A stretch of DNA of 42,826 bases from a virus. Below the pieces are notes generated by a model. It had not been told where the DNA came from. It worked only from the letters and a program-made list of their open reading frames with translations, and did not search any database. Made by a program: the position numbers and the translations under genes. Shown here piece by piece: positions 1-42,826 of this stretch (within the stretch, counting starts at the first letter, position 1; each line of letters opens with the position of its first letter). Where the stretch lies: positions 1 through 42,826 of the IMG/VR virus record IMGVR_UViG_3300038428_000826, one strand, 5' to 3'.

Positions 1-219
1 TCAGTGGGTAATATCCGTTTTGTTGAGTGTTTTCAAAAACATTCTTGCTACCGTGTGGATATCGGCAGGCTGACCCTGTCCGTCCAGGTAAACTATTCCG
101 CAAGTCACTACGGATGAAGGGAATCCGGCTTTATGGAGTAGATTCCTCATAGCTTGCCAATCTTCCTCGACGCTCTCGTTCTTTGTTGCCAGGACGTTTA
201 ACCATTCCCCTATCGTCAT
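1..219 (-). CDS. small hypothetical protein, last gene of left operon
   Basis: This encodes 72 aa of unknown function. The frame is open up to an ATG at 243, but I chose the ATG at 219 because it overlaps the TGA of the upstream zinc-ribbon gene as ATGA and has GGAGG about 8 nt upstream. The protein starts MTIGEWLNV and is soluble, with no recognisable domain. It is the last of four small co-directional genes expressed from the promoter at 1208-1235. The stop codon is at the very edge of the window, so what follows is unseen. Confidence 0.7.
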   Translation of the reverse strand: MTIGEWLNVLATKNESVEEDWQAMRNLLHKAGFPSSVVTCGIVYLDGQGQPADIHTVARMFLKTLNKTDITH

Positions 220-668
220 TGACCAGCCTCCGCACATGACCATGCTTCATGATCTCTGACAAAATTGCGGGTCTGGAGACACCTGTCACAGTCGCAAAGC
301 ATTACCTGGGGCCGGAGGTTGCGGGCTCCGCAGTCCGGGCACGTGATCTGATCTGTTTCATCAACAAGCTCGTCTAAGTTCAAGCTCTCGCAGTTACCGC
401 ATCGGTAGATAATCTCGTAGTCGCCCTTGACTTCCACTATCAAGGCTACGACCTTTGGCTTCTCGGACAGGAACTCGCTCGCTGACTGCTCGTCAAGGTC
501 AATGTCAAGCTCTTCGTGACATGCTGGGCATTTCCACCTGACAATCTCGAACTCTATTTGATCGTGGTGGAACCAGTCGGAACCAGTAAAGTTGCTGAAC
601 CGTCGCTCCGCTGTTACCGCATCCAGGGACGTGATCTCGGATTTACATTTCGGACACTGTGCTGCCAT
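216..668 (-). CDS. multi-zinc-ribbon protein
   Basis: This encodes 150 aa from the ATG at 668, which has GGAGG 11 nt upstream. A TTG at 677 is in frame but lies only 2 nt from that SD, so it is less likely. The protein carries CPKC near the N-terminus, then CPAC, CGNC and CPDC, and a final CDCDRC cluster. That is enough cysteine pairs for at least two zinc ribbons. No enzymatic motif is visible. Its role is unknown; a nucleic-acid or protein adaptor encoded by the phage is plausible. It overlaps the preceding gene's 3' end and ends in an ATGA overlap with the next, so it is part of a tight operon. Confidence 0.75.
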   Translation of the reverse strand: MAAQCPKCKSEITSLDAVTAERRFSNFTGSDWFHHDQIEFEIVRWKCPACHEELDIDLDEQSASEFLSEKPKVVALIVEVKGDYEIIYRCGNCESLNLDELVDETDQITCPDCGARNLRPQVMLCDCDRCLQTRNFVRDHEAWSCAEAGQ

Positions 669-933
669 TGCGCTCAATCCCTCCTTCGTTAGTTTCAGGG
701 TCCGGCAATTCTCCGATCAGGTCGGATATTATCATCCACTCGTCAGAGTTTTCGTTGACCGTGTCCTCATTGTCTAACTTGTCGATGATATCGTCAGCTT
801 GTTGATCGGTAACTTTCACGCCGTCAATTTCGGCCTGGATCTGCACGTCCTCCGTACTCCATACCTGCATATAGATATGGTCCTCAGGGTTGTACCTTTC
901 CTGTAGTTGCTTGATCGCTTCTGCTACCTTCAT
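643..933 (-). CDS. hypothetical acidic protein
   Basis: This encodes 96 aa with a strongly acidic composition and no family I recognise. The start MKVAEAIKQLQERY is preceded by AGGAGGG at good spacing. The N-terminus looks helical and the C-terminal third (NEDTVNENSDEW onwards) is Asp/Glu rich. It sits between an unknown 74-aa gene and the zinc-ribbon gene in the left-end operon. Acidic small phage proteins are sometimes DNA mimics or host-takeover factors, but nothing here proves that. Confidence 0.7.
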   Translation of the reverse strand: MKVAEAIKQLQERYNPEDHIYMQVWSTEDVQIQAEIDGVKVTDQQADDIIDKLDNEDTVNENSDEWMIISDLIGELPDPETNEGGIERNGSTVSEM

Positions 934-950
934 TAAGTCCCTCCTACTAT

Positions 951-1175
951 TTAATTAAATCTATGATCCCGGAACGTTCCGCTGACGTTGCCGCCAATCC
1001 CAAACTTGTATTTACAATTGTCGGAGTAGTTAAGCTCGAAGCCCTGCCGTTTCTCTGTGTGGCAAATAGCGCCATAATCGTTCAACTTCGCTCTCGAAAG
1101 CATGTGCTCTTTGAAGTGCTGAATACTATTAAACCCGAGGCTTTTAACCAGTTTGCTGAGTACGACTTTGTTCAT
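951..1175 (-). CDS. hypothetical protein, first gene of left operon
   Basis: This encodes 74 aa with no recognisable domain. The start MNKVVLSKLV has a GGGAGAAG SD directly upstream. It is the first gene behind the strong promoter whose -10 lies about 32 nt upstream of the start. This promoter shares its operator-like block with those in front of parB and the RHH gene, so the operon is probably co-regulated with them. Confidence 0.65.
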   Translation of the reverse strand: MNKVVLSKLVKSLGFNSIQHFKEHMLSRAKLNDYGAICHTEKRQGFELNYSDNCKYKFGIGGNVSGTFRDHRFN

Positions 1176-1200
1176 CTTCTCCCTCTCGATTTATATTTGT

Positions 1201-1252
1201 TATAATCATTATAATTGTTATAACATCAAAGTCAATAGATACGGAGAAAAAA
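1201..1252 (-). promoter_or_regulatory. promoter/operator copy A (left operon)
   Basis: Read on the minus strand this has -35 TTGACT (1230-1235), a 16-bp spacer and a perfect -10 TATAAT (1208-1213). The -10 lies in the perfect palindrome TATAAT-C-ATTATA (1201-1213, plus-strand reading). A second palindrome, GTTATAAC (1217-1224), sits in the spacer. The whole block, including an upstream A-run, recurs before parB (36524-36575), and its core recurs before the RHH gene (34748-34771). The geometry suggests an operator covering the -10. Confidence 0.8.
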
Positions 1253-1294
1253 TTGATCGTAATTTGGCATAATTTCTGGCATATATGACTGAAC

Positions 1295-1331
1295 AAAAAA
1301 GACGCCGGCAGCTTGTTAGGCCACCGGCGTC
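1295..1331 (-). terminator. intrinsic terminator after lysis gene
   Basis: The 8-bp arms GACGCCGG (1301-1308) and CCGGCGTC (1324-1331) are followed on the minus strand by six T (1295-1300). This ends the late operon downstream of the papain-like lysis enzyme. Confidence 0.85.
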
Positions 1332-1335
1332 GTGT

Positions 1336-1357
1336 AATTATTTCTTGAGAAATAATT
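1336..1357. repeat. dispersed palindrome copy 1 (parS-like)
   Basis: This is a perfect inverted repeat with arms AATTATTTCT and AGAAATAATT around TG. It lies between the lysis-gene stop codon and its terminator. It is the most perfect of five copies (others near 3107, 12882, 17320 and 36586). The core TTTC-NNNN-GAAA has the same architecture as bacterial parS (TTTC-ACGT-GAAA), and the phage encodes a full ParB. Confidence 0.8.
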
Positions 1358-1364
1358 TGGAACC

Positions 1365-2105
1365 CTACAGCTTCGAGAGATCGGATTGCAGGGTCTTGAG
1401 GTCAAACCCTTCCAGGGACTTATTGTTGACGAGCATCTCTGTGCTCAGATAGGCCACGGACTCGTCATTGTATGTTTTGAGAAAACTCCAGGCCATTGGC
1501 TGGATCTTCCCCCATGTCACGACGTAGATATACGTCCGGTCATACGCCACCGCCGGTACATAATGACCGCCTTCGATCGGTGAGTTTTTTACCACGGTCC
1601 ACGGTTGGCCCGCATTAAATTGATCCATGGCGCTTGAAGGCACTTCTATGCCTATCCCGACCGCCGAGAATAGGTAGATGGCAACAGTCAAATCGGCTTC
1701 GTTGCGCTTCCGGAGAGCCATATATGCGGCAACCTGGTGCCGAGTGTTGTCTGCTGCCAGAAGTCCAACCTTGCGCCGATATGAGGCCGCCGCCTGCATA
1801 TCGGTACCCTGGTCGGAGTTCGGATCGTTGGGATTAAAGCCTGTAATGGCTGAGTAGTCGCTGAGTACGCTCTGCTCTGAAAACGGGACGACCTTGCCGC
1901 CTTCTTTGTTCCAGAGCATCGTTTCATGAGCGCCGCCAGCCAATACGCAGTCGCCGTATTGATCGTTACCAAGCATCCCCCAATCGTCGATCATGGTCTG
2001 ATGGCCGAATGCGGGCGGCGGCTTGGGGAGTGTAATCCAGTAATCACCCATCTTGAACTTGATCGAATCCGGGCGCGCTGGCAGTTTTCCCAGTTTCAAC
2101 GTCAT
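1365..2105 (-). CDS. papain-like cysteine peptidase, probable lysin
   Basis: This encodes 246 aa. The C1-like fold is suggested by a nucleophile region QYGDCVLAG (Cys53), a histidine region GGHYVPAVAYD (His181) and a following Thr-Trp-Gly element (VVTWG, around 196-200). No signal peptide is present. It is the last gene of the late region, next to small membrane proteins and just before a terminator. That is a normal place for a lysis enzyme, so I read it as a candidate endolysin or a virion-associated peptidase. The substrate is unknown, and no cell-wall-binding repeat is seen. Confidence 0.65.
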   Translation of the reverse strand: MTLKLGKLPARPDSIKFKMGDYWITLPKPPPAFGHQTMIDDWGMLGNDQYGDCVLAGGAHETMLWNKEGGKVVPFSEQSVLSDYSAITGFNPNDPNSDQGTDMQAAASYRRKVGLLAADNTRHQVAAYMALRKRNEADLTVAIYLFSAVGIGIEVPSSAMDQFNAGQPWTVVKNSPIEGGHYVPAVAYDRTYIYVVTWGKIQPMAWSFLKTYNDESVAYLSTEMLVNNKSLEGFDLKTLQSDLSKL

Positions 2106-2377
2106 TGCGTAATCTCCTGACCCTGTTTATTCATTGCTGTAATGTGGATATTGTGTACTTTGCCGGGAAGCTCAAGGCAATGTACTTGGCTGTATTCCGG
2201 CTCCTCGTCTGTGATATAACATTGCTTGTCGTCGCAGAATGTCACTTTGCATTTGGCATCCTGTGTTGTTGTCCAAGCAAGGCAGTGATCGGAAACCTTT
2301 ACGTTCTCGATCTGAAAAGGGATACAGGCTACCAGCCCGAAGGCCAGTAGCCCTACGAAAAATCTGAGCCTAAACAT
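2102..2377 (-). CDS. small Cys-rich lipoprotein
   Basis: This encodes 91 aa with an N-terminal hydrophobic segment ending in the lipobox LVAC, so the mature protein would be a surface-anchored lipoprotein. The remainder carries five further cysteines (at CLAW, CKVTFCDDKQC and CLEL). It overlaps the membrane-protein gene upstream by 8 bp and the lysin start by 4 bp, which places it in the lysis cassette. It could be a spanin-like lysis factor if the host is diderm, or a superinfection-exclusion lipoprotein. The sequence does not decide. Confidence 0.65.
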   Translation of the reverse strand: MFRLRFFVGLLAFGLVACIPFQIENVKVSDHCLAWTTTQDAKCKVTFCDDKQCYITDEEPEYSQVHCLELPGKVHNIHITAMNKQGQEITQ

Positions 2378-3041
2378 CGCCGGTGTCTTTGATCTTCAAG
2401 ACCTGGCGCAGAGGCATCAATCCCTGATGGAATAGTGCCTGGCTTGTTACCTTGCAGTTCACAGGATGGGAGCGCCAGAACTGGTTATAATCTGCCACAA
2501 CCGCCCAGGTCGTCGGAGCGTCAAGACCGGTGATCGATTTGAACGATGCCGAGCAGATATCTAGAGCCTTGCTGAGCAGGCCCATCTTGACCGACATCGC
2601 CCATGCGGGATCGTTCCAGATGTCAGACAGGATGCGCGAGATGTTCGGAGCAACAGGAATCGGATCGATAGTAACGAGGCCGTTGCCGTCTGTTACCTTG
2701 TACGGCACACCCTCACTGTCCAGGTCTGCGTAAATGCTCTGCAAGATGGAATTAATGTCGCCAACCGGGTCCAGAGATCGAATACGCTTTGGCAGCGAAG
2801 ACTTGGCCTTTGCGATGTTCAAATCGTATGCCTTCTTGATGTATACGGTGCCGACAGTTCCAGCCATCACAACTGCAGCCAGCTTCACGATAAGGGCGCC
2901 GAACCATAGAATCAAGGTGACAGCGTTGGCGTTTTCCGGTACTACCAGTCCCAGGGACGGAAAAACGAAATTAAGGACGACCACCAGGACGAGACAGGCC
3001 AACATGACCCAGGTATGCCAGGATTTCCAATTGATATTCAT
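2370..3041 (-). CDS. membrane protein with two N-terminal TM segments
   Basis: This encodes 223 aa. Hydrophobic segments at about residues 10-35 and 42-68 are followed by a basic stretch (KAKSSLPKRIR) and a soluble domain of about 150 aa that I do not recognise. Its position between a coiled-coil/TM protein and the lipoprotein and lysin suggests a role in lysis (holin or accessory) or in host membrane modification. It is expressed downstream of the terminator at 3062-3095, so it needs readthrough or its own promoter. Confidence 0.6.
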   Translation of the reverse strand: MNINWKSWHTWVMLACLVLVVVLNFVFPSLGLVVPENANAVTLILWFGALIVKLAAVVMAGTVGTVYIKKAYDLNIAKAKSSLPKRIRSLDPVGDINSILQSIYADLDSEGVPYKVTDGNGLVTIDPIPVAPNISRILSDIWNDPAWAMSVKMGLLSKALDICSASFKSITGLDAPTTWAVVADYNQFWRSHPVNCKVTSQALFHQGLMPLRQVLKIKDTGDV

Positions 3042-3061
3042 AAAAATCCTCCATGGAAAAG

Positions 3062-3095
3062 AAAAAGCCGCTCTCGTTAAGATTCCGAGAGCGGC
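3062..3095 (-). terminator. intrinsic terminator
   Basis: The 10-bp arms GCCGCTCTCG (3067-3076) and CGAGAGCGGC (3086-3095) are followed on the minus strand by a T5 run. It lies between the holin-like gene and the two-TM protein. Confidence 0.85.
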
Positions 3096-3106
3096 CAGGA
3101 ACGAAG

Positions 3107-3127
3107 ATAACTTCTCAAGAAATAATT
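3107..3127. repeat. dispersed palindrome copy 2 (parS-like, half degenerate)
   Basis: The right arm AGAAATAATT with centre CA matches the consensus perfectly, while the left arm is degenerate (GATAACTTCT). It lies between the stop codon of the holin-like gene and its terminator, the same placement as copies 1 and 4. Confidence 0.65.
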
Positions 3128-3136
3128 ACATGATCA

Positions 3137-3484
3137 TCAACCCCCTTTACATCCCCAGGTGAGCCACCAGACGACTATGCCCGTAAGCACAGATCCCGCA
3201 CATCCGGCGGCGGCCAGAAGCAAACCATTTTTCAATGTCAGCATAGCTTTGAATTTTTCGGACTTTTCCTCTTTCTCTATGCCGTTATGACAGCCTTGCC
3301 ATTCTATGATCTCGCCAAGCTTCTCCGAGTGAGTAGCGCATGGCAGCTTGGCTAAAGCAGATCGTAGCTCGTCCTGAGCGGTAAAAAGCTTCCCGATGTG
3401 TTCCGTCTGCTGTGCTTGCTTTGACAGGATGACGTCCACTTTGCCCGAGACTTGGCCGAGCAATATGAGTTCTGGTGAATCCAT
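3137..3484 (-). CDS. holin-like coiled-coil protein with C-terminal TM
   Basis: This encodes 115 aa. Residues about 10-75 form a helical, probably coiled-coil region. This is followed by a charged stretch (EKEEKSEKFK), a single strong TM helix (LLLAAAGCAGSVLTGIVVWWLTW) and a short basic tail. This architecture resembles XhlA-type lysis proteins. An AGGAGG SD lies 5 nt before the ATG. It sits directly after the fibre genes, as lysis genes often do. Holin function is inferred from architecture and position only. Confidence 0.6.
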   Translation of the reverse strand: MDSPELILLGQVSGKVDVILSKQAQQTEHIGKLFTAQDELRSALAKLPCATHSEKLGEIIEWQGCHNGIEKEEKSEKFKAMLTLKNGLLLAAAGCAGSVLTGIVVWWLTWGCKGG

Positions 3485-3497
3485 GCGTGCCTCCTCG

Positions 3498-4106
3498 TCA
3501 TACGGCTACGCCGTTTATTTTGGCTATACTGGCTACCGCGATTCCATTGACTTTGGCAAGACCAGACGAAGTAATCCCGTTGACCTTGGCTATGTTTGCC
3601 CAACCTGTCGCAGCGGGATCTCCCCATACTTTTATCGCTGTGCTTCCGCTCCACAAATCCTGCCACGAAGCTCCGCCATTGAACGAACGGGTGAGGGAAC
3701 CTGCCGGATTGCCCTGATTATATGAACCACCTCCACATACATAAAAATTATTTCCAGAGGTCTCATACCAGACTGCTGCATATTGAGTATTGGCAGCAAG
3801 AGAGGCTCTACTTGTAAATGCCATGTCTGTGGACAATGTCGGATTATATGCGTTGTATGGCCACAGTGTTTCAATTGCTATTTCAACACTGCAAAGGTCA
3901 CTACCGGTTGGTCTGCCCCCCGAAGCTGCTCTAATTCCAATATGGATCACACCGGTCCATCCGGCGGAACGACTACCCAGAAGTTGAATTTTATCTACCG
4001 CAAAGGCAGTCTCAAGCGTTGTGAACATTTGGGCCCACAAATAGGTTTCACCGGTCATAAGGTAACCGGAGTTCCAGCCTTCTTGATCGATTCTTAATGT
4101 AGACAT
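3498..4106 (-). CDS. putative tail fibre / surface protein with AKVNG repeats
   Basis: This encodes 202 aa from the ATG at 4106; an in-frame TTG at 4139 would overlap the previous gene. The N-terminal ~160 aa are rich in Gly, Ser and aromatic residues and look like a beta-sandwich, jelly-roll-like domain. The C-terminus has three imperfect copies of a motif of the form (I/L)AK(V/I)NG(I/V), a repeat often seen at the ends of phage virion and fibre proteins. As the last structural gene before the lysis cassette it is likely an exposed adhesin or fibre tip. Confidence 0.6.
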   Translation of the reverse strand: MSTLRIDQEGWNSGYLMTGETYLWAQMFTTLETAFAVDKIQLLGSRSAGWTGVIHIGIRAASGGRPTGSDLCSVEIAIETLWPYNAYNPTLSTDMAFTSRASLAANTQYAAVWYETSGNNFYVCGGGSYNQGNPAGSLTRSFNGGASWQDLWSGSTAIKVWGDPAATGWANIAKVNGITSSGLAKVNGIAVASIAKINGVAV

Positions 4107-4120
4107 AGAATAAAGGCCTC

Positions 4121-4885
4121 TTATGCGTGCTCGAACCAATCAGGACTGGGGCAGAAGAAAAGTTCATGCGTCGTATTCCCAAAGCCCACGGTTCTCATTT
4201 CATTTCCACTGGCAGATGGGGCAGTCGTAACTAATGCGCCAGCCGTAGCCGCTGATATATATACCGGAGCACCGATCGTAAAAGTCGGGAATTGAGCATC
4301 AGCTCTAACCTTGCCATAAAGTAGAACCACTGTTGCTCCATTAGCGCTACCACCCACGAGACAAATACCAATTTTCCCAGATGAGGTTGTTGCAGAATCA
4401 GCTTTTGCCAAATACCATTTGCTGTCCGAGGCGTTGAAATAGACTAACTGCCCATAGGCAACTGTCGCGCCTAATGTACCGGCTTCGGTAATGCCGGAGT
4501 ATTTGCCATCCGCGCTGGGAGCCGCCGTAAGCTGGATTGCCAGGTTTTCAGTCAAGGCCGCACTAAGCAAAAGCGCCTGGAGCTGAGCTACTGTCAAAGC
4601 CGCAATAGCCCCGCCGGTGATCCGGCCCACAACGGTTTGCTCCGCCATGGTCAACGACAATGGTGTACCGGCAAGATTAGCAGCCAGTATGCTATTAGCA
4701 CCGTATAAGGACGTTGGGATTGCACCGGCGGTAACATACGCTAGGGATGTCCAGGCAGTGACGCCGTCGCCGAGCTTGAATTTACCGGTATCGGATTCGA
4801 ATCCAACCTCTCCGGCCAGTAATATCGGATTGGTAGAAGTCCAGTTGGCCGCCGTACCTCGTCTAAATTGTATGCTTATGCCCAT
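4121..4885 (-). CDS. tail fibre with Mtd-like N-terminal domain
   Basis: This encodes 254 aa. The first ~50 residues (IQFRRGTAANW, then AGEVGFESDTGKFKLGDG) match the N-terminal module of phage tropism-determinant and fibre proteins (Mtd_N type), which attaches a receptor-binding protein to the baseplate. The rest is Ala/Thr/Gly-rich beta structure. The start overlaps the upstream gene's stop by one base. I see no adjacent reverse transcriptase or variable repeat, so diversity-generating retroelement activity is not indicated. Confidence 0.7.
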   Translation of the reverse strand: MGISIQFRRGTAANWTSTNPILLAGEVGFESDTGKFKLGDGVTAWTSLAYVTAGAIPTSLYGANSILAANLAGTPLSLTMAEQTVVGRITGGAIAALTVAQLQALLLSAALTENLAIQLTAAPSADGKYSGITEAGTLGATVAYGQLVYFNASDSKWYLAKADSATTSSGKIGICLVGGSANGATVVLLYGKVRADAQFPTFTIGAPVYISAATAGALVTTAPSASGNEMRTVGFGNTTHELFFCPSPDWFEHA

Positions 4886-5376
4886 TAGATTCCCCCTAAA
4901 TCAAAACTTATTAGGGTGTTATTTGGATCGGTGACATCGCCACCATCGAAGTCGCCACTGGCGCTTGCTGAGCTAGCTCCTGCTATGACTCCCCAGTTCG
5001 TGCCGTTGAATATAAGCAGAACGTATTTACCAGCATTATCCAGTGACATCGTGCCACCGGACGGAATCAATATATTGCCTATTCCACTCCTAATAATGGT
5101 GACTCTGGAGCCGTCAGCCGGTCTTATTAACAGAGCGTCTCCCTCACTGCCGCCATTTATGGTATCCAGATAGTCAGAGGAAGCGCCGCCCTCTGTATCA
5201 ATCGTGTGATGCGAGCAGGTCTTGGTTACGGCTCCGTTTGCGATAGTCAATGCAACGGCAGATTCAAGGGCGATATTTACCTTCAAAAATGCGAGATTAT
5301 CCCTGACCTGAGCATCGAGATTAGCTTTGGTGAGTACCTCTCCCGTTATCCATGTTCTCGGCGTAGTCCAGCTCAT
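4885..5376 (-). CDS. tail fibre / minor tail protein
   Basis: This encodes 163 aa. The N-terminal motif MSWTTPRTWITGEVLTKANL followed by VRDNLAFL is a common opening of tail and fibre proteins in siphophages. The central part is beta-rich with Gly/Asp/Ser repeats. It overlaps both neighbours by 1-4 bp. Its role is probably structural, at the tail tip. Confidence 0.65.
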   Translation of the reverse strand: MSWTTPRTWITGEVLTKANLDAQVRDNLAFLKVNIALESAVALTIANGAVTKTCSHHTIDTEGGASSDYLDTINGGSEGDALLIRPADGSRVTIIRSGIGNILIPSGGTMSLDNAGKYVLLIFNGTNWGVIAGASSASASGDFDGGDVTDPNNTLISFDLGGI

Positions 5377-5927
5377 CCTATTACATTCACTCCGTCTATT
5401 ACGTCTGTATCGACAATAAACCAGCTCGACAGTTCAAGCCATCTGGCTTCCTCGATGGTCATGGTCAGTCTAGGCACTCTATCCAGGTCTATATTCAAAT
5501 CCAGCTTTTGAATCAGGCCGGTACTGTTTAGGCCTGTTGGAGCATGAATATATGAGATTTGCGCCGCTAGCTTCGTCATTAGCGACAAAACCAGGGCAGT
5601 ATCAGCGTCGTCCTTGCCCATGAGATTAACGTCTACTTTGTTGCAAGGCTCCTTGTATTTATCTACCTTAGTCTGACAGTATTCTTCGCTGAAACTTTGA
5701 TCTATGGCGTGCTTGCTTATTGTTTGAGTGCGTCTGCCGTATTTATTCACTGAGGCGCCATCCACATATCGCTGAGAAACGTCAACGGGTATCCTGACCC
5801 ACGTCTGCCCCTGCAGCTCATAGGTGTATGAATAGCTCGGCAGCATTACACGCGCCTCGTTCCAGACCTCGGAAATGTCCAGGTCGATCTTCAAATCTAT
5901 GAAATTACCGGCAACAAGCGTTGTCAT
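5373..5927 (-). CDS. tail-tip protein, paralogue of the next upstream gene
   Basis: This encodes 184 aa. It shares the motif NKYGRR(T/S)-x-x-I with a following Asp-x-Tyr-x-Glu-Pro stretch (DKYKEP here, DRYVEP upstream), and a LDLNIDLD-type segment, with the 5924-6403 gene. The two are probably a tandem duplication. The position after the large tail-tip protein suggests baseplate or distal-tail hub structure. No enzymatic motif is visible. Confidence 0.6.
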   Translation of the reverse strand: MTTLVAGNFIDLKIDLDISEVWNEARVMLPSYSYTYELQGQTWVRIPVDVSQRYVDGASVNKYGRRTQTISKHAIDQSFSEEYCQTKVDKYKEPCNKVDVNLMGKDDADTALVLSLMTKLAAQISYIHAPTGLNSTGLIQKLDLNIDLDRVPRLTMTIEEARWLELSSWFIVDTDVIDGVNVIG

Positions 5928-6403
5928 GGGTGTTCGTTTGCCCTCGCCTGTACTAATTTTATTGTGGCTGTAATACGCAAATTCAGGTCAATGTCTAGGT
6001 CGATGCCGTCAACGATATAGTACGCGGCAGAGAGGCTCATAACGGCCTCGGTCACAGTTACCAGATCGCTGATTTTTAGGCTCAGTATCTTAGCGGTAAG
6101 GGCGTCCGTCCTGGAAAGCAAAGTCGCCTCCAGCATGGCGTACGGCTCCACGTACCTATCAAGCATGATCGTGGCCTGGTCCTGCGGTGTCTCATTAGCC
6201 GGAACGGTATTATCGACAATCGGTCTGTCAATCCGATATGACCTTCTGCCGTATTTGGCGATGGATGGCTCTGAGTATCCCCTGATAAGAACCTCGGAAC
6301 CCGCATCTCCGACGATCATCAAGACGTCATTGACAAGCTCTCCGTCGTTCAGCTCATAAGTTAGATCATCGAAATCGGCGTCTATTAATGCAACAGTCAT
6401 CAT
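5924..6403 (-). CDS. tail-tip protein, paralogue of the next downstream gene
   Basis: This encodes 159 aa and carries AKYGRRSYRID, DRYVEP and DLDIDLNLRI, all with counterparts in the downstream neighbour. It is linked to both neighbours by 4-bp ATGA overlaps. It is probably a baseplate or distal tail component. Exact function is unrecognised. Confidence 0.6.
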   Translation of the reverse strand: MMTVALIDADFDDLTYELNDGELVNDVLMIVGDAGSEVLIRGYSEPSIAKYGRRSYRIDRPIVDNTVPANETPQDQATIMLDRYVEPYAMLEATLLSRTDALTAKILSLKISDLVTVTEAVMSLSAAYYIVDGIDLDIDLNLRITATIKLVQARANEHP

Positions 6404-7956
6404 GCCTCTCTGTGCTTGGCGCTTTCATACTGTAAATTTCCGTCTGTCGTCATGTAGTAGCGACCGGCTCCCAGTTTAGCCACGTCGTCCGTTATTTTCT
6501 TAGCCGTAACGAACTCTCTACCCTTGCCAAAGATTGACACCGGCCCACCGAATGACATCGTTGCGCCGAAATAATTGTTGGCGTTCATGGGCGGTCTCCC
6601 GACGTGAAGGCATGCTCTGAAGTAATAGGTTCGATCAGGATAGAGCCCGGCTATGGTCATCTGGATAGGATATTTTCCTGTGCGAAAAATGCCCGAATAG
6701 AGCCAATAGATATGCTCGTTGGCTATTTTTCCAGAATCTAGGCCCCATTGAAATCCGAGATACAGGTAAGGATTGCTGTCACCCTGGTAATCAAGCTCTC
6801 CGTGTATCGTAGCTCCCGTAGCCCAAACCTCAGTCGCCGGTAATGTCTTGATATAGGCGCTCCAGTTATCGGTCTTATGGGTCTTGAACCAGAACGTCTT
6901 GGAACAAATCCCCGGCTGTCTAAACCAGTACCAGGTATCTTGAGTGAGACTGGCGAGAACGCCATTCGAAGAGCTATTGGCTGTCACTTGGGCGTATGAT
7001 CCTGAGCCATCCTTGCTAAATGGAATAACAGTCCCGCCAGCGACCGTCGAGAGCTGAAACGTGTCAGTAGTCGGATTCACAACATAATAGACAGAGCTTG
7101 GCTGGATTGGGGACGGCAAGCTACCAGAGAACATGACCGCAGCGCCAGCCGCAAGACCATGGCCGTTTGCTGTCACGGTATTGCCGGATTGTTGAAACGT
7201 GCAGGCTACGTTAAATGAGGCGGGAGCGGTCCCATAAATCCAACTCCCCGAAGCCGGACTGGATAGCTGAGCGCTGGCATCAGTGATATTTATGGCTGTG
7301 ATAGGATCACAGGCCGGTTCAAAGGGATTCACAGCATATTCATAAACCAAAACCAGATCACTGACTGACAGAGTCCAATCTCCATTACCAAAGGTAATCC
7401 AACAGCTTTTTGGCAGAGGGAAGTCCATCGGCCACCACGGTTCAACCCAACTGCCAGCATCGGGATTACATCCCGGCGTGTAACTACCGGAATATGAAAA
7501 ATACGATCCGAGAGTGGGGCTTACCGTAACCATCCTGGAAGCTCCAACTCCGTCTAATGCCAAAGTCTCTATGAGGTAAGCAAATTTAAGCGTGCAACCG
7601 GCAGGAGCAGGCGAGACATTGTATCGGAATTGGACATCAATCAAAGAGCAGTCTGCTCGTGCATGGACGCATGGCTGCCAGGGAAACCCACCCAGGCCAT
7701 CATAAGTCCAATAATATTCTCCGCTCCATCTTTTAGTACCAGTGTTTCCACTCGACCAACCTCCCCAATCCAGAGCACCAGCCGCCGCCATCTCAGCTTC
7801 ATATAATCCTGAACAAACTCCATAAATACTCGGCCAGATGAAGGGCCATGTTGCAAATATCTCTCCAGATGGCTGACCACTGGGCGGTCCTCCCAAATAA
7901 GTTATCCCTTTGGTTCTCTTCTCTGGAGATACCATCACCATAAAGGTCCCGCCCAT
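6400..7956 (-). CDS. large tail-tip/fibre protein with inserted beta domain
   Basis: This encodes 518 aa. Residues about 250-325 contain a beta domain with the pattern SGNTVTA-x-GHGL, MFSG, YYV-NP and DTFQLS, closely matching a domain in the 8149-8940 protein. This is a common insertion in phage tail proteins. The C-terminus (GAGRYYMTTDGNLQYES and then KHRE) matches the 61-aa product of the gene just upstream. The start shares TAATG with that gene and has AGAGG upstream. It is probably a tail-tip structural protein. Confidence 0.65.
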   Translation of the reverse strand: MGGTFMVMVSPEKRTKGITYLGGPPSGQPSGEIFATWPFIWPSIYGVCSGLYEAEMAAAGALDWGGWSSGNTGTKRWSGEYYWTYDGLGGFPWQPCVHARADCSLIDVQFRYNVSPAPAGCTLKFAYLIETLALDGVGASRMVTVSPTLGSYFSYSGSYTPGCNPDAGSWVEPWWPMDFPLPKSCWITFGNGDWTLSVSDLVLVYEYAVNPFEPACDPITAINITDASAQLSSPASGSWIYGTAPASFNVACTFQQSGNTVTANGHGLAAGAAVMFSGSLPSPIQPSSVYYVVNPTTDTFQLSTVAGGTVIPFSKDGSGSYAQVTANSSSNGVLASLTQDTWYWFRQPGICSKTFWFKTHKTDNWSAYIKTLPATEVWATGATIHGELDYQGDSNPYLYLGFQWGLDSGKIANEHIYWLYSGIFRTGKYPIQMTIAGLYPDRTYYFRACLHVGRPPMNANNYFGATMSFGGPVSIFGKGREFVTAKKITDDVAKLGAGRYYMTTDGNLQYESAKHREA

Positions 7957-8141
7957 TAGACTACCTCTCGATGGAATCTGCTTTCATAAGCGAGGTTGCC
8001 ATCACTATCCACATAAACCCTGCCTACACCGGCCTCTGCTATATTCTTGAGCAGATCCTCGGCTGTAACGTAGTCGTATCCATTCGGATGAGTGTCGTCC
8101 TTATGAAAGGCGCTTGCCGTTGTTACCCATGTATAAGCCAT
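7956..8141 (-). CDS. short tail protein, likely detached C-terminal module
   Basis: This encodes 61 aa. The sequence GVGRVYVDSDGNLAYES-x-x-HRE is the standard C-terminal module of siphophage tail-tip proteins. The gene begins 7 nt after the stop of the 8149-8940 gene in the +1 frame, and GAGG overlapping that stop serves as SD. It may be a separately translated domain of what in relatives is one protein, or the product of an old frameshift. Confidence 0.6.
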   Translation of the reverse strand: MAYTWVTTASAFHKDDTHPNGYDYVTAEDLLKNIAEAGVGRVYVDSDGNLAYESRFHREVV

Positions 8142-8148
8142 TTTATCC

Positions 8149-8940
8149 TCACGTTGTCGGGCTAAACTCGAACGTCTTGGGGAAATAGTCTATGTCGCCG
8201 CCATCCATATCAACGGCTCTCCGTAGTACCTGACAGTAATACCCTGATCCATCACTCCCCATCAACACCACCGATCCGCCCGGCGTTAATGAAACCTGGA
8301 ACGTATTGGTCAGAGGATTGATCACATAATAGACCTGGAGCGGGTCCAATCCCGACGGTATCGAAGCTCCAGAAAACATGATGGTAGAATTGCCCACCAA
8401 CCCATGATTGCTTGCGGTCACTGTATTGCCAGAGTTCTGCATCGTACAGGCCACGTCTGCCATTTTCCAGCCGGCAGCGTTGAGAACTTGATGGACAGCT
8501 TCACCGTCACTCATCACGGTCTTGTGATCCATATCCTGCACTACTATGGTCTTGGTTAGCAGATCAATTCCGTCCGTAGCATAGAAATAAATGTTCTGCT
8601 TATCCTTGATCGGGTAGGCTGTAATTCGATTAAGAAACCCATAGAACAGCGTGTATGTCGTTCCGTTAAAAGTGGCCTGGGCCATCACCGGCAACCATAG
8701 CCTGATCTTGCCGACCAGATCGCCAGTGATGGTAGTCGGGTAATATCTGCCAGCAAAGTTATTGAGCACCATCTCCATCGTCGCGGCAGGATAGGTATTG
8801 GCGTCCCTATCCTTGCCTCTTGATATGCTCAGGTGCTTAACATCGCCTGTTATATCGTCATAGGACTGTGTAAAATCGTGGACGCCCGCCCAGTCAGCAC
8901 AATCCCAATCCACGTAGATTTTATAGACAGGCAAGTTCAT
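8149..8940 (-). CDS. tail-tip protein (Dit/Tal-like N-terminal part)
   Basis: This encodes 263 aa. The N-terminal part has the look of a siphophage tail-tip hub (Val-Asp-Trp start, LSISRGKDRDANTYPAAT, then LNNFAGRYYPTT). The C-terminal ~80 aa are a beta domain (SGNTVTASNHGL, MFSG, YYVINPLTNTFQVS) shared with the 6400-7956 protein. It ends FEFSPTT, which is where homologous proteins would run on into the module encoded by the next gene. It overlaps the tape measure gene by 4 bp. Confidence 0.65.
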   Translation of the reverse strand: MNLPVYKIYVDWDCADWAGVHDFTQSYDDITGDVKHLSISRGKDRDANTYPAATMEMVLNNFAGRYYPTTITGDLVGKIRLWLPVMAQATFNGTTYTLFYGFLNRITAYPIKDKQNIYFYATDGIDLLTKTIVVQDMDHKTVMSDGEAVHQVLNAAGWKMADVACTMQNSGNTVTASNHGLVGNSTIMFSGASIPSGLDPLQVYYVINPLTNTFQVSLTPGGSVVLMGSDGSGYYCQVLRRAVDMDGGDIDYFPKTFEFSPTT

Positions 8941-10241
8941 AAATGCCCTCCGACCGAATAGTAGTTAGTCTCAGTTGGCGGGTGTACCCTGCGGCGATTC
9001 TCCTCGTTAAGTATGCGTTGAAGGTCTCTGACCAGCCCCCGCTTAGAAATTTCATCGCCCATGTAATTCCCGACGTTCACAGTGAGCGAGCTTCCTATGC
9101 CGCCCGCTTGACCGATCGGAGTTATCGCCTCGGGACCGTTCTCGCCGACCATTGCAAGCTGAGGGTTCCAGGCGATCCCGCCGGTCGCATAGCCGGGAAT
9201 CTTAGCGGCGCCCTGCTGAGAGGCGGCTCTCTGAGCTACGCCTGGGGCAAGTTGCAAGCCTGGGCCGTTAGCCATGCCATAAATTGCATTGTTGACAGCC
9301 GCCGCCGCTGTACCTGGCATAGTCACCACTTCCTCAGTCTTGGCGAGGAGCCATGCTAGTGCCTCTGTCAGCTTCACCACAACGTCAACAATCTCCTCGA
9401 ATGACTTAATAACTTCTGGATTGTTCTTAATGAAATCGCTGAAATCGTGTGCCAGCTTGACGCCCTCACTCATAAGCTCCATGATGGCCGGTTTAAGATC
9501 GCTGGTTATGATTGCTCCGGTGGACTGCATTGCGATACCGATGAGATTGGACTCGCTCTTGAGGTCATCCAGGTTCTTTATTTGGCTATCTGTCAGGCCG
9601 AACTGCTTGAGCATACCGTTCAATTTGTCCTGCTCTTTCGACCAGTTTTGCATAACAGGTATGAGGTTAGCGGCTCCTCTGCCGAATATCTCCGTCGTTA
9701 TCGTGACGCGGTCGTTGGCATTGGTCACATCTCCGATTTTGCGGAATACAGTATCAAGCTGTTCTGCGACCGGCATTAAGCTGAACTGCTGAGCGTCAAT
9801 GCCGAGCCTGTCCAGGCCATTTTTAAGAAGTGAGGAGCCAGCGTTGGCTTTGCCCGAGGCATCGTTCAAGGTAAGCAGTGAATTGGACATAAACTTGACC
9901 GCTGGAATGAGTTGGTCGATACTACCGCCTTCCATTTGCAGGGCGTAGCCAAATTTCTGCACGTCAGTGGTTGACATACTGAGGGTTTGAGAGGCTACGG
10001 CAATACTATGCCCATACTCCTCGGCTTTAGCGGCTACTTCCCCCATTTGCTCGCCGACCCGCATAATGTCCTGAATGATCTGCTGAGCGGCCATAAATGA
10101 CATCGAGATCGCCCCAGTAGACAAGGCTTGAAATCCAGACTGCGCTTTTTCGCAATTTCCTTTGAGCTGATTTAATGCAGCGTTGACTTCATCAAATCGG
10201 GCGTTAATATCTACTGTCAATTCTGCGAGTGTCTGTGCCAT
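8937..10241 (-). CDS. tape measure protein
   Basis: This encodes 434 aa, which is short for a tape measure. The N-terminal half is helical with phage-TMP-like sequence. There is a hydrophobic Ala-rich segment around 285-325, and the C-terminus carries GYATGGIAWNP and VGENGPEAI, a hallmark of TMP C-termini. It scaffolds tail tube assembly and sets tail length. At the usual ~0.15 nm per residue the tail would be only about 65 nm. It lies directly after the frameshifted chaperones, the canonical position. Confidence 0.85.
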   Translation of the reverse strand: MAQTLAELTVDINARFDEVNAALNQLKGNCEKAQSGFQALSTGAISMSFMAAQQIIQDIMRVGEQMGEVAAKAEEYGHSIAVASQTLSMSTTDVQKFGYALQMEGGSIDQLIPAVKFMSNSLLTLNDASGKANAGSSLLKNGLDRLGIDAQQFSLMPVAEQLDTVFRKIGDVTNANDRVTITTEIFGRGAANLIPVMQNWSKEQDKLNGMLKQFGLTDSQIKNLDDLKSESNLIGIAMQSTGAIITSDLKPAIMELMSEGVKLAHDFSDFIKNNPEVIKSFEEIVDVVVKLTEALAWLLAKTEEVVTMPGTAAAAVNNAIYGMANGPGLQLAPGVAQRAASQQGAAKIPGYATGGIAWNPQLAMVGENGPEAITPIGQAGGIGSSLTVNVGNYMGDEISKRGLVRDLQRILNEENRRRVHPPTETNYYSVGGHL

Positions 10242-10525
10242 TACTTTACAACCTCAAAATAAGTCTGCCATTGCTTTACGACCTCCAGCATCTCCTCGGG
10301 CGTCTGCTGGCGATTCTCAACTTCGGGGCATGGCAAAAAGTCGCCTGGCTTATAAGGACGTGAATTCTTGCCGCGGAATAGGTTCGCTACTACGCAGCAA
10401 ATGACTGCCGATCTTAGATTCTCAAGTCGGAGACTGGCCTCACGGCGATCCACCAGGGCATCGAAATCTCGGAGCGTGAGGGTCCAGAATTCTCTATCGG
10501 TAAGGCCGAGATCGTATCTCCCCAT
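10241..10525 (-). CDS. tail assembly chaperone, T frame (reached by -1 frameshift)
   Basis: The ATG-initiated part encodes 94 aa (MGRYDLGLTDREFWTLTLRDF). The family signature actually begins upstream of the ATG: GWTTLWAMGRYDLGLT is in frame and open back to the slippery site at 10561-10567. I therefore read this as the T domain of a G-T fusion of about 221 aa, made by -1 frameshifting from the 10555-10905 gene, rather than as an independent gene. It assists tail tube and tape-measure assembly. Confidence 0.75.
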   Translation of the reverse strand: MGRYDLGLTDREFWTLTLRDFDALVDRREASLRLENLRSAVICCVVANLFRGKNSRPYKPGDFLPCPEVENRQQTPEEMLEVVKQWQTYFEVVK

Positions 10526-10554
10526 CGCCCACAGCGTCGTCCAGCCGAGAGGCT

Positions 10555-10905
10555 CTACGCTTTTGGGTCTGTGGGTTCCTTCGGGTCCGGCATATCATTC
10601 TTGACAAGCTGAGCTACGGCCAAATATACAGGGAGCAGGTCTTTGAAATTTATCAGGTTGCTGACCTGATCAACTGAAAGAACAAAAGGCTCTGTATAGT
10701 CATTTTCCCAGCGTCCGCCGATCTGTCTGACATTAAGGCAAGCCCATAGAAGCCATGCGAGCTGGTCCGGCGCCAGCTCCGCGATGTTGAATCTGCCTAG
10801 CAGGTTTATGCCGGTAATCTCGTGGAACTTTCTCATCGCCATAAGTGACAGGAGCATTGGACGCTCCTGGTCTAACTTTATGTAAACAACACGGTCACTA
10901 TTCAT
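10555..10905 (-). CDS. tail assembly chaperone, G frame
   Basis: This encodes 116 aa. The core MRKFHEITGINLLGRF and the WLLWACL region are typical of siphophage tail assembly chaperones. It sits between the tail tube and tape measure genes. Close to its 3' end the minus-strand heptamer C-CCA-AAA (complement at 10561-10567) allows a -1 shift. A minority of ribosomes would then continue into the T frame. Confidence 0.8.
   Translation of the reverse strand: MNSDRVVYIKLDQERPMLLSLMAMRKFHEITGINLLGRFNIAELAPDQLAWLLWACLNVRQIGGRWENDYTEPFVLSVDQVSNLINFKDLLPVYLAVAQLVKNDMPDPKEPTDPKA
10561..10567 (-). promoter_or_regulatory. programmed -1 ribosomal frameshift site
   Basis: On the minus strand the heptamer CCCAAAA is read C-CCA-AAA in the G frame (…ACA GAC CCA AAA GCG TAG). 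Slipping by -1 gives AGC GTA GAG CCT…, exactly the open frame that leads into the T domain. It fits the X-XXY-YYZ rule, and the G stop codon lies two codons later. Confidence 0.8.
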
Positions 10906-10916
10906 CTTGTCTCCTT

Positions 10917-10946
10917 AAAAAAATAAGGGGAGGCTTGCGCCTCCCC
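10917..10946 (-). terminator. intrinsic terminator after tail tube gene
   Basis: The arms GGGGAGGC (10927-10934) and GCCTCCCC (10939-10946) with a TTGC loop are followed on the minus strand by TTATTTTTTT. This would keep tail tube mRNA in excess over downstream tail genes. Confidence 0.85.
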
Positions 10947-10965
10947 CCGCTTCATTGACGGATGG

Positions 10966-11688
10966 TTAGGCTGATGCCCTGGCTACCCGGACGATGTACG
11001 TCTTAGCCACCTTTCCGGTTTCCTGCACCACTACGGTGATGATGGTTATGCTTCCAGCCGCACCGAGCGCTATGGCACTCGAAGGTACTCCGCTCGACAC
11101 AACTGAGCCGTTTACGGTTATAACACCAGCCGCAGCGGTCGGGGTGATGGTAACGGACGAGACGCCGGTTAATACGGTTGCCACGTAGTCATAAACAGCG
11201 TTAGCCGGAGCAGGCACTATAACAGCGGAGTTATTCATCGCAAAGAACGGCGTAGTCAATCCGGCCGATGCGCCGACTGCTAGGACTGGCTGGCCTGTAA
11301 CATGCAGGGTTGCCGTACAATCAATTTTTACTCCGTTCTTGAGCGGGCCAGGGTAAAAGTCTGAAACCAAAGCCGAGAACGTCCAGGTCGCTGTTATCTT
11401 GGTCGGGAAAGTTACGACGAAACTATGAGCGAGACCATCCTCTAAAGCCGCCAGGAGCGCAAGCTGTCCGTTCGTGTCGCCAGCTATGAAGTTCATATCG
11501 AGCGTAACGTCCTTCGCGCTCTTGAGGCCAGCTATTGCTTCCTCGTAATAGTTAGGCGAGGCGAAGTTAGTTGCGTCCAGCATTTTGCGACTGACTGAGA
11601 CGCCGTTGACGTTGAGAACTTCAGCGATTGGGTTACCGTCTAAGGTAACTACGACGCCGAGGGCTGCAACTGCATTTGTTTGTGTCAT
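10966..11688 (-). CDS. major tail tube protein with C-terminal cadherin-like domain
   Basis: This encodes 240 aa. The N-terminal ~145 aa look like a siphophage tail tube protein (LNVNGVSVSRKMLDATNF, FSALVSDFYPGPLKNG). The C-terminal ~75 aa (VTITPTAAAGVITVNG … YIVRVARA) resemble a cadherin-like or Ig-like beta-sandwich domain of the type displayed on tail surfaces. A strong terminator follows directly, which fits a highly expressed gene. The SD is GAGG about 10 nt upstream. Confidence 0.8.
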   Translation of the reverse strand: MTQTNAVAALGVVVTLDGNPIAEVLNVNGVSVSRKMLDATNFASPNYYEEAIAGLKSAKDVTLDMNFIAGDTNGQLALLAALEDGLAHSFVVTFPTKITATWTFSALVSDFYPGPLKNGVKIDCTATLHVTGQPVLAVGASAGLTTPFFAMNNSAVIVPAPANAVYDYVATVLTGVSSVTITPTAAAGVITVNGSVVSSGVPSSAIALGAAGSITIITVVVQETGKVAKTYIVRVARASA

Positions 11689-11702
11689 TTTGTCCGTACC
11701 TC

Positions 11703-12125
11703 CTAATTTTTAACTGCCAGGACTCGATACCTGATCGGCACTTGATAGGCCCTGCTGTCCATATCGCGGGTCACGTTGCCAGTAAATTCTCGCAGGCAGC
11801 TCATACAGTCGTAGCCGGTTATAGTAAGATTGGCTCCGTCCAGAAGAGCACAAACGAGATCAGCGATGTCCATAACATCGGCGGGGCTTGTCATGCTGAA
11901 ACAATTTATGTAATAGGTTTTGTCCTCGATCCGGGCCACATCGGTCATAGTCCCTTGAGGAACTGCGCCGGTTAAATGCCCGAACGTGACATAGGGAAAA
12001 CTTGCAGATTGCGGAGCTTCCGCATCGTATATTTTAGGATCGTCAGTAGTCACTCCGAGCTTCAAATTCAATGCGGAGCTACTGCGGAGCCTGCTGGTGA
12101 ATCCTGTCGTTATCGCTTTAATCAT
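11703..12125 (-). CDS. tail completion/terminator protein (DUF3168-like)
   Basis: This encodes 140 aa. The sequence (APQSASFPYVTFGHLTG, then a helix-sheet pattern ending YRVLAVKN) is characteristic of the DUF3168 tail terminator family, which caps the tail tube and joins it to the head. Its order between the gp10-like protein and the tail tube gene is standard for HK97/SPP1-type siphophages. Confidence 0.75.
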   Translation of the reverse strand: MIKAITTGFTSRLRSSSALNLKLGVTTDDPKIYDAEAPQSASFPYVTFGHLTGAVPQGTMTDVARIEDKTYYINCFSMTSPADVMDIADLVCALLDGANLTITGYDCMSCLREFTGNVTRDMDSRAYQVPIRYRVLAVKN

Positions 12126-12519
12126 GGCACAACATCTCCGTCACTCTGCCCTTGATTCTCTCGAAGGCAGGCATTAGCCAGGGACGGGGAGCCATCGTTG
12201 CCGTCCCAAACTCAAGCGGGGCGGCGTAGTCGATCCCCCATGACCCGACTGTGCCAATGATGGCGTTTTCTTCTTCCGTGATCGTGTGCTTGACACTGCC
12301 GATCAAGGCAGAGGTATCAACCGCAGGCGGGTGGCCTGGGACGCTGGCGAAATGGTATCCCTTTGATCCTCGGGTATAGCGTCGGTCAAGATCGATCGCC
12401 GTATTCCGCATCGAATCCTTAATGTCCGTGTCCATCGTGGCACAGACTGTACTCATATTGCGCCGTACTTTGGCCTTGATCTCGGCCATGCGCTCGGGTC
12501 CGAACCAATTAACAGCCAT
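12118..12519 (-). CDS. HK97 gp10-like head-tail protein
   Basis: This encodes 133 aa. The C-terminal signature IDYAAPLEFGTATMAPRPWL matches the HK97 gp10 family (Y-x-x-x-L/V-E-F-G-T … R-P-F/W-L). It is a neck or tail connector. It overlaps the downstream gene by 8 bp. Confidence 0.8.
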   Translation of the reverse strand: MAVNWFGPERMAEIKAKVRRNMSTVCATMDTDIKDSMRNTAIDLDRRYTRGSKGYHFASVPGHPPAVDTSALIGSVKHTITEEENAIIGTVGSWGIDYAAPLEFGTATMAPRPWLMPAFERIKGRVTEMLCHD

Positions 12520-12839
12520 TACGTCACCTCAAGCAAATCAATTTGTAGGTGATGCCCCAGGTTCGAGGGATTATGAATTGAGCGAATCTGGAACGTCCGC
12601 CCTCCTAGCTTTACTTTCTGCGTCTCTGTCAGGCTGACGGACGCCAAACAGTACAGGGTATGCGTCGCATAGACGGTTAGCCTGTCCTGAGACAGCCGCC
12701 TGTTTGCACTAATGTCACTGAGACGGCCAGCGAAAGCCGTTCCCTCTGCCCATGTTTCGGCATAGCCGCCTACTCCGTCGTCCGTCCTGGTCAAGTTCAG
12801 CGGTGTAAAGCTGTCTATCAGCAGGTCCTCGAAGCTCAT
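12519..12839 (-). CDS. head-tail adaptor (SPP1 gp16/HK97 gp9-like)
   Basis: This encodes 106 aa, a beta-rich small protein. The sequence DGVGGYAETWAEGTAFAGRL is typical of phage head closure proteins of this family. It is the stopper between the portal-connector and the tail. Confidence 0.75.
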   Translation of the reverse strand: MSFEDLLIDSFTPLNLTRTDDGVGGYAETWAEGTAFAGRLSDISANRRLSQDRLTVYATHTLYCLASVSLTETQKVKLGGRTFQIRSIHNPSNLGHHLQIDLLEVT

Positions 12840-13031
12840 TTACTTATCCCTCTTGCGCTTGCCCTTTGGCGGATCTTCGTCAATTATTTCTTGAGAAATA
12901 ATCGGAGACTCGTTCACTTCTATCGCAACGTCGATATTGACCAGGCGCCGGCCCATTTCGTCGGTAACATCCTCGATCATGCCGGTCTTGTCTTTGCCAT
13001 TAACGATATAGCTTCCGTATTTGATCCTCAT
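12840..13031 (-). CDS. small connector-region protein containing a palindrome copy
   Basis: This encodes 63 aa (MRIKYGSYIVNGKDKTG…), with an AAGGAG SD and a basic C-terminal tail (KGKRKRDK). It is unrecognised, but its place between gp6-like and adaptor genes makes it a probable neck accessory. Codons for the stretch IISQEII are formed by the dispersed palindrome at 12882-12902. That DNA motif is intergenic elsewhere. Confidence 0.6.
   Translation of the reverse strand: MRIKYGSYIVNGKDKTGMIEDVTDEMGRRLVNIDVAIEVNESPIISQEIIDEDPPKGKRKRDK
12882..12902. repeat. dispersed palindrome copy 3 (parS-like, intragenic)
   Basis: This has AATTATTTCT-TG-AGAAATAAT, matching copy 1 over 21 positions. It lies inside a coding sequence and is read in frame there, so the conservation cannot come from a terminator role. 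Confidence 0.8.
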
Positions 13032-13043
13032 TTACTTCTCCTT

Positions 13044-13433
13044 TTATCCCAAGTCCGGCTGAATGGGTTGCCAGTCGTTCACAGCGTCGGCGCTTTCGAC
13101 ATCGCCGTAGGTAGTCAAGTCCAGCTCAGCCCATCCACAGACAGGCGTGGTGCCTTCTTCGTCTCGGTATTTTTGAGCCAGTGAGAGCATGTTCTGTACC
13201 TGCTTCTTCGTGTAGGCGTAGTCGCCGATCCGCTCGCTGTCGGCAGTTTGAGCCAAGGCAGCCGCCCAGGATTCAAGTGCCATAGCAGCCGCAAATCTGA
13301 GGACGCCAGAATACAGGTCAAGGAACGCCTGTATCTCGCTATCGTGGAAGTGGTACGGTGAGACGTTATCGCTGACCAGCAGTCGGACTTTGCCGATCGG
13401 AGTAGTCACATCATAAGTATCTGTATCTGCCAT
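13044..13433 (-). CDS. gp6-like head-tail connector
   Basis: This encodes 129 aa from the ATG at 13433, with GAGG 5 nt upstream; a GTG at 13439 is in frame. The sequence TPIGKVRLLVSDN followed by a helical bundle is typical of the gp6/gp15-like connector that docks below the portal. Confidence 0.8.
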   Translation of the reverse strand: MADTDTYDVTTPIGKVRLLVSDNVSPYHFHDSEIQAFLDLYSGVLRFAAAMALESWAAALAQTADSERIGDYAYTKKQVQNMLSLAQKYRDEEGTTPVCGWAELDLTTYGDVESADAVNDWQPIQPDLG

Positions 13434-13444
13434 AGTCACCTCAT

Positions 13445-13474
13445 AAAAAGAGGGGGAGCCGAAACTCCCCCTCT
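13445..13474 (-). terminator. intrinsic terminator after major capsid gene
   Basis: The 10-bp arms (plus-strand AGAGGGGGAG 13449-13458 and CTCCCCCTCT 13465-13474) are followed on the minus strand by a run of T (TTTTTAT). It lies right behind the capsid gene and ahead of the connector genes. Confidence 0.85.
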
Positions 13475-13503
13475 GCGAACATTACACTACGTGGTATGTT
13501 GGG

Positions 13504-14703
13504 TTAGCTGACTTTGCCACCCATGAAACAGCCACGCCAGTCGAGCTTGGTCACGCCAGCTATGACACGTACGCGGTAGAGGATATTGTCAGACTCGAAG
13601 TCGCCAGCCATAGGCGAGATCGGGCCACCGCCGACGGTCATTTTGTTAGAGACGTGCATCGCAATCTCGGGAACCTCATGGCCACTCATGTGAGCAAACT
13701 CCATGCAGGGCATAGCTGAAGGATCAGCGAATAGATACCAGCCGGTTTGACCGTTGGTCTTGTCGATGAACGGAAGATACGGGTCCACCACGACCTGTAG
13801 CTGTGTCTGCGCCAGGACGTTGTTCATCGGGTATGCGGTCGGAGTAGCTCCACCATTCTGGTCAACCCACATCTTCCAGGCGGACGTCACATACTCACGG
13901 GCCGGAATTTCCAGTACAGGCGGGACCACCAGAAGCCTGGCGGAGTTTTCAACCGGCTCTCCGTTCAGATCAGTGAACTGCGCCATAGCCGCCAAGCCTT
14001 TGATGAGTGCGGCGATTGACAGCGTGTCGGCGATACAGTTGATCGTATTGGTCGTACCTGCGTCGTTGGTGAGCTGGAACAGGTTGTAGGTAGTGGGGTC
14101 GGTGTACGGCCAGGGCTGAGCCGACTGCTCGTCCATGTGAGTGCCCACGTCTCCGGCATAGAGGCCGGTAGCCAGGCGGGACTCGGTGCGGATGGCCGCA
14201 GTAGCAAACCTGGTCGGTGTGTCCTGTAGAGCGCCCAGGTCATCGTTGACTATGGACTCCCAATCGATCTCGAACCTGCGACCGTATTTCTTTGCCCTGA
14301 TAGGATAGCGGATCGTGTCACGTCCGCCCAGAGGATACTCGCCTTTCTCTGGAACCACGTCCAGATTGTTGTCGGAACCCCAGACACGGAAGCGGTAATT
14401 GAGACGGAAATCGTTCAATACCGACTGCTTCATAAACGCTTTCCAGACCGGCGCTTTTGCCTGGTAGTTAGCCAAAAGCATACGATCCAGAACGTCGCCA
14501 AACAGCATGGGGAAGTCGGAAGTCGTCATGGCCTCTTTGAGTAAATAGGCCCGGCGGTGCGAGGGCATATTCTTGCCCGATAGGATGCTGTTTACCTCGA
14601 TGATGCGGGATTCCCAATCGGCGGGCTTGCGAGATTCCCTGATTGATTTATAGGCTTTATCCTCCGCCTCCATCACTTCTTTGAAAGTCAATTCGTCAGA
14701 CAT
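13504..14703 (-). CDS. major capsid protein
   Basis: This encodes 399 aa with an AGGAGG SD. It has an N-terminal helical region, then YRFRVWGSDNNLDVVPEKGEYPLGG and AKKYGRRFEIDWESIVNDDLGAL. These fit the HK97-fold capsid group that is encoded with a protease-scaffold protein. The C-terminal part has the expected beta and P-domain-like sequence. It lies downstream of the protease/scaffold and decoration genes and is followed by a terminator, both usual for the capsid gene. Confidence 0.8.
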   Translation of the reverse strand: MSDELTFKEVMEAEDKAYKSIRESRKPADWESRIIEVNSILSGKNMPSHRRAYLLKEAMTTSDFPMLFGDVLDRMLLANYQAKAPVWKAFMKQSVLNDFRLNYRFRVWGSDNNLDVVPEKGEYPLGGRDTIRYPIRAKKYGRRFEIDWESIVNDDLGALQDTPTRFATAAIRTESRLATGLYAGDVGTHMDEQSAQPWPYTDPTTYNLFQLTNDAGTTNTINCIADTLSIAALIKGLAAMAQFTDLNGEPVENSARLLVVPPVLEIPAREYVTSAWKMWVDQNGGATPTAYPMNNVLAQTQLQVVVDPYLPFIDKTNGQTGWYLFADPSAMPCMEFAHMSGHEVPEIAMHVSNKMTVGGGPISPMAGDFESDNILYRVRVIAGVTKLDWRGCFMGGKVS

Positions 14704-14736
14704 TCGTAAATTACCTCCTGATTAATCCTTAGTTCG

Positions 14737-15738
14737 TTAGGGTGCTACCCGGACAGTCTCGACATAGACCGTACAGCCTACGTCGCCGGATGCGGCCCTG
14801 GTCCGAACCACTCGAAGGGTGGCTCCTGCAGCGATCTTGGCGTAGGTCTGGTATATGTAACCAGCCCGAACTATGGCTGAAGCAGCAGTCCCGTTCTCAC
14901 TGATAGCTTCGGTGAGGTAATTGGAGCCTGTGCCGTTCACCAACTGGATCGAGTTAGCGGCTGAATCGGCTGACACACTGTCTTTAACGATCCAGACATC
15001 CGTGACCAGCTCCGTGTCGGTAATGGTTGTGTCGATGTTGCCGGTCGCCCCGGTCGGAATGGTTATCATGTGGACGTTAGGAATCCCACCGATGGCGTCA
15101 CCGGTCGCTACGTTCTTCGTGATAGTGCCGTCTATGGAATTAGGGCTGATCTTGCCCAGGGTGACGGCAGCGGTATTGATTGCAGCCGTCTCAACGGCCA
15201 AGGCTCCTAATTTGGTAGCAGTTACCGCTCCGGTGCCGATCTTAGCCTCTATCACTGAGCTTGAGGCCAAATCCGTCGAGCCAATGGTTCCAGTCCCGAG
15301 AGTCATAGCTCCAGGAGACTGAGTATGATAGACGCTGATCGTCTTAGTCCCGGACGAAACAGCCGCCATCGCAACGCCGAAATAGTAGCCGTTAGTCGAG
15401 AGGTTCGTAACGCCGGTGCCGTCTATGAAATAAAGGGCGTCGCCAGCGGATACCGTGCCCGAAGCGGTGACGGGCAATTTGGCGATGAACGTGCCAAAGT
15501 CTACGGTGCTCGTATTGTCGCTGGTGGAGTAGTCGGTGAGAGCTACGCCGGTCAGGTAGCCGTAGCGTACAGCGTCACCGCTGCTAGGCTGTACCGGGCT
15601 GGTGGTAGCGACCGAGATGCTCGTCGCCGGTTCATATACAATGTTGTTAGCTCCGTACTTAGCCGCCGGAGCGCAAGCCGGTATAAGCAGAACGAATACC
15701 AGCATGAAAAGCGCAAAAATTGAAAGCTTGTTTTTCAT
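14737..15738 (-). CDS. capsid decoration-like protein with a lipoprotein-type signal
   Basis: This encodes 333 aa. After residue ~25 the protein resembles DUF2190-type head decoration proteins (GDAVRYGYLTGVAL, FIAKLPVTASGTVSAGDALYF). A middle stretch follows with tail-spike-like coils (TGAVTATKLGALAVETAAI), then a C-terminal beta domain. The N-terminus is unusual: MKNKLSIFALFMLVFVLLIPAC reads as a secretory signal with a lipobox (cysteine about residue 22). The AGGAGG SD supports this start. The N-terminal region may be a recent gain or an anchor. Confidence 0.65.
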   Translation of the reverse strand: MKNKLSIFALFMLVFVLLIPACAPAAKYGANNIVYEPATSISVATTSPVQPSSGDAVRYGYLTGVALTDYSTSDNTSTVDFGTFIAKLPVTASGTVSAGDALYFIDGTGVTNLSTNGYYFGVAMAAVSSGTKTISVYHTQSPGAMTLGTGTIGSTDLASSSVIEAKIGTGAVTATKLGALAVETAAINTAAVTLGKISPNSIDGTITKNVATGDAIGGIPNVHMITIPTGATGNIDTTITDTELVTDVWIVKDSVSADSAANSIQLVNGTGSNYLTEAISENGTAASAIVRAGYIYQTYAKIAAGATLRVVRTRAASGDVGCTVYVETVRVAP

Positions 15739-15765
15739 CTTGAAAAAAACCTCCTCATATTTGAT

Positions 15766-16134
15766 CTAGCGACCGTCTGCCGCTATTTTGGCCGCCTCTT
15801 TGGACAGGCCCATGCCCTGGAAACTCTCTTCGAGAGCCTTGCGGGTTGCCTCGGTGTCGGCCTTTCCCTGCGGGCCCATGCCCTTGACCTTGCCGGATTC
15901 GGTGAGTCTGGCCACGTAGTCGGTCTCTGCCTTGATTGCCTCTTCCAGACCGACGAGAGTGGTCGCCTCTTTGAACATGGCCAGGATGCGGGCTTTTGCC
16001 GGATCGGGGAGCTTGGTTTTCTCCACCGCTTCCTTGATCTGTGCCTGAGCGGTGGCCTTTTTTAGCTCGGTGTTCTCTTTAGTGAGCTTATCGTTTGCTT
16101 CCTGCAGCTCTTTGGTCTTTTCTTCTAGTTCCAT
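15766..16134 (-). CDS. nested internal-start scaffold protein (candidate)
   Basis: An in-frame ATG at residue 379 of the protease gene is preceded by a perfect AGGAGG (complement at 16146-16151), 11 nt upstream. It would give a 122-aa scaffold-only product starting MELEEKTKEL, equal to the coiled-coil part. Nested scaffold genes of this type are known from lambda (Nu3 within C). Spacing is a little long, so this is a proposal. Confidence 0.5.
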   Translation of the reverse strand: MELEEKTKELQEANDKLTKENTELKKATAQAQIKEAVEKTKLPDPAKARILAMFKEATTLVGLEEAIKAETDYVARLTESGKVKGMGPQGKADTEATRKALEESFQGMGLSKEAAKIAADGR

Positions 16135-17268
16135 TTTGCGTTTAGCCTCCTGAGTTTTTATTGGTTCGCCTTCGGCTTTTATGGCCTCGACCAGATCGGG
16201 ACGGACCTCTTTCAGAGTGTCCAGGTCGATTTTGAGGGTGTCGATGATGTCGATTTTGGCGCTCTCCGTGAGACCGGCTCTTCCGCCAGCTCCCGGCTCT
16301 GTCACAAAGTCGACACTGCGGCCCCTGGTCAACCCTTCGACAATAAAGGTGTCTACATCCCCAACCTTTCCCCGACTGCCTTTGCCGATTGCATTGATCG
16401 ACGTACCTAGTTGATTGAGATTGCCGGTTTGCAGGAGATTTTGAGCCATCTCCTTAAACCATCCGGCATGTATGTGCGCTTCTCCGATGGCGTTGCCCTG
16501 TGGAGACATGCGGGTGTTTTTCAGCGTGGCCACCCAATCCCTTATGTCTCTCTCCGGCCTCTCCTTCTCTTCTGAGGGCGTCGGATGGTTTGCGTACATC
16601 TTGGTCTCGTTAAAGACCCTGGCGGCGTCCTTTACTGCCGCCTCGGAATAAAATCGGCCTTTCCCTGCGTTGAAGCCCGGCTGGATGATCCTTATTGGCA
16701 ATATGCCTTTAGCCAACAGCTCAGCAGTGGCCTCGGTGATGTCTATGCTTACTGATTCATAAATGTAATCTCTGAACTCGTTGGCCTCTTTGACCCACTT
16801 CGGGATGTCATCGTCTGCAACGTCCAGGGATTTGTAGGCGGAGCGTATCTTGCGCTTGGCTTCTGAGACATCAGCTTCGGGAATCTGCACCTTCTGCCCA
16901 CGGAAGCCGCCAGGGGAAAATGCAGCGGCCGCACCGCCGAGTTGTGCTCGGGTGACTTTGTGCGTCTTATCCTGGAGCCTAAGCTTCCAGTCGGACGGTT
17001 TCTCAGGGTCCGGCACGTAAGCGTAAGCGGAAGCGATGAATGCCTCACCATCCTCGGTCTTTGTGATCGGGGTTTCTTTGATCTTGACCATGCAGGCGTC
17101 GCATTCTTTGATGGCCTCTTCGACACGGCTCTCCTCTGCGTTTTCGTTTGAGAGGAGCTCGTCGCATAGCGCCTTGATCTTCTTTATCCGCTCAGCGTCA
17201 GCCGTAGCGTTGCGCTTACCGACTTCCTGCAGTAGCTCGGCGTACCTGGCTTTTAGGGTTTCTTTCAT
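15766..17268 (-). CDS. prohead protease with C-terminal scaffold
   Basis: This encodes 500 aa. The N-terminal ~160 aa include a segment (SDWKLRLQDKTHKVTRAQLG … GGFRGQKVQIP) seen in phage capsid assembly proteins. The protease domain (~165-330) has YANHP (His228), LGTSINAIG (Ser290) and RSVDFVTEPGAGG (~317-329), which together fit a Ser-His herpes/HK97-type prohead protease. From ~370 a long charged coiled coil (EEKTKELQEANDKLTKENTE) forms a scaffold. The order protease-scaffold, decoration, capsid is canonical. Confidence 0.8.
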   Translation of the reverse strand: MKETLKARYAELLQEVGKRNATADAERIKKIKALCDELLSNENAEESRVEEAIKECDACMVKIKETPITKTEDGEAFIASAYAYVPDPEKPSDWKLRLQDKTHKVTRAQLGGAAAAFSPGGFRGQKVQIPEADVSEAKRKIRSAYKSLDVADDDIPKWVKEANEFRDYIYESVSIDITEATAELLAKGILPIRIIQPGFNAGKGRFYSEAAVKDAARVFNETKMYANHPTPSEEKERPERDIRDWVATLKNTRMSPQGNAIGEAHIHAGWFKEMAQNLLQTGNLNQLGTSINAIGKGSRGKVGDVDTFIVEGLTRGRSVDFVTEPGAGGRAGLTESAKIDIIDTLKIDLDTLKEVRPDLVEAIKAEGEPIKTQEAKRKMELEEKTKELQEANDKLTKENTELKKATAQAQIKEAVEKTKLPDPAKARILAMFKEATTLVGLEEAIKAETDYVARLTESGKVKGMGPQGKADTEATRKALEESFQGMGLSKEAAKIAADGR

Positions 17269-17290
17269 CGTTTACCTCCTCGATTTGGGC

Positions 17291-17316
17291 AATAAAAAAC
17301 CGCCCTTTCGAGCGGC
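17291..17316 (-). terminator. intrinsic terminator after MuF-like gene
   Basis: Read on the minus strand, CCGCTC-GAAA-GGGCGG (one G-T pair, GNRA-type loop) is followed by TTTTTTATT. It lies between the head morphogenesis gene and the protease gene. Confidence 0.75.
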
Positions 17317-17319
17317 TGG

Positions 17320-17338
17320 ATTATTTCTTGAGAAATAA
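17320..17338. repeat. dispersed palindrome copy 4 (parS-like)
   Basis: This has TTATTTCT-TG-AGAAATAA with intact 8-bp arms, placed between the stop codon at 17341 and the terminator at 17291-17316. Copies 1 and 2 have the same placement. Confidence 0.75.
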
Positions 17339-17340
17339 AA

Positions 17341-18177
17341 TTAGATATCGTCGCCGATGTACGGTGCCCAGGTGAGCGTTCCGTTCGGATGCTCGTTGTC
17401 AGTTTCCTGTTCAGCGTCGTCGAAGCTGAATACCTCGCCATCTCTGGCTGTGCATTCTGGATCGTCGAAGCCGGTCAAGTTATCCATAGCCTGCAGGCCA
17501 GTAACAGCATCGGACTGTTTATAACTCTCGATAGCTGAGACGTTCTGAGCGTACTTGGTTTCAGTTTTGGCTATCACTTCGGCTCTGTATTTGACTGACT
17601 GCCACGGACCAGCGGGTATCGCGGCTCGAATCAGCCGGGCCAATGCTTCCACACCCAGACCGTTGTCCCTGCCTTGAGCCAGTACATCGAATAGCTTATC
17701 TTTGACCTGGCTTTCCAGGTCCAGAAGGCCGACCCGCTTGCCGCCGGCCGCTATGACTTTCCGTACTGCCTCGTCTGCGGAGCCGAGCGTTAGCCCGATC
17801 TGACCCCCGATGGTATCGGAGATCGTGCCGAACGTCGCATGATAGACCTCTTGATAGAACTGCTCGTATTTGGCCTTAAATTCGGGAATGATCCATTTGG
17901 CAAGGTTTAACTCCTCAAGTATCCAGCGGATTATATCGCTATCAGATTCCCTCAGAGATTCCCGTTTGATAGCCTGGTACTGTTTGAACGCTATCTCTGC
18001 TTGTTCGCCCATCATTTCCAATACCTTTACCAGTACAGGCTCGAAGTTCTTAGCCAGATCCCCTCTCTGCCGCGCCAGCTTACCCATGAGCTTCTTAACT
18101 ATTGCCGGGCTAACCTTTCTTTTTTTTGCTTCCAGGAACTCGATCAGGCTGTCTATCTCCCGCAGGACGTTTATCAT
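17341..18177 (-). CDS. MuF-like minor head protein
   Basis: This encodes 278 aa. The C-terminal domain shows the MuF/SPP1 gp7 pattern: RAEVIAKTETKYAQN, AMDNLTGFDDPECTARDG, then a conserved HPNGTLTWAP ending. The N-terminal two thirds are helical. It is a minor capsid component near the portal, involved in head morphogenesis. It follows the portal gene, the expected place. Confidence 0.8.
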   Translation of the reverse strand: MINVLREIDSLIEFLEAKKRKVSPAIVKKLMGKLARQRGDLAKNFEPVLVKVLEMMGEQAEIAFKQYQAIKRESLRESDSDIIRWILEELNLAKWIIPEFKAKYEQFYQEVYHATFGTISDTIGGQIGLTLGSADEAVRKVIAAGGKRVGLLDLESQVKDKLFDVLAQGRDNGLGVEALARLIRAAIPAGPWQSVKYRAEVIAKTETKYAQNVSAIESYKQSDAVTGLQAMDNLTGFDDPECTARDGEVFSFDDAEQETDNEHPNGTLTWAPYIGDDI

Positions 18178-18277
18178 CTTCTGTGCTCCCTGTGCCTTTG
18201 CACTTGAGACATGATTTTTCTATCAGTCCACCGTTTAATTCGATGCGTCCAGTACCATTACATTCACTGCACAACAT
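18110..18277 (-). CDS. small DnaJ-type zinc-finger protein
   Basis: This encodes 55 aa starting MLCSECNGTG. Two C-x-x-C-x-G-x-G motifs (CSECNGTG and CLKCKGTG), about 22 residues apart, match half of the DnaJ cysteine-rich domain. The tail is basic and Lys-rich. It overlaps the portal 3' end by 14 bp and the MuF-like 5' end by 68 bp in another frame. The motif pair is too regular to be chance. It might act as a chaperone-like or nucleic-acid-binding factor in head assembly. Confidence 0.65.
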   Translation of the reverse strand: MLCSECNGTGRIELNGGLIEKSCLKCKGTGSTEDDKRPAGDRQPDRVPGSKKKKG

Positions 18278-19826
18278 TTTTAGCCTCGTATATTGCTTGG
18301 ATTGAAGCCTTGAGAGCTTGCAGGCTTTGGATTGCAGCCTGCTCGGGTGTCGGCGCTTCTTTCCCTGGCGGGATCGGCCCGGCTGGAGGTACTGGCGGAG
18401 ACTGTGGCGGTTTGGCCGCTATTGCCTTTTTCAATTCGCTCATAATGAAGTCCACGTCCACAAATCCAAGGTTCATCAATCCCTGTTTGAGCACTTCGTC
18501 TGAATCGTCAAGCTTCGGGAACGCTTGCATTATGCCGGTGATAGCCGTAACCGCCTCCTGGATATCCTCGGGTGAAACCGGCGGAAAGTCGAAAGTAATA
18601 ATGTCACGCGTAGCGTCTTTAACCCCGTTATTCTTGAGCACTATTGAAAAGATGCTCTCGTAAGTATTGCTCCAAAGCTGTTGATAGCTGGAAAACTGCT
18701 TTAGCAGCGGCAGCTCAACCGTTTTCGCCGTGGCCAGGTTGCCAGTTTTGATGTCAGCAAAATACTGCTCGGAGATTCCAAAGGCACAGCAGATCATTAG
18801 CTTGATCATGCGTCCGTCGATCTCCGCTGAGTTGGCTCCGGTTTCCTGTTTCATGGACTCCAAATTGATACCCTGGTTTTCCGTCCAGGTCGAACCGGCC
18901 TGCGGGTACTTGCCATCTATCTTTGCCTTGACGGCGTCGATGGAAGCCTGCCCGCCCATGACCTTCGCCTTCCATGCAAAGCGGGCTAGTGCTCGGGTGA
19001 TCGCTATGCGTGAAGCCAGGAACCGCCGGTATTCGTCGATCCAGTCCAGGCAAGGCAGCAAGAGCGGCATACCGCGCTGGCCGAGTCCTGTAAACGGCAG
19101 ATGCAATACCAGTGCGTCACCATAGCCGGGCGTCTTCGAGCTGATCTCCTTACCCTGTGAATCGGGATAGGGCTCGCCGTCTTCATTGTCGGTAGAGCGG
19201 TAGTACGTCTCGTGAGGCTTGCCCTGCTGATCCTGCCACATACGCTTGAAATACTTCTGTGCGTAAACGTCCTCGGGATCGGTGATGATCTCCGAGATTT
19301 CCAGCGGGTCGATCCAGCGGACTGTAACCTTGCCGTCTGAGCTGATAAAGAAGGCGAAAAATATCTCGCCGTCGACCAGGAGCTTGTCGGACGCTTTGCG
19401 CTGGCCCTGGGCGGACAGGATCGGGCGGTTTTTCTGACTGTACCAGAAATCGTTGAGCGTCTCTTTGTAGCTGTCGTTCTTGGGCTGAAAACTTATGCCA
19501 GAGCCAAAGGCGTAATCAGTCCACATCCGGACTCCGTGCTTGGCCAGAGGGTCCAGGGCAAAGTAGCGCCTCGACCTGTAAACGAAATACTGCCGAAGCG
19601 ATGGTATCAGGTCCAGGCTATTGTTAGTCGGGTTGCCATACTTGAGCCAGCCACGATCTTCGATCGACAGCCAGCGCTCTACTTCGCTTGTGGCCTCGGC
19701 GATAGGCTTCTCTTCCTTATCCTGACGCGCTGCAACGAGACCGCCACCCTGCGACAACAGGTCATTGTAAAACTTGTTCATGCTGGGCGTATTCTCTTCC
19801 AGGACATCCCTTAAAAGTTTTGCCAT
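18264..19826 (-). CDS. portal protein
   Basis: This encodes 520 aa from the ATG at 19826 (MAKLLRDVLEENTP), with GGAG 7 nt upstream and one base after the terL stop. The frame is open further upstream, but that overlaps terL. The sequence includes VRWIDPLEISEIITDPED, GLGQRGMPLLLPCLDWIDEYRR and GISEQYFADIKTGNLATAKT, fitting the dodecameric siphophage portal family. The C-terminus is Pro/Ala rich (PPQSPPVPPAGPIPPG). Confidence 0.85.
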   Translation of the reverse strand: MAKLLRDVLEENTPSMNKFYNDLLSQGGGLVAARQDKEEKPIAEATSEVERWLSIEDRGWLKYGNPTNNSLDLIPSLRQYFVYRSRRYFALDPLAKHGVRMWTDYAFGSGISFQPKNDSYKETLNDFWYSQKNRPILSAQGQRKASDKLLVDGEIFFAFFISSDGKVTVRWIDPLEISEIITDPEDVYAQKYFKRMWQDQQGKPHETYYRSTDNEDGEPYPDSQGKEISSKTPGYGDALVLHLPFTGLGQRGMPLLLPCLDWIDEYRRFLASRIAITRALARFAWKAKVMGGQASIDAVKAKIDGKYPQAGSTWTENQGINLESMKQETGANSAEIDGRMIKLMICCAFGISEQYFADIKTGNLATAKTVELPLLKQFSSYQQLWSNTYESIFSIVLKNNGVKDATRDIITFDFPPVSPEDIQEAVTAITGIMQAFPKLDDSDEVLKQGLMNLGFVDVDFIMSELKKAIAAKPPQSPPVPPAGPIPPGKEAPTPEQAAIQSLQALKASIQAIYEAKNVVQ

Positions 19827-19827
19827 C

Positions 19828-21189
19828 CTATATCTCCAAATTGAAATCAATGTCGTCCATCGTGTCGAAAACGATGATGCCTTCCTGTACCGGCAGCTCG
19901 ACCAGCTTGCCGAACGCTCCGCTTGCGGCATCCACCTGGTCGTCGTGCTCACCGCCTGGGAACGATTCCAGCTCATCCAGGAAGTCGTTGATCCATGGCC
20001 CTTTCAGCAGCTTGACGTTTCCAGCCTCGGCGTAGGAGCTGAGCGGCGCCGCTCGTACTTCCTTGGAGCCGGTTGCCTTCTCTCCACGGAAGTTGAAGCC
20101 TCGGAGGACGTGGCGCAGATAATGGTCGATGGCCTGTACGCCGGATGATCCAGGCTCCTGCTCCATAAATACCGGTGTCTGTATGCCGTCAAGTGCGGCC
20201 GTCTGCTTGATCAAATTCTCGATAACGCCAGGCGTACTGCGCTGCCGTCGAACGTCCAGAACGTAAAACATGCCGTCTGGCGTCATGGCCATTTTGCAGC
20301 CAGCAGTATAGTCTGGGTCTTTGCCTTGCTTGGCCTCGGTCGCTGCCATATCCCAGAACCTTACAACCTGGGCGTCGGACGGAGCGGTATCAACGATCCG
20401 GAACCATGCACGATTAAACATCTTCTTGTCGTCGCGCACGTCCCAATTGCCCTCGAGGAGCTGCTGACGTGTGACCGGGTCCAGGTGGTTAAGGGACTTC
20501 ACATATTCGGCTCGGTCGAGATAAGGATTATCTGACAGGCTGGCCGGAATGAACGGGCGGTCTAGCCCTATGCCTTCGGTTATATACCTTTGCTTAACCC
20601 ACACATGGCCAACACCGCCAGGGTTTGAGGCACCGCGGAGCCGCAACGGAACATCCACAGTTTTCGGACGGCGCAACCTCGAGAACATATACCTGACCTG
20701 CATCTCGCGCAATTGCGTGATCTCGTCGAAGCCGATGAACTGGAACTCGGACGACTGATAACGGAAGTGATCACGCGGGCCATCCAGATACCCGAATGAT
20801 AGCGTGGCACCGCTGGGGAACTCCCACGTTTTGCTTGAGTCTATCCAATGAGCGTCGGTCCCACCTAGCCATTCATGCGAGCGGTCCATTAGTGCGCCAG
20901 GGAGCGATAGGTCGGGATATGACCGCCGAAATAAGATAGCAGCATAGCCCGGAATGTCCACATATTGCAGCGCAGCGGCCAGCAGAGCGATGGACTTGCC
21001 ACCGCCTGCAGCTCCACCATAGAAGGCCTCCATGCAGCGCAGAATAAGAAAGGCTAATTGCTTGGGTGTCGGAGTGATCGGGATATACTTTGACCAGGGT
21101 ATTTTAAGGCTGTCCAGGTTCTCCCAGCCGGATTGCCCCAGAATTTGCAAGGTGTTCGATTGCTTCTTTAATGTCTTTACTACTGACAT
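19828..21189 (-). CDS. terL: terminase large subunit
   Basis: This encodes 453 aa. The ATPase domain has Walker A GGAAGGGKS (~58-66) and Walker B FQFIGFDE. The RNase H-like nuclease domain has RFWDMAATE, the EQEPGSSG segment and HDDQVDAASGAF. It packages DNA into proheads with the small subunit. An AGGAG SD lies 10 nt upstream. It overlaps terS by 86 bp, so the two are translationally coupled. Confidence 0.93.
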   Translation of the reverse strand: MSVVKTLKKQSNTLQILGQSGWENLDSLKIPWSKYIPITPTPKQLAFLILRCMEAFYGGAAGGGKSIALLAAALQYVDIPGYAAILFRRSYPDLSLPGALMDRSHEWLGGTDAHWIDSSKTWEFPSGATLSFGYLDGPRDHFRYQSSEFQFIGFDEITQLREMQVRYMFSRLRRPKTVDVPLRLRGASNPGGVGHVWVKQRYITEGIGLDRPFIPASLSDNPYLDRAEYVKSLNHLDPVTRQQLLEGNWDVRDDKKMFNRAWFRIVDTAPSDAQVVRFWDMAATEAKQGKDPDYTAGCKMAMTPDGMFYVLDVRRQRSTPGVIENLIKQTAALDGIQTPVFMEQEPGSSGVQAIDHYLRHVLRGFNFRGEKATGSKEVRAAPLSSYAEAGNVKLLKGPWINDFLDELESFPGGEHDDQVDAASGAFGKLVELPVQEGIIVFDTMDDIDFNLEI

Positions 21190-21547
21190 TTACGGAGTGC
21201 TCCTGCTTGATCGGTTCCCCGGCGGGGCCACTTAGTTCGTGTTTTTCGGATTGCCCGAGATATTGCTTGCCCAGCCAGATCAACATAGATACGTTGCCCT
21301 CTTGGGCCTTTTTGAACTGCATCCGGCGTATGCTGATTATGCCGTCGACGGAGAGCCTTTTATATACCCCTTCAAAAGTCTCCCCATATTGCACCTTAAT
21401 ATGCCGTTCCAGGGTCGTGTCAGATATGTTGAGCCATTTGCTGATTTCCTCTTTTGTCGCGTTGATCTGGCAACCAAACTCGAATTTCTGCCAATCGATG
21501 GTGGTCTTAGGACGTCCGGTAGGGCGTCCAGTGGGTTTTCTGGCCAT
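21104..21547 (-). CDS. terS: terminase small subunit
   Basis: This encodes 147 aa. The basic N-terminus (ARKPTGRPTGRPKTT) precedes an HTH (NATKEEISKWLNISDTTLERHI) as in terS DNA-recognition proteins, followed by a helical oligomerisation region. It has an AAGGAG SD. It is the first late gene and lies back to back with the plus-strand IetA gene; the promoter for the late operon must lie within 21548-21660 or upstream of the insert. Confidence 0.8.
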   Translation of the reverse strand: MARKPTGRPTGRPKTTIDWQKFEFGCQINATKEEISKWLNISDTTLERHIKVQYGETFEGVYKRLSVDGIISIRRMQFKKAQEGNVSMLIWLGKQYLGQSEKHELSGPAGEPIKQEHSVNVSSKDIKEAIEHLANSGAIRLGEPGQP

Positions 21548-21625
21548 GCTGTGACTCCTTGGATTATTCCTTGGTGATTTTGTCAGTAAAATAAATTTTC
21601 GCCGCCAAAATACTTAACCAGGGAC

Positions 21626-21654
21626 TTGACACGGGTTTCATAATATTATATTAT
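21626..21654 (+). promoter_or_regulatory. promoter of the IetAS operon
   Basis: It has -35 TTGACA (21626-21631), a 17-bp spacer and -10 TATTAT (21649-21654). The ATG of the ATPase gene lies at 21661, about where transcription should start, so the mRNA is probably leaderless. The spacer and -10 are made of overlapping AT palindromes. Confidence 0.8.
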
Positions 21655-21660
21655 CGATTC

Positions 21661-22809
21661 ATGAAAACGGATATTCGTTTCATGGATGAGCTATTTCGTA
21701 TCGTCAATGGGGCATTACGTCTCGATATAGACAAAGTGCGCAATTATACGGCATACCTTGCCGACAGGATGGAAAAAGAGGGGGACAAGGTTTCGGCAAA
21801 CCGTCTACGTAGATTGCTGGAAGAAAATGATCACCAACTTAGACCTGCCGGTGTTGGCTTTGCCCCAACTCTACCAGTTGATGCCGATAGCCGATTCCCG
21901 CTCATCGAGCATATTAATCTGAAAACGCTACACGAGCCACCTGTCATTCTTTTACAGGAGCAATGGGACATCATCAACGAATTCCTGAGCGTATCCAAAA
22001 GCTACGCTCAGATTGACAGTCAGGGCATTGGCGGTTCAGTCAGCCTTCTCATGTATGGACCTCCGGGAACTGGAAAAAGCCGCTTGGCGCGATTTATTGC
22101 CCAGGAATTAGATTTGGAACTGTATGTGGCTCGTCTGGACGGGCTTATCTCATCTTTTCTTGGAAGCACTTCGAAAAACATCCGTGCCCTATTCAACTTT
22201 GCAGCCACGATGCCGTGCATTCTATTTTTGGATGAATTCGACGCAATCGCCAAGTTACGCGGTGATAATCTAGAATTAGGTGAATTAAAACGAGTCGTCA
22301 ACAGCTTCATACAGAACCTGGACGCACTTGGTCCACACTCTATCGTATTGGCAGCGACAAATCATGAAAAACTTCTCGATTCTGCCGTATGGCGTCGCTT
22401 CAGTTATCGCATTGAACTAGGCTTCCCATCAAACAGCCTTCGAGATCAGATGTGGTTACAATTTCTTCCGCCCACTAGCTTTGATGAGCGTGATTTAGAG
22501 CTACTTGTTGACCTTTCAGAAGGATTCACCGGTTCTGACATTCAAGAGGTGTGCCGAAGGCTTAACAGGCGGCGAATCACGACGCAGCGGGCTCCGGCAA
22601 TGATGGACGCCCTTCAGATTCTTCAGAATATCGGGATTGGAGAAGGGGAAGAGCGAAGATTTCTGTCAGGATTTAAAGGTAAAGACCCGCAGGCGATCGC
22701 TCATGCTCTCCGAGAGAGAAACGTGAAGCTGTACAGCCATGCTGCATTGGCGAAGCTCTTTGGGGTATCCAAAGCAACCGCCAGTAGATGGATGTTAAGA
22801 AAGGAGTAG
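21661..22809 (+). CDS. ietA: IetA-like AAA+ ATPase
   Basis: This encodes 382 aa. The AAA+ module has Walker A GPPGTGKS (~133-140), Walker B LFLDEFDA (~187-194), sensor AATNH (~230) and an Arg-finger WRRF (~245). The C-terminus (~360-382) is an HTH-like segment (HAALAKLFGVSKATASRW). Paired with a subtilase, this matches IetAS, a plasmid maintenance/exclusion and anti-phage system. The ATPase probably controls or delivers substrates to the protease. It has no visible SD, and its amber stop is in frame with the protease gene. Confidence 0.85.
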   Translation: MKTDIRFMDELFRIVNGALRLDIDKVRNYTAYLADRMEKEGDKVSANRLRRLLEENDHQLRPAGVGFAPTLPVDADSRFPLIEHINLKTLHEPPVILLQEQWDIINEFLSVSKSYAQIDSQGIGGSVSLLMYGPPGTGKSRLARFIAQELDLELYVARLDGLISSFLGSTSKNIRALFNFAATMPCILFLDEFDAIAKLRGDNLELGELKRVVNSFIQNLDALGPHSIVLAATNHEKLLDSAVWRRFSYRIELGFPSNSLRDQMWLQFLPPTSFDERDLELLVDLSEGFTGSDIQEVCRRLNRRRITTQRAPAMMDALQILQNIGIGEGEERRFLSGFKGKDPQAIAHALRERNVKLYSHAALAKLFGVSKATASRWMLRKE

Positions 22810-22815
22810 AGAAGA

Positions 22816-25149
22816 ATGGTAGGTAGCGAGATACCAAGAATCGAGCATCTGCCGATAAAACTGATCATGCCACGGCAAGGCAAGGAGAGGAAGGTGGAAG
22901 CCGGCGGCGCCCCACCCGTGCCCTTTAGGGAAGTTGATGCGAAGTACCGAAAAAGTCTATCAAATCAGATATCTGCCATCTATACCGCGATAACGCCGCA
23001 GGTCAAGCAGAGGGGTGCAGCGCCATTACGCGTTAAACTACTGACGAGGGCGGTGGCGAAAAGTCATAGGCCGCAGCAACTCTTTTCCGCCAAGACATGT
23101 CCCATCATCGGTGCCGGGCGATTGGGCGAGTTATATATAAAGGCAACTGATGAAGGACTTAGGAACTTAAAGGAAATCGTTGATTCCAGTACCTCAATAC
23201 AAGTGGAAAAGGAATTGTCGAGCATCGAAGCAATAGAAATAATAACACCGTCCTATCGCCGTAAAGGAATAGAAACCAGGGATGTTCTACGCCGAAGCCC
23301 CCGCGGCAAAGAGGGTTTCATCACACGTGTCAGGCTCTTCAATTTCGGAGCGAGTACGGAACAAGATGGAGTTGTCGCAGAATTTGAAGAGGTATGCCGC
23401 GGTCGGAAGATACTACTCAATGCGGCAGGCTATTCCGAGGGTAGCTTTATCTATGGTGCAGAGTGCCGTTCGGTTGAGGATATAGACGCTTTGACACGGG
23501 TCTTGGGTGTCAGATCCGTTTCTAGCATGCCGTTAATTCGAGTGGTGCGTCCGGCTATGTACAATACAAAGCCACTGCCGCAGTTACTCAAGCGACAGGA
23601 TGTCTCTGGTGACGTCCCGGTTGTAGTAGTTGTTGATAGCGGTATAAGCGATCTAGTTCCGGAGCTTAATGCGTGGGTAGTAGGACGAGACTCGAGGGTA
23701 GCGCCGCAATATCGTAACTCGGATCACGGAACCTTTGTCGCCGGCCTTATCTGCTGGGGCAGCAGTTTTAATCCTACTGTCCCTGGAATAGATGGGAGTC
23801 CCTGTGCAGTCTTCGACTTTCAGGTTATCCCAAATAACGATCCAAGCAAGGGAGAGACCGACGCATTGCAGGAGCAAGAATTTCTGGTTTCCATTGATTC
23901 TGCACTTAGGGAACATGCCAACGAATATAAAGTATGGAATCTCTCGCTAGGTACCAATGAGATTTGCTCTCTCGACGAGTTTTCCGAATTCGCCGAAGAA
24001 TTGGACAACCTCCAAGAAAAATATCAAGTATCATTTGTTATCAGCGCTGGTAATTTCGATACCCCGCCCCTTCTGGACTATCCGCGCAAGCCGTCTCAAC
24101 TTGATATTGGTAGAATTACAACACCAGCTGACAGCGTCCTTGGAATTACTGTTGGCGCAGTATCCCACGTAGACTATGTGAACATGGGGCCAAAGATGCA
24201 CGAGCCGTCAGCCTTTTCAAGGCATGGGGCAGGGCCAAACTACATAATAAAACCGGACATGGTTCATTATGGTGGGGCATGTGCCATTGACGCATCTCAT
24301 ACTTCCGGCATCCGTTCCTTGAACGGGAGAGATTCAGCGGAAAACTTAGGAACAAGCTTTGCCGCCCCATTGGTATCAAAGGTGCTTGCGCAAATTTATC
24401 ACCAGATCACGCCAACCCCTCAACCGGTTCTTGCACGTGCGCTGTTGACACACCATGCTCGTGACCCCAGAACAAATGGCAGAGTTCCCGACGGCGAGGA
24501 AAATTTCTTCGGATTCGGGTTGCCAGCACCAGTACCCTACTGCCTCGAATGCACCCCCTATACTTCTACCCTCGTGTTTGATGATGTTCTCCGACCTGGA
24601 TATTATCTTGAGTGGGACGATTTTCCTTATCCATCGTCACTGAGACGGGATGGCAGGTACTTCGGTGACATCTGGATGACCGTGGCGTTCGCTCCCGCTC
24701 GTGGTGCAAGATGGGGCAGTGAGTATTGTGAGACCCATATAGATGCGCACTTCGGCGTTTATCAGGATCATGTCTCACGTGCCACTGGTGAGATAACAAG
24801 TGAATTCAAAGGCCTTGTTCCCCCAGAGCATAAAAATCCAGGAAAACTTTACGAATCCTATCAGGTCGAGAAACTACGAAAGTGGGCGCCGGTTCGCACG
24901 TACCATGGAAATCTGGGGGAAGGCGGTAAGCCCGGCACGCGATGGCGCTTGATGGTGAAGCTTCTCACCCGACATGACGTTGAGGATACGACATCTTTCA
25001 AACCGCAGCCATTTTCTCTGATTATAACAATCGCTGATCCAGAACAGAAGGCCCCTGTATATGATGAAATGGCACGCATTGTCCGAAATCGTTTCCAGGC
25101 ACAAAACCTCGCTTTAAGGGCTACCGCTCGCATCCAAGGTAGACCATAA
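22816..25149 (+). CDS. ietS: IetS-like subtilisin-family serine protease
   Basis: This encodes 777 aa. The S8 catalytic triad is intact: Asp in VVDSGISD (~274), His in SDHGTFVAG (~304) and Ser in GTSFAAPLV (~514). An oxyanion Asn lies in VISAGNFD. There is no signal peptide, so it acts in the cytoplasm. A long N-terminal region (~1-260) and C-terminal domain (~600-777) flank the protease and may hold it inactive or sense infection. AGGAG overlapping the ietA stop is its SD. Its start is 6 nt downstream of, and in frame with, the ietA TAG. Confidence 0.85.
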   Translation: MVGSEIPRIEHLPIKLIMPRQGKERKVEAGGAPPVPFREVDAKYRKSLSNQISAIYTAITPQVKQRGAAPLRVKLLTRAVAKSHRPQQLFSAKTCPIIGAGRLGELYIKATDEGLRNLKEIVDSSTSIQVEKELSSIEAIEIITPSYRRKGIETRDVLRRSPRGKEGFITRVRLFNFGASTEQDGVVAEFEEVCRGRKILLNAAGYSEGSFIYGAECRSVEDIDALTRVLGVRSVSSMPLIRVVRPAMYNTKPLPQLLKRQDVSGDVPVVVVVDSGISDLVPELNAWVVGRDSRVAPQYRNSDHGTFVAGLICWGSSFNPTVPGIDGSPCAVFDFQVIPNNDPSKGETDALQEQEFLVSIDSALREHANEYKVWNLSLGTNEICSLDEFSEFAEELDNLQEKYQVSFVISAGNFDTPPLLDYPRKPSQLDIGRITTPADSVLGITVGAVSHVDYVNMGPKMHEPSAFSRHGAGPNYIIKPDMVHYGGACAIDASHTSGIRSLNGRDSAENLGTSFAAPLVSKVLAQIYHQITPTPQPVLARALLTHHARDPRTNGRVPDGEENFFGFGLPAPVPYCLECTPYTSTLVFDDVLRPGYYLEWDDFPYPSSLRRDGRYFGDIWMTVAFAPARGARWGSEYCETHIDAHFGVYQDHVSRATGEITSEFKGLVPPEHKNPGKLYESYQVEKLRKWAPVRTYHGNLGEGGKPGTRWRLMVKLLTRHDVEDTTSFKPQPFSLIITIADPEQKAPVYDEMARIVRNRFQAQNLALRATARIQGRP

Positions 25150-25198
25150 ACACTAAACTTATTGCGTCCACATACGAACCCAAGCTCTGGCACATCTC

Positions 25199-26050
25199 CT
25201 ATTTTGCCAGCCAATCAGCGGCAAGATACTCGAGTACCTGCCAACGGTTCTTATCCGTAATATCCTTCCGATCTTTGAACTTCTTGACAACATCGACCAG
25301 CATGGCACCAACCTCGGCGGGTACCTTTGGGCCGAAGATATCAGCCAGGTAATGCCAGTTATCGACCGGCTCCGAATCGCCGTTAACCAGGTCAATCATT
25401 TTGCAGACGATAGGCGTTGTTGCCTTGATATTGTACGACTTGCCGATGGTCTTCAGCGCTTGCCGGAATTTTTCCTCGAGCGCTGCATCTACTACAGCCA
25501 CCTGATCAATGGCCGGCGGGATGGTCCGAGCCAGATACTCCCACTTTTCGTAATATGACGGCACGAACATGAGATAAACCGCCCTCGGTTCCAGATCGGC
25601 CGTTACTTCGTTGAGCTTTACCTTGTCCAGCTTGGCCATGTCAGAATCGAATATAAAGGATTCCTGTATGTCCGCTATGTCCTCCAGCCCGGCGAAGAGT
25701 TCGGCGAGCATGGCAGGGTCGTCCTTGCCTGAAATGGCGTTGTGGGCCAGTTGCTTGGCCTTGATCTGCGACTTGGTCAGGCCGGTCGTATCAACGATGG
25801 CCCAGACGGTAACGACACCGGCAGCTCGAGCAGCCCTAACCCTGTGGTGACCGGAGACGATCTCGATGCCTTTGTCGGTCAGGGCGCAGAAAGGGAAGGA
25901 CTCGAGCCTGGCGTCCCGCGCTATGGTTTCCTTGAGCCGGTCGAACATCGGCCGCGGCATAGCACGGGCATTGACCGTCTGCTCTTTCAGCTCCTCCACG
26001 TTGATCTGCCAGAGTTCCAATCCTTTCTCTAGCTGTATTTTTTCAGCCAT
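25199..26050 (-). CDS. ParB-fold (ParB/Srx) protein partnered with modification enzyme
   Basis: This encodes 283 aa. The N-terminal ParB/sulfiredoxin-fold motif IVSGHHRVRAARAAG (~65-79) is intact, but the full ParB CTPase and HTH pattern seen in the 35647-36498 protein is not evident. Phages often pair this fold with DNA modification enzymes. It overlaps the methylase-like gene upstream by 22 bp, so the two are co-translated. GAGG about 10 nt upstream serves as SD. I infer a role in DNA modification or anti-restriction. Confidence 0.65.
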   Translation of the reverse strand: MAEKIQLEKGLELWQINVEELKEQTVNARAMPRPMFDRLKETIARDARLESFPFCALTDKGIEIVSGHHRVRAARAAGVVTVWAIVDTTGLTKSQIKAKQLAHNAISGKDDPAMLAELFAGLEDIADIQESFIFDSDMAKLDKVKLNEVTADLEPRAVYLMFVPSYYEKWEYLARTIPPAIDQVAVVDAALEEKFRQALKTIGKSYNIKATTPIVCKMIDLVNGDSEPVDNWHYLADIFGPKVPAEVGAMLVDVVKKFKDRKDITDKNRWQVLEYLAADWLAK

Positions 26051-27378
26051 TCGTCCAGTACCTCTTGATACGTTTGATTCGTTCTGTCTGCCTGGTAGCG
26101 GAGCTTATAAGTGCCGTCCGGCATATCCTTCCGGCCTATCAGTTTATAAATGCCTCTGTTGAGCTTTATTTCGGGGTATGGGCTTAAACAAGTGGTAAGG
26201 ATACCCAGACTGCGAAATTGCAGCGTGTCGATGTGTTTCGACAGGAAAGCGCCGCTTTTAATCAACATCATGAGGAGCCGGTTTAACTTCGGGTGACGAA
26301 TGGACGGGGCGCATATCCCGTAAGTCTCCTCGCTGTACGCGTCAAAGGCGTCTCGGGTGATCTTCTCAATGTTGGAGAAACCCACAACCCCGGCGACGTA
26401 CTCATCAATGACCAGCATGTAGTTGTACTGCGAGCCTGTTACTCCCAGCTTGTGGATAAACAGGTCTCGGTAATATAGCGCCTCGGCGGGCGTGACGGAC
26501 TTAAAACCTACCTGGCTTTTAGCGGTGATCTCATAATTCGATGGCAGGACCGCCAGCTTCTTGCCGATGTCCTGCGGTTTCTTGCCTAACGCGTGAAGTG
26601 TCAGCTCCTCGGGCCTGGTACAGAGGGTGTAATCCCAGCGTGCAGCTCCTTTCTGATCAGCGAAGACCGCATAAGGCTTGTCCTCGGGTCCCAACTCATT
26701 AGCCTTGTACCACACGAAGAGGGCTGGCTTTCCGATGGCCTCGTCCCTTAATATATCGTGATCGGTGTTCGGGATGAACTCCCGATACTCCGGCTCATTC
26801 CAGTGGATTTTGCCGCCAGTGTCGAACATCTTCTCGTAACCCTTCTTGAAACCAGGGGGATTGAGCCAGATCACGGTGCCCGGCTCCTGCAGCGCCTCGG
26901 CTACCTCACCAAATAGGTCGCAACAACGATATGAGAACCCGGCCAGGGACTCGAACTTTTCCAGCCCTTTGCCGATAGCCTCGATGTGGTTGGCCTTCCT
27001 GTCGCGCAAATCCCGTACTATGATGCTCTGGAAATAATGCCGGGATTGGTTTAGCGCAGTGTAGTATTTAATCCAGTAAAGAAGTTCGGCGTAGTCGCCA
27101 TCGAACGGTCCCCCGTTGACCTTAACATCCAGGTCAGATAGTGGGCGCTTCTCAATGTAGAAGGCCAGGACTGTCGAGAAGAGCGAGACATCGCTGGCGT
27201 GGATCTGCTCCGGCTCCCAGCCGGCTTGAAGGGCCGCCATCGCTATGGATAGCTGGCCGCAGCAGGGAATGACCAGCCGCTTGTAATAACGCTTTTCCCG
27301 TAAAATGCGGAACACGGACTGCAAATATGTCCGTGTATTGGTCGATGTGTTGCCGAGGAATATCTTTTCTTCATTCAT
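26029..27378 (-). CDS. methylase-like protein with C-terminal acyltransferase-like domain
   Basis: This encodes 449 aa. The N-terminal half has a degenerate SAM-binding-like motif (IPCCGQLSIAMAAL, 37-50), the HASDVSLFS segment and NPPG (173-176), as in adenine methylase-like phage proteins. The C-terminal half (~290-430: YMLVIDEYVAGVVGF, then APSIRHPKLNRLLMMLI and LNRGIYKLIGR) looks like a GNAT/Mom-type acyltransferase. Such a fusion could add an unusual group to adenine. No SD is visible, and the plus-strand cassette at 27550 cuts it off from upstream genes. Confidence 0.55.
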   Translation of the reverse strand: MNEEKIFLGNTSTNTRTYLQSVFRILREKRYYKRLVIPCCGQLSIAMAALQAGWEPEQIHASDVSLFSTVLAFYIEKRPLSDLDVKVNGGPFDGDYAELLYWIKYYTALNQSRHYFQSIIVRDLRDRKANHIEAIGKGLEKFESLAGFSYRCCDLFGEVAEALQEPGTVIWLNPPGFKKGYEKMFDTGGKIHWNEPEYREFIPNTDHDILRDEAIGKPALFVWYKANELGPEDKPYAVFADQKGAARWDYTLCTRPEELTLHALGKKPQDIGKKLAVLPSNYEITAKSQVGFKSVTPAEALYYRDLFIHKLGVTGSQYNYMLVIDEYVAGVVGFSNIEKITRDAFDAYSEETYGICAPSIRHPKLNRLLMMLIKSGAFLSKHIDTLQFRSLGILTTCLSPYPEIKLNRGIYKLIGRKDMPDGTYKLRYQADRTNQTYQEVLDEWLKKYS

Positions 27379-27454
27379 AGCGATAAAAAAACAGACCCGC
27401 CAAAGGAGCCGAGGAACCGCTAATTGCAGCCGAAGACTCCCTCATGGATATTTA

Positions 27455-27483
27455 TTGATTAACACAAACTAGAGTGATAATAT
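27455..27483 (+). promoter_or_regulatory. promoter of the restriction cassette
   Basis: It has -35 TTGATT (27455-27460), a 17-bp spacer and -10 TAATAT (27478-27483). The start codon is at 27550 with GGAGG 7 nt upstream, giving a leader of about 60 nt. Confidence 0.6.
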
Positions 27484-27549
27484 TTCCGCAATCTTGAGGT
27501 TATGATATTGGTACAATGCAAATATTCAGACGGTCGGGGAGGTAGTTAA

Positions 27550-30500
27550 ATGCCGCAGTATGAATCACTTGACAAACTGGTCTCTCAGAAGGCCGCTGAT
27601 TTCGCGCACCAAATCAAGGCCGCGGCAGCGATGGCTGATAACGAGGAGGAAATCAGGATTGAGGTTGAAAGCCAGCTTGCCTTGATAAAAAGGGACTTGG
27701 GATTTGAATTTAAAGGTAAACATGAATTTACCCTAGCGAGCGGGCGACCTGACTCGGTTTATTCAGGTGTAATCATTGAATACAAGAATCCTAAAAGTCC
27801 CGGCAATCGCATTGGGGAGAGAAGTGACTCACCAGGAAGCAAGAAGGTCGTGGAGCAGATAAAAAAGCGGTTCTACGATATGCGTCATGAACATGGACAG
27901 CCGATGAACTCACTGCTTGGCGTAGGACTTGATGGGAATTACTTCATTTTCGTCCGCTTTCGGGATGAGAAATGGCAGATTCAGGAGCCTGTCGAGATCA
28001 ATCGACACTCGGCTGAAAGATTCCTCTGGGCATTGTTTAACCTGGGCCAGAAGGGTAAGCCATACTCGCCAGAATACCTGGCAGGCGACTTCGGTTCGGA
28101 AGGCGGCTCGACCGTGGCTATTACAGGAATTCACGCGCTCTACGATGCCATTCTGACCACACAGAATCCCAAGGCACAGACATTCTTCAGTCAGTGGAAA
28201 ATACTCTTCGGTGAAGTTTGTGGCTACGATGTAGATAATCCCACTGACAAGCTCAGGAAGCTCGCCGAATTCTACCAAGTGGGCATTATCGACCCAAAAC
28301 CCGCGGAATTGCTCTTTTCTGTCCACACATACTATGCATTGTTCATGAAGCTGCTAGCCGCAGAAATCGTCGCTTTCTTCCACAAGTTATCGACTCCACT
28401 GCAAAAGATGATGCATGCCACCACCAGTGCTAAGTTGAAGCGTGAAATGGAAGACCTTGAGACAGGCAGCATTTTTCGCCTTCTCAACATCACTAACTTT
28501 TTGGAAGGCGATCTTTTCGCCTGGTACACCGGTGTTTGGACCGAGCCGATTGAGCAACTTGTACGTGACATGGTGACACGGCTTGATGCTTACAATCCGG
28601 GCACACTCTCGGAAGATCCTTCTAACAGCCGCGACTTGCTCAAAAAACTCTACCAGCAACTTTTCCCCAAGAGTGTCCGACACGATCTTGGCGAGTATTA
28701 CACACCCGACTGGCTTGCTGAACATGTGCTTAATGAACTCGATTATATCGGTGACCCGGACAAACGCCTGCTCGATCCAGCCTGTGGTTCAGGCACGTTC
28801 CTAGTCATGGCCATCAATCGCATTAGAGAATGGTATGATGAGAACCGCGAAAATTGTCGGTTCGATGAAGGCGAGCTTGGGCACAAAATTCTTTCAAATG
28901 TGATCGGCTTCGATCTTAACCCGCTGGCTGTGATGGCTTCCCGCACTAACTACCTAATCGCCATCCGCGACCTTATCGGTCGAATGGATAAGGTCGAGAT
29001 TCCAGTATACCTTTGCGACTCTATAATGACGCCATCTGAGTACGGTGGCCTGTTTGCCGGAAAACTGGGTATAGCAAAAGAACTAAAGACGGCACCCGCT
29101 ACCTTCATTATTCCTGCTGAGATCGCTTCTAATCGAGAGGATGTGGCGAAATACGCAGAACAATTGGAGTTATGTGTTCGCAATGGCTATTCGGCTGAAG
29201 AGTTCATCCAGCGCTGTTGTGATGAAGGGCTCCCTATCACGGAGCATCAACTTCACTGTGGGTTGTATAATGAACTCGTTAAACTGGATAAAGCGAACAA
29301 GAACGGAGTCTGGGCTCGGATCATCAAGAATGCTTTCGCTCCGATCTTTACTCATCAGGTCGATTACATAGCAGGTAATCCGCCATGGGTAACTTGGTCT
29401 AGTCTCCCGCAAGACTATAGGAAATCCACTACAGCACTCTGGCAAAAATACGACCTCTTCAGGCACAAGGGACTACGTGCTCAGTTGGGAAGTAGTGGTG
29501 ATGATATCTCGATCTTAATGACATATGTGTCAGCGGATAACTTCCTTAAAAATGGGGGGAAGTTAGGATTCGTAATAACGCAGAGTCTGTTTCAAAGTAA
29601 GGGGGGAGGAGAGGGGTTCAGACGTTTCAAGATAAATGACACCGACTATCTGCACCCTCTGTGCGTCCACGACCTTGTAGCTATTAATCCCTTTGAGGGA
29701 GCGACCAACAGAACCGCTGTGTTTATCGCTCAGAAAAATGGAGCTCCTATCTATCCAGTACCATATTTTCGGTGGCATAGTATTGCTGCCAAGTCATTGA
29801 ATCCGCACATGGAATTAAAAGAAGTACTTAACTTATGCACATTGGAACAACTAGCCGCGGAACCCATATCATCAGCTAAAGATTCTTCGTGGCAAGTCAC
29901 AGGTAAAAGCTATGATGGCGCACTTCGAAAGGCGAAGGGAAAAGCCGCTTACAAAGCCCGCAAAGGCATTAGTACATCTGCAAACGGGGTATTCTGGATA
30001 ACAGTACTGAGATCGCTAAATGGGAATAAAGTACTTGTCCAAAATATGTACGATGTTGGTAAGAAGACAATTCCTAGTGTTCAAGCGGCAATTGAGTCTC
30101 CTAATGTTTATCCGCTTCTTAGAGGTCGAGACATTGAACGATGGTGGGCAGAGGCTTCTTGTTACATAGCTATTGCACAGGACCCTACATCACCTAATAA
30201 AGCCATCACAGAAACTCAACTGAGGAGAATTGCGCCTTCTCTCAATGATTATTTCCGTGAATTCAAAGACATCCTAACAGCTAGAAAAGACTATAAGAAG
30301 TTTTTTGAGCCCTCGGGAGCACCGTTTTACTCGCTATATAATTTCGGTCATTACACGATGACTCCGGTAAAGGTATTATGGCGTTATATAGACACTGATT
30401 TTCGTTGCGCCGTAGTCGAACCCATCTTCGACAAAAACCTTGAACGAGTAACGACTATTCTTCCTGACAGCAAACTCGTGTTAATCGATTTGGATAATTC

Positions 30501-30873
30501 TGATGAGGCTTATTTCGTCTGTGCGTTGCTTAATTCATCTCCTGCCCGAATGATCGTCAAGTCATATGTGGTGGGAACGCAAATCTCAACACATATCCTA
30601 GACTCTATAAAGGTACCCCATTACGATCCAAAGAATGATGTGCATAAGCTTCTTGTAAAATACAGCAGAGAAGCACACAAAATAGTCCGCAACCAACGAG
30701 CAAGGTCGAGTATTTTAGATAATAAAGAAATTGATAGAATAGAAGCACAAATTGATATAGAAGCAGCAATAATATGGGATATGAAACGCAGTGAACTTCA
30801 GACAATACAATTAGCTTTGAAAACTGGGGCATCAGGTGCTCAAGATAACAATGATTCTGATGATCCGGAGTAA
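27550..30873 (+). CDS. PD-(D/E)XK nuclease fused to N6-adenine methylase (restriction-type)
   Basis: This encodes 1107 aa. The N-terminal nuclease motif has Asp in RPDSVY (~68) and E-Y-K in VIIEYKNP (77-79). The middle holds an adenine methylase: motif I DPACGSGTF (~407) and motif IV NPPW (~610). The C-terminal ~400 aa resemble a target-recognition domain. This is the layout of type IIG or PglX-like enzymes: site-specific methylation of self DNA plus potential cleavage of foreign DNA. It is followed, 3 nt past the stop, by an SNF2 helicase gene. It appears more AT-rich than the surrounding phage genes. Confidence 0.8.
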   Translation: MPQYESLDKLVSQKAADFAHQIKAAAAMADNEEEIRIEVESQLALIKRDLGFEFKGKHEFTLASGRPDSVYSGVIIEYKNPKSPGNRIGERSDSPGSKKVVEQIKKRFYDMRHEHGQPMNSLLGVGLDGNYFIFVRFRDEKWQIQEPVEINRHSAERFLWALFNLGQKGKPYSPEYLAGDFGSEGGSTVAITGIHALYDAILTTQNPKAQTFFSQWKILFGEVCGYDVDNPTDKLRKLAEFYQVGIIDPKPAELLFSVHTYYALFMKLLAAEIVAFFHKLSTPLQKMMHATTSAKLKREMEDLETGSIFRLLNITNFLEGDLFAWYTGVWTEPIEQLVRDMVTRLDAYNPGTLSEDPSNSRDLLKKLYQQLFPKSVRHDLGEYYTPDWLAEHVLNELDYIGDPDKRLLDPACGSGTFLVMAINRIREWYDENRENCRFDEGELGHKILSNVIGFDLNPLAVMASRTNYLIAIRDLIGRMDKVEIPVYLCDSIMTPSEYGGLFAGKLGIAKELKTAPATFIIPAEIASNREDVAKYAEQLELCVRNGYSAEEFIQRCCDEGLPITEHQLHCGLYNELVKLDKANKNGVWARIIKNAFAPIFTHQVDYIAGNPPWVTWSSLPQDYRKSTTALWQKYDLFRHKGLRAQLGSSGDDISILMTYVSADNFLKNGGKLGFVITQSLFQSKGGGEGFRRFKINDTDYLHPLCVHDLVAINPFEGATNRTAVFIAQKNGAPIYPVPYFRWHSIAAKSLNPHMELKEVLNLCTLEQLAAEPISSAKDSSWQVTGKSYDGALRKAKGKAAYKARKGISTSANGVFWITVLRSLNGNKVLVQNMYDVGKKTIPSVQAAIESPNVYPLLRGRDIERWWAEASCYIAIAQDPTSPNKAITETQLRRIAPSLNDYFREFKDILTARKDYKKFFEPSGAPFYSLYNFGHYTMTPVKVLWRYIDTDFRCAVVEPIFDKNLERVTTILPDSKLVLIDLDNSDEAYFVCALLNSSPARMIVKSYVVGTQISTHILDSIKVPHYDPKNDVHKLLVKYSREAHKIVRNQRARSSILDNKEIDRIEAQIDIEAAIIWDMKRSELQTIQLALKTGASGAQDNNDSDDPE

Positions 30874-30876
30874 GCA

Positions 30877-33800
30877 GTGACATTGGTAGTAGATTATATA
30901 GACAACTTCGATACCAAGGCGATCGACGTCATCCGCGATCTCTCCGCCGATGCGGAGCAGCTTGACATCGCCGTGGCATTCCTATCCTTCCGTGGTTGGA
31001 TGGAGATTAAGCCGTGTCTGATTTCCCTTATTAGTCGCGGCGGTACGCTACGCGTCATTGTCAGACGAGATATCAAACAGACTAGCCCGGAAGCTATCGA
31101 AGAACTCTTCCACTTAGAGAATACCCAGGTTGCCTTCGGTCTATCGGACACCAGTTTCCACCCCAAAGACTACCTATTCCGTTCAAAAGGAGGACAATGT
31201 CTTAACGTCATCACCTCATCAGCCAATGCAACTTATCCTGGTTTGACCCACAATGATGAGGGTGGAGCGATTATCACGCATAGCGACATGCAAAATGATG
31301 AGGCAGGGAAGAAAGCAATAATCATTTTCGACCGGCGCTGGCAAAATGCCACTATCATCAATGACGAAATACTGGCTGAATTTAAAAATGACGCCATGAA
31401 ACTGGAGTTTGGCGAGGGTGACCTGGTACGTAGCACGAACGAACTTTTCAAAAGCTATGGCATAGGACGAATTCAAAAAGCGCGAGGGCCACAAGCGAAA
31501 GTGGAGTTTAATCCGTCTATCTTCATGATGCCACCTTATAGATCTGAAAATAAGATACTACAACTGGCAGAACTTGAAAGAATCGATTCCCCTTTAAAAA
31601 GGGCGTTGAATGGAATTTGGGAAGAACCCGGCCGGTTCGAACTCAAAATGATGGCAGCACGATTCCTGACCGGGAATAAAGGCGGACAGTTATCGAATGC
31701 GAGAACGCAGATTCTACCCCACCAGATTTTTGCTGCGTACAGAGTAGTCTCCAGTCCCCTGCGACGCTTCCTGCTAGCGGATGAAGTTGGATTGGGCAAA
31801 ACAATTGAGGCTGGCATGGTCTGGCAAGCGTTATGGCAAAGAGGCCAAGCTAAACGCACGCTTATCATCACACCTGCAGGATTAACTACCCAATGGCAAG
31901 AAGAAATGCAAGATAAATTCGGTCAATTATTTGAAATATTCGGCCGTGACTTCTGGGCAGTCAATCCAAGGATATGGGATTTAAAGGCCACAGCCATAGC
32001 GTCCATCGATACTTTGAAGCGGGCGGAACATAAGAAGGCATTACTCGAGAATAGAAAATGGGATCTGGTCATTATTGATGAAGCTCATCGTCTGAGCGCC
32101 ATGAGTTACGATTCGGGCAAAACGGACAAAACACAGAATTACAAACTGGCGGAAGAAATCAGACAGAAGAGCTACTGTGACGCGATGCTATTATTGACCG
32201 CCACTCCGCATCAAGGGGAAGAGAACAACAGCCGGTTTAAGAATCTAGTGGGTCTGCTTGAAGATGGTATTGACTTCACTGGGTTAGACGAACCTACACT
32301 ATTCTCGGGGACGGGAAAACGATTCACGGAACTGGTGATTCGTACGCCCAAGAAGGATGTCACGGACGCACAAGGGCGCAAAGTATTCAAAGGCCGCCAG
32401 ACAACCAGGTTGCTCGTAACTCTGTACGAGGATGAATCCAAATTCTATAAGGCGGTAGTTGACTATATTAGAACTGGTTACAAATCCCTTGAGCAGATAG
32501 TCGACCCTTCACATAAACGCGCAGCGGGTTTCTTGCTAACAACTTTCCAAAAGTTAAATTCGAGCTCAACAGCGGCCATTAAATCTGCTTTGAACAAGAG
32601 GATGATGAGACTAAGAGGGGACATTGACGCCCGCACCAATGCAGAGGAGGGCACTCCAGACGAATTCGACGAGAGATACGAGGGGGAACACGAGGAAAGC
32701 GAAGCATTAAAGACGCAACTTGAGATAATGCAATTCGAAGCGGATGCGTTGAAGAAGCTCATAGATATTAACGTCAAGCGAGATCACAAGCTGGATGAGC
32801 TTCTGAAGCTTATAGGAATTATCTACAAAGAGAGCCCCAGAAAAGATAAGGAAAAAATACTAATATTCACGGAATACCGTGAGACGCAACGCTACTTGGT
32901 GGCGGAAATTGAAAAGAAGTACGGCAAAGGATCCGCAGTCGTAATCCATGGCGACATGAAGCTCGAGCGAAAGGAAGAGAATATTCAGGATATCGACGTA
33001 ATATGGATGCCTTTCGCCAAGGATGGTGCGAGTGCGGCTCCCACAACTAAGCGCACCAGCCAGCGTCTATTCAGAGATCACGACAAAGTGAGGTTTCTGG
33101 TTTCCACAGAAGCCGGTGGAGAGGGAATTAATCTACAATTTTGCCATATTTGCATTAATTACGATCTTCCCTGGAATCCCATGCGCCTGGAGCAACGAGT
33201 TGGCCGCGTCTATCGCTTCGGGCAGGAAAAGGTGGTACAGGTATATAACTTTCTAAACAAGGGAACAATCGAGGATTTAGTCCAGTCCTACTTTCAGCAG
33301 AGACTTGAAAGAGCATCTTCGGCAATCGCCAAAGTAACCGGAGAAGATCCGGAGGAAATAATTGGTACCTTGAATGGCCAATTAGAAAGTGAGATAGACC
33401 CATCTAAGATTTATCAACGAGCCATCGTGGAAGGCACCCTAAATAAACAAAGTCAAAACGAAATAAAAGAGGCCGTCGAACGAGCAAAAAGGGCTTACGA
33501 AATAGCTACACAAAGTTTATTTAGAGACGTTTCCAGCTACTCTTTTTCCAATTACCAGCGGGATATCGCCACAGAATTAACCCTGGGAGAGCTACAGCAA
33601 TTCTTCGAAAAATTCCTAACAATGAACAAGCGGCAAGTGCAGCGAAAGGGCGGCTTCCTCGAATTCATAGTGCCTGACGTCCTACGCTCATACGGGTTAC
33701 CGGACAGATACCAAATAGCTACGTTTGATAGAGAATTGGCCATCAAACGCAGTGACTCTGATTTCATGGCTTTGGGGCATCCGTTTATTAATTCCATGCT

Positions 33801-34164
33801 TGAATATGTTGGTTCCTATGATTTTGGCGGTCTCTCCGCCATTAGAGAGATCAAAGCATCGGAAGTTGCAGGGGAATCTGGCTTTCTCTTCATATTTGTG
33901 ATTCGCCATAGGCTAACACGTGAAGATGGTGATGAATACTTGTTTGAGTTTATGCCCGTATTTGTCGATGAAAGCAATAAAGTGGATGAAAAACTGCTAC
34001 CTTTTGCACTTAAATCCGGAGCCGGTTCTGATACTTCTATTAACCCGCCTGATCCGACAGCAGCGTTCAGTACAGCTAAGAAATACGTTGAGCAAAAAGC
34101 GTCAATATGGGACTGGGATGAGAATATTGAATTTGTCGGCATAAGCTGGGTAGTGTTCAAGTAA
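30877..34164 (+). CDS. PLD-domain SNF2 helicase of restriction cassette
   Basis: This encodes 1095 aa from a GTG with GGAG 6 nt upstream. Residues ~1-170 form a phospholipase-D-like domain with H-P-K (95-97) and a SSANAT … N-D-E stretch, i.e. a single HKD-type site. The SNF2 motor has DEVGLGKT (~302), DEAH (~400), LLTATPHQ and RVGRVYRFGQ (~773). It resembles DrmD of class 1 DISARM and related archaeal helicases. It probably translocates on DNA marked as unmodified and works with the upstream nuclease-methylase. No DrmA, DrmB or DrmC is present. Confidence 0.8.
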   Translation: MTLVVDYIDNFDTKAIDVIRDLSADAEQLDIAVAFLSFRGWMEIKPCLISLISRGGTLRVIVRRDIKQTSPEAIEELFHLENTQVAFGLSDTSFHPKDYLFRSKGGQCLNVITSSANATYPGLTHNDEGGAIITHSDMQNDEAGKKAIIIFDRRWQNATIINDEILAEFKNDAMKLEFGEGDLVRSTNELFKSYGIGRIQKARGPQAKVEFNPSIFMMPPYRSENKILQLAELERIDSPLKRALNGIWEEPGRFELKMMAARFLTGNKGGQLSNARTQILPHQIFAAYRVVSSPLRRFLLADEVGLGKTIEAGMVWQALWQRGQAKRTLIITPAGLTTQWQEEMQDKFGQLFEIFGRDFWAVNPRIWDLKATAIASIDTLKRAEHKKALLENRKWDLVIIDEAHRLSAMSYDSGKTDKTQNYKLAEEIRQKSYCDAMLLLTATPHQGEENNSRFKNLVGLLEDGIDFTGLDEPTLFSGTGKRFTELVIRTPKKDVTDAQGRKVFKGRQTTRLLVTLYEDESKFYKAVVDYIRTGYKSLEQIVDPSHKRAAGFLLTTFQKLNSSSTAAIKSALNKRMMRLRGDIDARTNAEEGTPDEFDERYEGEHEESEALKTQLEIMQFEADALKKLIDINVKRDHKLDELLKLIGIIYKESPRKDKEKILIFTEYRETQRYLVAEIEKKYGKGSAVVIHGDMKLERKEENIQDIDVIWMPFAKDGASAAPTTKRTSQRLFRDHDKVRFLVSTEAGGEGINLQFCHICINYDLPWNPMRLEQRVGRVYRFGQEKVVQVYNFLNKGTIEDLVQSYFQQRLERASSAIAKVTGEDPEEIIGTLNGQLESEIDPSKIYQRAIVEGTLNKQSQNEIKEAVERAKRAYEIATQSLFRDVSSYSFSNYQRDIATELTLGELQQFFEKFLTMNKRQVQRKGGFLEFIVPDVLRSYGLPDRYQIATFDRELAIKRSDSDFMALGHPFINSMLEYVGSYDFGGLSAIREIKASEVAGESGFLFIFVIRHRLTREDGDEYLFEFMPVFVDESNKVDEKLLPFALKSGAGSDTSINPPDPTAAFSTAKKYVEQKASIWDWDENIEFVGISWVVFK

Positions 34165-34169
34165 TTAAA

Positions 34170-34207
34170 ACAAATATATCTATTTGTGCGTGATAACCTA
34201 TACGCAC
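34170..34207 (+). terminator. two overlapping hairpins after the helicase gene
   Basis: ACAAATA/TATTTGT (34170-34176 with 34181-34187) overlaps a second hairpin, GTGCGT/ACGCAC (34186-34191 with 34202-34207). There is no good T-run, so this may be a weak or bidirectional transcription end, or a mutually exclusive fold. Confidence 0.4.
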
Positions 34208-34225
34208 CCCAATTGATGAAGCTGT

Positions 34226-34300
34226 TGGACCGGGGGCCGGGATTCGAACCACGGCATCACAGGTTTAGGGCCTGTTGTCCTACCGCTAGACTACCCCCGG
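34226..34300 (-). tRNA. tRNA-like gene, anticodon CUA (amber), atypical
   Basis: This is 75 nt with a 7-bp acceptor (CCGGGGG/CCCCCGG, extendable by two pairs if the discriminator is ignored), a D-arm GTCTAGCGGTAGGAC, anticodon stem ACAGG/CCTGT, loop CCCTAAA, TTCGAAT in the T loop, U73 and an encoded CCA. Anticodon positions 34-36 read CUA, which pairs with UAG. Two anomalies stand out: position 33 is C rather than U, and the T stem either carries a bulged T or two mismatches. It may be a suppressor tRNA or a decaying one. Confidence 0.7.
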
Positions 34301-34622
34301 TCAGTTCCTCACATTTGAAACCGGCGCGCATAAGCCAGCTCCCGACATAGGAGCGATGGCAGTCGGCCGGGTTTTTTTCCCAACATATAAGTATTTTGCC
34401 GTCCAGCTCCTGCCCGACTTTCTGCGGATCGAGCTCGGCAAGAATGTCATCATAGAGCTGGTAATATTGGGTTGTACTCATTTTGAGCATCGCCCTGGTC
34501 GGAGCTAATGCCAAATAGCGCTGCCCCTTCCAGTTTGGGGGAACGCCGATTGAGATTGCGACCTTTCGTTCTCTCTCGATACCCGCTAATATAGGACTCT
34601 TAAAATAAGATGTATAGATCAC
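34257..34622 (-). CDS. DUF488-family protein running into the tRNA gene
   Basis: This encodes 121 aa starting at GTG 34622, overlapping the TGA of the RHH gene as GTGA. The signature C-W-E-x-N-P-x-D-C-H-R (ICWEKNPADCHR) is the conserved core of DUF488, whose function is unsettled. The last ~15 codons (TGGSLAVGQQALNL, stop at 34257) lie inside the tRNA gene at 34226-34300. The natural C-terminus may therefore have been lost and replaced by tRNA sequence. Confidence 0.75.
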   Translation of the reverse strand: MIYTSYFKSPILAGIERERKVAISIGVPPNWKGQRYLALAPTRAMLKMSTTQYYQLYDDILAELDPQKVGQELDGKILICWEKNPADCHRSYVGSWLMRAGFKCEELTGGSLAVGQQALNL

Positions 34623-34747
34623 TTCCCCGCCTTTTTCAGCAGCTTTTGGATGATGGCCTCGTAGCTATCGCCCTTTTTGCCCATCCTAGCTAGCTTTTCG
34701 GCGGTTTCCTTACTGACCTGGATCGTGGTCATTCCTTCTTTGCTCAT
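34619..34747 (-). CDS. ribbon-helix-helix / VapB-like antitoxin-type regulator
   Basis: This encodes 42 aa (MSKEGMTTIQVSKETAEKL … SYEAIIQKLLKKAGK). The beta strand MTTIQVS followed by two helices is the ribbon-helix-helix layout of small DNA-binding antitoxins. It lies directly before DUF488 and overlaps it (GTGA). The -10 of the promoter ends only 7 nt upstream of the ATG, so the mRNA seems leaderless. It could repress its own promoter and the other two copies of the operator block. Confidence 0.7.
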   Translation of the reverse strand: MSKEGMTTIQVSKETAEKLARMGKKGDSYEAIIQKLLKKAGK

Positions 34748-34771
34748 TGTAATCATTATATCAGTTATAAC
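34748..34771 (-). promoter_or_regulatory. promoter/operator copy C (RHH-DUF488)
   Basis: The core of the shared block is TGTAATCATTATA (34748-34760) and GTTATAAC (34764-34771), with the same 3-bp gap as in copies A and B. On the minus strand -10 TATAAT is at 34755-34760. The -35 is poor (AAATAA-like), unlike copies A and B, so this promoter may depend on an activator. Confidence 0.7.
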
Positions 34772-34781
34772 CGCCATTATT

Positions 34782-35243
34782 TTAGATAAGGTTTCGAGCC
34801 TTCATACTTAGGAATTTCTTCGGTTCTGCCAGGATGATATGATCGAGTACCGGAATCCCTAGCAACTCCCCACATTCCACGAGTCGCTTCGTCAAGTTTA
34901 TATCCTCGCTGGATGGTTCCGTGTCTCCGCTCGGGTGGTTATGAAAAAATATCACGCTTGAGGCGTTAGCAGTTATCGCAAATTTGAAAACTTCCCTCGG
35001 ATGGACGAGCGAACTGTCCAGCGTCCCGACTGACACGATGTTGAATCCGATCACACGGTTGCGGGTATTCAGGGCCAGGACGCCGAACATCTCTCGGTCG
35101 GCGCCGTCGAATATGCCCCGGACCGCTTGCGCCGCCGCTTCAGGTGAGGTTGCTTCGTTTGCCAATAGACACTCTGTTTTGTGAGATAGGCCGGAATCCC
35201 GAACCATCATCAACGTGTAGGCCGTGACCTTCGTTCCGCTCAT
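34782..35243 (-). CDS. radC: RadC-like JAB/MPN-domain protein
   Basis: This encodes 153 aa. The JAMM motif is complete: Glu (~51), H-x-H (HNHPSGD, 101-103) and S-x-E-D (111-114). RadC-like proteins are common on mobile elements; despite the name a role in repair is not established. It overlaps the 35240-35647 gene by ATGA and belongs to the parB operon. Confidence 0.85.
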   Translation of the reverse strand: MSGTKVTAYTLMMVRDSGLSHKTECLLANEATSPEAAAQAVRGIFDGADREMFGVLALNTRNRVIGFNIVSVGTLDSSLVHPREVFKFAITANASSVIFFHNHPSGDTEPSSEDINLTKRLVECGELLGIPVLDHIILAEPKKFLSMKARNLI

Positions 35244-35647
35244 TTTACCACCACCTTGAACTGGTCAGCCAGATTGCGGAACCACTGATTAACAAATATT
35301 ACCAGTTGCTTTTGTGCCGAGTAGTGAACCCACTTGACCACACCGTCCTTGAAAACGACGGTCTCTTGGTCTACGCCCAAACCGTCCTGTCGGTACGAGA
35401 TGGGATAGTAGTTAAGGTCTTTCCCTTTTATGAACACTACGTCGGGGTCACGCATTAGATCGCCGTTCTGCTCGTAGTATTGTGCGACTGAGTACATTTC
35501 GCCGTAATTGCACTCACCCACCCACTCGATATGAAGGGCCATGAAGCCAGAGGATTCCGGCTCTAGCTTTTTCGGGCTGTCCAGGGTGACGCCTTTGGTG
35601 AGATCGTCCATAAAGTGCGTTGCTACTGTGCTAATCGGCTTCATCAC
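35240..35647 (-). CDS. hypothetical protein (DUF6908-like)
   Basis: This encodes 135 aa from GTG 35647 (or ATG 35644). The segment YYEQNGDLMRDPDVVF is reminiscent of the DUF6908 type found on plasmids and phages; I have no function for it. It lies between parB and radC with overlaps on both sides, so it is part of the same operon. Confidence 0.65.
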   Translation of the reverse strand: MMKPISTVATHFMDDLTKGVTLDSPKKLEPESSGFMALHIEWVGECNYGEMYSVAQYYEQNGDLMRDPDVVFIKGKDLNYYPISYRQDGLGVDQETVVFKDGVVKWVHYSAQKQLVIFVNQWFRNLADQFKVVVK

Positions 35648-36498
35648 TACACCCCCAGGAGAGCGGATACCCTGCGGTACTCTAGGCTCTCGCGGAACTT
35701 TCCGACCAGCTTGTAGAGCATATCGACCTTCTCTTGCGTTATGTCAAGCTTGTCAGCTATGGCCTGGGCTGTCATGCCAGGATTGTCCAGCTCCAAATCG
35801 TTGATCTCCTGGAACGCTTTACAGGCCCGCTCAAATGCTGTATCGAACTTCTTGCGGGCTTCGGCCTCTTTTGGAGAGAGCTTGGTCTCGGGGAAAAACT
35901 CGACTTGGTTCTCTTCGCAATAGATTTTCTCAATCAACTTCCGGCATTCGGCTACTGAGAGCTTGTCGCCCTGCATGATCCTGATTACTCTCGCTTGACC
36001 GTTAATGCTCAGCTTGGACAGAAACCCGGCCACCGCTACGGAGAATTGACCGCGCTCGACCATGTGCTGCACGTCCTCGCGACACTTGAGCAAGCTCAGG
36101 CTCCAGGTGATTTGTCCTTTATCCTTCCCTATTACCTCAGCCAGCTCGTCAACGTCATGGCCGTCGTCCAGGTACTTTTGATATGCTCGGGCGACTTCCA
36201 TCGGGTTAAGGTCCGCCCGATTAATGTTCTCTATTAGCTGCAACTCTTTGGCCAGGTTGCCGGTGTAGACGATGCAGTCAACCTCGGGAAGCCCCAGGGA
36301 GCTTATAGCCCTAAACCTGCGCTCACCGGCGATGATGATGTATCCTCTTCCATCCGGCCTCACCGTTATCGGCTGGAGAAGGCCGTTTTTGGCAATGGAC
36401 TGCGCCAGCTCTGCTATTGCAGTTTCGTCAAAGACCTTGCGCGGCTGCTCAGGATCAGGCCTTATGTCCTTAACTGCAACTCTCATGATTTCCCTCAT
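35647..36498 (-). CDS. parB: ParB-family CTPase/DNA-binding protein
   Basis: This encodes 283 aa. The ParB N-terminal domain has GERRFRA (58-64) and ENINRADLNPME (90-101), the CTP-binding motifs. An HTH follows (VDELAEVIGKDKGQITWSLSLL, ~116-138), then a helical C-terminus. ParB proteins load at parS sites and slide as CTP clamps. No ParA gene is visible in the window. TAGGAG lies 9 nt upstream of the ATG. The dispersed TTTC-NNNN-GAAA palindrome is a natural candidate for its binding site; one degenerate copy lies just upstream of the promoter. Confidence 0.88.
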   Translation of the reverse strand: MREIMRVAVKDIRPDPEQPRKVFDETAIAELAQSIAKNGLLQPITVRPDGRGYIIIAGERRFRAISSLGLPEVDCIVYTGNLAKELQLIENINRADLNPMEVARAYQKYLDDGHDVDELAEVIGKDKGQITWSLSLLKCREDVQHMVERGQFSVAVAGFLSKLSINGQARVIRIMQGDKLSVAECRKLIEKIYCEENQVEFFPETKLSPKEAEARKKFDTAFERACKAFQEINDLELDNPGMTAQAIADKLDITQEKVDMLYKLVGKFRESLEYRRVSALLGV

Positions 36499-36523
36499 CC
36501 GTTAATACTCCTATACGATTACT

Positions 36524-36575
36524 TATAATCATTATAGTAGTTATAACGTCTAAGTCAATAGGTACGCAGAAAAAA
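36524..36575 (-). promoter_or_regulatory. promoter/operator copy B (parB operon)
   Basis: -35 TTGACT (36553-36558), a 16-bp spacer and -10 TATAAT (36531-36536) are seen on the minus strand. TATAATCATTATA (36524-36536) and GTTATAAC (36540-36547) are identical to copy A, and the upstream region with its A-run (GTACG-C-AGAAAAAATT) is nearly the same. Confidence 0.85.
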
Positions 36576-36585
36576 TTACGGGAAT

Positions 36586-36599
36586 ATCTCTTGAGAAAT
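36586..36599. repeat. dispersed palindrome copy 5 (degenerate)
   Basis: TCTCTTGAGAAAT keeps the core CTTGAGAAAT but lost part of the left arm. It is about 30 bp upstream of the parB -35, where a ParB autoregulatory site could lie. Confidence 0.5.
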
Positions 36600-36602
36600 G
36601 GA

Positions 36603-36632
36603 ACGAGCCGAGCAATATAAGCCCGACTCGCA
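36603..36632 (-). terminator. imperfect hairpin downstream of HTH gene
   Basis: CGAGCCGAGC and GCCCGACTCG can pair with two mismatches around an AATATAA loop. The run of T after it is weak. It may terminate the upstream replication operon before the parB promoter. The remaining 36633-36740 holds no gene that I can support. Confidence 0.4.
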
Positions 36633-36740
36633 GTACATTGGGAAATTATAGAAATCTTATCCACTTTAATGGCACTTGTCAAGGCGTTACCGTCCTCTTG
36701 ATCTGCACTCGTCATTTACTCTCAAATCCCTTGTCAATAG

Positions 36741-37163
36741 TTATACGGTAATTTTTACCTTCTTTTTGCGTTTAGACTTCCATACCGCAAAGTCGTCGAC
36801 CTTGCGGTCTTTCCCCACCAGGTATTTCAGCATAAGGAACATCTCCATCTCGAGCTTTTCCTCGTCCATGTTAAGCTCCCTAGCTATCTGGGCATATGTC
36901 CAGGCCGGTTGTACAGTGTAGTGCAGCGTAATCGCCACTCTCTTCGGAATGCGTACCAGCCTCGCATCGATCTCCGCTGCCAGCTCTGCGGCCGGCACGA
37001 ACCTGGCACAACTTCGCTCGCCCGATCCTGGTCTTCCCGCTTCTCTCGGATCGGTAGGGTACGTGCCGCCCCGTAGCATCTCCAGGTTTGGCAGAATGAA
37101 ATCCTCTAGCTGCTCCATGGTCGGCACAATCTCCTGCGGCGAATACCAGTCCTTGCGGATCAA
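36741..37163 (-). CDS. putative HTH regulator (sigma region 4 / ArpU-like)
   Basis: This encodes 140 aa from TTG 37163, overlapping the upstream stop as TTGA. The C-terminal half (IPKRVAITLHYTVQPAWTYAQIARELNMDEEKLEMEM) looks like a sigma-70 region-4-type HTH, followed by a Lys-rich tail (WKSKRKKKVKITV). As the last gene of the replication operon it is well placed to be the late-gene activator. Function is inferred from layout. Confidence 0.5.
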   Translation of the reverse strand: MIRKDWYSPQEIVPTMEQLEDFILPNLEMLRGGTYPTDPREAGRPGSGERSCARFVPAAELAAEIDARLVRIPKRVAITLHYTVQPAWTYAQIARELNMDEEKLEMEMFLMLKYLVGKDRKVDDFAVWKSKRKKKVKITV

Positions 37164-37354
37164 GATTCCTTTCTCCTGTCAAACTTGGGCTTGATCCGAA
37201 TGAGCCTGTCAATCTCGTCCAGACTCTCCCATTTGCAGTCATACGTTACGACAGCGCTTTGTCTGCGTCTCACAGGGATATGTCTGTACTTGACCTCGAT
37301 AATCTGCCAGCACAGGCGGCTTGCAGGATTCATAGCGTCAACGAATGTTTGCAC
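37160..37354 (-). CDS. small basic hypothetical protein
   Basis: This encodes 64 aa from GTG 37354, which has AGGAG 7 nt upstream; an ATG at 37333 lacks an SD. It is rich in Arg and Lys and has no recognised domain. It overlaps the RusA gene by 17 bp and the next gene by 4 bp. Confidence 0.55.
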   Translation of the reverse strand: MQTFVDAMNPASRLCWQIIEVKYRHIPVRRRQSAVVTYDCKWESLDEIDRLIRIKPKFDRRKES

Positions 37355-37736
37355 GTTGATACTCCTCAGTCGCAGAAATCATTAACCGTGTCTCTTCCCG
37401 ATCAGCCAGGCAGATACGGCCATAGCCGATTTCCAAATGCCAGCAATCGTCCTTCACAAGAATTCCGGCATCGCACAGGCCATCGATCCAAGCTTTGCAG
37501 GCGCCGATCAAGTTCTCGAGGTCCCGCACGCGGCGTGTCGTCACGCAGAACTCATAGCTGATAATTGCTCGCTCCGGAGCCTTCCAACTATCCCGATGTT
37601 GCAGGCCCAGATAGCAGGCATACTGCCGTTCCTGCTTAACCAGTTTGGAACGGTTGATGTAGTGGAGCCGCCCGTTTAGTGAGAGCTCCGGCCTGGGCAG
37701 ACCGCCGAACGTAAAGGTGAGTGAAAACACGCTCAA
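37338..37736 (-). CDS. rusA: RusA-type Holliday junction resolvase
   Basis: This encodes 132 aa. The C-terminal pattern RRVRDLENLIGACKAWIDGL followed by AGILVKDDCWH is the RusA signature with the catalytic Asp residues. It resolves branched DNA during phage recombination and replication before packaging. It starts at TTG 37736, overlapping the replication gene's TGA (TTGA). Confidence 0.82.
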   Translation of the reverse strand: MSVFSLTFTFGGLPRPELSLNGRLHYINRSKLVKQERQYACYLGLQHRDSWKAPERAIISYEFCVTTRRVRDLENLIGACKAWIDGLCDAGILVKDDCWHLEIGYGRICLADREETRLMISATEEYQRANIR

Positions 37737-38689
37737 CGATCTCCCCTACTGCTCCCCCGATTATCAGCCTCTCGCCACCTTGCGTACTCTCGTGCCTGTG
37801 TTATCGACATCGGCATTGTCCGTCCGCTTTCCAACCTGGAGTAGTTCAGTTTGGCTACGTTCAGGTCGAGGAACTTCTCAATGCCCCTGCCGAGAAAATC
37901 TTTGAGCGTCCAGCGGTGTTTCCAGTAATACTCCGGTGAGAGCACGATCACCGTGTAGTTACAGATAGCCTTGCAGAGATCATCGAACGAATAGACCTTG
38001 AGCTTGGCGTCTATCGCCCTGGCGATCTCATCTGTCAGCTTCCGATGGACGAGTATCCTCTGCGCGTTCCAAAGGTCGAAAATCTCGTTTCTTTCTTTAG
38101 TATTTCTTTCTTTACTGCTCTCTACATAGACACTAGATTTCTTTAAATTTTCTTTATTAAGATTGTTGCCTGTTATCGTGGTTGATAACGTCTCATTATC
38201 GTGGTTGATAACATTGCCCCCGTTATCGTGGCTGATAATTTTAGCTTCATCCAGCTTCAAATCATTATCGTGGTTGATAACGCCCTCCGTTCCCGTGCCT
38301 TCAAAATCTCCGTTATCGTGGTTGATAATGCCTTCTGGCAGCGTTATCGTGGCTGATAACGGTTTTGACCTTTCCCCTGCTTGCCCATACTCGAAGCTGA
38401 TCCACTTGTCGAAATCCTTTTGCACAGAGTAAGCGTCGTTATCGTGGCTGATAACACGGTGGTCGGCAAGGCTTTTTAGCGCTCTGCTTACGTTAGGTTT
38501 CTTCATGCCGGTTAACAGTGCCATTTCAGCCAATGTGAAAGACGTTTTCTTTCGGTGCCATCCCCAGGTCATACGCACAATTCCATCAAAGACCTGCCGT
38601 GCTTCCCCTGGCATCCTGTACCTGCAAAGGAAGTCCAGCAGCTCGTTGGCTATGTCGGTATGGCCGTTCTCGGCCTGCGGGCTTGCCAA
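37733..38689 (-). CDS. replication initiation protein (O-like), carries the origin
   Basis: This encodes 318 aa from TTG 38689 with GGAAG 6 nt upstream. The N-terminal winged-helix region (DIANELLDFLCRYRMPGEARQVFDGIVRMTWGWHRK) matches phage replication protein O N-terminal domains. The centre has repeated (I/V)I(N/S)HDN peptides which are translations of the DNA iterons. The C-terminal part (residues ~215-300) may bind a host helicase or loader. The origin-inside-initiator layout parallels lambda O. Confidence 0.82.
   Translation of the reverse strand: MASPQAENGHTDIANELLDFLCRYRMPGEARQVFDGIVRMTWGWHRKKTSFTLAEMALLTGMKKPNVSRALKSLADHRVISHDNDAYSVQKDFDKWISFEYGQAGERSKPLSATITLPEGIINHDNGDFEGTGTEGVINHDNDLKLDEAKIISHDNGGNVINHDNETLSTTITGNNLNKENLKKSSVYVESSKERNTKERNEIFDLWNAQRILVHRKLTDEIARAIDAKLKVYSFDDLCKAICNYTVIVLSPEYYWKHRWTLKDFLGRGIEKFLDLNVAKLNYSRLESGRTMPMSITQAREYARWREADNRGSSRGDR
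38093..38165. other. AT-rich unwinding region next to iterons
   Basis: This is strongly AT-rich and one-sided in bases (T/C runs on the plus strand: TTTCTTTAGTATTTCTTTC and onwards). It adjoins the iteron array and is coding for a Lys/Asn/Glu-rich linker. This looks like a duplex-unwinding element. Confidence 0.6.
38172..38455. repeat. seven 18-bp iterons: probable replication origin
   Basis: The consensus is (G/A)TTATCGTGG(T/C)TGATAA(C/T) at 38172, 38195, 38222, 38264, 38312, 38343 and 38438 (start positions). Each is an imperfect palindrome with arms GTTATC/GATAAC. Five copies are read as INHDN or ISHDN and two in another frame as LS(T/A)TIT. The conservation is therefore at DNA level. Confidence 0.9.
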
Positions 38690-38723
38690 GTAGCGCTTCC
38701 TTTTTCCTCAGCTCGATCACGAG

Positions 38724-38957
38724 CTAATTGATGTGGGCGAGGCCTATCCTTACGCCGAGGTCCACTGCTTTGGCGTAGGCCACAAATAGGACGTTAGGGT
38801 CCAAGCGGGACAGGATGGGGTCATTCAATGCCCACAGCCGTACCATTTCATACATCTCCGGTACCCCTCCATGGGCGTCAATCACAATCTGACGAGACTG
38901 CTCGTTTGATGCGCCATATAGCGATTCAAACCGGTCTATCCGTTGGCTGTCGTTCAA
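38724..38957 (-). CDS. hypothetical protein
   Basis: This encodes 77 aa from TTG 38957, overlapping the upstream TGA as TTGA. It is a helical small protein of unknown function. It sits between unknown early genes and the replication initiator, so a replication accessory role is possible. Confidence 0.6.
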   Translation of the reverse strand: MNDSQRIDRFESLYGASNEQSRQIVIDAHGGVPEMYEMVRLWALNDPILSRLDPNVLFVAYAKAVDLGVRIGLAHIN

Positions 38958-39172
38958 TTCAGGCTGATCTCCCTCTGCAATTTCCGCATGGCACTTACCA
39001 CATGCGGGCTCCAGGTGTTCTGGATAACCCGCCTGGCTTCCATGTAGACTTTGAGCCTGTAGACGATCTCACGCTGGATCGCCTCCTGGCCGCCAGGGTT
39101 GACGTAACCGTACTTCAGCATGCCGAGCACCGCGCACCGTCTTTCGATGGTTTCCATTATCTCTTTGCTCAT
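38954..39172 (-). CDS. hypothetical protein
   Basis: This encodes 72 aa from ATG 39172 (MSKEIMETIERR), which overlaps the stop of the upstream gene as ATGA. The frame is open to 39208, but the ATGA junction decides the start. It is helical and basic, with no known domain. Confidence 0.6.
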   Translation of the reverse strand: MSKEIMETIERRCAVLGMLKYGYVNPGGQEAIQREIVYRLKVYMEARRVIQNTWSPHVVSAMRKLQREISLN

Positions 39173-39813
39173 TGCGGCGCTCCCGTTGAGGCGTAGGCAA
39201 TCTGCCATGCCTTGTCATAGTCCTGACGGTTTACCGCCTCGGTGAAGCCTCGCACCTTGACCAGCTCAGCGGGCTTCAATTGCAGCTCCTTTTCTAGCTT
39301 TTGGAACAGCTCTTTGGAACCTTTGATCTTCGCTTTTGGGCCAAAATGTTCTTCCAGGTCGTCCTTCGGCTTGGCGGCCGGAGCCGTCGTCTTCGTCTCG
39401 CACGATTCCAGCTTCGGAATGACGGTGATCTGCTTGCTGACGTTGACCATGGCCTTAGCTATCAGCAGGGCTGTATCGGTCAGCGCCTTTTCGGTTTTCA
39501 TCACTTCTGGCCCCAAGGCTCCGCCGAGTACCAGGTCGGCCACGATCTTGACAGCACATTGGCTGACAATGATTTCGTCGTTCTTGTAGTACGGCTTCTT
39601 ACCCGAGCCGCCCTTATTGAGAGAACGAATAACCAAATCCCCGTTCTTGCCTGGCCCAATCCGGTCGTCGGCGACCTCATCGCCCACTTTCACGGGTTCA
39701 AAGGACGTGGCGCCCAGCGTCTTGCCGTTCTGCTCTAGCTGGCAGTTAAACAGTTTCCTGTTCTGTCCATCCTTCGTGTATTCTTTTTCGATAACTGCTG
39801 TGATCTTCGCCAT
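39169..39813 (-). CDS. hypothetical early protein, possibly ssDNA-binding
   Basis: This encodes 214 aa from ATG 39813 with GGAG 6 nt upstream. The frame is open to 39957 but that part is Arg-rich translation of a GC-alternating tract. The N-terminal ~90 aa are beta-rich and could be an OB-like fold (TAVIEKEYTKDGQNRKLFNC, VGDEVADDRIGPGKNGDL). The middle is helical. The C-terminus has a basic helix pair (LKPAELVKVRGFTEAV). Position suggests a recombination or replication accessory. I do not recognise the family. Confidence 0.6.
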   Translation of the reverse strand: MAKITAVIEKEYTKDGQNRKLFNCQLEQNGKTLGATSFEPVKVGDEVADDRIGPGKNGDLVIRSLNKGGSGKKPYYKNDEIIVSQCAVKIVADLVLGGALGPEVMKTEKALTDTALLIAKAMVNVSKQITVIPKLESCETKTTAPAAKPKDDLEEHFGPKAKIKGSKELFQKLEKELQLKPAELVKVRGFTEAVNRQDYDKAWQIAYASTGAPQ

Positions 39814-39819
39814 TTTCAA

Positions 39820-39910
39820 CTCCCTCGCGCGTGCGCGTACCCGCGCGCCCGCGAATGCCCGCGATCGCCTACCAGTCCGCGTGCTCCCGCGCGTACGCGC
39901 GCTCGACGTC
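39820..39910. other. alternating CG/CA tract
   Basis: Runs such as CGCGCGTGCGCG, CCCGCGCGCCCGCG and CGCGCGTACGCGCG cover the gap between the 39813 start and the end of the next gene. Alternating purine-pyrimidine tracts favour Z-DNA. The part at 39814-39868 has no gene. Confidence 0.5.
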
Positions 39911-40117
39911 CATCCTGCGCTCCTTCTCGACCGAGGCAACCAAGAACTTAATCGCATCTGTGCGCGTGGTTAGCGGCTTCCCATCCGCCGGTACGAGATA
40001 CCAATGGAACCCTCGCCATCTATCCTGTGACCGCTGTATCATCCGATCCAGCTCGTTGATTTCGTCAGGCGTGAGGTCCAGCTCGATTCTCTCGGATACT
40101 GCTGCCTGGTTAGACAC
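39869..40117 (-). CDS. hypothetical protein, possible RHH-like
   Basis: This encodes 82 aa from GTG 40117, with GGAG 7 nt upstream; the start overlaps the 44-aa gene's stop. The pattern RIELDLTPDEINELDRMI … TRTDAIKFLVASVEKERRM is consistent with a ribbon-helix-helix or related small regulator. The C-terminus is encoded in the GC-rich tract. Confidence 0.6.
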   Translation of the reverse strand: MSNQAAVSERIELDLTPDEINELDRMIQRSQDRWRGFHWYLVPADGKPLTTRTDAIKFLVASVEKERRMDVERAYAREHADW

Positions 40118-40244
40118 TTTCCTTCTCCTTCTGGGCTTTCTCTTTTATCGCCTGCTCGATCACCCTGGCAATCGCACTATCGTCCTGATTGCCCCAGGTG
40201 ACACCCGCCAGCACGAATTCACTTACCGACTTCTGTACCTTCAT
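40110..40244 (-). CDS. very small early protein
   Basis: This encodes 44 aa (MKVQKSVSEFVLAGVTWGNQ … KEKAQKEKESV). GAAGG lies 6 nt upstream. It overlaps the Cro-like gene's end by 26 bp and its stop region contains the SD and GTG of the next gene. It is too short to classify; the operon linkage supports it. Confidence 0.55.
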   Translation of the reverse strand: MKVQKSVSEFVLAGVTWGNQDDSAIARVIEQAIKEKAQKEKESV

Positions 40245-40464
40245 GATTTGCCTTCATATGTTGAATGATCGCAATATCAAGTTCAGGGAATTTCTGGCTT
40301 AGAGCAGACAAGAACTTCCGCCCTGGCTTCCTTTTTCCGCTTTTGATGCGGGAGTAGTAGCCAGCATCTACACCCAAGATTGCGGCGAATCTCTGAGAAT
40401 TAAGCTCGTTTTTCGCCTGTACTTCCCCGATGGCCGCTATCAGTGTGTAAGTGTTTTCTACCAT
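40219..40464 (-). CDS. Cro-like XRE-family regulator
   Basis: This encodes 81 aa from ATG 40464; a GTG at 40482 is in frame but overlaps the -10. The HTH spans ELNSQRFAAILGVDAGYYSRIKSGKRKPG. It is divergent from the CI-like repressor, the classic layout of a lysis-lysogeny switch, and is first in the early minus-strand operon. The -10 lies a few bases upstream of the ATG and no SD is present, so the mRNA is probably leaderless. Confidence 0.75.
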   Translation of the reverse strand: MVENTYTLIAAIGEVQAKNELNSQRFAAILGVDAGYYSRIKSGKRKPGRKFLSALSQKFPELDIAIIQHMKANHEGTEVGK

Positions 40465-40499
40465 GTAGTCATGGTATAGCACCAGTTGCCAGATGTCAA
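40459..40499 (-). promoter_or_regulatory. early promoter with operator palindrome
   Basis: -35 TTGACA (plus-strand 40494-40499) and -10 TACCAT (40471-40476) are separated by 17 bp. The palindrome TACCATG-TAGT-CATGGTA (40459-40476) covers the -10 and the start codon, so a bound repressor would block early transcription. Confidence 0.7.
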
Positions 40500-40556
40500 G
40501 GGGTTACTGACATAAAGCGTAAATTTTTTCTACACGATCAGCCAGATTTAGATTGA

Positions 40557-40607
40557 TTGACATAGCCACTATCGTGATATACTATATCTACATCTTGCCA
40601 ATTGGCA
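40557..40607 (+). promoter_or_regulatory. repressor promoter and downstream palindrome
   Basis: -35 TTGACA (40557-40562), 17 bp, -10 TACTAT (40580-40585). The perfect palindrome TGCCAATTGGCA (40596-40607) lies in the 5' leader, a likely autoregulatory operator. GGAGG follows at 40612-40616. Confidence 0.7.
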
Positions 40608-40622
40608 GCTCGGAGGTAGAAA

Positions 40623-41294
40623 ATGTCCATGAAGATGTTGAAAGAGACGGTCGGCGAAAGGATAGCCAGAATACTCGAGGAGCGCGGCATGAGCCAGCGC
40701 GAGCTCGCAAGGCTCGCCGACGTGGAGAGGGCCTATATCAATCAGATCATACATGGCAAGCCTAAGAATGTTGGCCTGCCGATTGCTCGCAAGATCGCCA
40801 AGGCCCTGGGCATGAGTGTGAGCGAATTGGTGGGTGAAGGCTCGGAGGAGCTGGAGCAGTACAAGACCATAGCTAAGCAGATGGTAGAGGTCTACCAGTA
40901 TGCTGCCGACGTAGTGAAGATCCCCCTGCGTGGGGTCGTGCCGGCGGGCTATCCAGCATTTCAGGATGAAACAAACGAAGGGTTCTGGCCGATTCCCGCC
41001 AACGAGTTGCCGTCCGGAGCCAAAGGCCTATACGCCCTCAAGGTCAGCGGGAATTCTCTCATAGGTGACGAGATCAAGGACGGCGACATCCTGATCATTC
41101 AGCCTACACAGGATATTATCGAGGGCAAAATCTATGTCTTGAGGCTGGGCAACGAAGTGGTAGCACGCCATGTTTACCGCCAAAACGGAGAGTTTAAGCT
41201 CGTTTCGAGTAATCATGACTACCAGATAATCAAGGCAGACGAGGCCGAAGTCCTGGGCCGTGTTATTCTGTCGGACAGTTGGAAAAAGCATTAA
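40623..41294 (+). CDS. CI-like repressor: XRE HTH with S24 peptidase domain
   Basis: This encodes 223 aa. The HTH spans ~11-45 (ERIARILEERGMSQRELARLADVERAYINQI). The S24 domain has the Ala-Gly cleavage site in VPAG (108-109) and Ser145 in SGNSL. At the position of the catalytic Lys (LexA/CI E-V-T-V-K) the sequence reads E-V-V-A-R, with Arg182. It represses the lytic promoters. Its TAA overlaps the integrase ATG. GGAGG lies 6 nt before the start. Confidence 0.85.
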   Translation: MSMKMLKETVGERIARILEERGMSQRELARLADVERAYINQIIHGKPKNVGLPIARKIAKALGMSVSELVGEGSEELEQYKTIAKQMVEVYQYAADVVKIPLRGVVPAGYPAFQDETNEGFWPIPANELPSGAKGLYALKVSGNSLIGDEIKDGDILIIQPTQDIIEGKIYVLRLGNEVVARHVYRQNGEFKLVSSNHDYQIIKADEAEVLGRVILSDSWKKH

Positions 41295-42826
41295 TGATAA
41301 AAGCCGCCATTTACTGCCGCGTCTCCTCGGACATGCAGGCCGAGGAAGAATTGCCCATTCAGGGCCAGGCAGTAGAGTGTGAGCGCTTCTGTCAGCAGAA
41401 AGGCTGGCAAATCGTTCATGTTTACAAAGACGAAGGATTCACCGGACGCAATACTGACCGGCCGGCCTTCGTCGAAATGTTGGCCGACGCCAAGAAGAAG
41501 ACATTCAACAAGATCGTCGTCTGGAAAGGCTCACGCATCGCACGCAACGTGCAGGACCGCCTAGCCACCGACTCCATCCTGGGACGCCTGGGCATCGACC
41601 TGGTATCCCTCAATGAGCCGGAGATGGAAGGCTCGACCCGTGTTCTCATGCTGCCGATCATGGCAGCTATGGACGAGTATCAGAGCTATATCATTGCTGA
41701 AGACACGCTGCGTGGCCTGAAAATGCTAGCCCGTCAGGGCTACAGCACGGGCGGAGTCCCGCCGAAAGGGTATCGGGTTAAGAGAGTCGCCGTGGGCTTA
41801 AAAAAGAACGGCGAGCCGCTGTTCCGCACAACATGGGAACCGGACCCCGTATGGAGTGAACAGGCGCTCCGTGCGTTCGAGATGCTTGCAGAAGGCCGAA
41901 CCGCTAGGGAAATAATCGAGACGACACACATTATCAACAACGACACGGCTATTAGTTCGTATTTCCGCAATTCGGCATTCATCGGGGAACGTGTGTACAA
42001 TGTCCAGCGCCGAATTAAGGGAAGGCGCGTTAAGGTACCGCTAGATGATCCGGAGATTATCCGTGTACCCGATGCCCACGAAGCAATCATTCCCAGGGAG
42101 CTATTCGAACGTTGCCAAGTCATGCTCACCAGGCGCCGGCGTGGGCCCGGCCAGCTCCGTAATGTCCGGCATGATTTCATCCTGTCTGGCGCCCTTTGGT
42201 GTGAACGCCATAACTGTGCAATAACGGGGTCAGGGAATGGACGCAAACGTTACTATGTTTGCGAAAGCTTCCGGCGCGGTGGACGTAAGGTGTCCAACTG
42301 CCCGTCGCTGAATAAAGAGGCTCTCGAAACATTCGTCCTGGGTGTAATCAAAGACAAGGTGTTCACCGTCCGGCGTGTCCGTGAATGTATGCACTACCTC
42401 ACCAAGTCTGCAATCACTGAGGACAAGCACAAAGACGATACGGAGGCCCGACTCAGACAGCAAATCGCCCGCGTCGACCTCGAGTTGCAACGGTTCTACA
42501 AGGCCATCTCTGACGGGATCCCCGCTGACTCCCTTGTCACGCCAATGGCTGAGAAACGGCAAATAAGGGATTCCCTGACCAACCAGCTCGACCAGCTCCA
42601 AAACGCCAAGGCCAGGGCGACGGGAGACCTGACCGGTTCAATGATCCAGGAAGTGCGGACCCAGGTCCTCGATGTTCTTGATAACGGCAGTCCTGACATC
42701 CAGCGAAAATTTATCCGGTCCTGCGTTCAGCGCATAAAAATAGCCGGGGACTCGGTTACGATCAATCTGAACGTACCGGAGAACCCGGCGAAGTTGCCTA
42801 GGGCTAATGCCGAGGGAGGGACTTGA
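41294..42826 (+). CDS. large serine recombinase (integrase)
   Basis: This encodes 510 aa from ATG 41294 (TAATG overlap with the repressor). The catalytic domain starts IKAAIYCRVSSDMQ with Ser11 as nucleophile. It is followed by KIVVWKGSRIAR and a recombinase domain (GGVPPKGYRV). A zinc-ribbon region has WCERHNC and YYVCES … NCPS, and a coiled coil (LRQQIARVDLELQRFY) is near the C-terminus. It catalyses attP x attB integration. It is intact and ends exactly at the window end, so the attachment site is probably just outside. Confidence 0.92.
   Translation: MIKAAIYCRVSSDMQAEEELPIQGQAVECERFCQQKGWQIVHVYKDEGFTGRNTDRPAFVEMLADAKKKTFNKIVVWKGSRIARNVQDRLATDSILGRLGIDLVSLNEPEMEGSTRVLMLPIMAAMDEYQSYIIAEDTLRGLKMLARQGYSTGGVPPKGYRVKRVAVGLKKNGEPLFRTTWEPDPVWSEQALRAFEMLAEGRTAREIIETTHIINNDTAISSYFRNSAFIGERVYNVQRRIKGRRVKVPLDDPEIIRVPDAHEAIIPRELFERCQVMLTRRRRGPGQLRNVRHDFILSGALWCERHNCAITGSGNGRKRYYVCESFRRGGRKVSNCPSLNKEALETFVLGVIKDKVFTVRRVRECMHYLTKSAITEDKHKDDTEARLRQQIARVDLELQRFYKAISDGIPADSLVTPMAEKRQIRDSLTNQLDQLQNAKARATGDLTGSMIQEVRTQVLDVLDNGSPDIQRKFIRSCVQRIKIAGDSVTINLNVPENPAKLPRANAEGGT

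Follow-up and report, generated by a model that had tools for sequence, protein, structure and literature searches.

Dispersed palindromes as candidate loading sites of a ParA-less ParB in a temperate phage

ParB proteins that come without a ParA partner are common in phages, and what such ParBs bind is the question raised by the 42.8-kb IMG/VR record IMGVR_UViG_3300038428_000826, analysed here over its whole length and referred to as the window. It belongs to a temperate tailed phage with head and tail genes, a Rep O protein, an S24 repressor and a large serine recombinase, and an earlier note had pointed out that it combines a five-copy, parS-like palindrome with a complete ParB. As far as the accessible text of two recent papers goes, ParBs without ParA are widespread in phages (PMC12704722; PMC10286716), no characterised phage carrying only ParB was known in 2023 (PMC10286716) and many orphan ParBs of mobile elements were still uncharacterised in a 2025 survey (PMC12704722). 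No binding sites are reported in that text, whereas candidate sites are found here in several such phages, which addresses what these ParBs bind.

The palindrome and its placement in the window

The dispersed palindrome is real. Exact copies of TATTTCT-TG-AGAAATA lie at 1339, 12885 and 17322, the same 16-mer with two mismatches is found at 3109 and 36585, and three window copies match TATTTCTTGAGAAATA across its length. A search with AATTATTTCTNNAGAAATAATT at no more than three mismatches returned 1336-1357 (0 mismatches), 3106-3127 (3), 12882-12903 (1) and 17319-17340 (3), as compared to zero matches in 100 dinucleotide shuffles of the window; a fifth, degenerate copy, TATCTCTTGAGAAATG, occupies 36585-36600. 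The five copies proposed by the earlier note are thus all present, with two of its starts off by a single base (3106 rather than 3107, and 17319 rather than 17320).

The contexts are likewise those that had been described, i.e. a stop codon, the motif and a terminator at three sites, a small open reading frame at another and the vicinity of parB at the last. Site 1 (1336..1357, plus strand), a perfect 10-2-10 inverted repeat with a TG centre, has the stop codon (1365) of the gene at 1365-2105 (minus strand) on one side and an intrinsic terminator (1301..1331, minus strand) directly after it on the other. Site 2 (3106..3127, minus strand) is in the opposite orientation, has one degenerate arm with two mismatches in the 16-mer and is flanked by the stop codon of 3137-3484 (minus strand) and a terminator at 3065-3094. 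Site 4 (17319..17340, plus strand) is flanked by the stop codon (17341) of a head-morphogenesis gene and, directly after the site, by an intrinsic terminator (17298..17317, minus strand). Site 3 (12882..12903, plus strand) falls within the small open reading frame 12840-13031 (minus strand), where it reads I-I-S-Q-E-I-I in frame.

Site 5 (36585..36600, plus strand; degenerate, two mismatches) is the only promoter-near site of the window. It directly precedes the parB promoter, with the start codon of parB ~87 bp downstream of it. The promoter region itself (36518..36577, minus strand) contains TTGACT-16-TATAAT, as read from the sequence, together with a TTATAATNATTATAA-type operator; an 87% identical copy is present at 1195-1254, where a promoter scan scored the same promoter. 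A probable decayed sixth site (21565..21580, minus strand; alignment by eye) lies upstream of the small terminase gene, and an exact site stands at the matching place, again aligned by eye, in a decayed prophage of the Chloroflexota genome G171.

The window ParB and the ParBs of motif-bearing phages

The parB gene (35647..36498, minus strand) encodes the complete ParB with CTP motifs that had been claimed: an N-terminal CTPase fold (ParB_N, 80.8 bits) with intact GERR (AGERRFRA) and ENxxR (ENINRADLNP) motifs, followed by HTH_ParB. The ParB_N domain begins at residue 3, without an N-terminal membrane-targeting helix or extension. An AlphaFold model (pLDDT 75) has an ordinary ParB fold, does not settle how DNA is read and has KorB as a foldseek relative. 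The reported lack of ParA was confirmed with PF13614 and PF01656, both of which were negative in the window and in the contigs G025, G028, G030, G009 and G001 discussed below, and positive in 14 of 14 control genomes.

ParB and Noc conserve six parS-contacting residues, namely Q162, G170, K171, S172, N178 and R204 (PMC7383237), of which the window ParB retains only G170 and K171; its changes are loss of Q162, S172D, R173K, N178W, G201A and R204G. When the Noc specificity residues Q173, K179, K184 and R201 are considered together with Q162, S172, N178 and R204, only K184 is found. The published code assigns adenine 1 to Q173 and cytosine 6 to R201 (PMC7383237). With its contacts changed, the window ParB is therefore not predicted to read TATTTC. 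The parS-like TTTC-N4-GAAA architecture put forward in the earlier note accordingly stands for the letters of the sites, but not for the residues of the window ParB expected to read them.

Direct searches of viral and genome collections for close parB relatives gave only 37-39% matches or none, and portal and DUF6908 queries gave no matches. Terminase relatives led to G009 (L055), a 42.4-kb contig whose terminase, portal, scaffold and capsid are 43-58% identical to those of the window. It encodes the ParB most similar to the window's, a full-length protein of 43% identity that shares W178, K173 and K184, and it has neither a copy of the motif core nor any other dispersed palindrome. Absence of the motif from phages that keep the same parB had been named beforehand as evidence against ParB binding; G009 is such a case in part, and alone it would argue against a ParB link.

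A different set of relatives came from scanning viral contigs for the motif. Matches in AT-rich contigs were dominated by coding background (an I-S-x-E-I reading) and were discarded, among them L004, a chance case because of this background. Contigs above ~43% GC also carry the motif around a TG/CA centre, frequently placed after a stop codon and ahead of a terminator or a ribosome-binding site (L005, L006, L170, L187, L239, L250, L262, L274 and L290). Among terminase relatives, which were picked without use of the motif, four of five arm matches with no more than two mismatches had this centre, where 1 in 8 is expected (p=0.001).

Three long contigs, selected by motif and not by ParB, carry multiple copies: in G025 four are exact and one is near, in G028 two are exact and several near, and in G030 two are exact and three near. 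Every long multi-copy contig has a ParB: HTH_ParB is found in all four (the window included), as compared to 2 of the 38 remaining long contigs (p=1e-4; p=9e-4 without the window). No window gene other than that of ParB has homologs in each of the three. Their ParBs possess S172, Q173, N178 and R204, as well as Q162, with T at residue 201. They are devoid of the canonical GERR box, so CTP clamping is putative there.

Alignment of 39 sites, occurring in both orientations, yielded 78 half-sites. Position 1 is A in 78 of 78, having been part of the search pattern, in which two mismatches were allowed, and position 6 is T in 74 and C in two; the half-site A1-T2-T3-T4-C5 is thus present as a 16-bp palindrome in many dispersed copies. 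The A at position 1 is what the published code predicts for the Q173 of the G025, G028 and G030 ParBs, and T201 may pair with the T at position 6. Copies in coding sequence provide a further view of the site. At the same place in one gene, the site reads LFLEKY (CTT GAG) in G025, G028 and L241, with differing silent positions nearby, and LFLKKY (CTC AAG) in L254, in which the site is still perfect despite the E-to-K change owing to a TG-to-CA flip of the centre. Judging by these codons, the coding copies are evidently kept as DNA.

De novo palindromes and a possible coating system

A search for dispersed 16-bp near-palindromes, in which the motif was not supplied and shuffles served as the null, placed TATTTCTTGAGAAATA as the top cluster in four phages, namely the window, G025, G028 and G030; for G028, three copies equalled the highest of eight shuffles in one run and exceeded all shuffles in another. 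Other phages with ParB and no ParA have dispersed palindromes of their own. G001 carries 15 copies of CGTTTCNNNNGAAACG, with the GTTTC half-site of canonical parS, and Acidovorax phage Aval carries five copies of GTGCACACGTGTGCAC, a count equal to one high shuffle in a 66% GC null in one run and above all shuffles in the other. The ParAB replicon Yong-DA, our positive control, behaved in the same way. No palindrome cluster above chance was found in G009, G057, G002 and POA1180, all of which have a ParB. Among ParB-less phages, one of 12 had a three-copy palindrome above its null. Clusters were hence seen in 7 of 11 ParB-positive as compared to 1 of 12 ParB-negative phages (p=0.008), and in 3 of 7 versus 1 of 12 (p=0.12) without the window and the motif-selected contigs. 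A copy lies inside parB itself in G025, G028 (degenerate), G030, G001, Aval and Yong-DA (p about 2e-4 for six replicons, a rough estimate made after looking).

Taken together, the palindromes of the window and its relatives are probably ParB/Noc-type loading sites of an orphan phage ParB. A ParB dimer would bind the site, close as a CTP clamp and slide off, such that a small number of sites spaced by a few kilobases could suffice to coat the whole phage genome. We infer that this would serve to keep, organise or mark the phage DNA, as opposed to ParA-driven partition. The clamp proposed in the earlier note thus gains a ParA-less, dispersed and recurring ParB/Noc-type 16-mer and, in G025, G028 and G030, recognition residues that fit it, but the window ParB as it stands lacks Q162, S172, N178 and R204, which both families keep. 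Reading of the window's sites by the phage's own, diverged ParB goes one step beyond this, and we consider it about as likely as not; an outside ParB or no protein at all may be the reader instead.

The palindromes are closest in kind to Noc-binding sites, whose consensus is TATTTCCCGGGAAATA, and the proposed clamp would resemble Noc in its logic and, in part, in its specificity. Of the known systems, Noc of Firmicutes (PMC7383237, PMC8429893) offers several parallels, being a ParB paralog without ParA that has many 16-bp palindromic sites over the replicon with the half-site TATTTC, and sharing Q173 with the G025, G028 and G030 ParBs. It differs in having C instead of T at position 6 and R instead of T or A at residue 201, while the TG/CA centre is a feature of the sites described here; in addition, the window ParB has no N-terminal membrane-targeting extension and acts, if it does, on a phage and not a chromosome. 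Canonical ParABS shares the CTPase fold and HTH of ParB, the TTTC-N4-GAAA core within a 16-bp inverted repeat and a site in or near parB. Here, however, ParA is lacking, the copies are dispersed and the consensus TGTTTCACGTGAAACA does not apply, as the half-site TATTTCT differs at position 1 (A instead of G) and position 6; most of the conserved contacts are also missing from the window ParB. Finally, KorB of RK2 is a ParB-family protein whose CTP clamp performs long-range silencing on a mobile element, though it acts with KorA and at a different operator sequence (PMC11790492).

More tentatively, and with somewhat less than even confidence, orphan phage ParBs could constitute a general ParA-independent genome-coating system, similar to Noc on chromosomes. 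Each lineage would have its own loading palindrome in ~4-15 copies, often with one inside parB and with sites kept even in coding sequence, and the clamps would cover the phage DNA during lysogeny or replication. Candidate cognate sites, obtained in several orphan-ParB phages by a simple computation, make ParB-site pairing in such phages a bench question. The mismatch in the window, where the sites are kept and the reading head has changed, also offers a natural experiment on the evolution of ParB specificity.

Other readers and other roles for the palindrome

Alternatively, the window's sites might be read by another ParB, be it a Noc-like protein of the host or the ParB of a prophage or co-infecting phage. 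Although the reading head of the window ParB has diverged and the motif is missing from G009, its nearest relative, the window still has three perfect copies. Decayed prophage pieces in G171, a Chloroflexota genome taken from the phylum of an Ardenticatenia bacterium, retain exact sites, and the best match to the window ParB there is a stretch of only 78 residues. Against this, 400 genomes of the phylum gave, among the matches listed, eight exact matches compared to three for a control pattern, host chromosomes are not clearly enriched in the motif and the fitting ParB is phage-encoded in three other phages. We consider such an outside reader unlikely.

A legacy, in which an ancestral Q173-type ParB gave way to the present type and the sites are now in decay, appears less probable still. 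G028 resembles the window in portal (54%) and scaffold (52%), yet has a Q173-type ParB and the motif, and two of the five window copies are degenerate, with the probable sixth one decayed. However, the other three copies retain a perfect 16-bp site and have AT-rich palindromic flanks in a genome of 51% GC.

Operators of a different phage regulator, such as the dispersed stoperators of an immunity repressor, are very unlikely. In mycobacteriophages (PMC9283540), short repressor sites are spread over temperate phage genomes, as the present sites are here, and S24-type repressors exist in the window, G025 and G028. This reading is disfavoured because the recognition helices of the three repressors are unrelated; moreover, none of the three repressor promoters has a copy of the motif, and stoperators are asymmetric and bound by the immunity repressor, whereas the present sites are palindromic, occur in both orientations and are not linked to the repressor.

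Least probable is an RNA element, in which a hairpin preceding the terminator would take part in termination, in antitermination or in processing of the mRNA end; control of transcription termination, as raised in the earlier note, may still be in play. The order of stop codon, motif and terminator does occur at 12 of 39 sites as compared to 21 of 1020 random positions (a 2% background), and of three window copies tested, two form hairpins of 7-9 bp with a 4-nt loop before the terminator. But the loop is UCAA in some copies and UUGA in others and hence bears no fixed relation to the direction of transcription, and this mixed orientation disfavours an action as RNA. Many copies also sit in coding frames or before ribosome-binding sites without a terminator, and one phage keeps the palindrome at the DNA level via a flipped centre. 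L142, L178 and L153 likewise show a stop codon, palindrome and terminator, with other centres, so that adjacency by itself lacks specificity. A serine-recombinase or dif-type core, suggested by the 2-bp centre, was dropped given that no repeated crossover context was found, as was a mobile hairpin insertion, since the flanks of the sites share no border longer than one or two A/T-rich bases; LexA- or CodY-type operators were considered as well and set aside.

The sites follow stop codons, precede terminators or ribosome-binding sites, or fall within tolerant codons. Their adjacency to terminators may reflect available noncoding space or may shield them from transcription.

Dispersed palindromes in other contigs and a host clue

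A 60-kb phage contig (G001; loci L343-L345) carries two ParB-family genes, no ParA being found on it, together with 15 dispersed CGTTTCNNNNGAAACG sites, most of which lie within coding frames and are translated as V-S-T-E-T. As a separate observation, TTTAGGATATCCTAAA occurs three times in a phage contig without ParB (G059; L363-L365), all copies being exact and spaced ~11-14 kb apart.

The 16-bp palindrome of the window itself has an exact copy in G171, which belongs to the same phylum as the Ardenticatenia, the Chloroflexota, where it is surrounded by decayed phage pieces (G171:C44:56825-57791; L392, L395). The flanking pieces are degraded close relatives of two window genes, with identities of 74-92% and 78%, and these remnants, taken together with the exact motif, offer a clue to the host of the phage.

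Promoter boxes and a candidate origin

Boxes of the TTATAATNATTATAA type, which resemble the known PerR box, are located at 1191-1223, 34747-34761 and 36523-36546. Two of them overlap the -10 region, one at the parB promoter and one at a sister promoter that is 87% identical to it over 60 bp; a third lies at the beginning of a small antitoxin-like gene. Within the Rep O gene, seven inverted-repeat iteron copies of 16-20 bp (TTATCGTGGTTGATAA) cluster at 38170-38455, likely constituting a replication origin.

Amber-anticodon tRNA and defence genes

ARAGORN labels a minus-strand tRNA gene with a CUA (amber) anticodon (34229-34300) as tRNA-Pyl, despite its ordinary-looking body. As TAG serves as the stop in 11 of the 53 window genes, wholesale recoding of this codon is not seen.

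On the plus strand, an IetA-IetS defence pair (AAA ATPase and subtilase; 21661-25149) is inserted beside the small terminase gene, and a type IIG restriction-methylase with a BrxH/DrmD-like PLD-SNF2 helicase (27550-34164) probably represents defence cargo.
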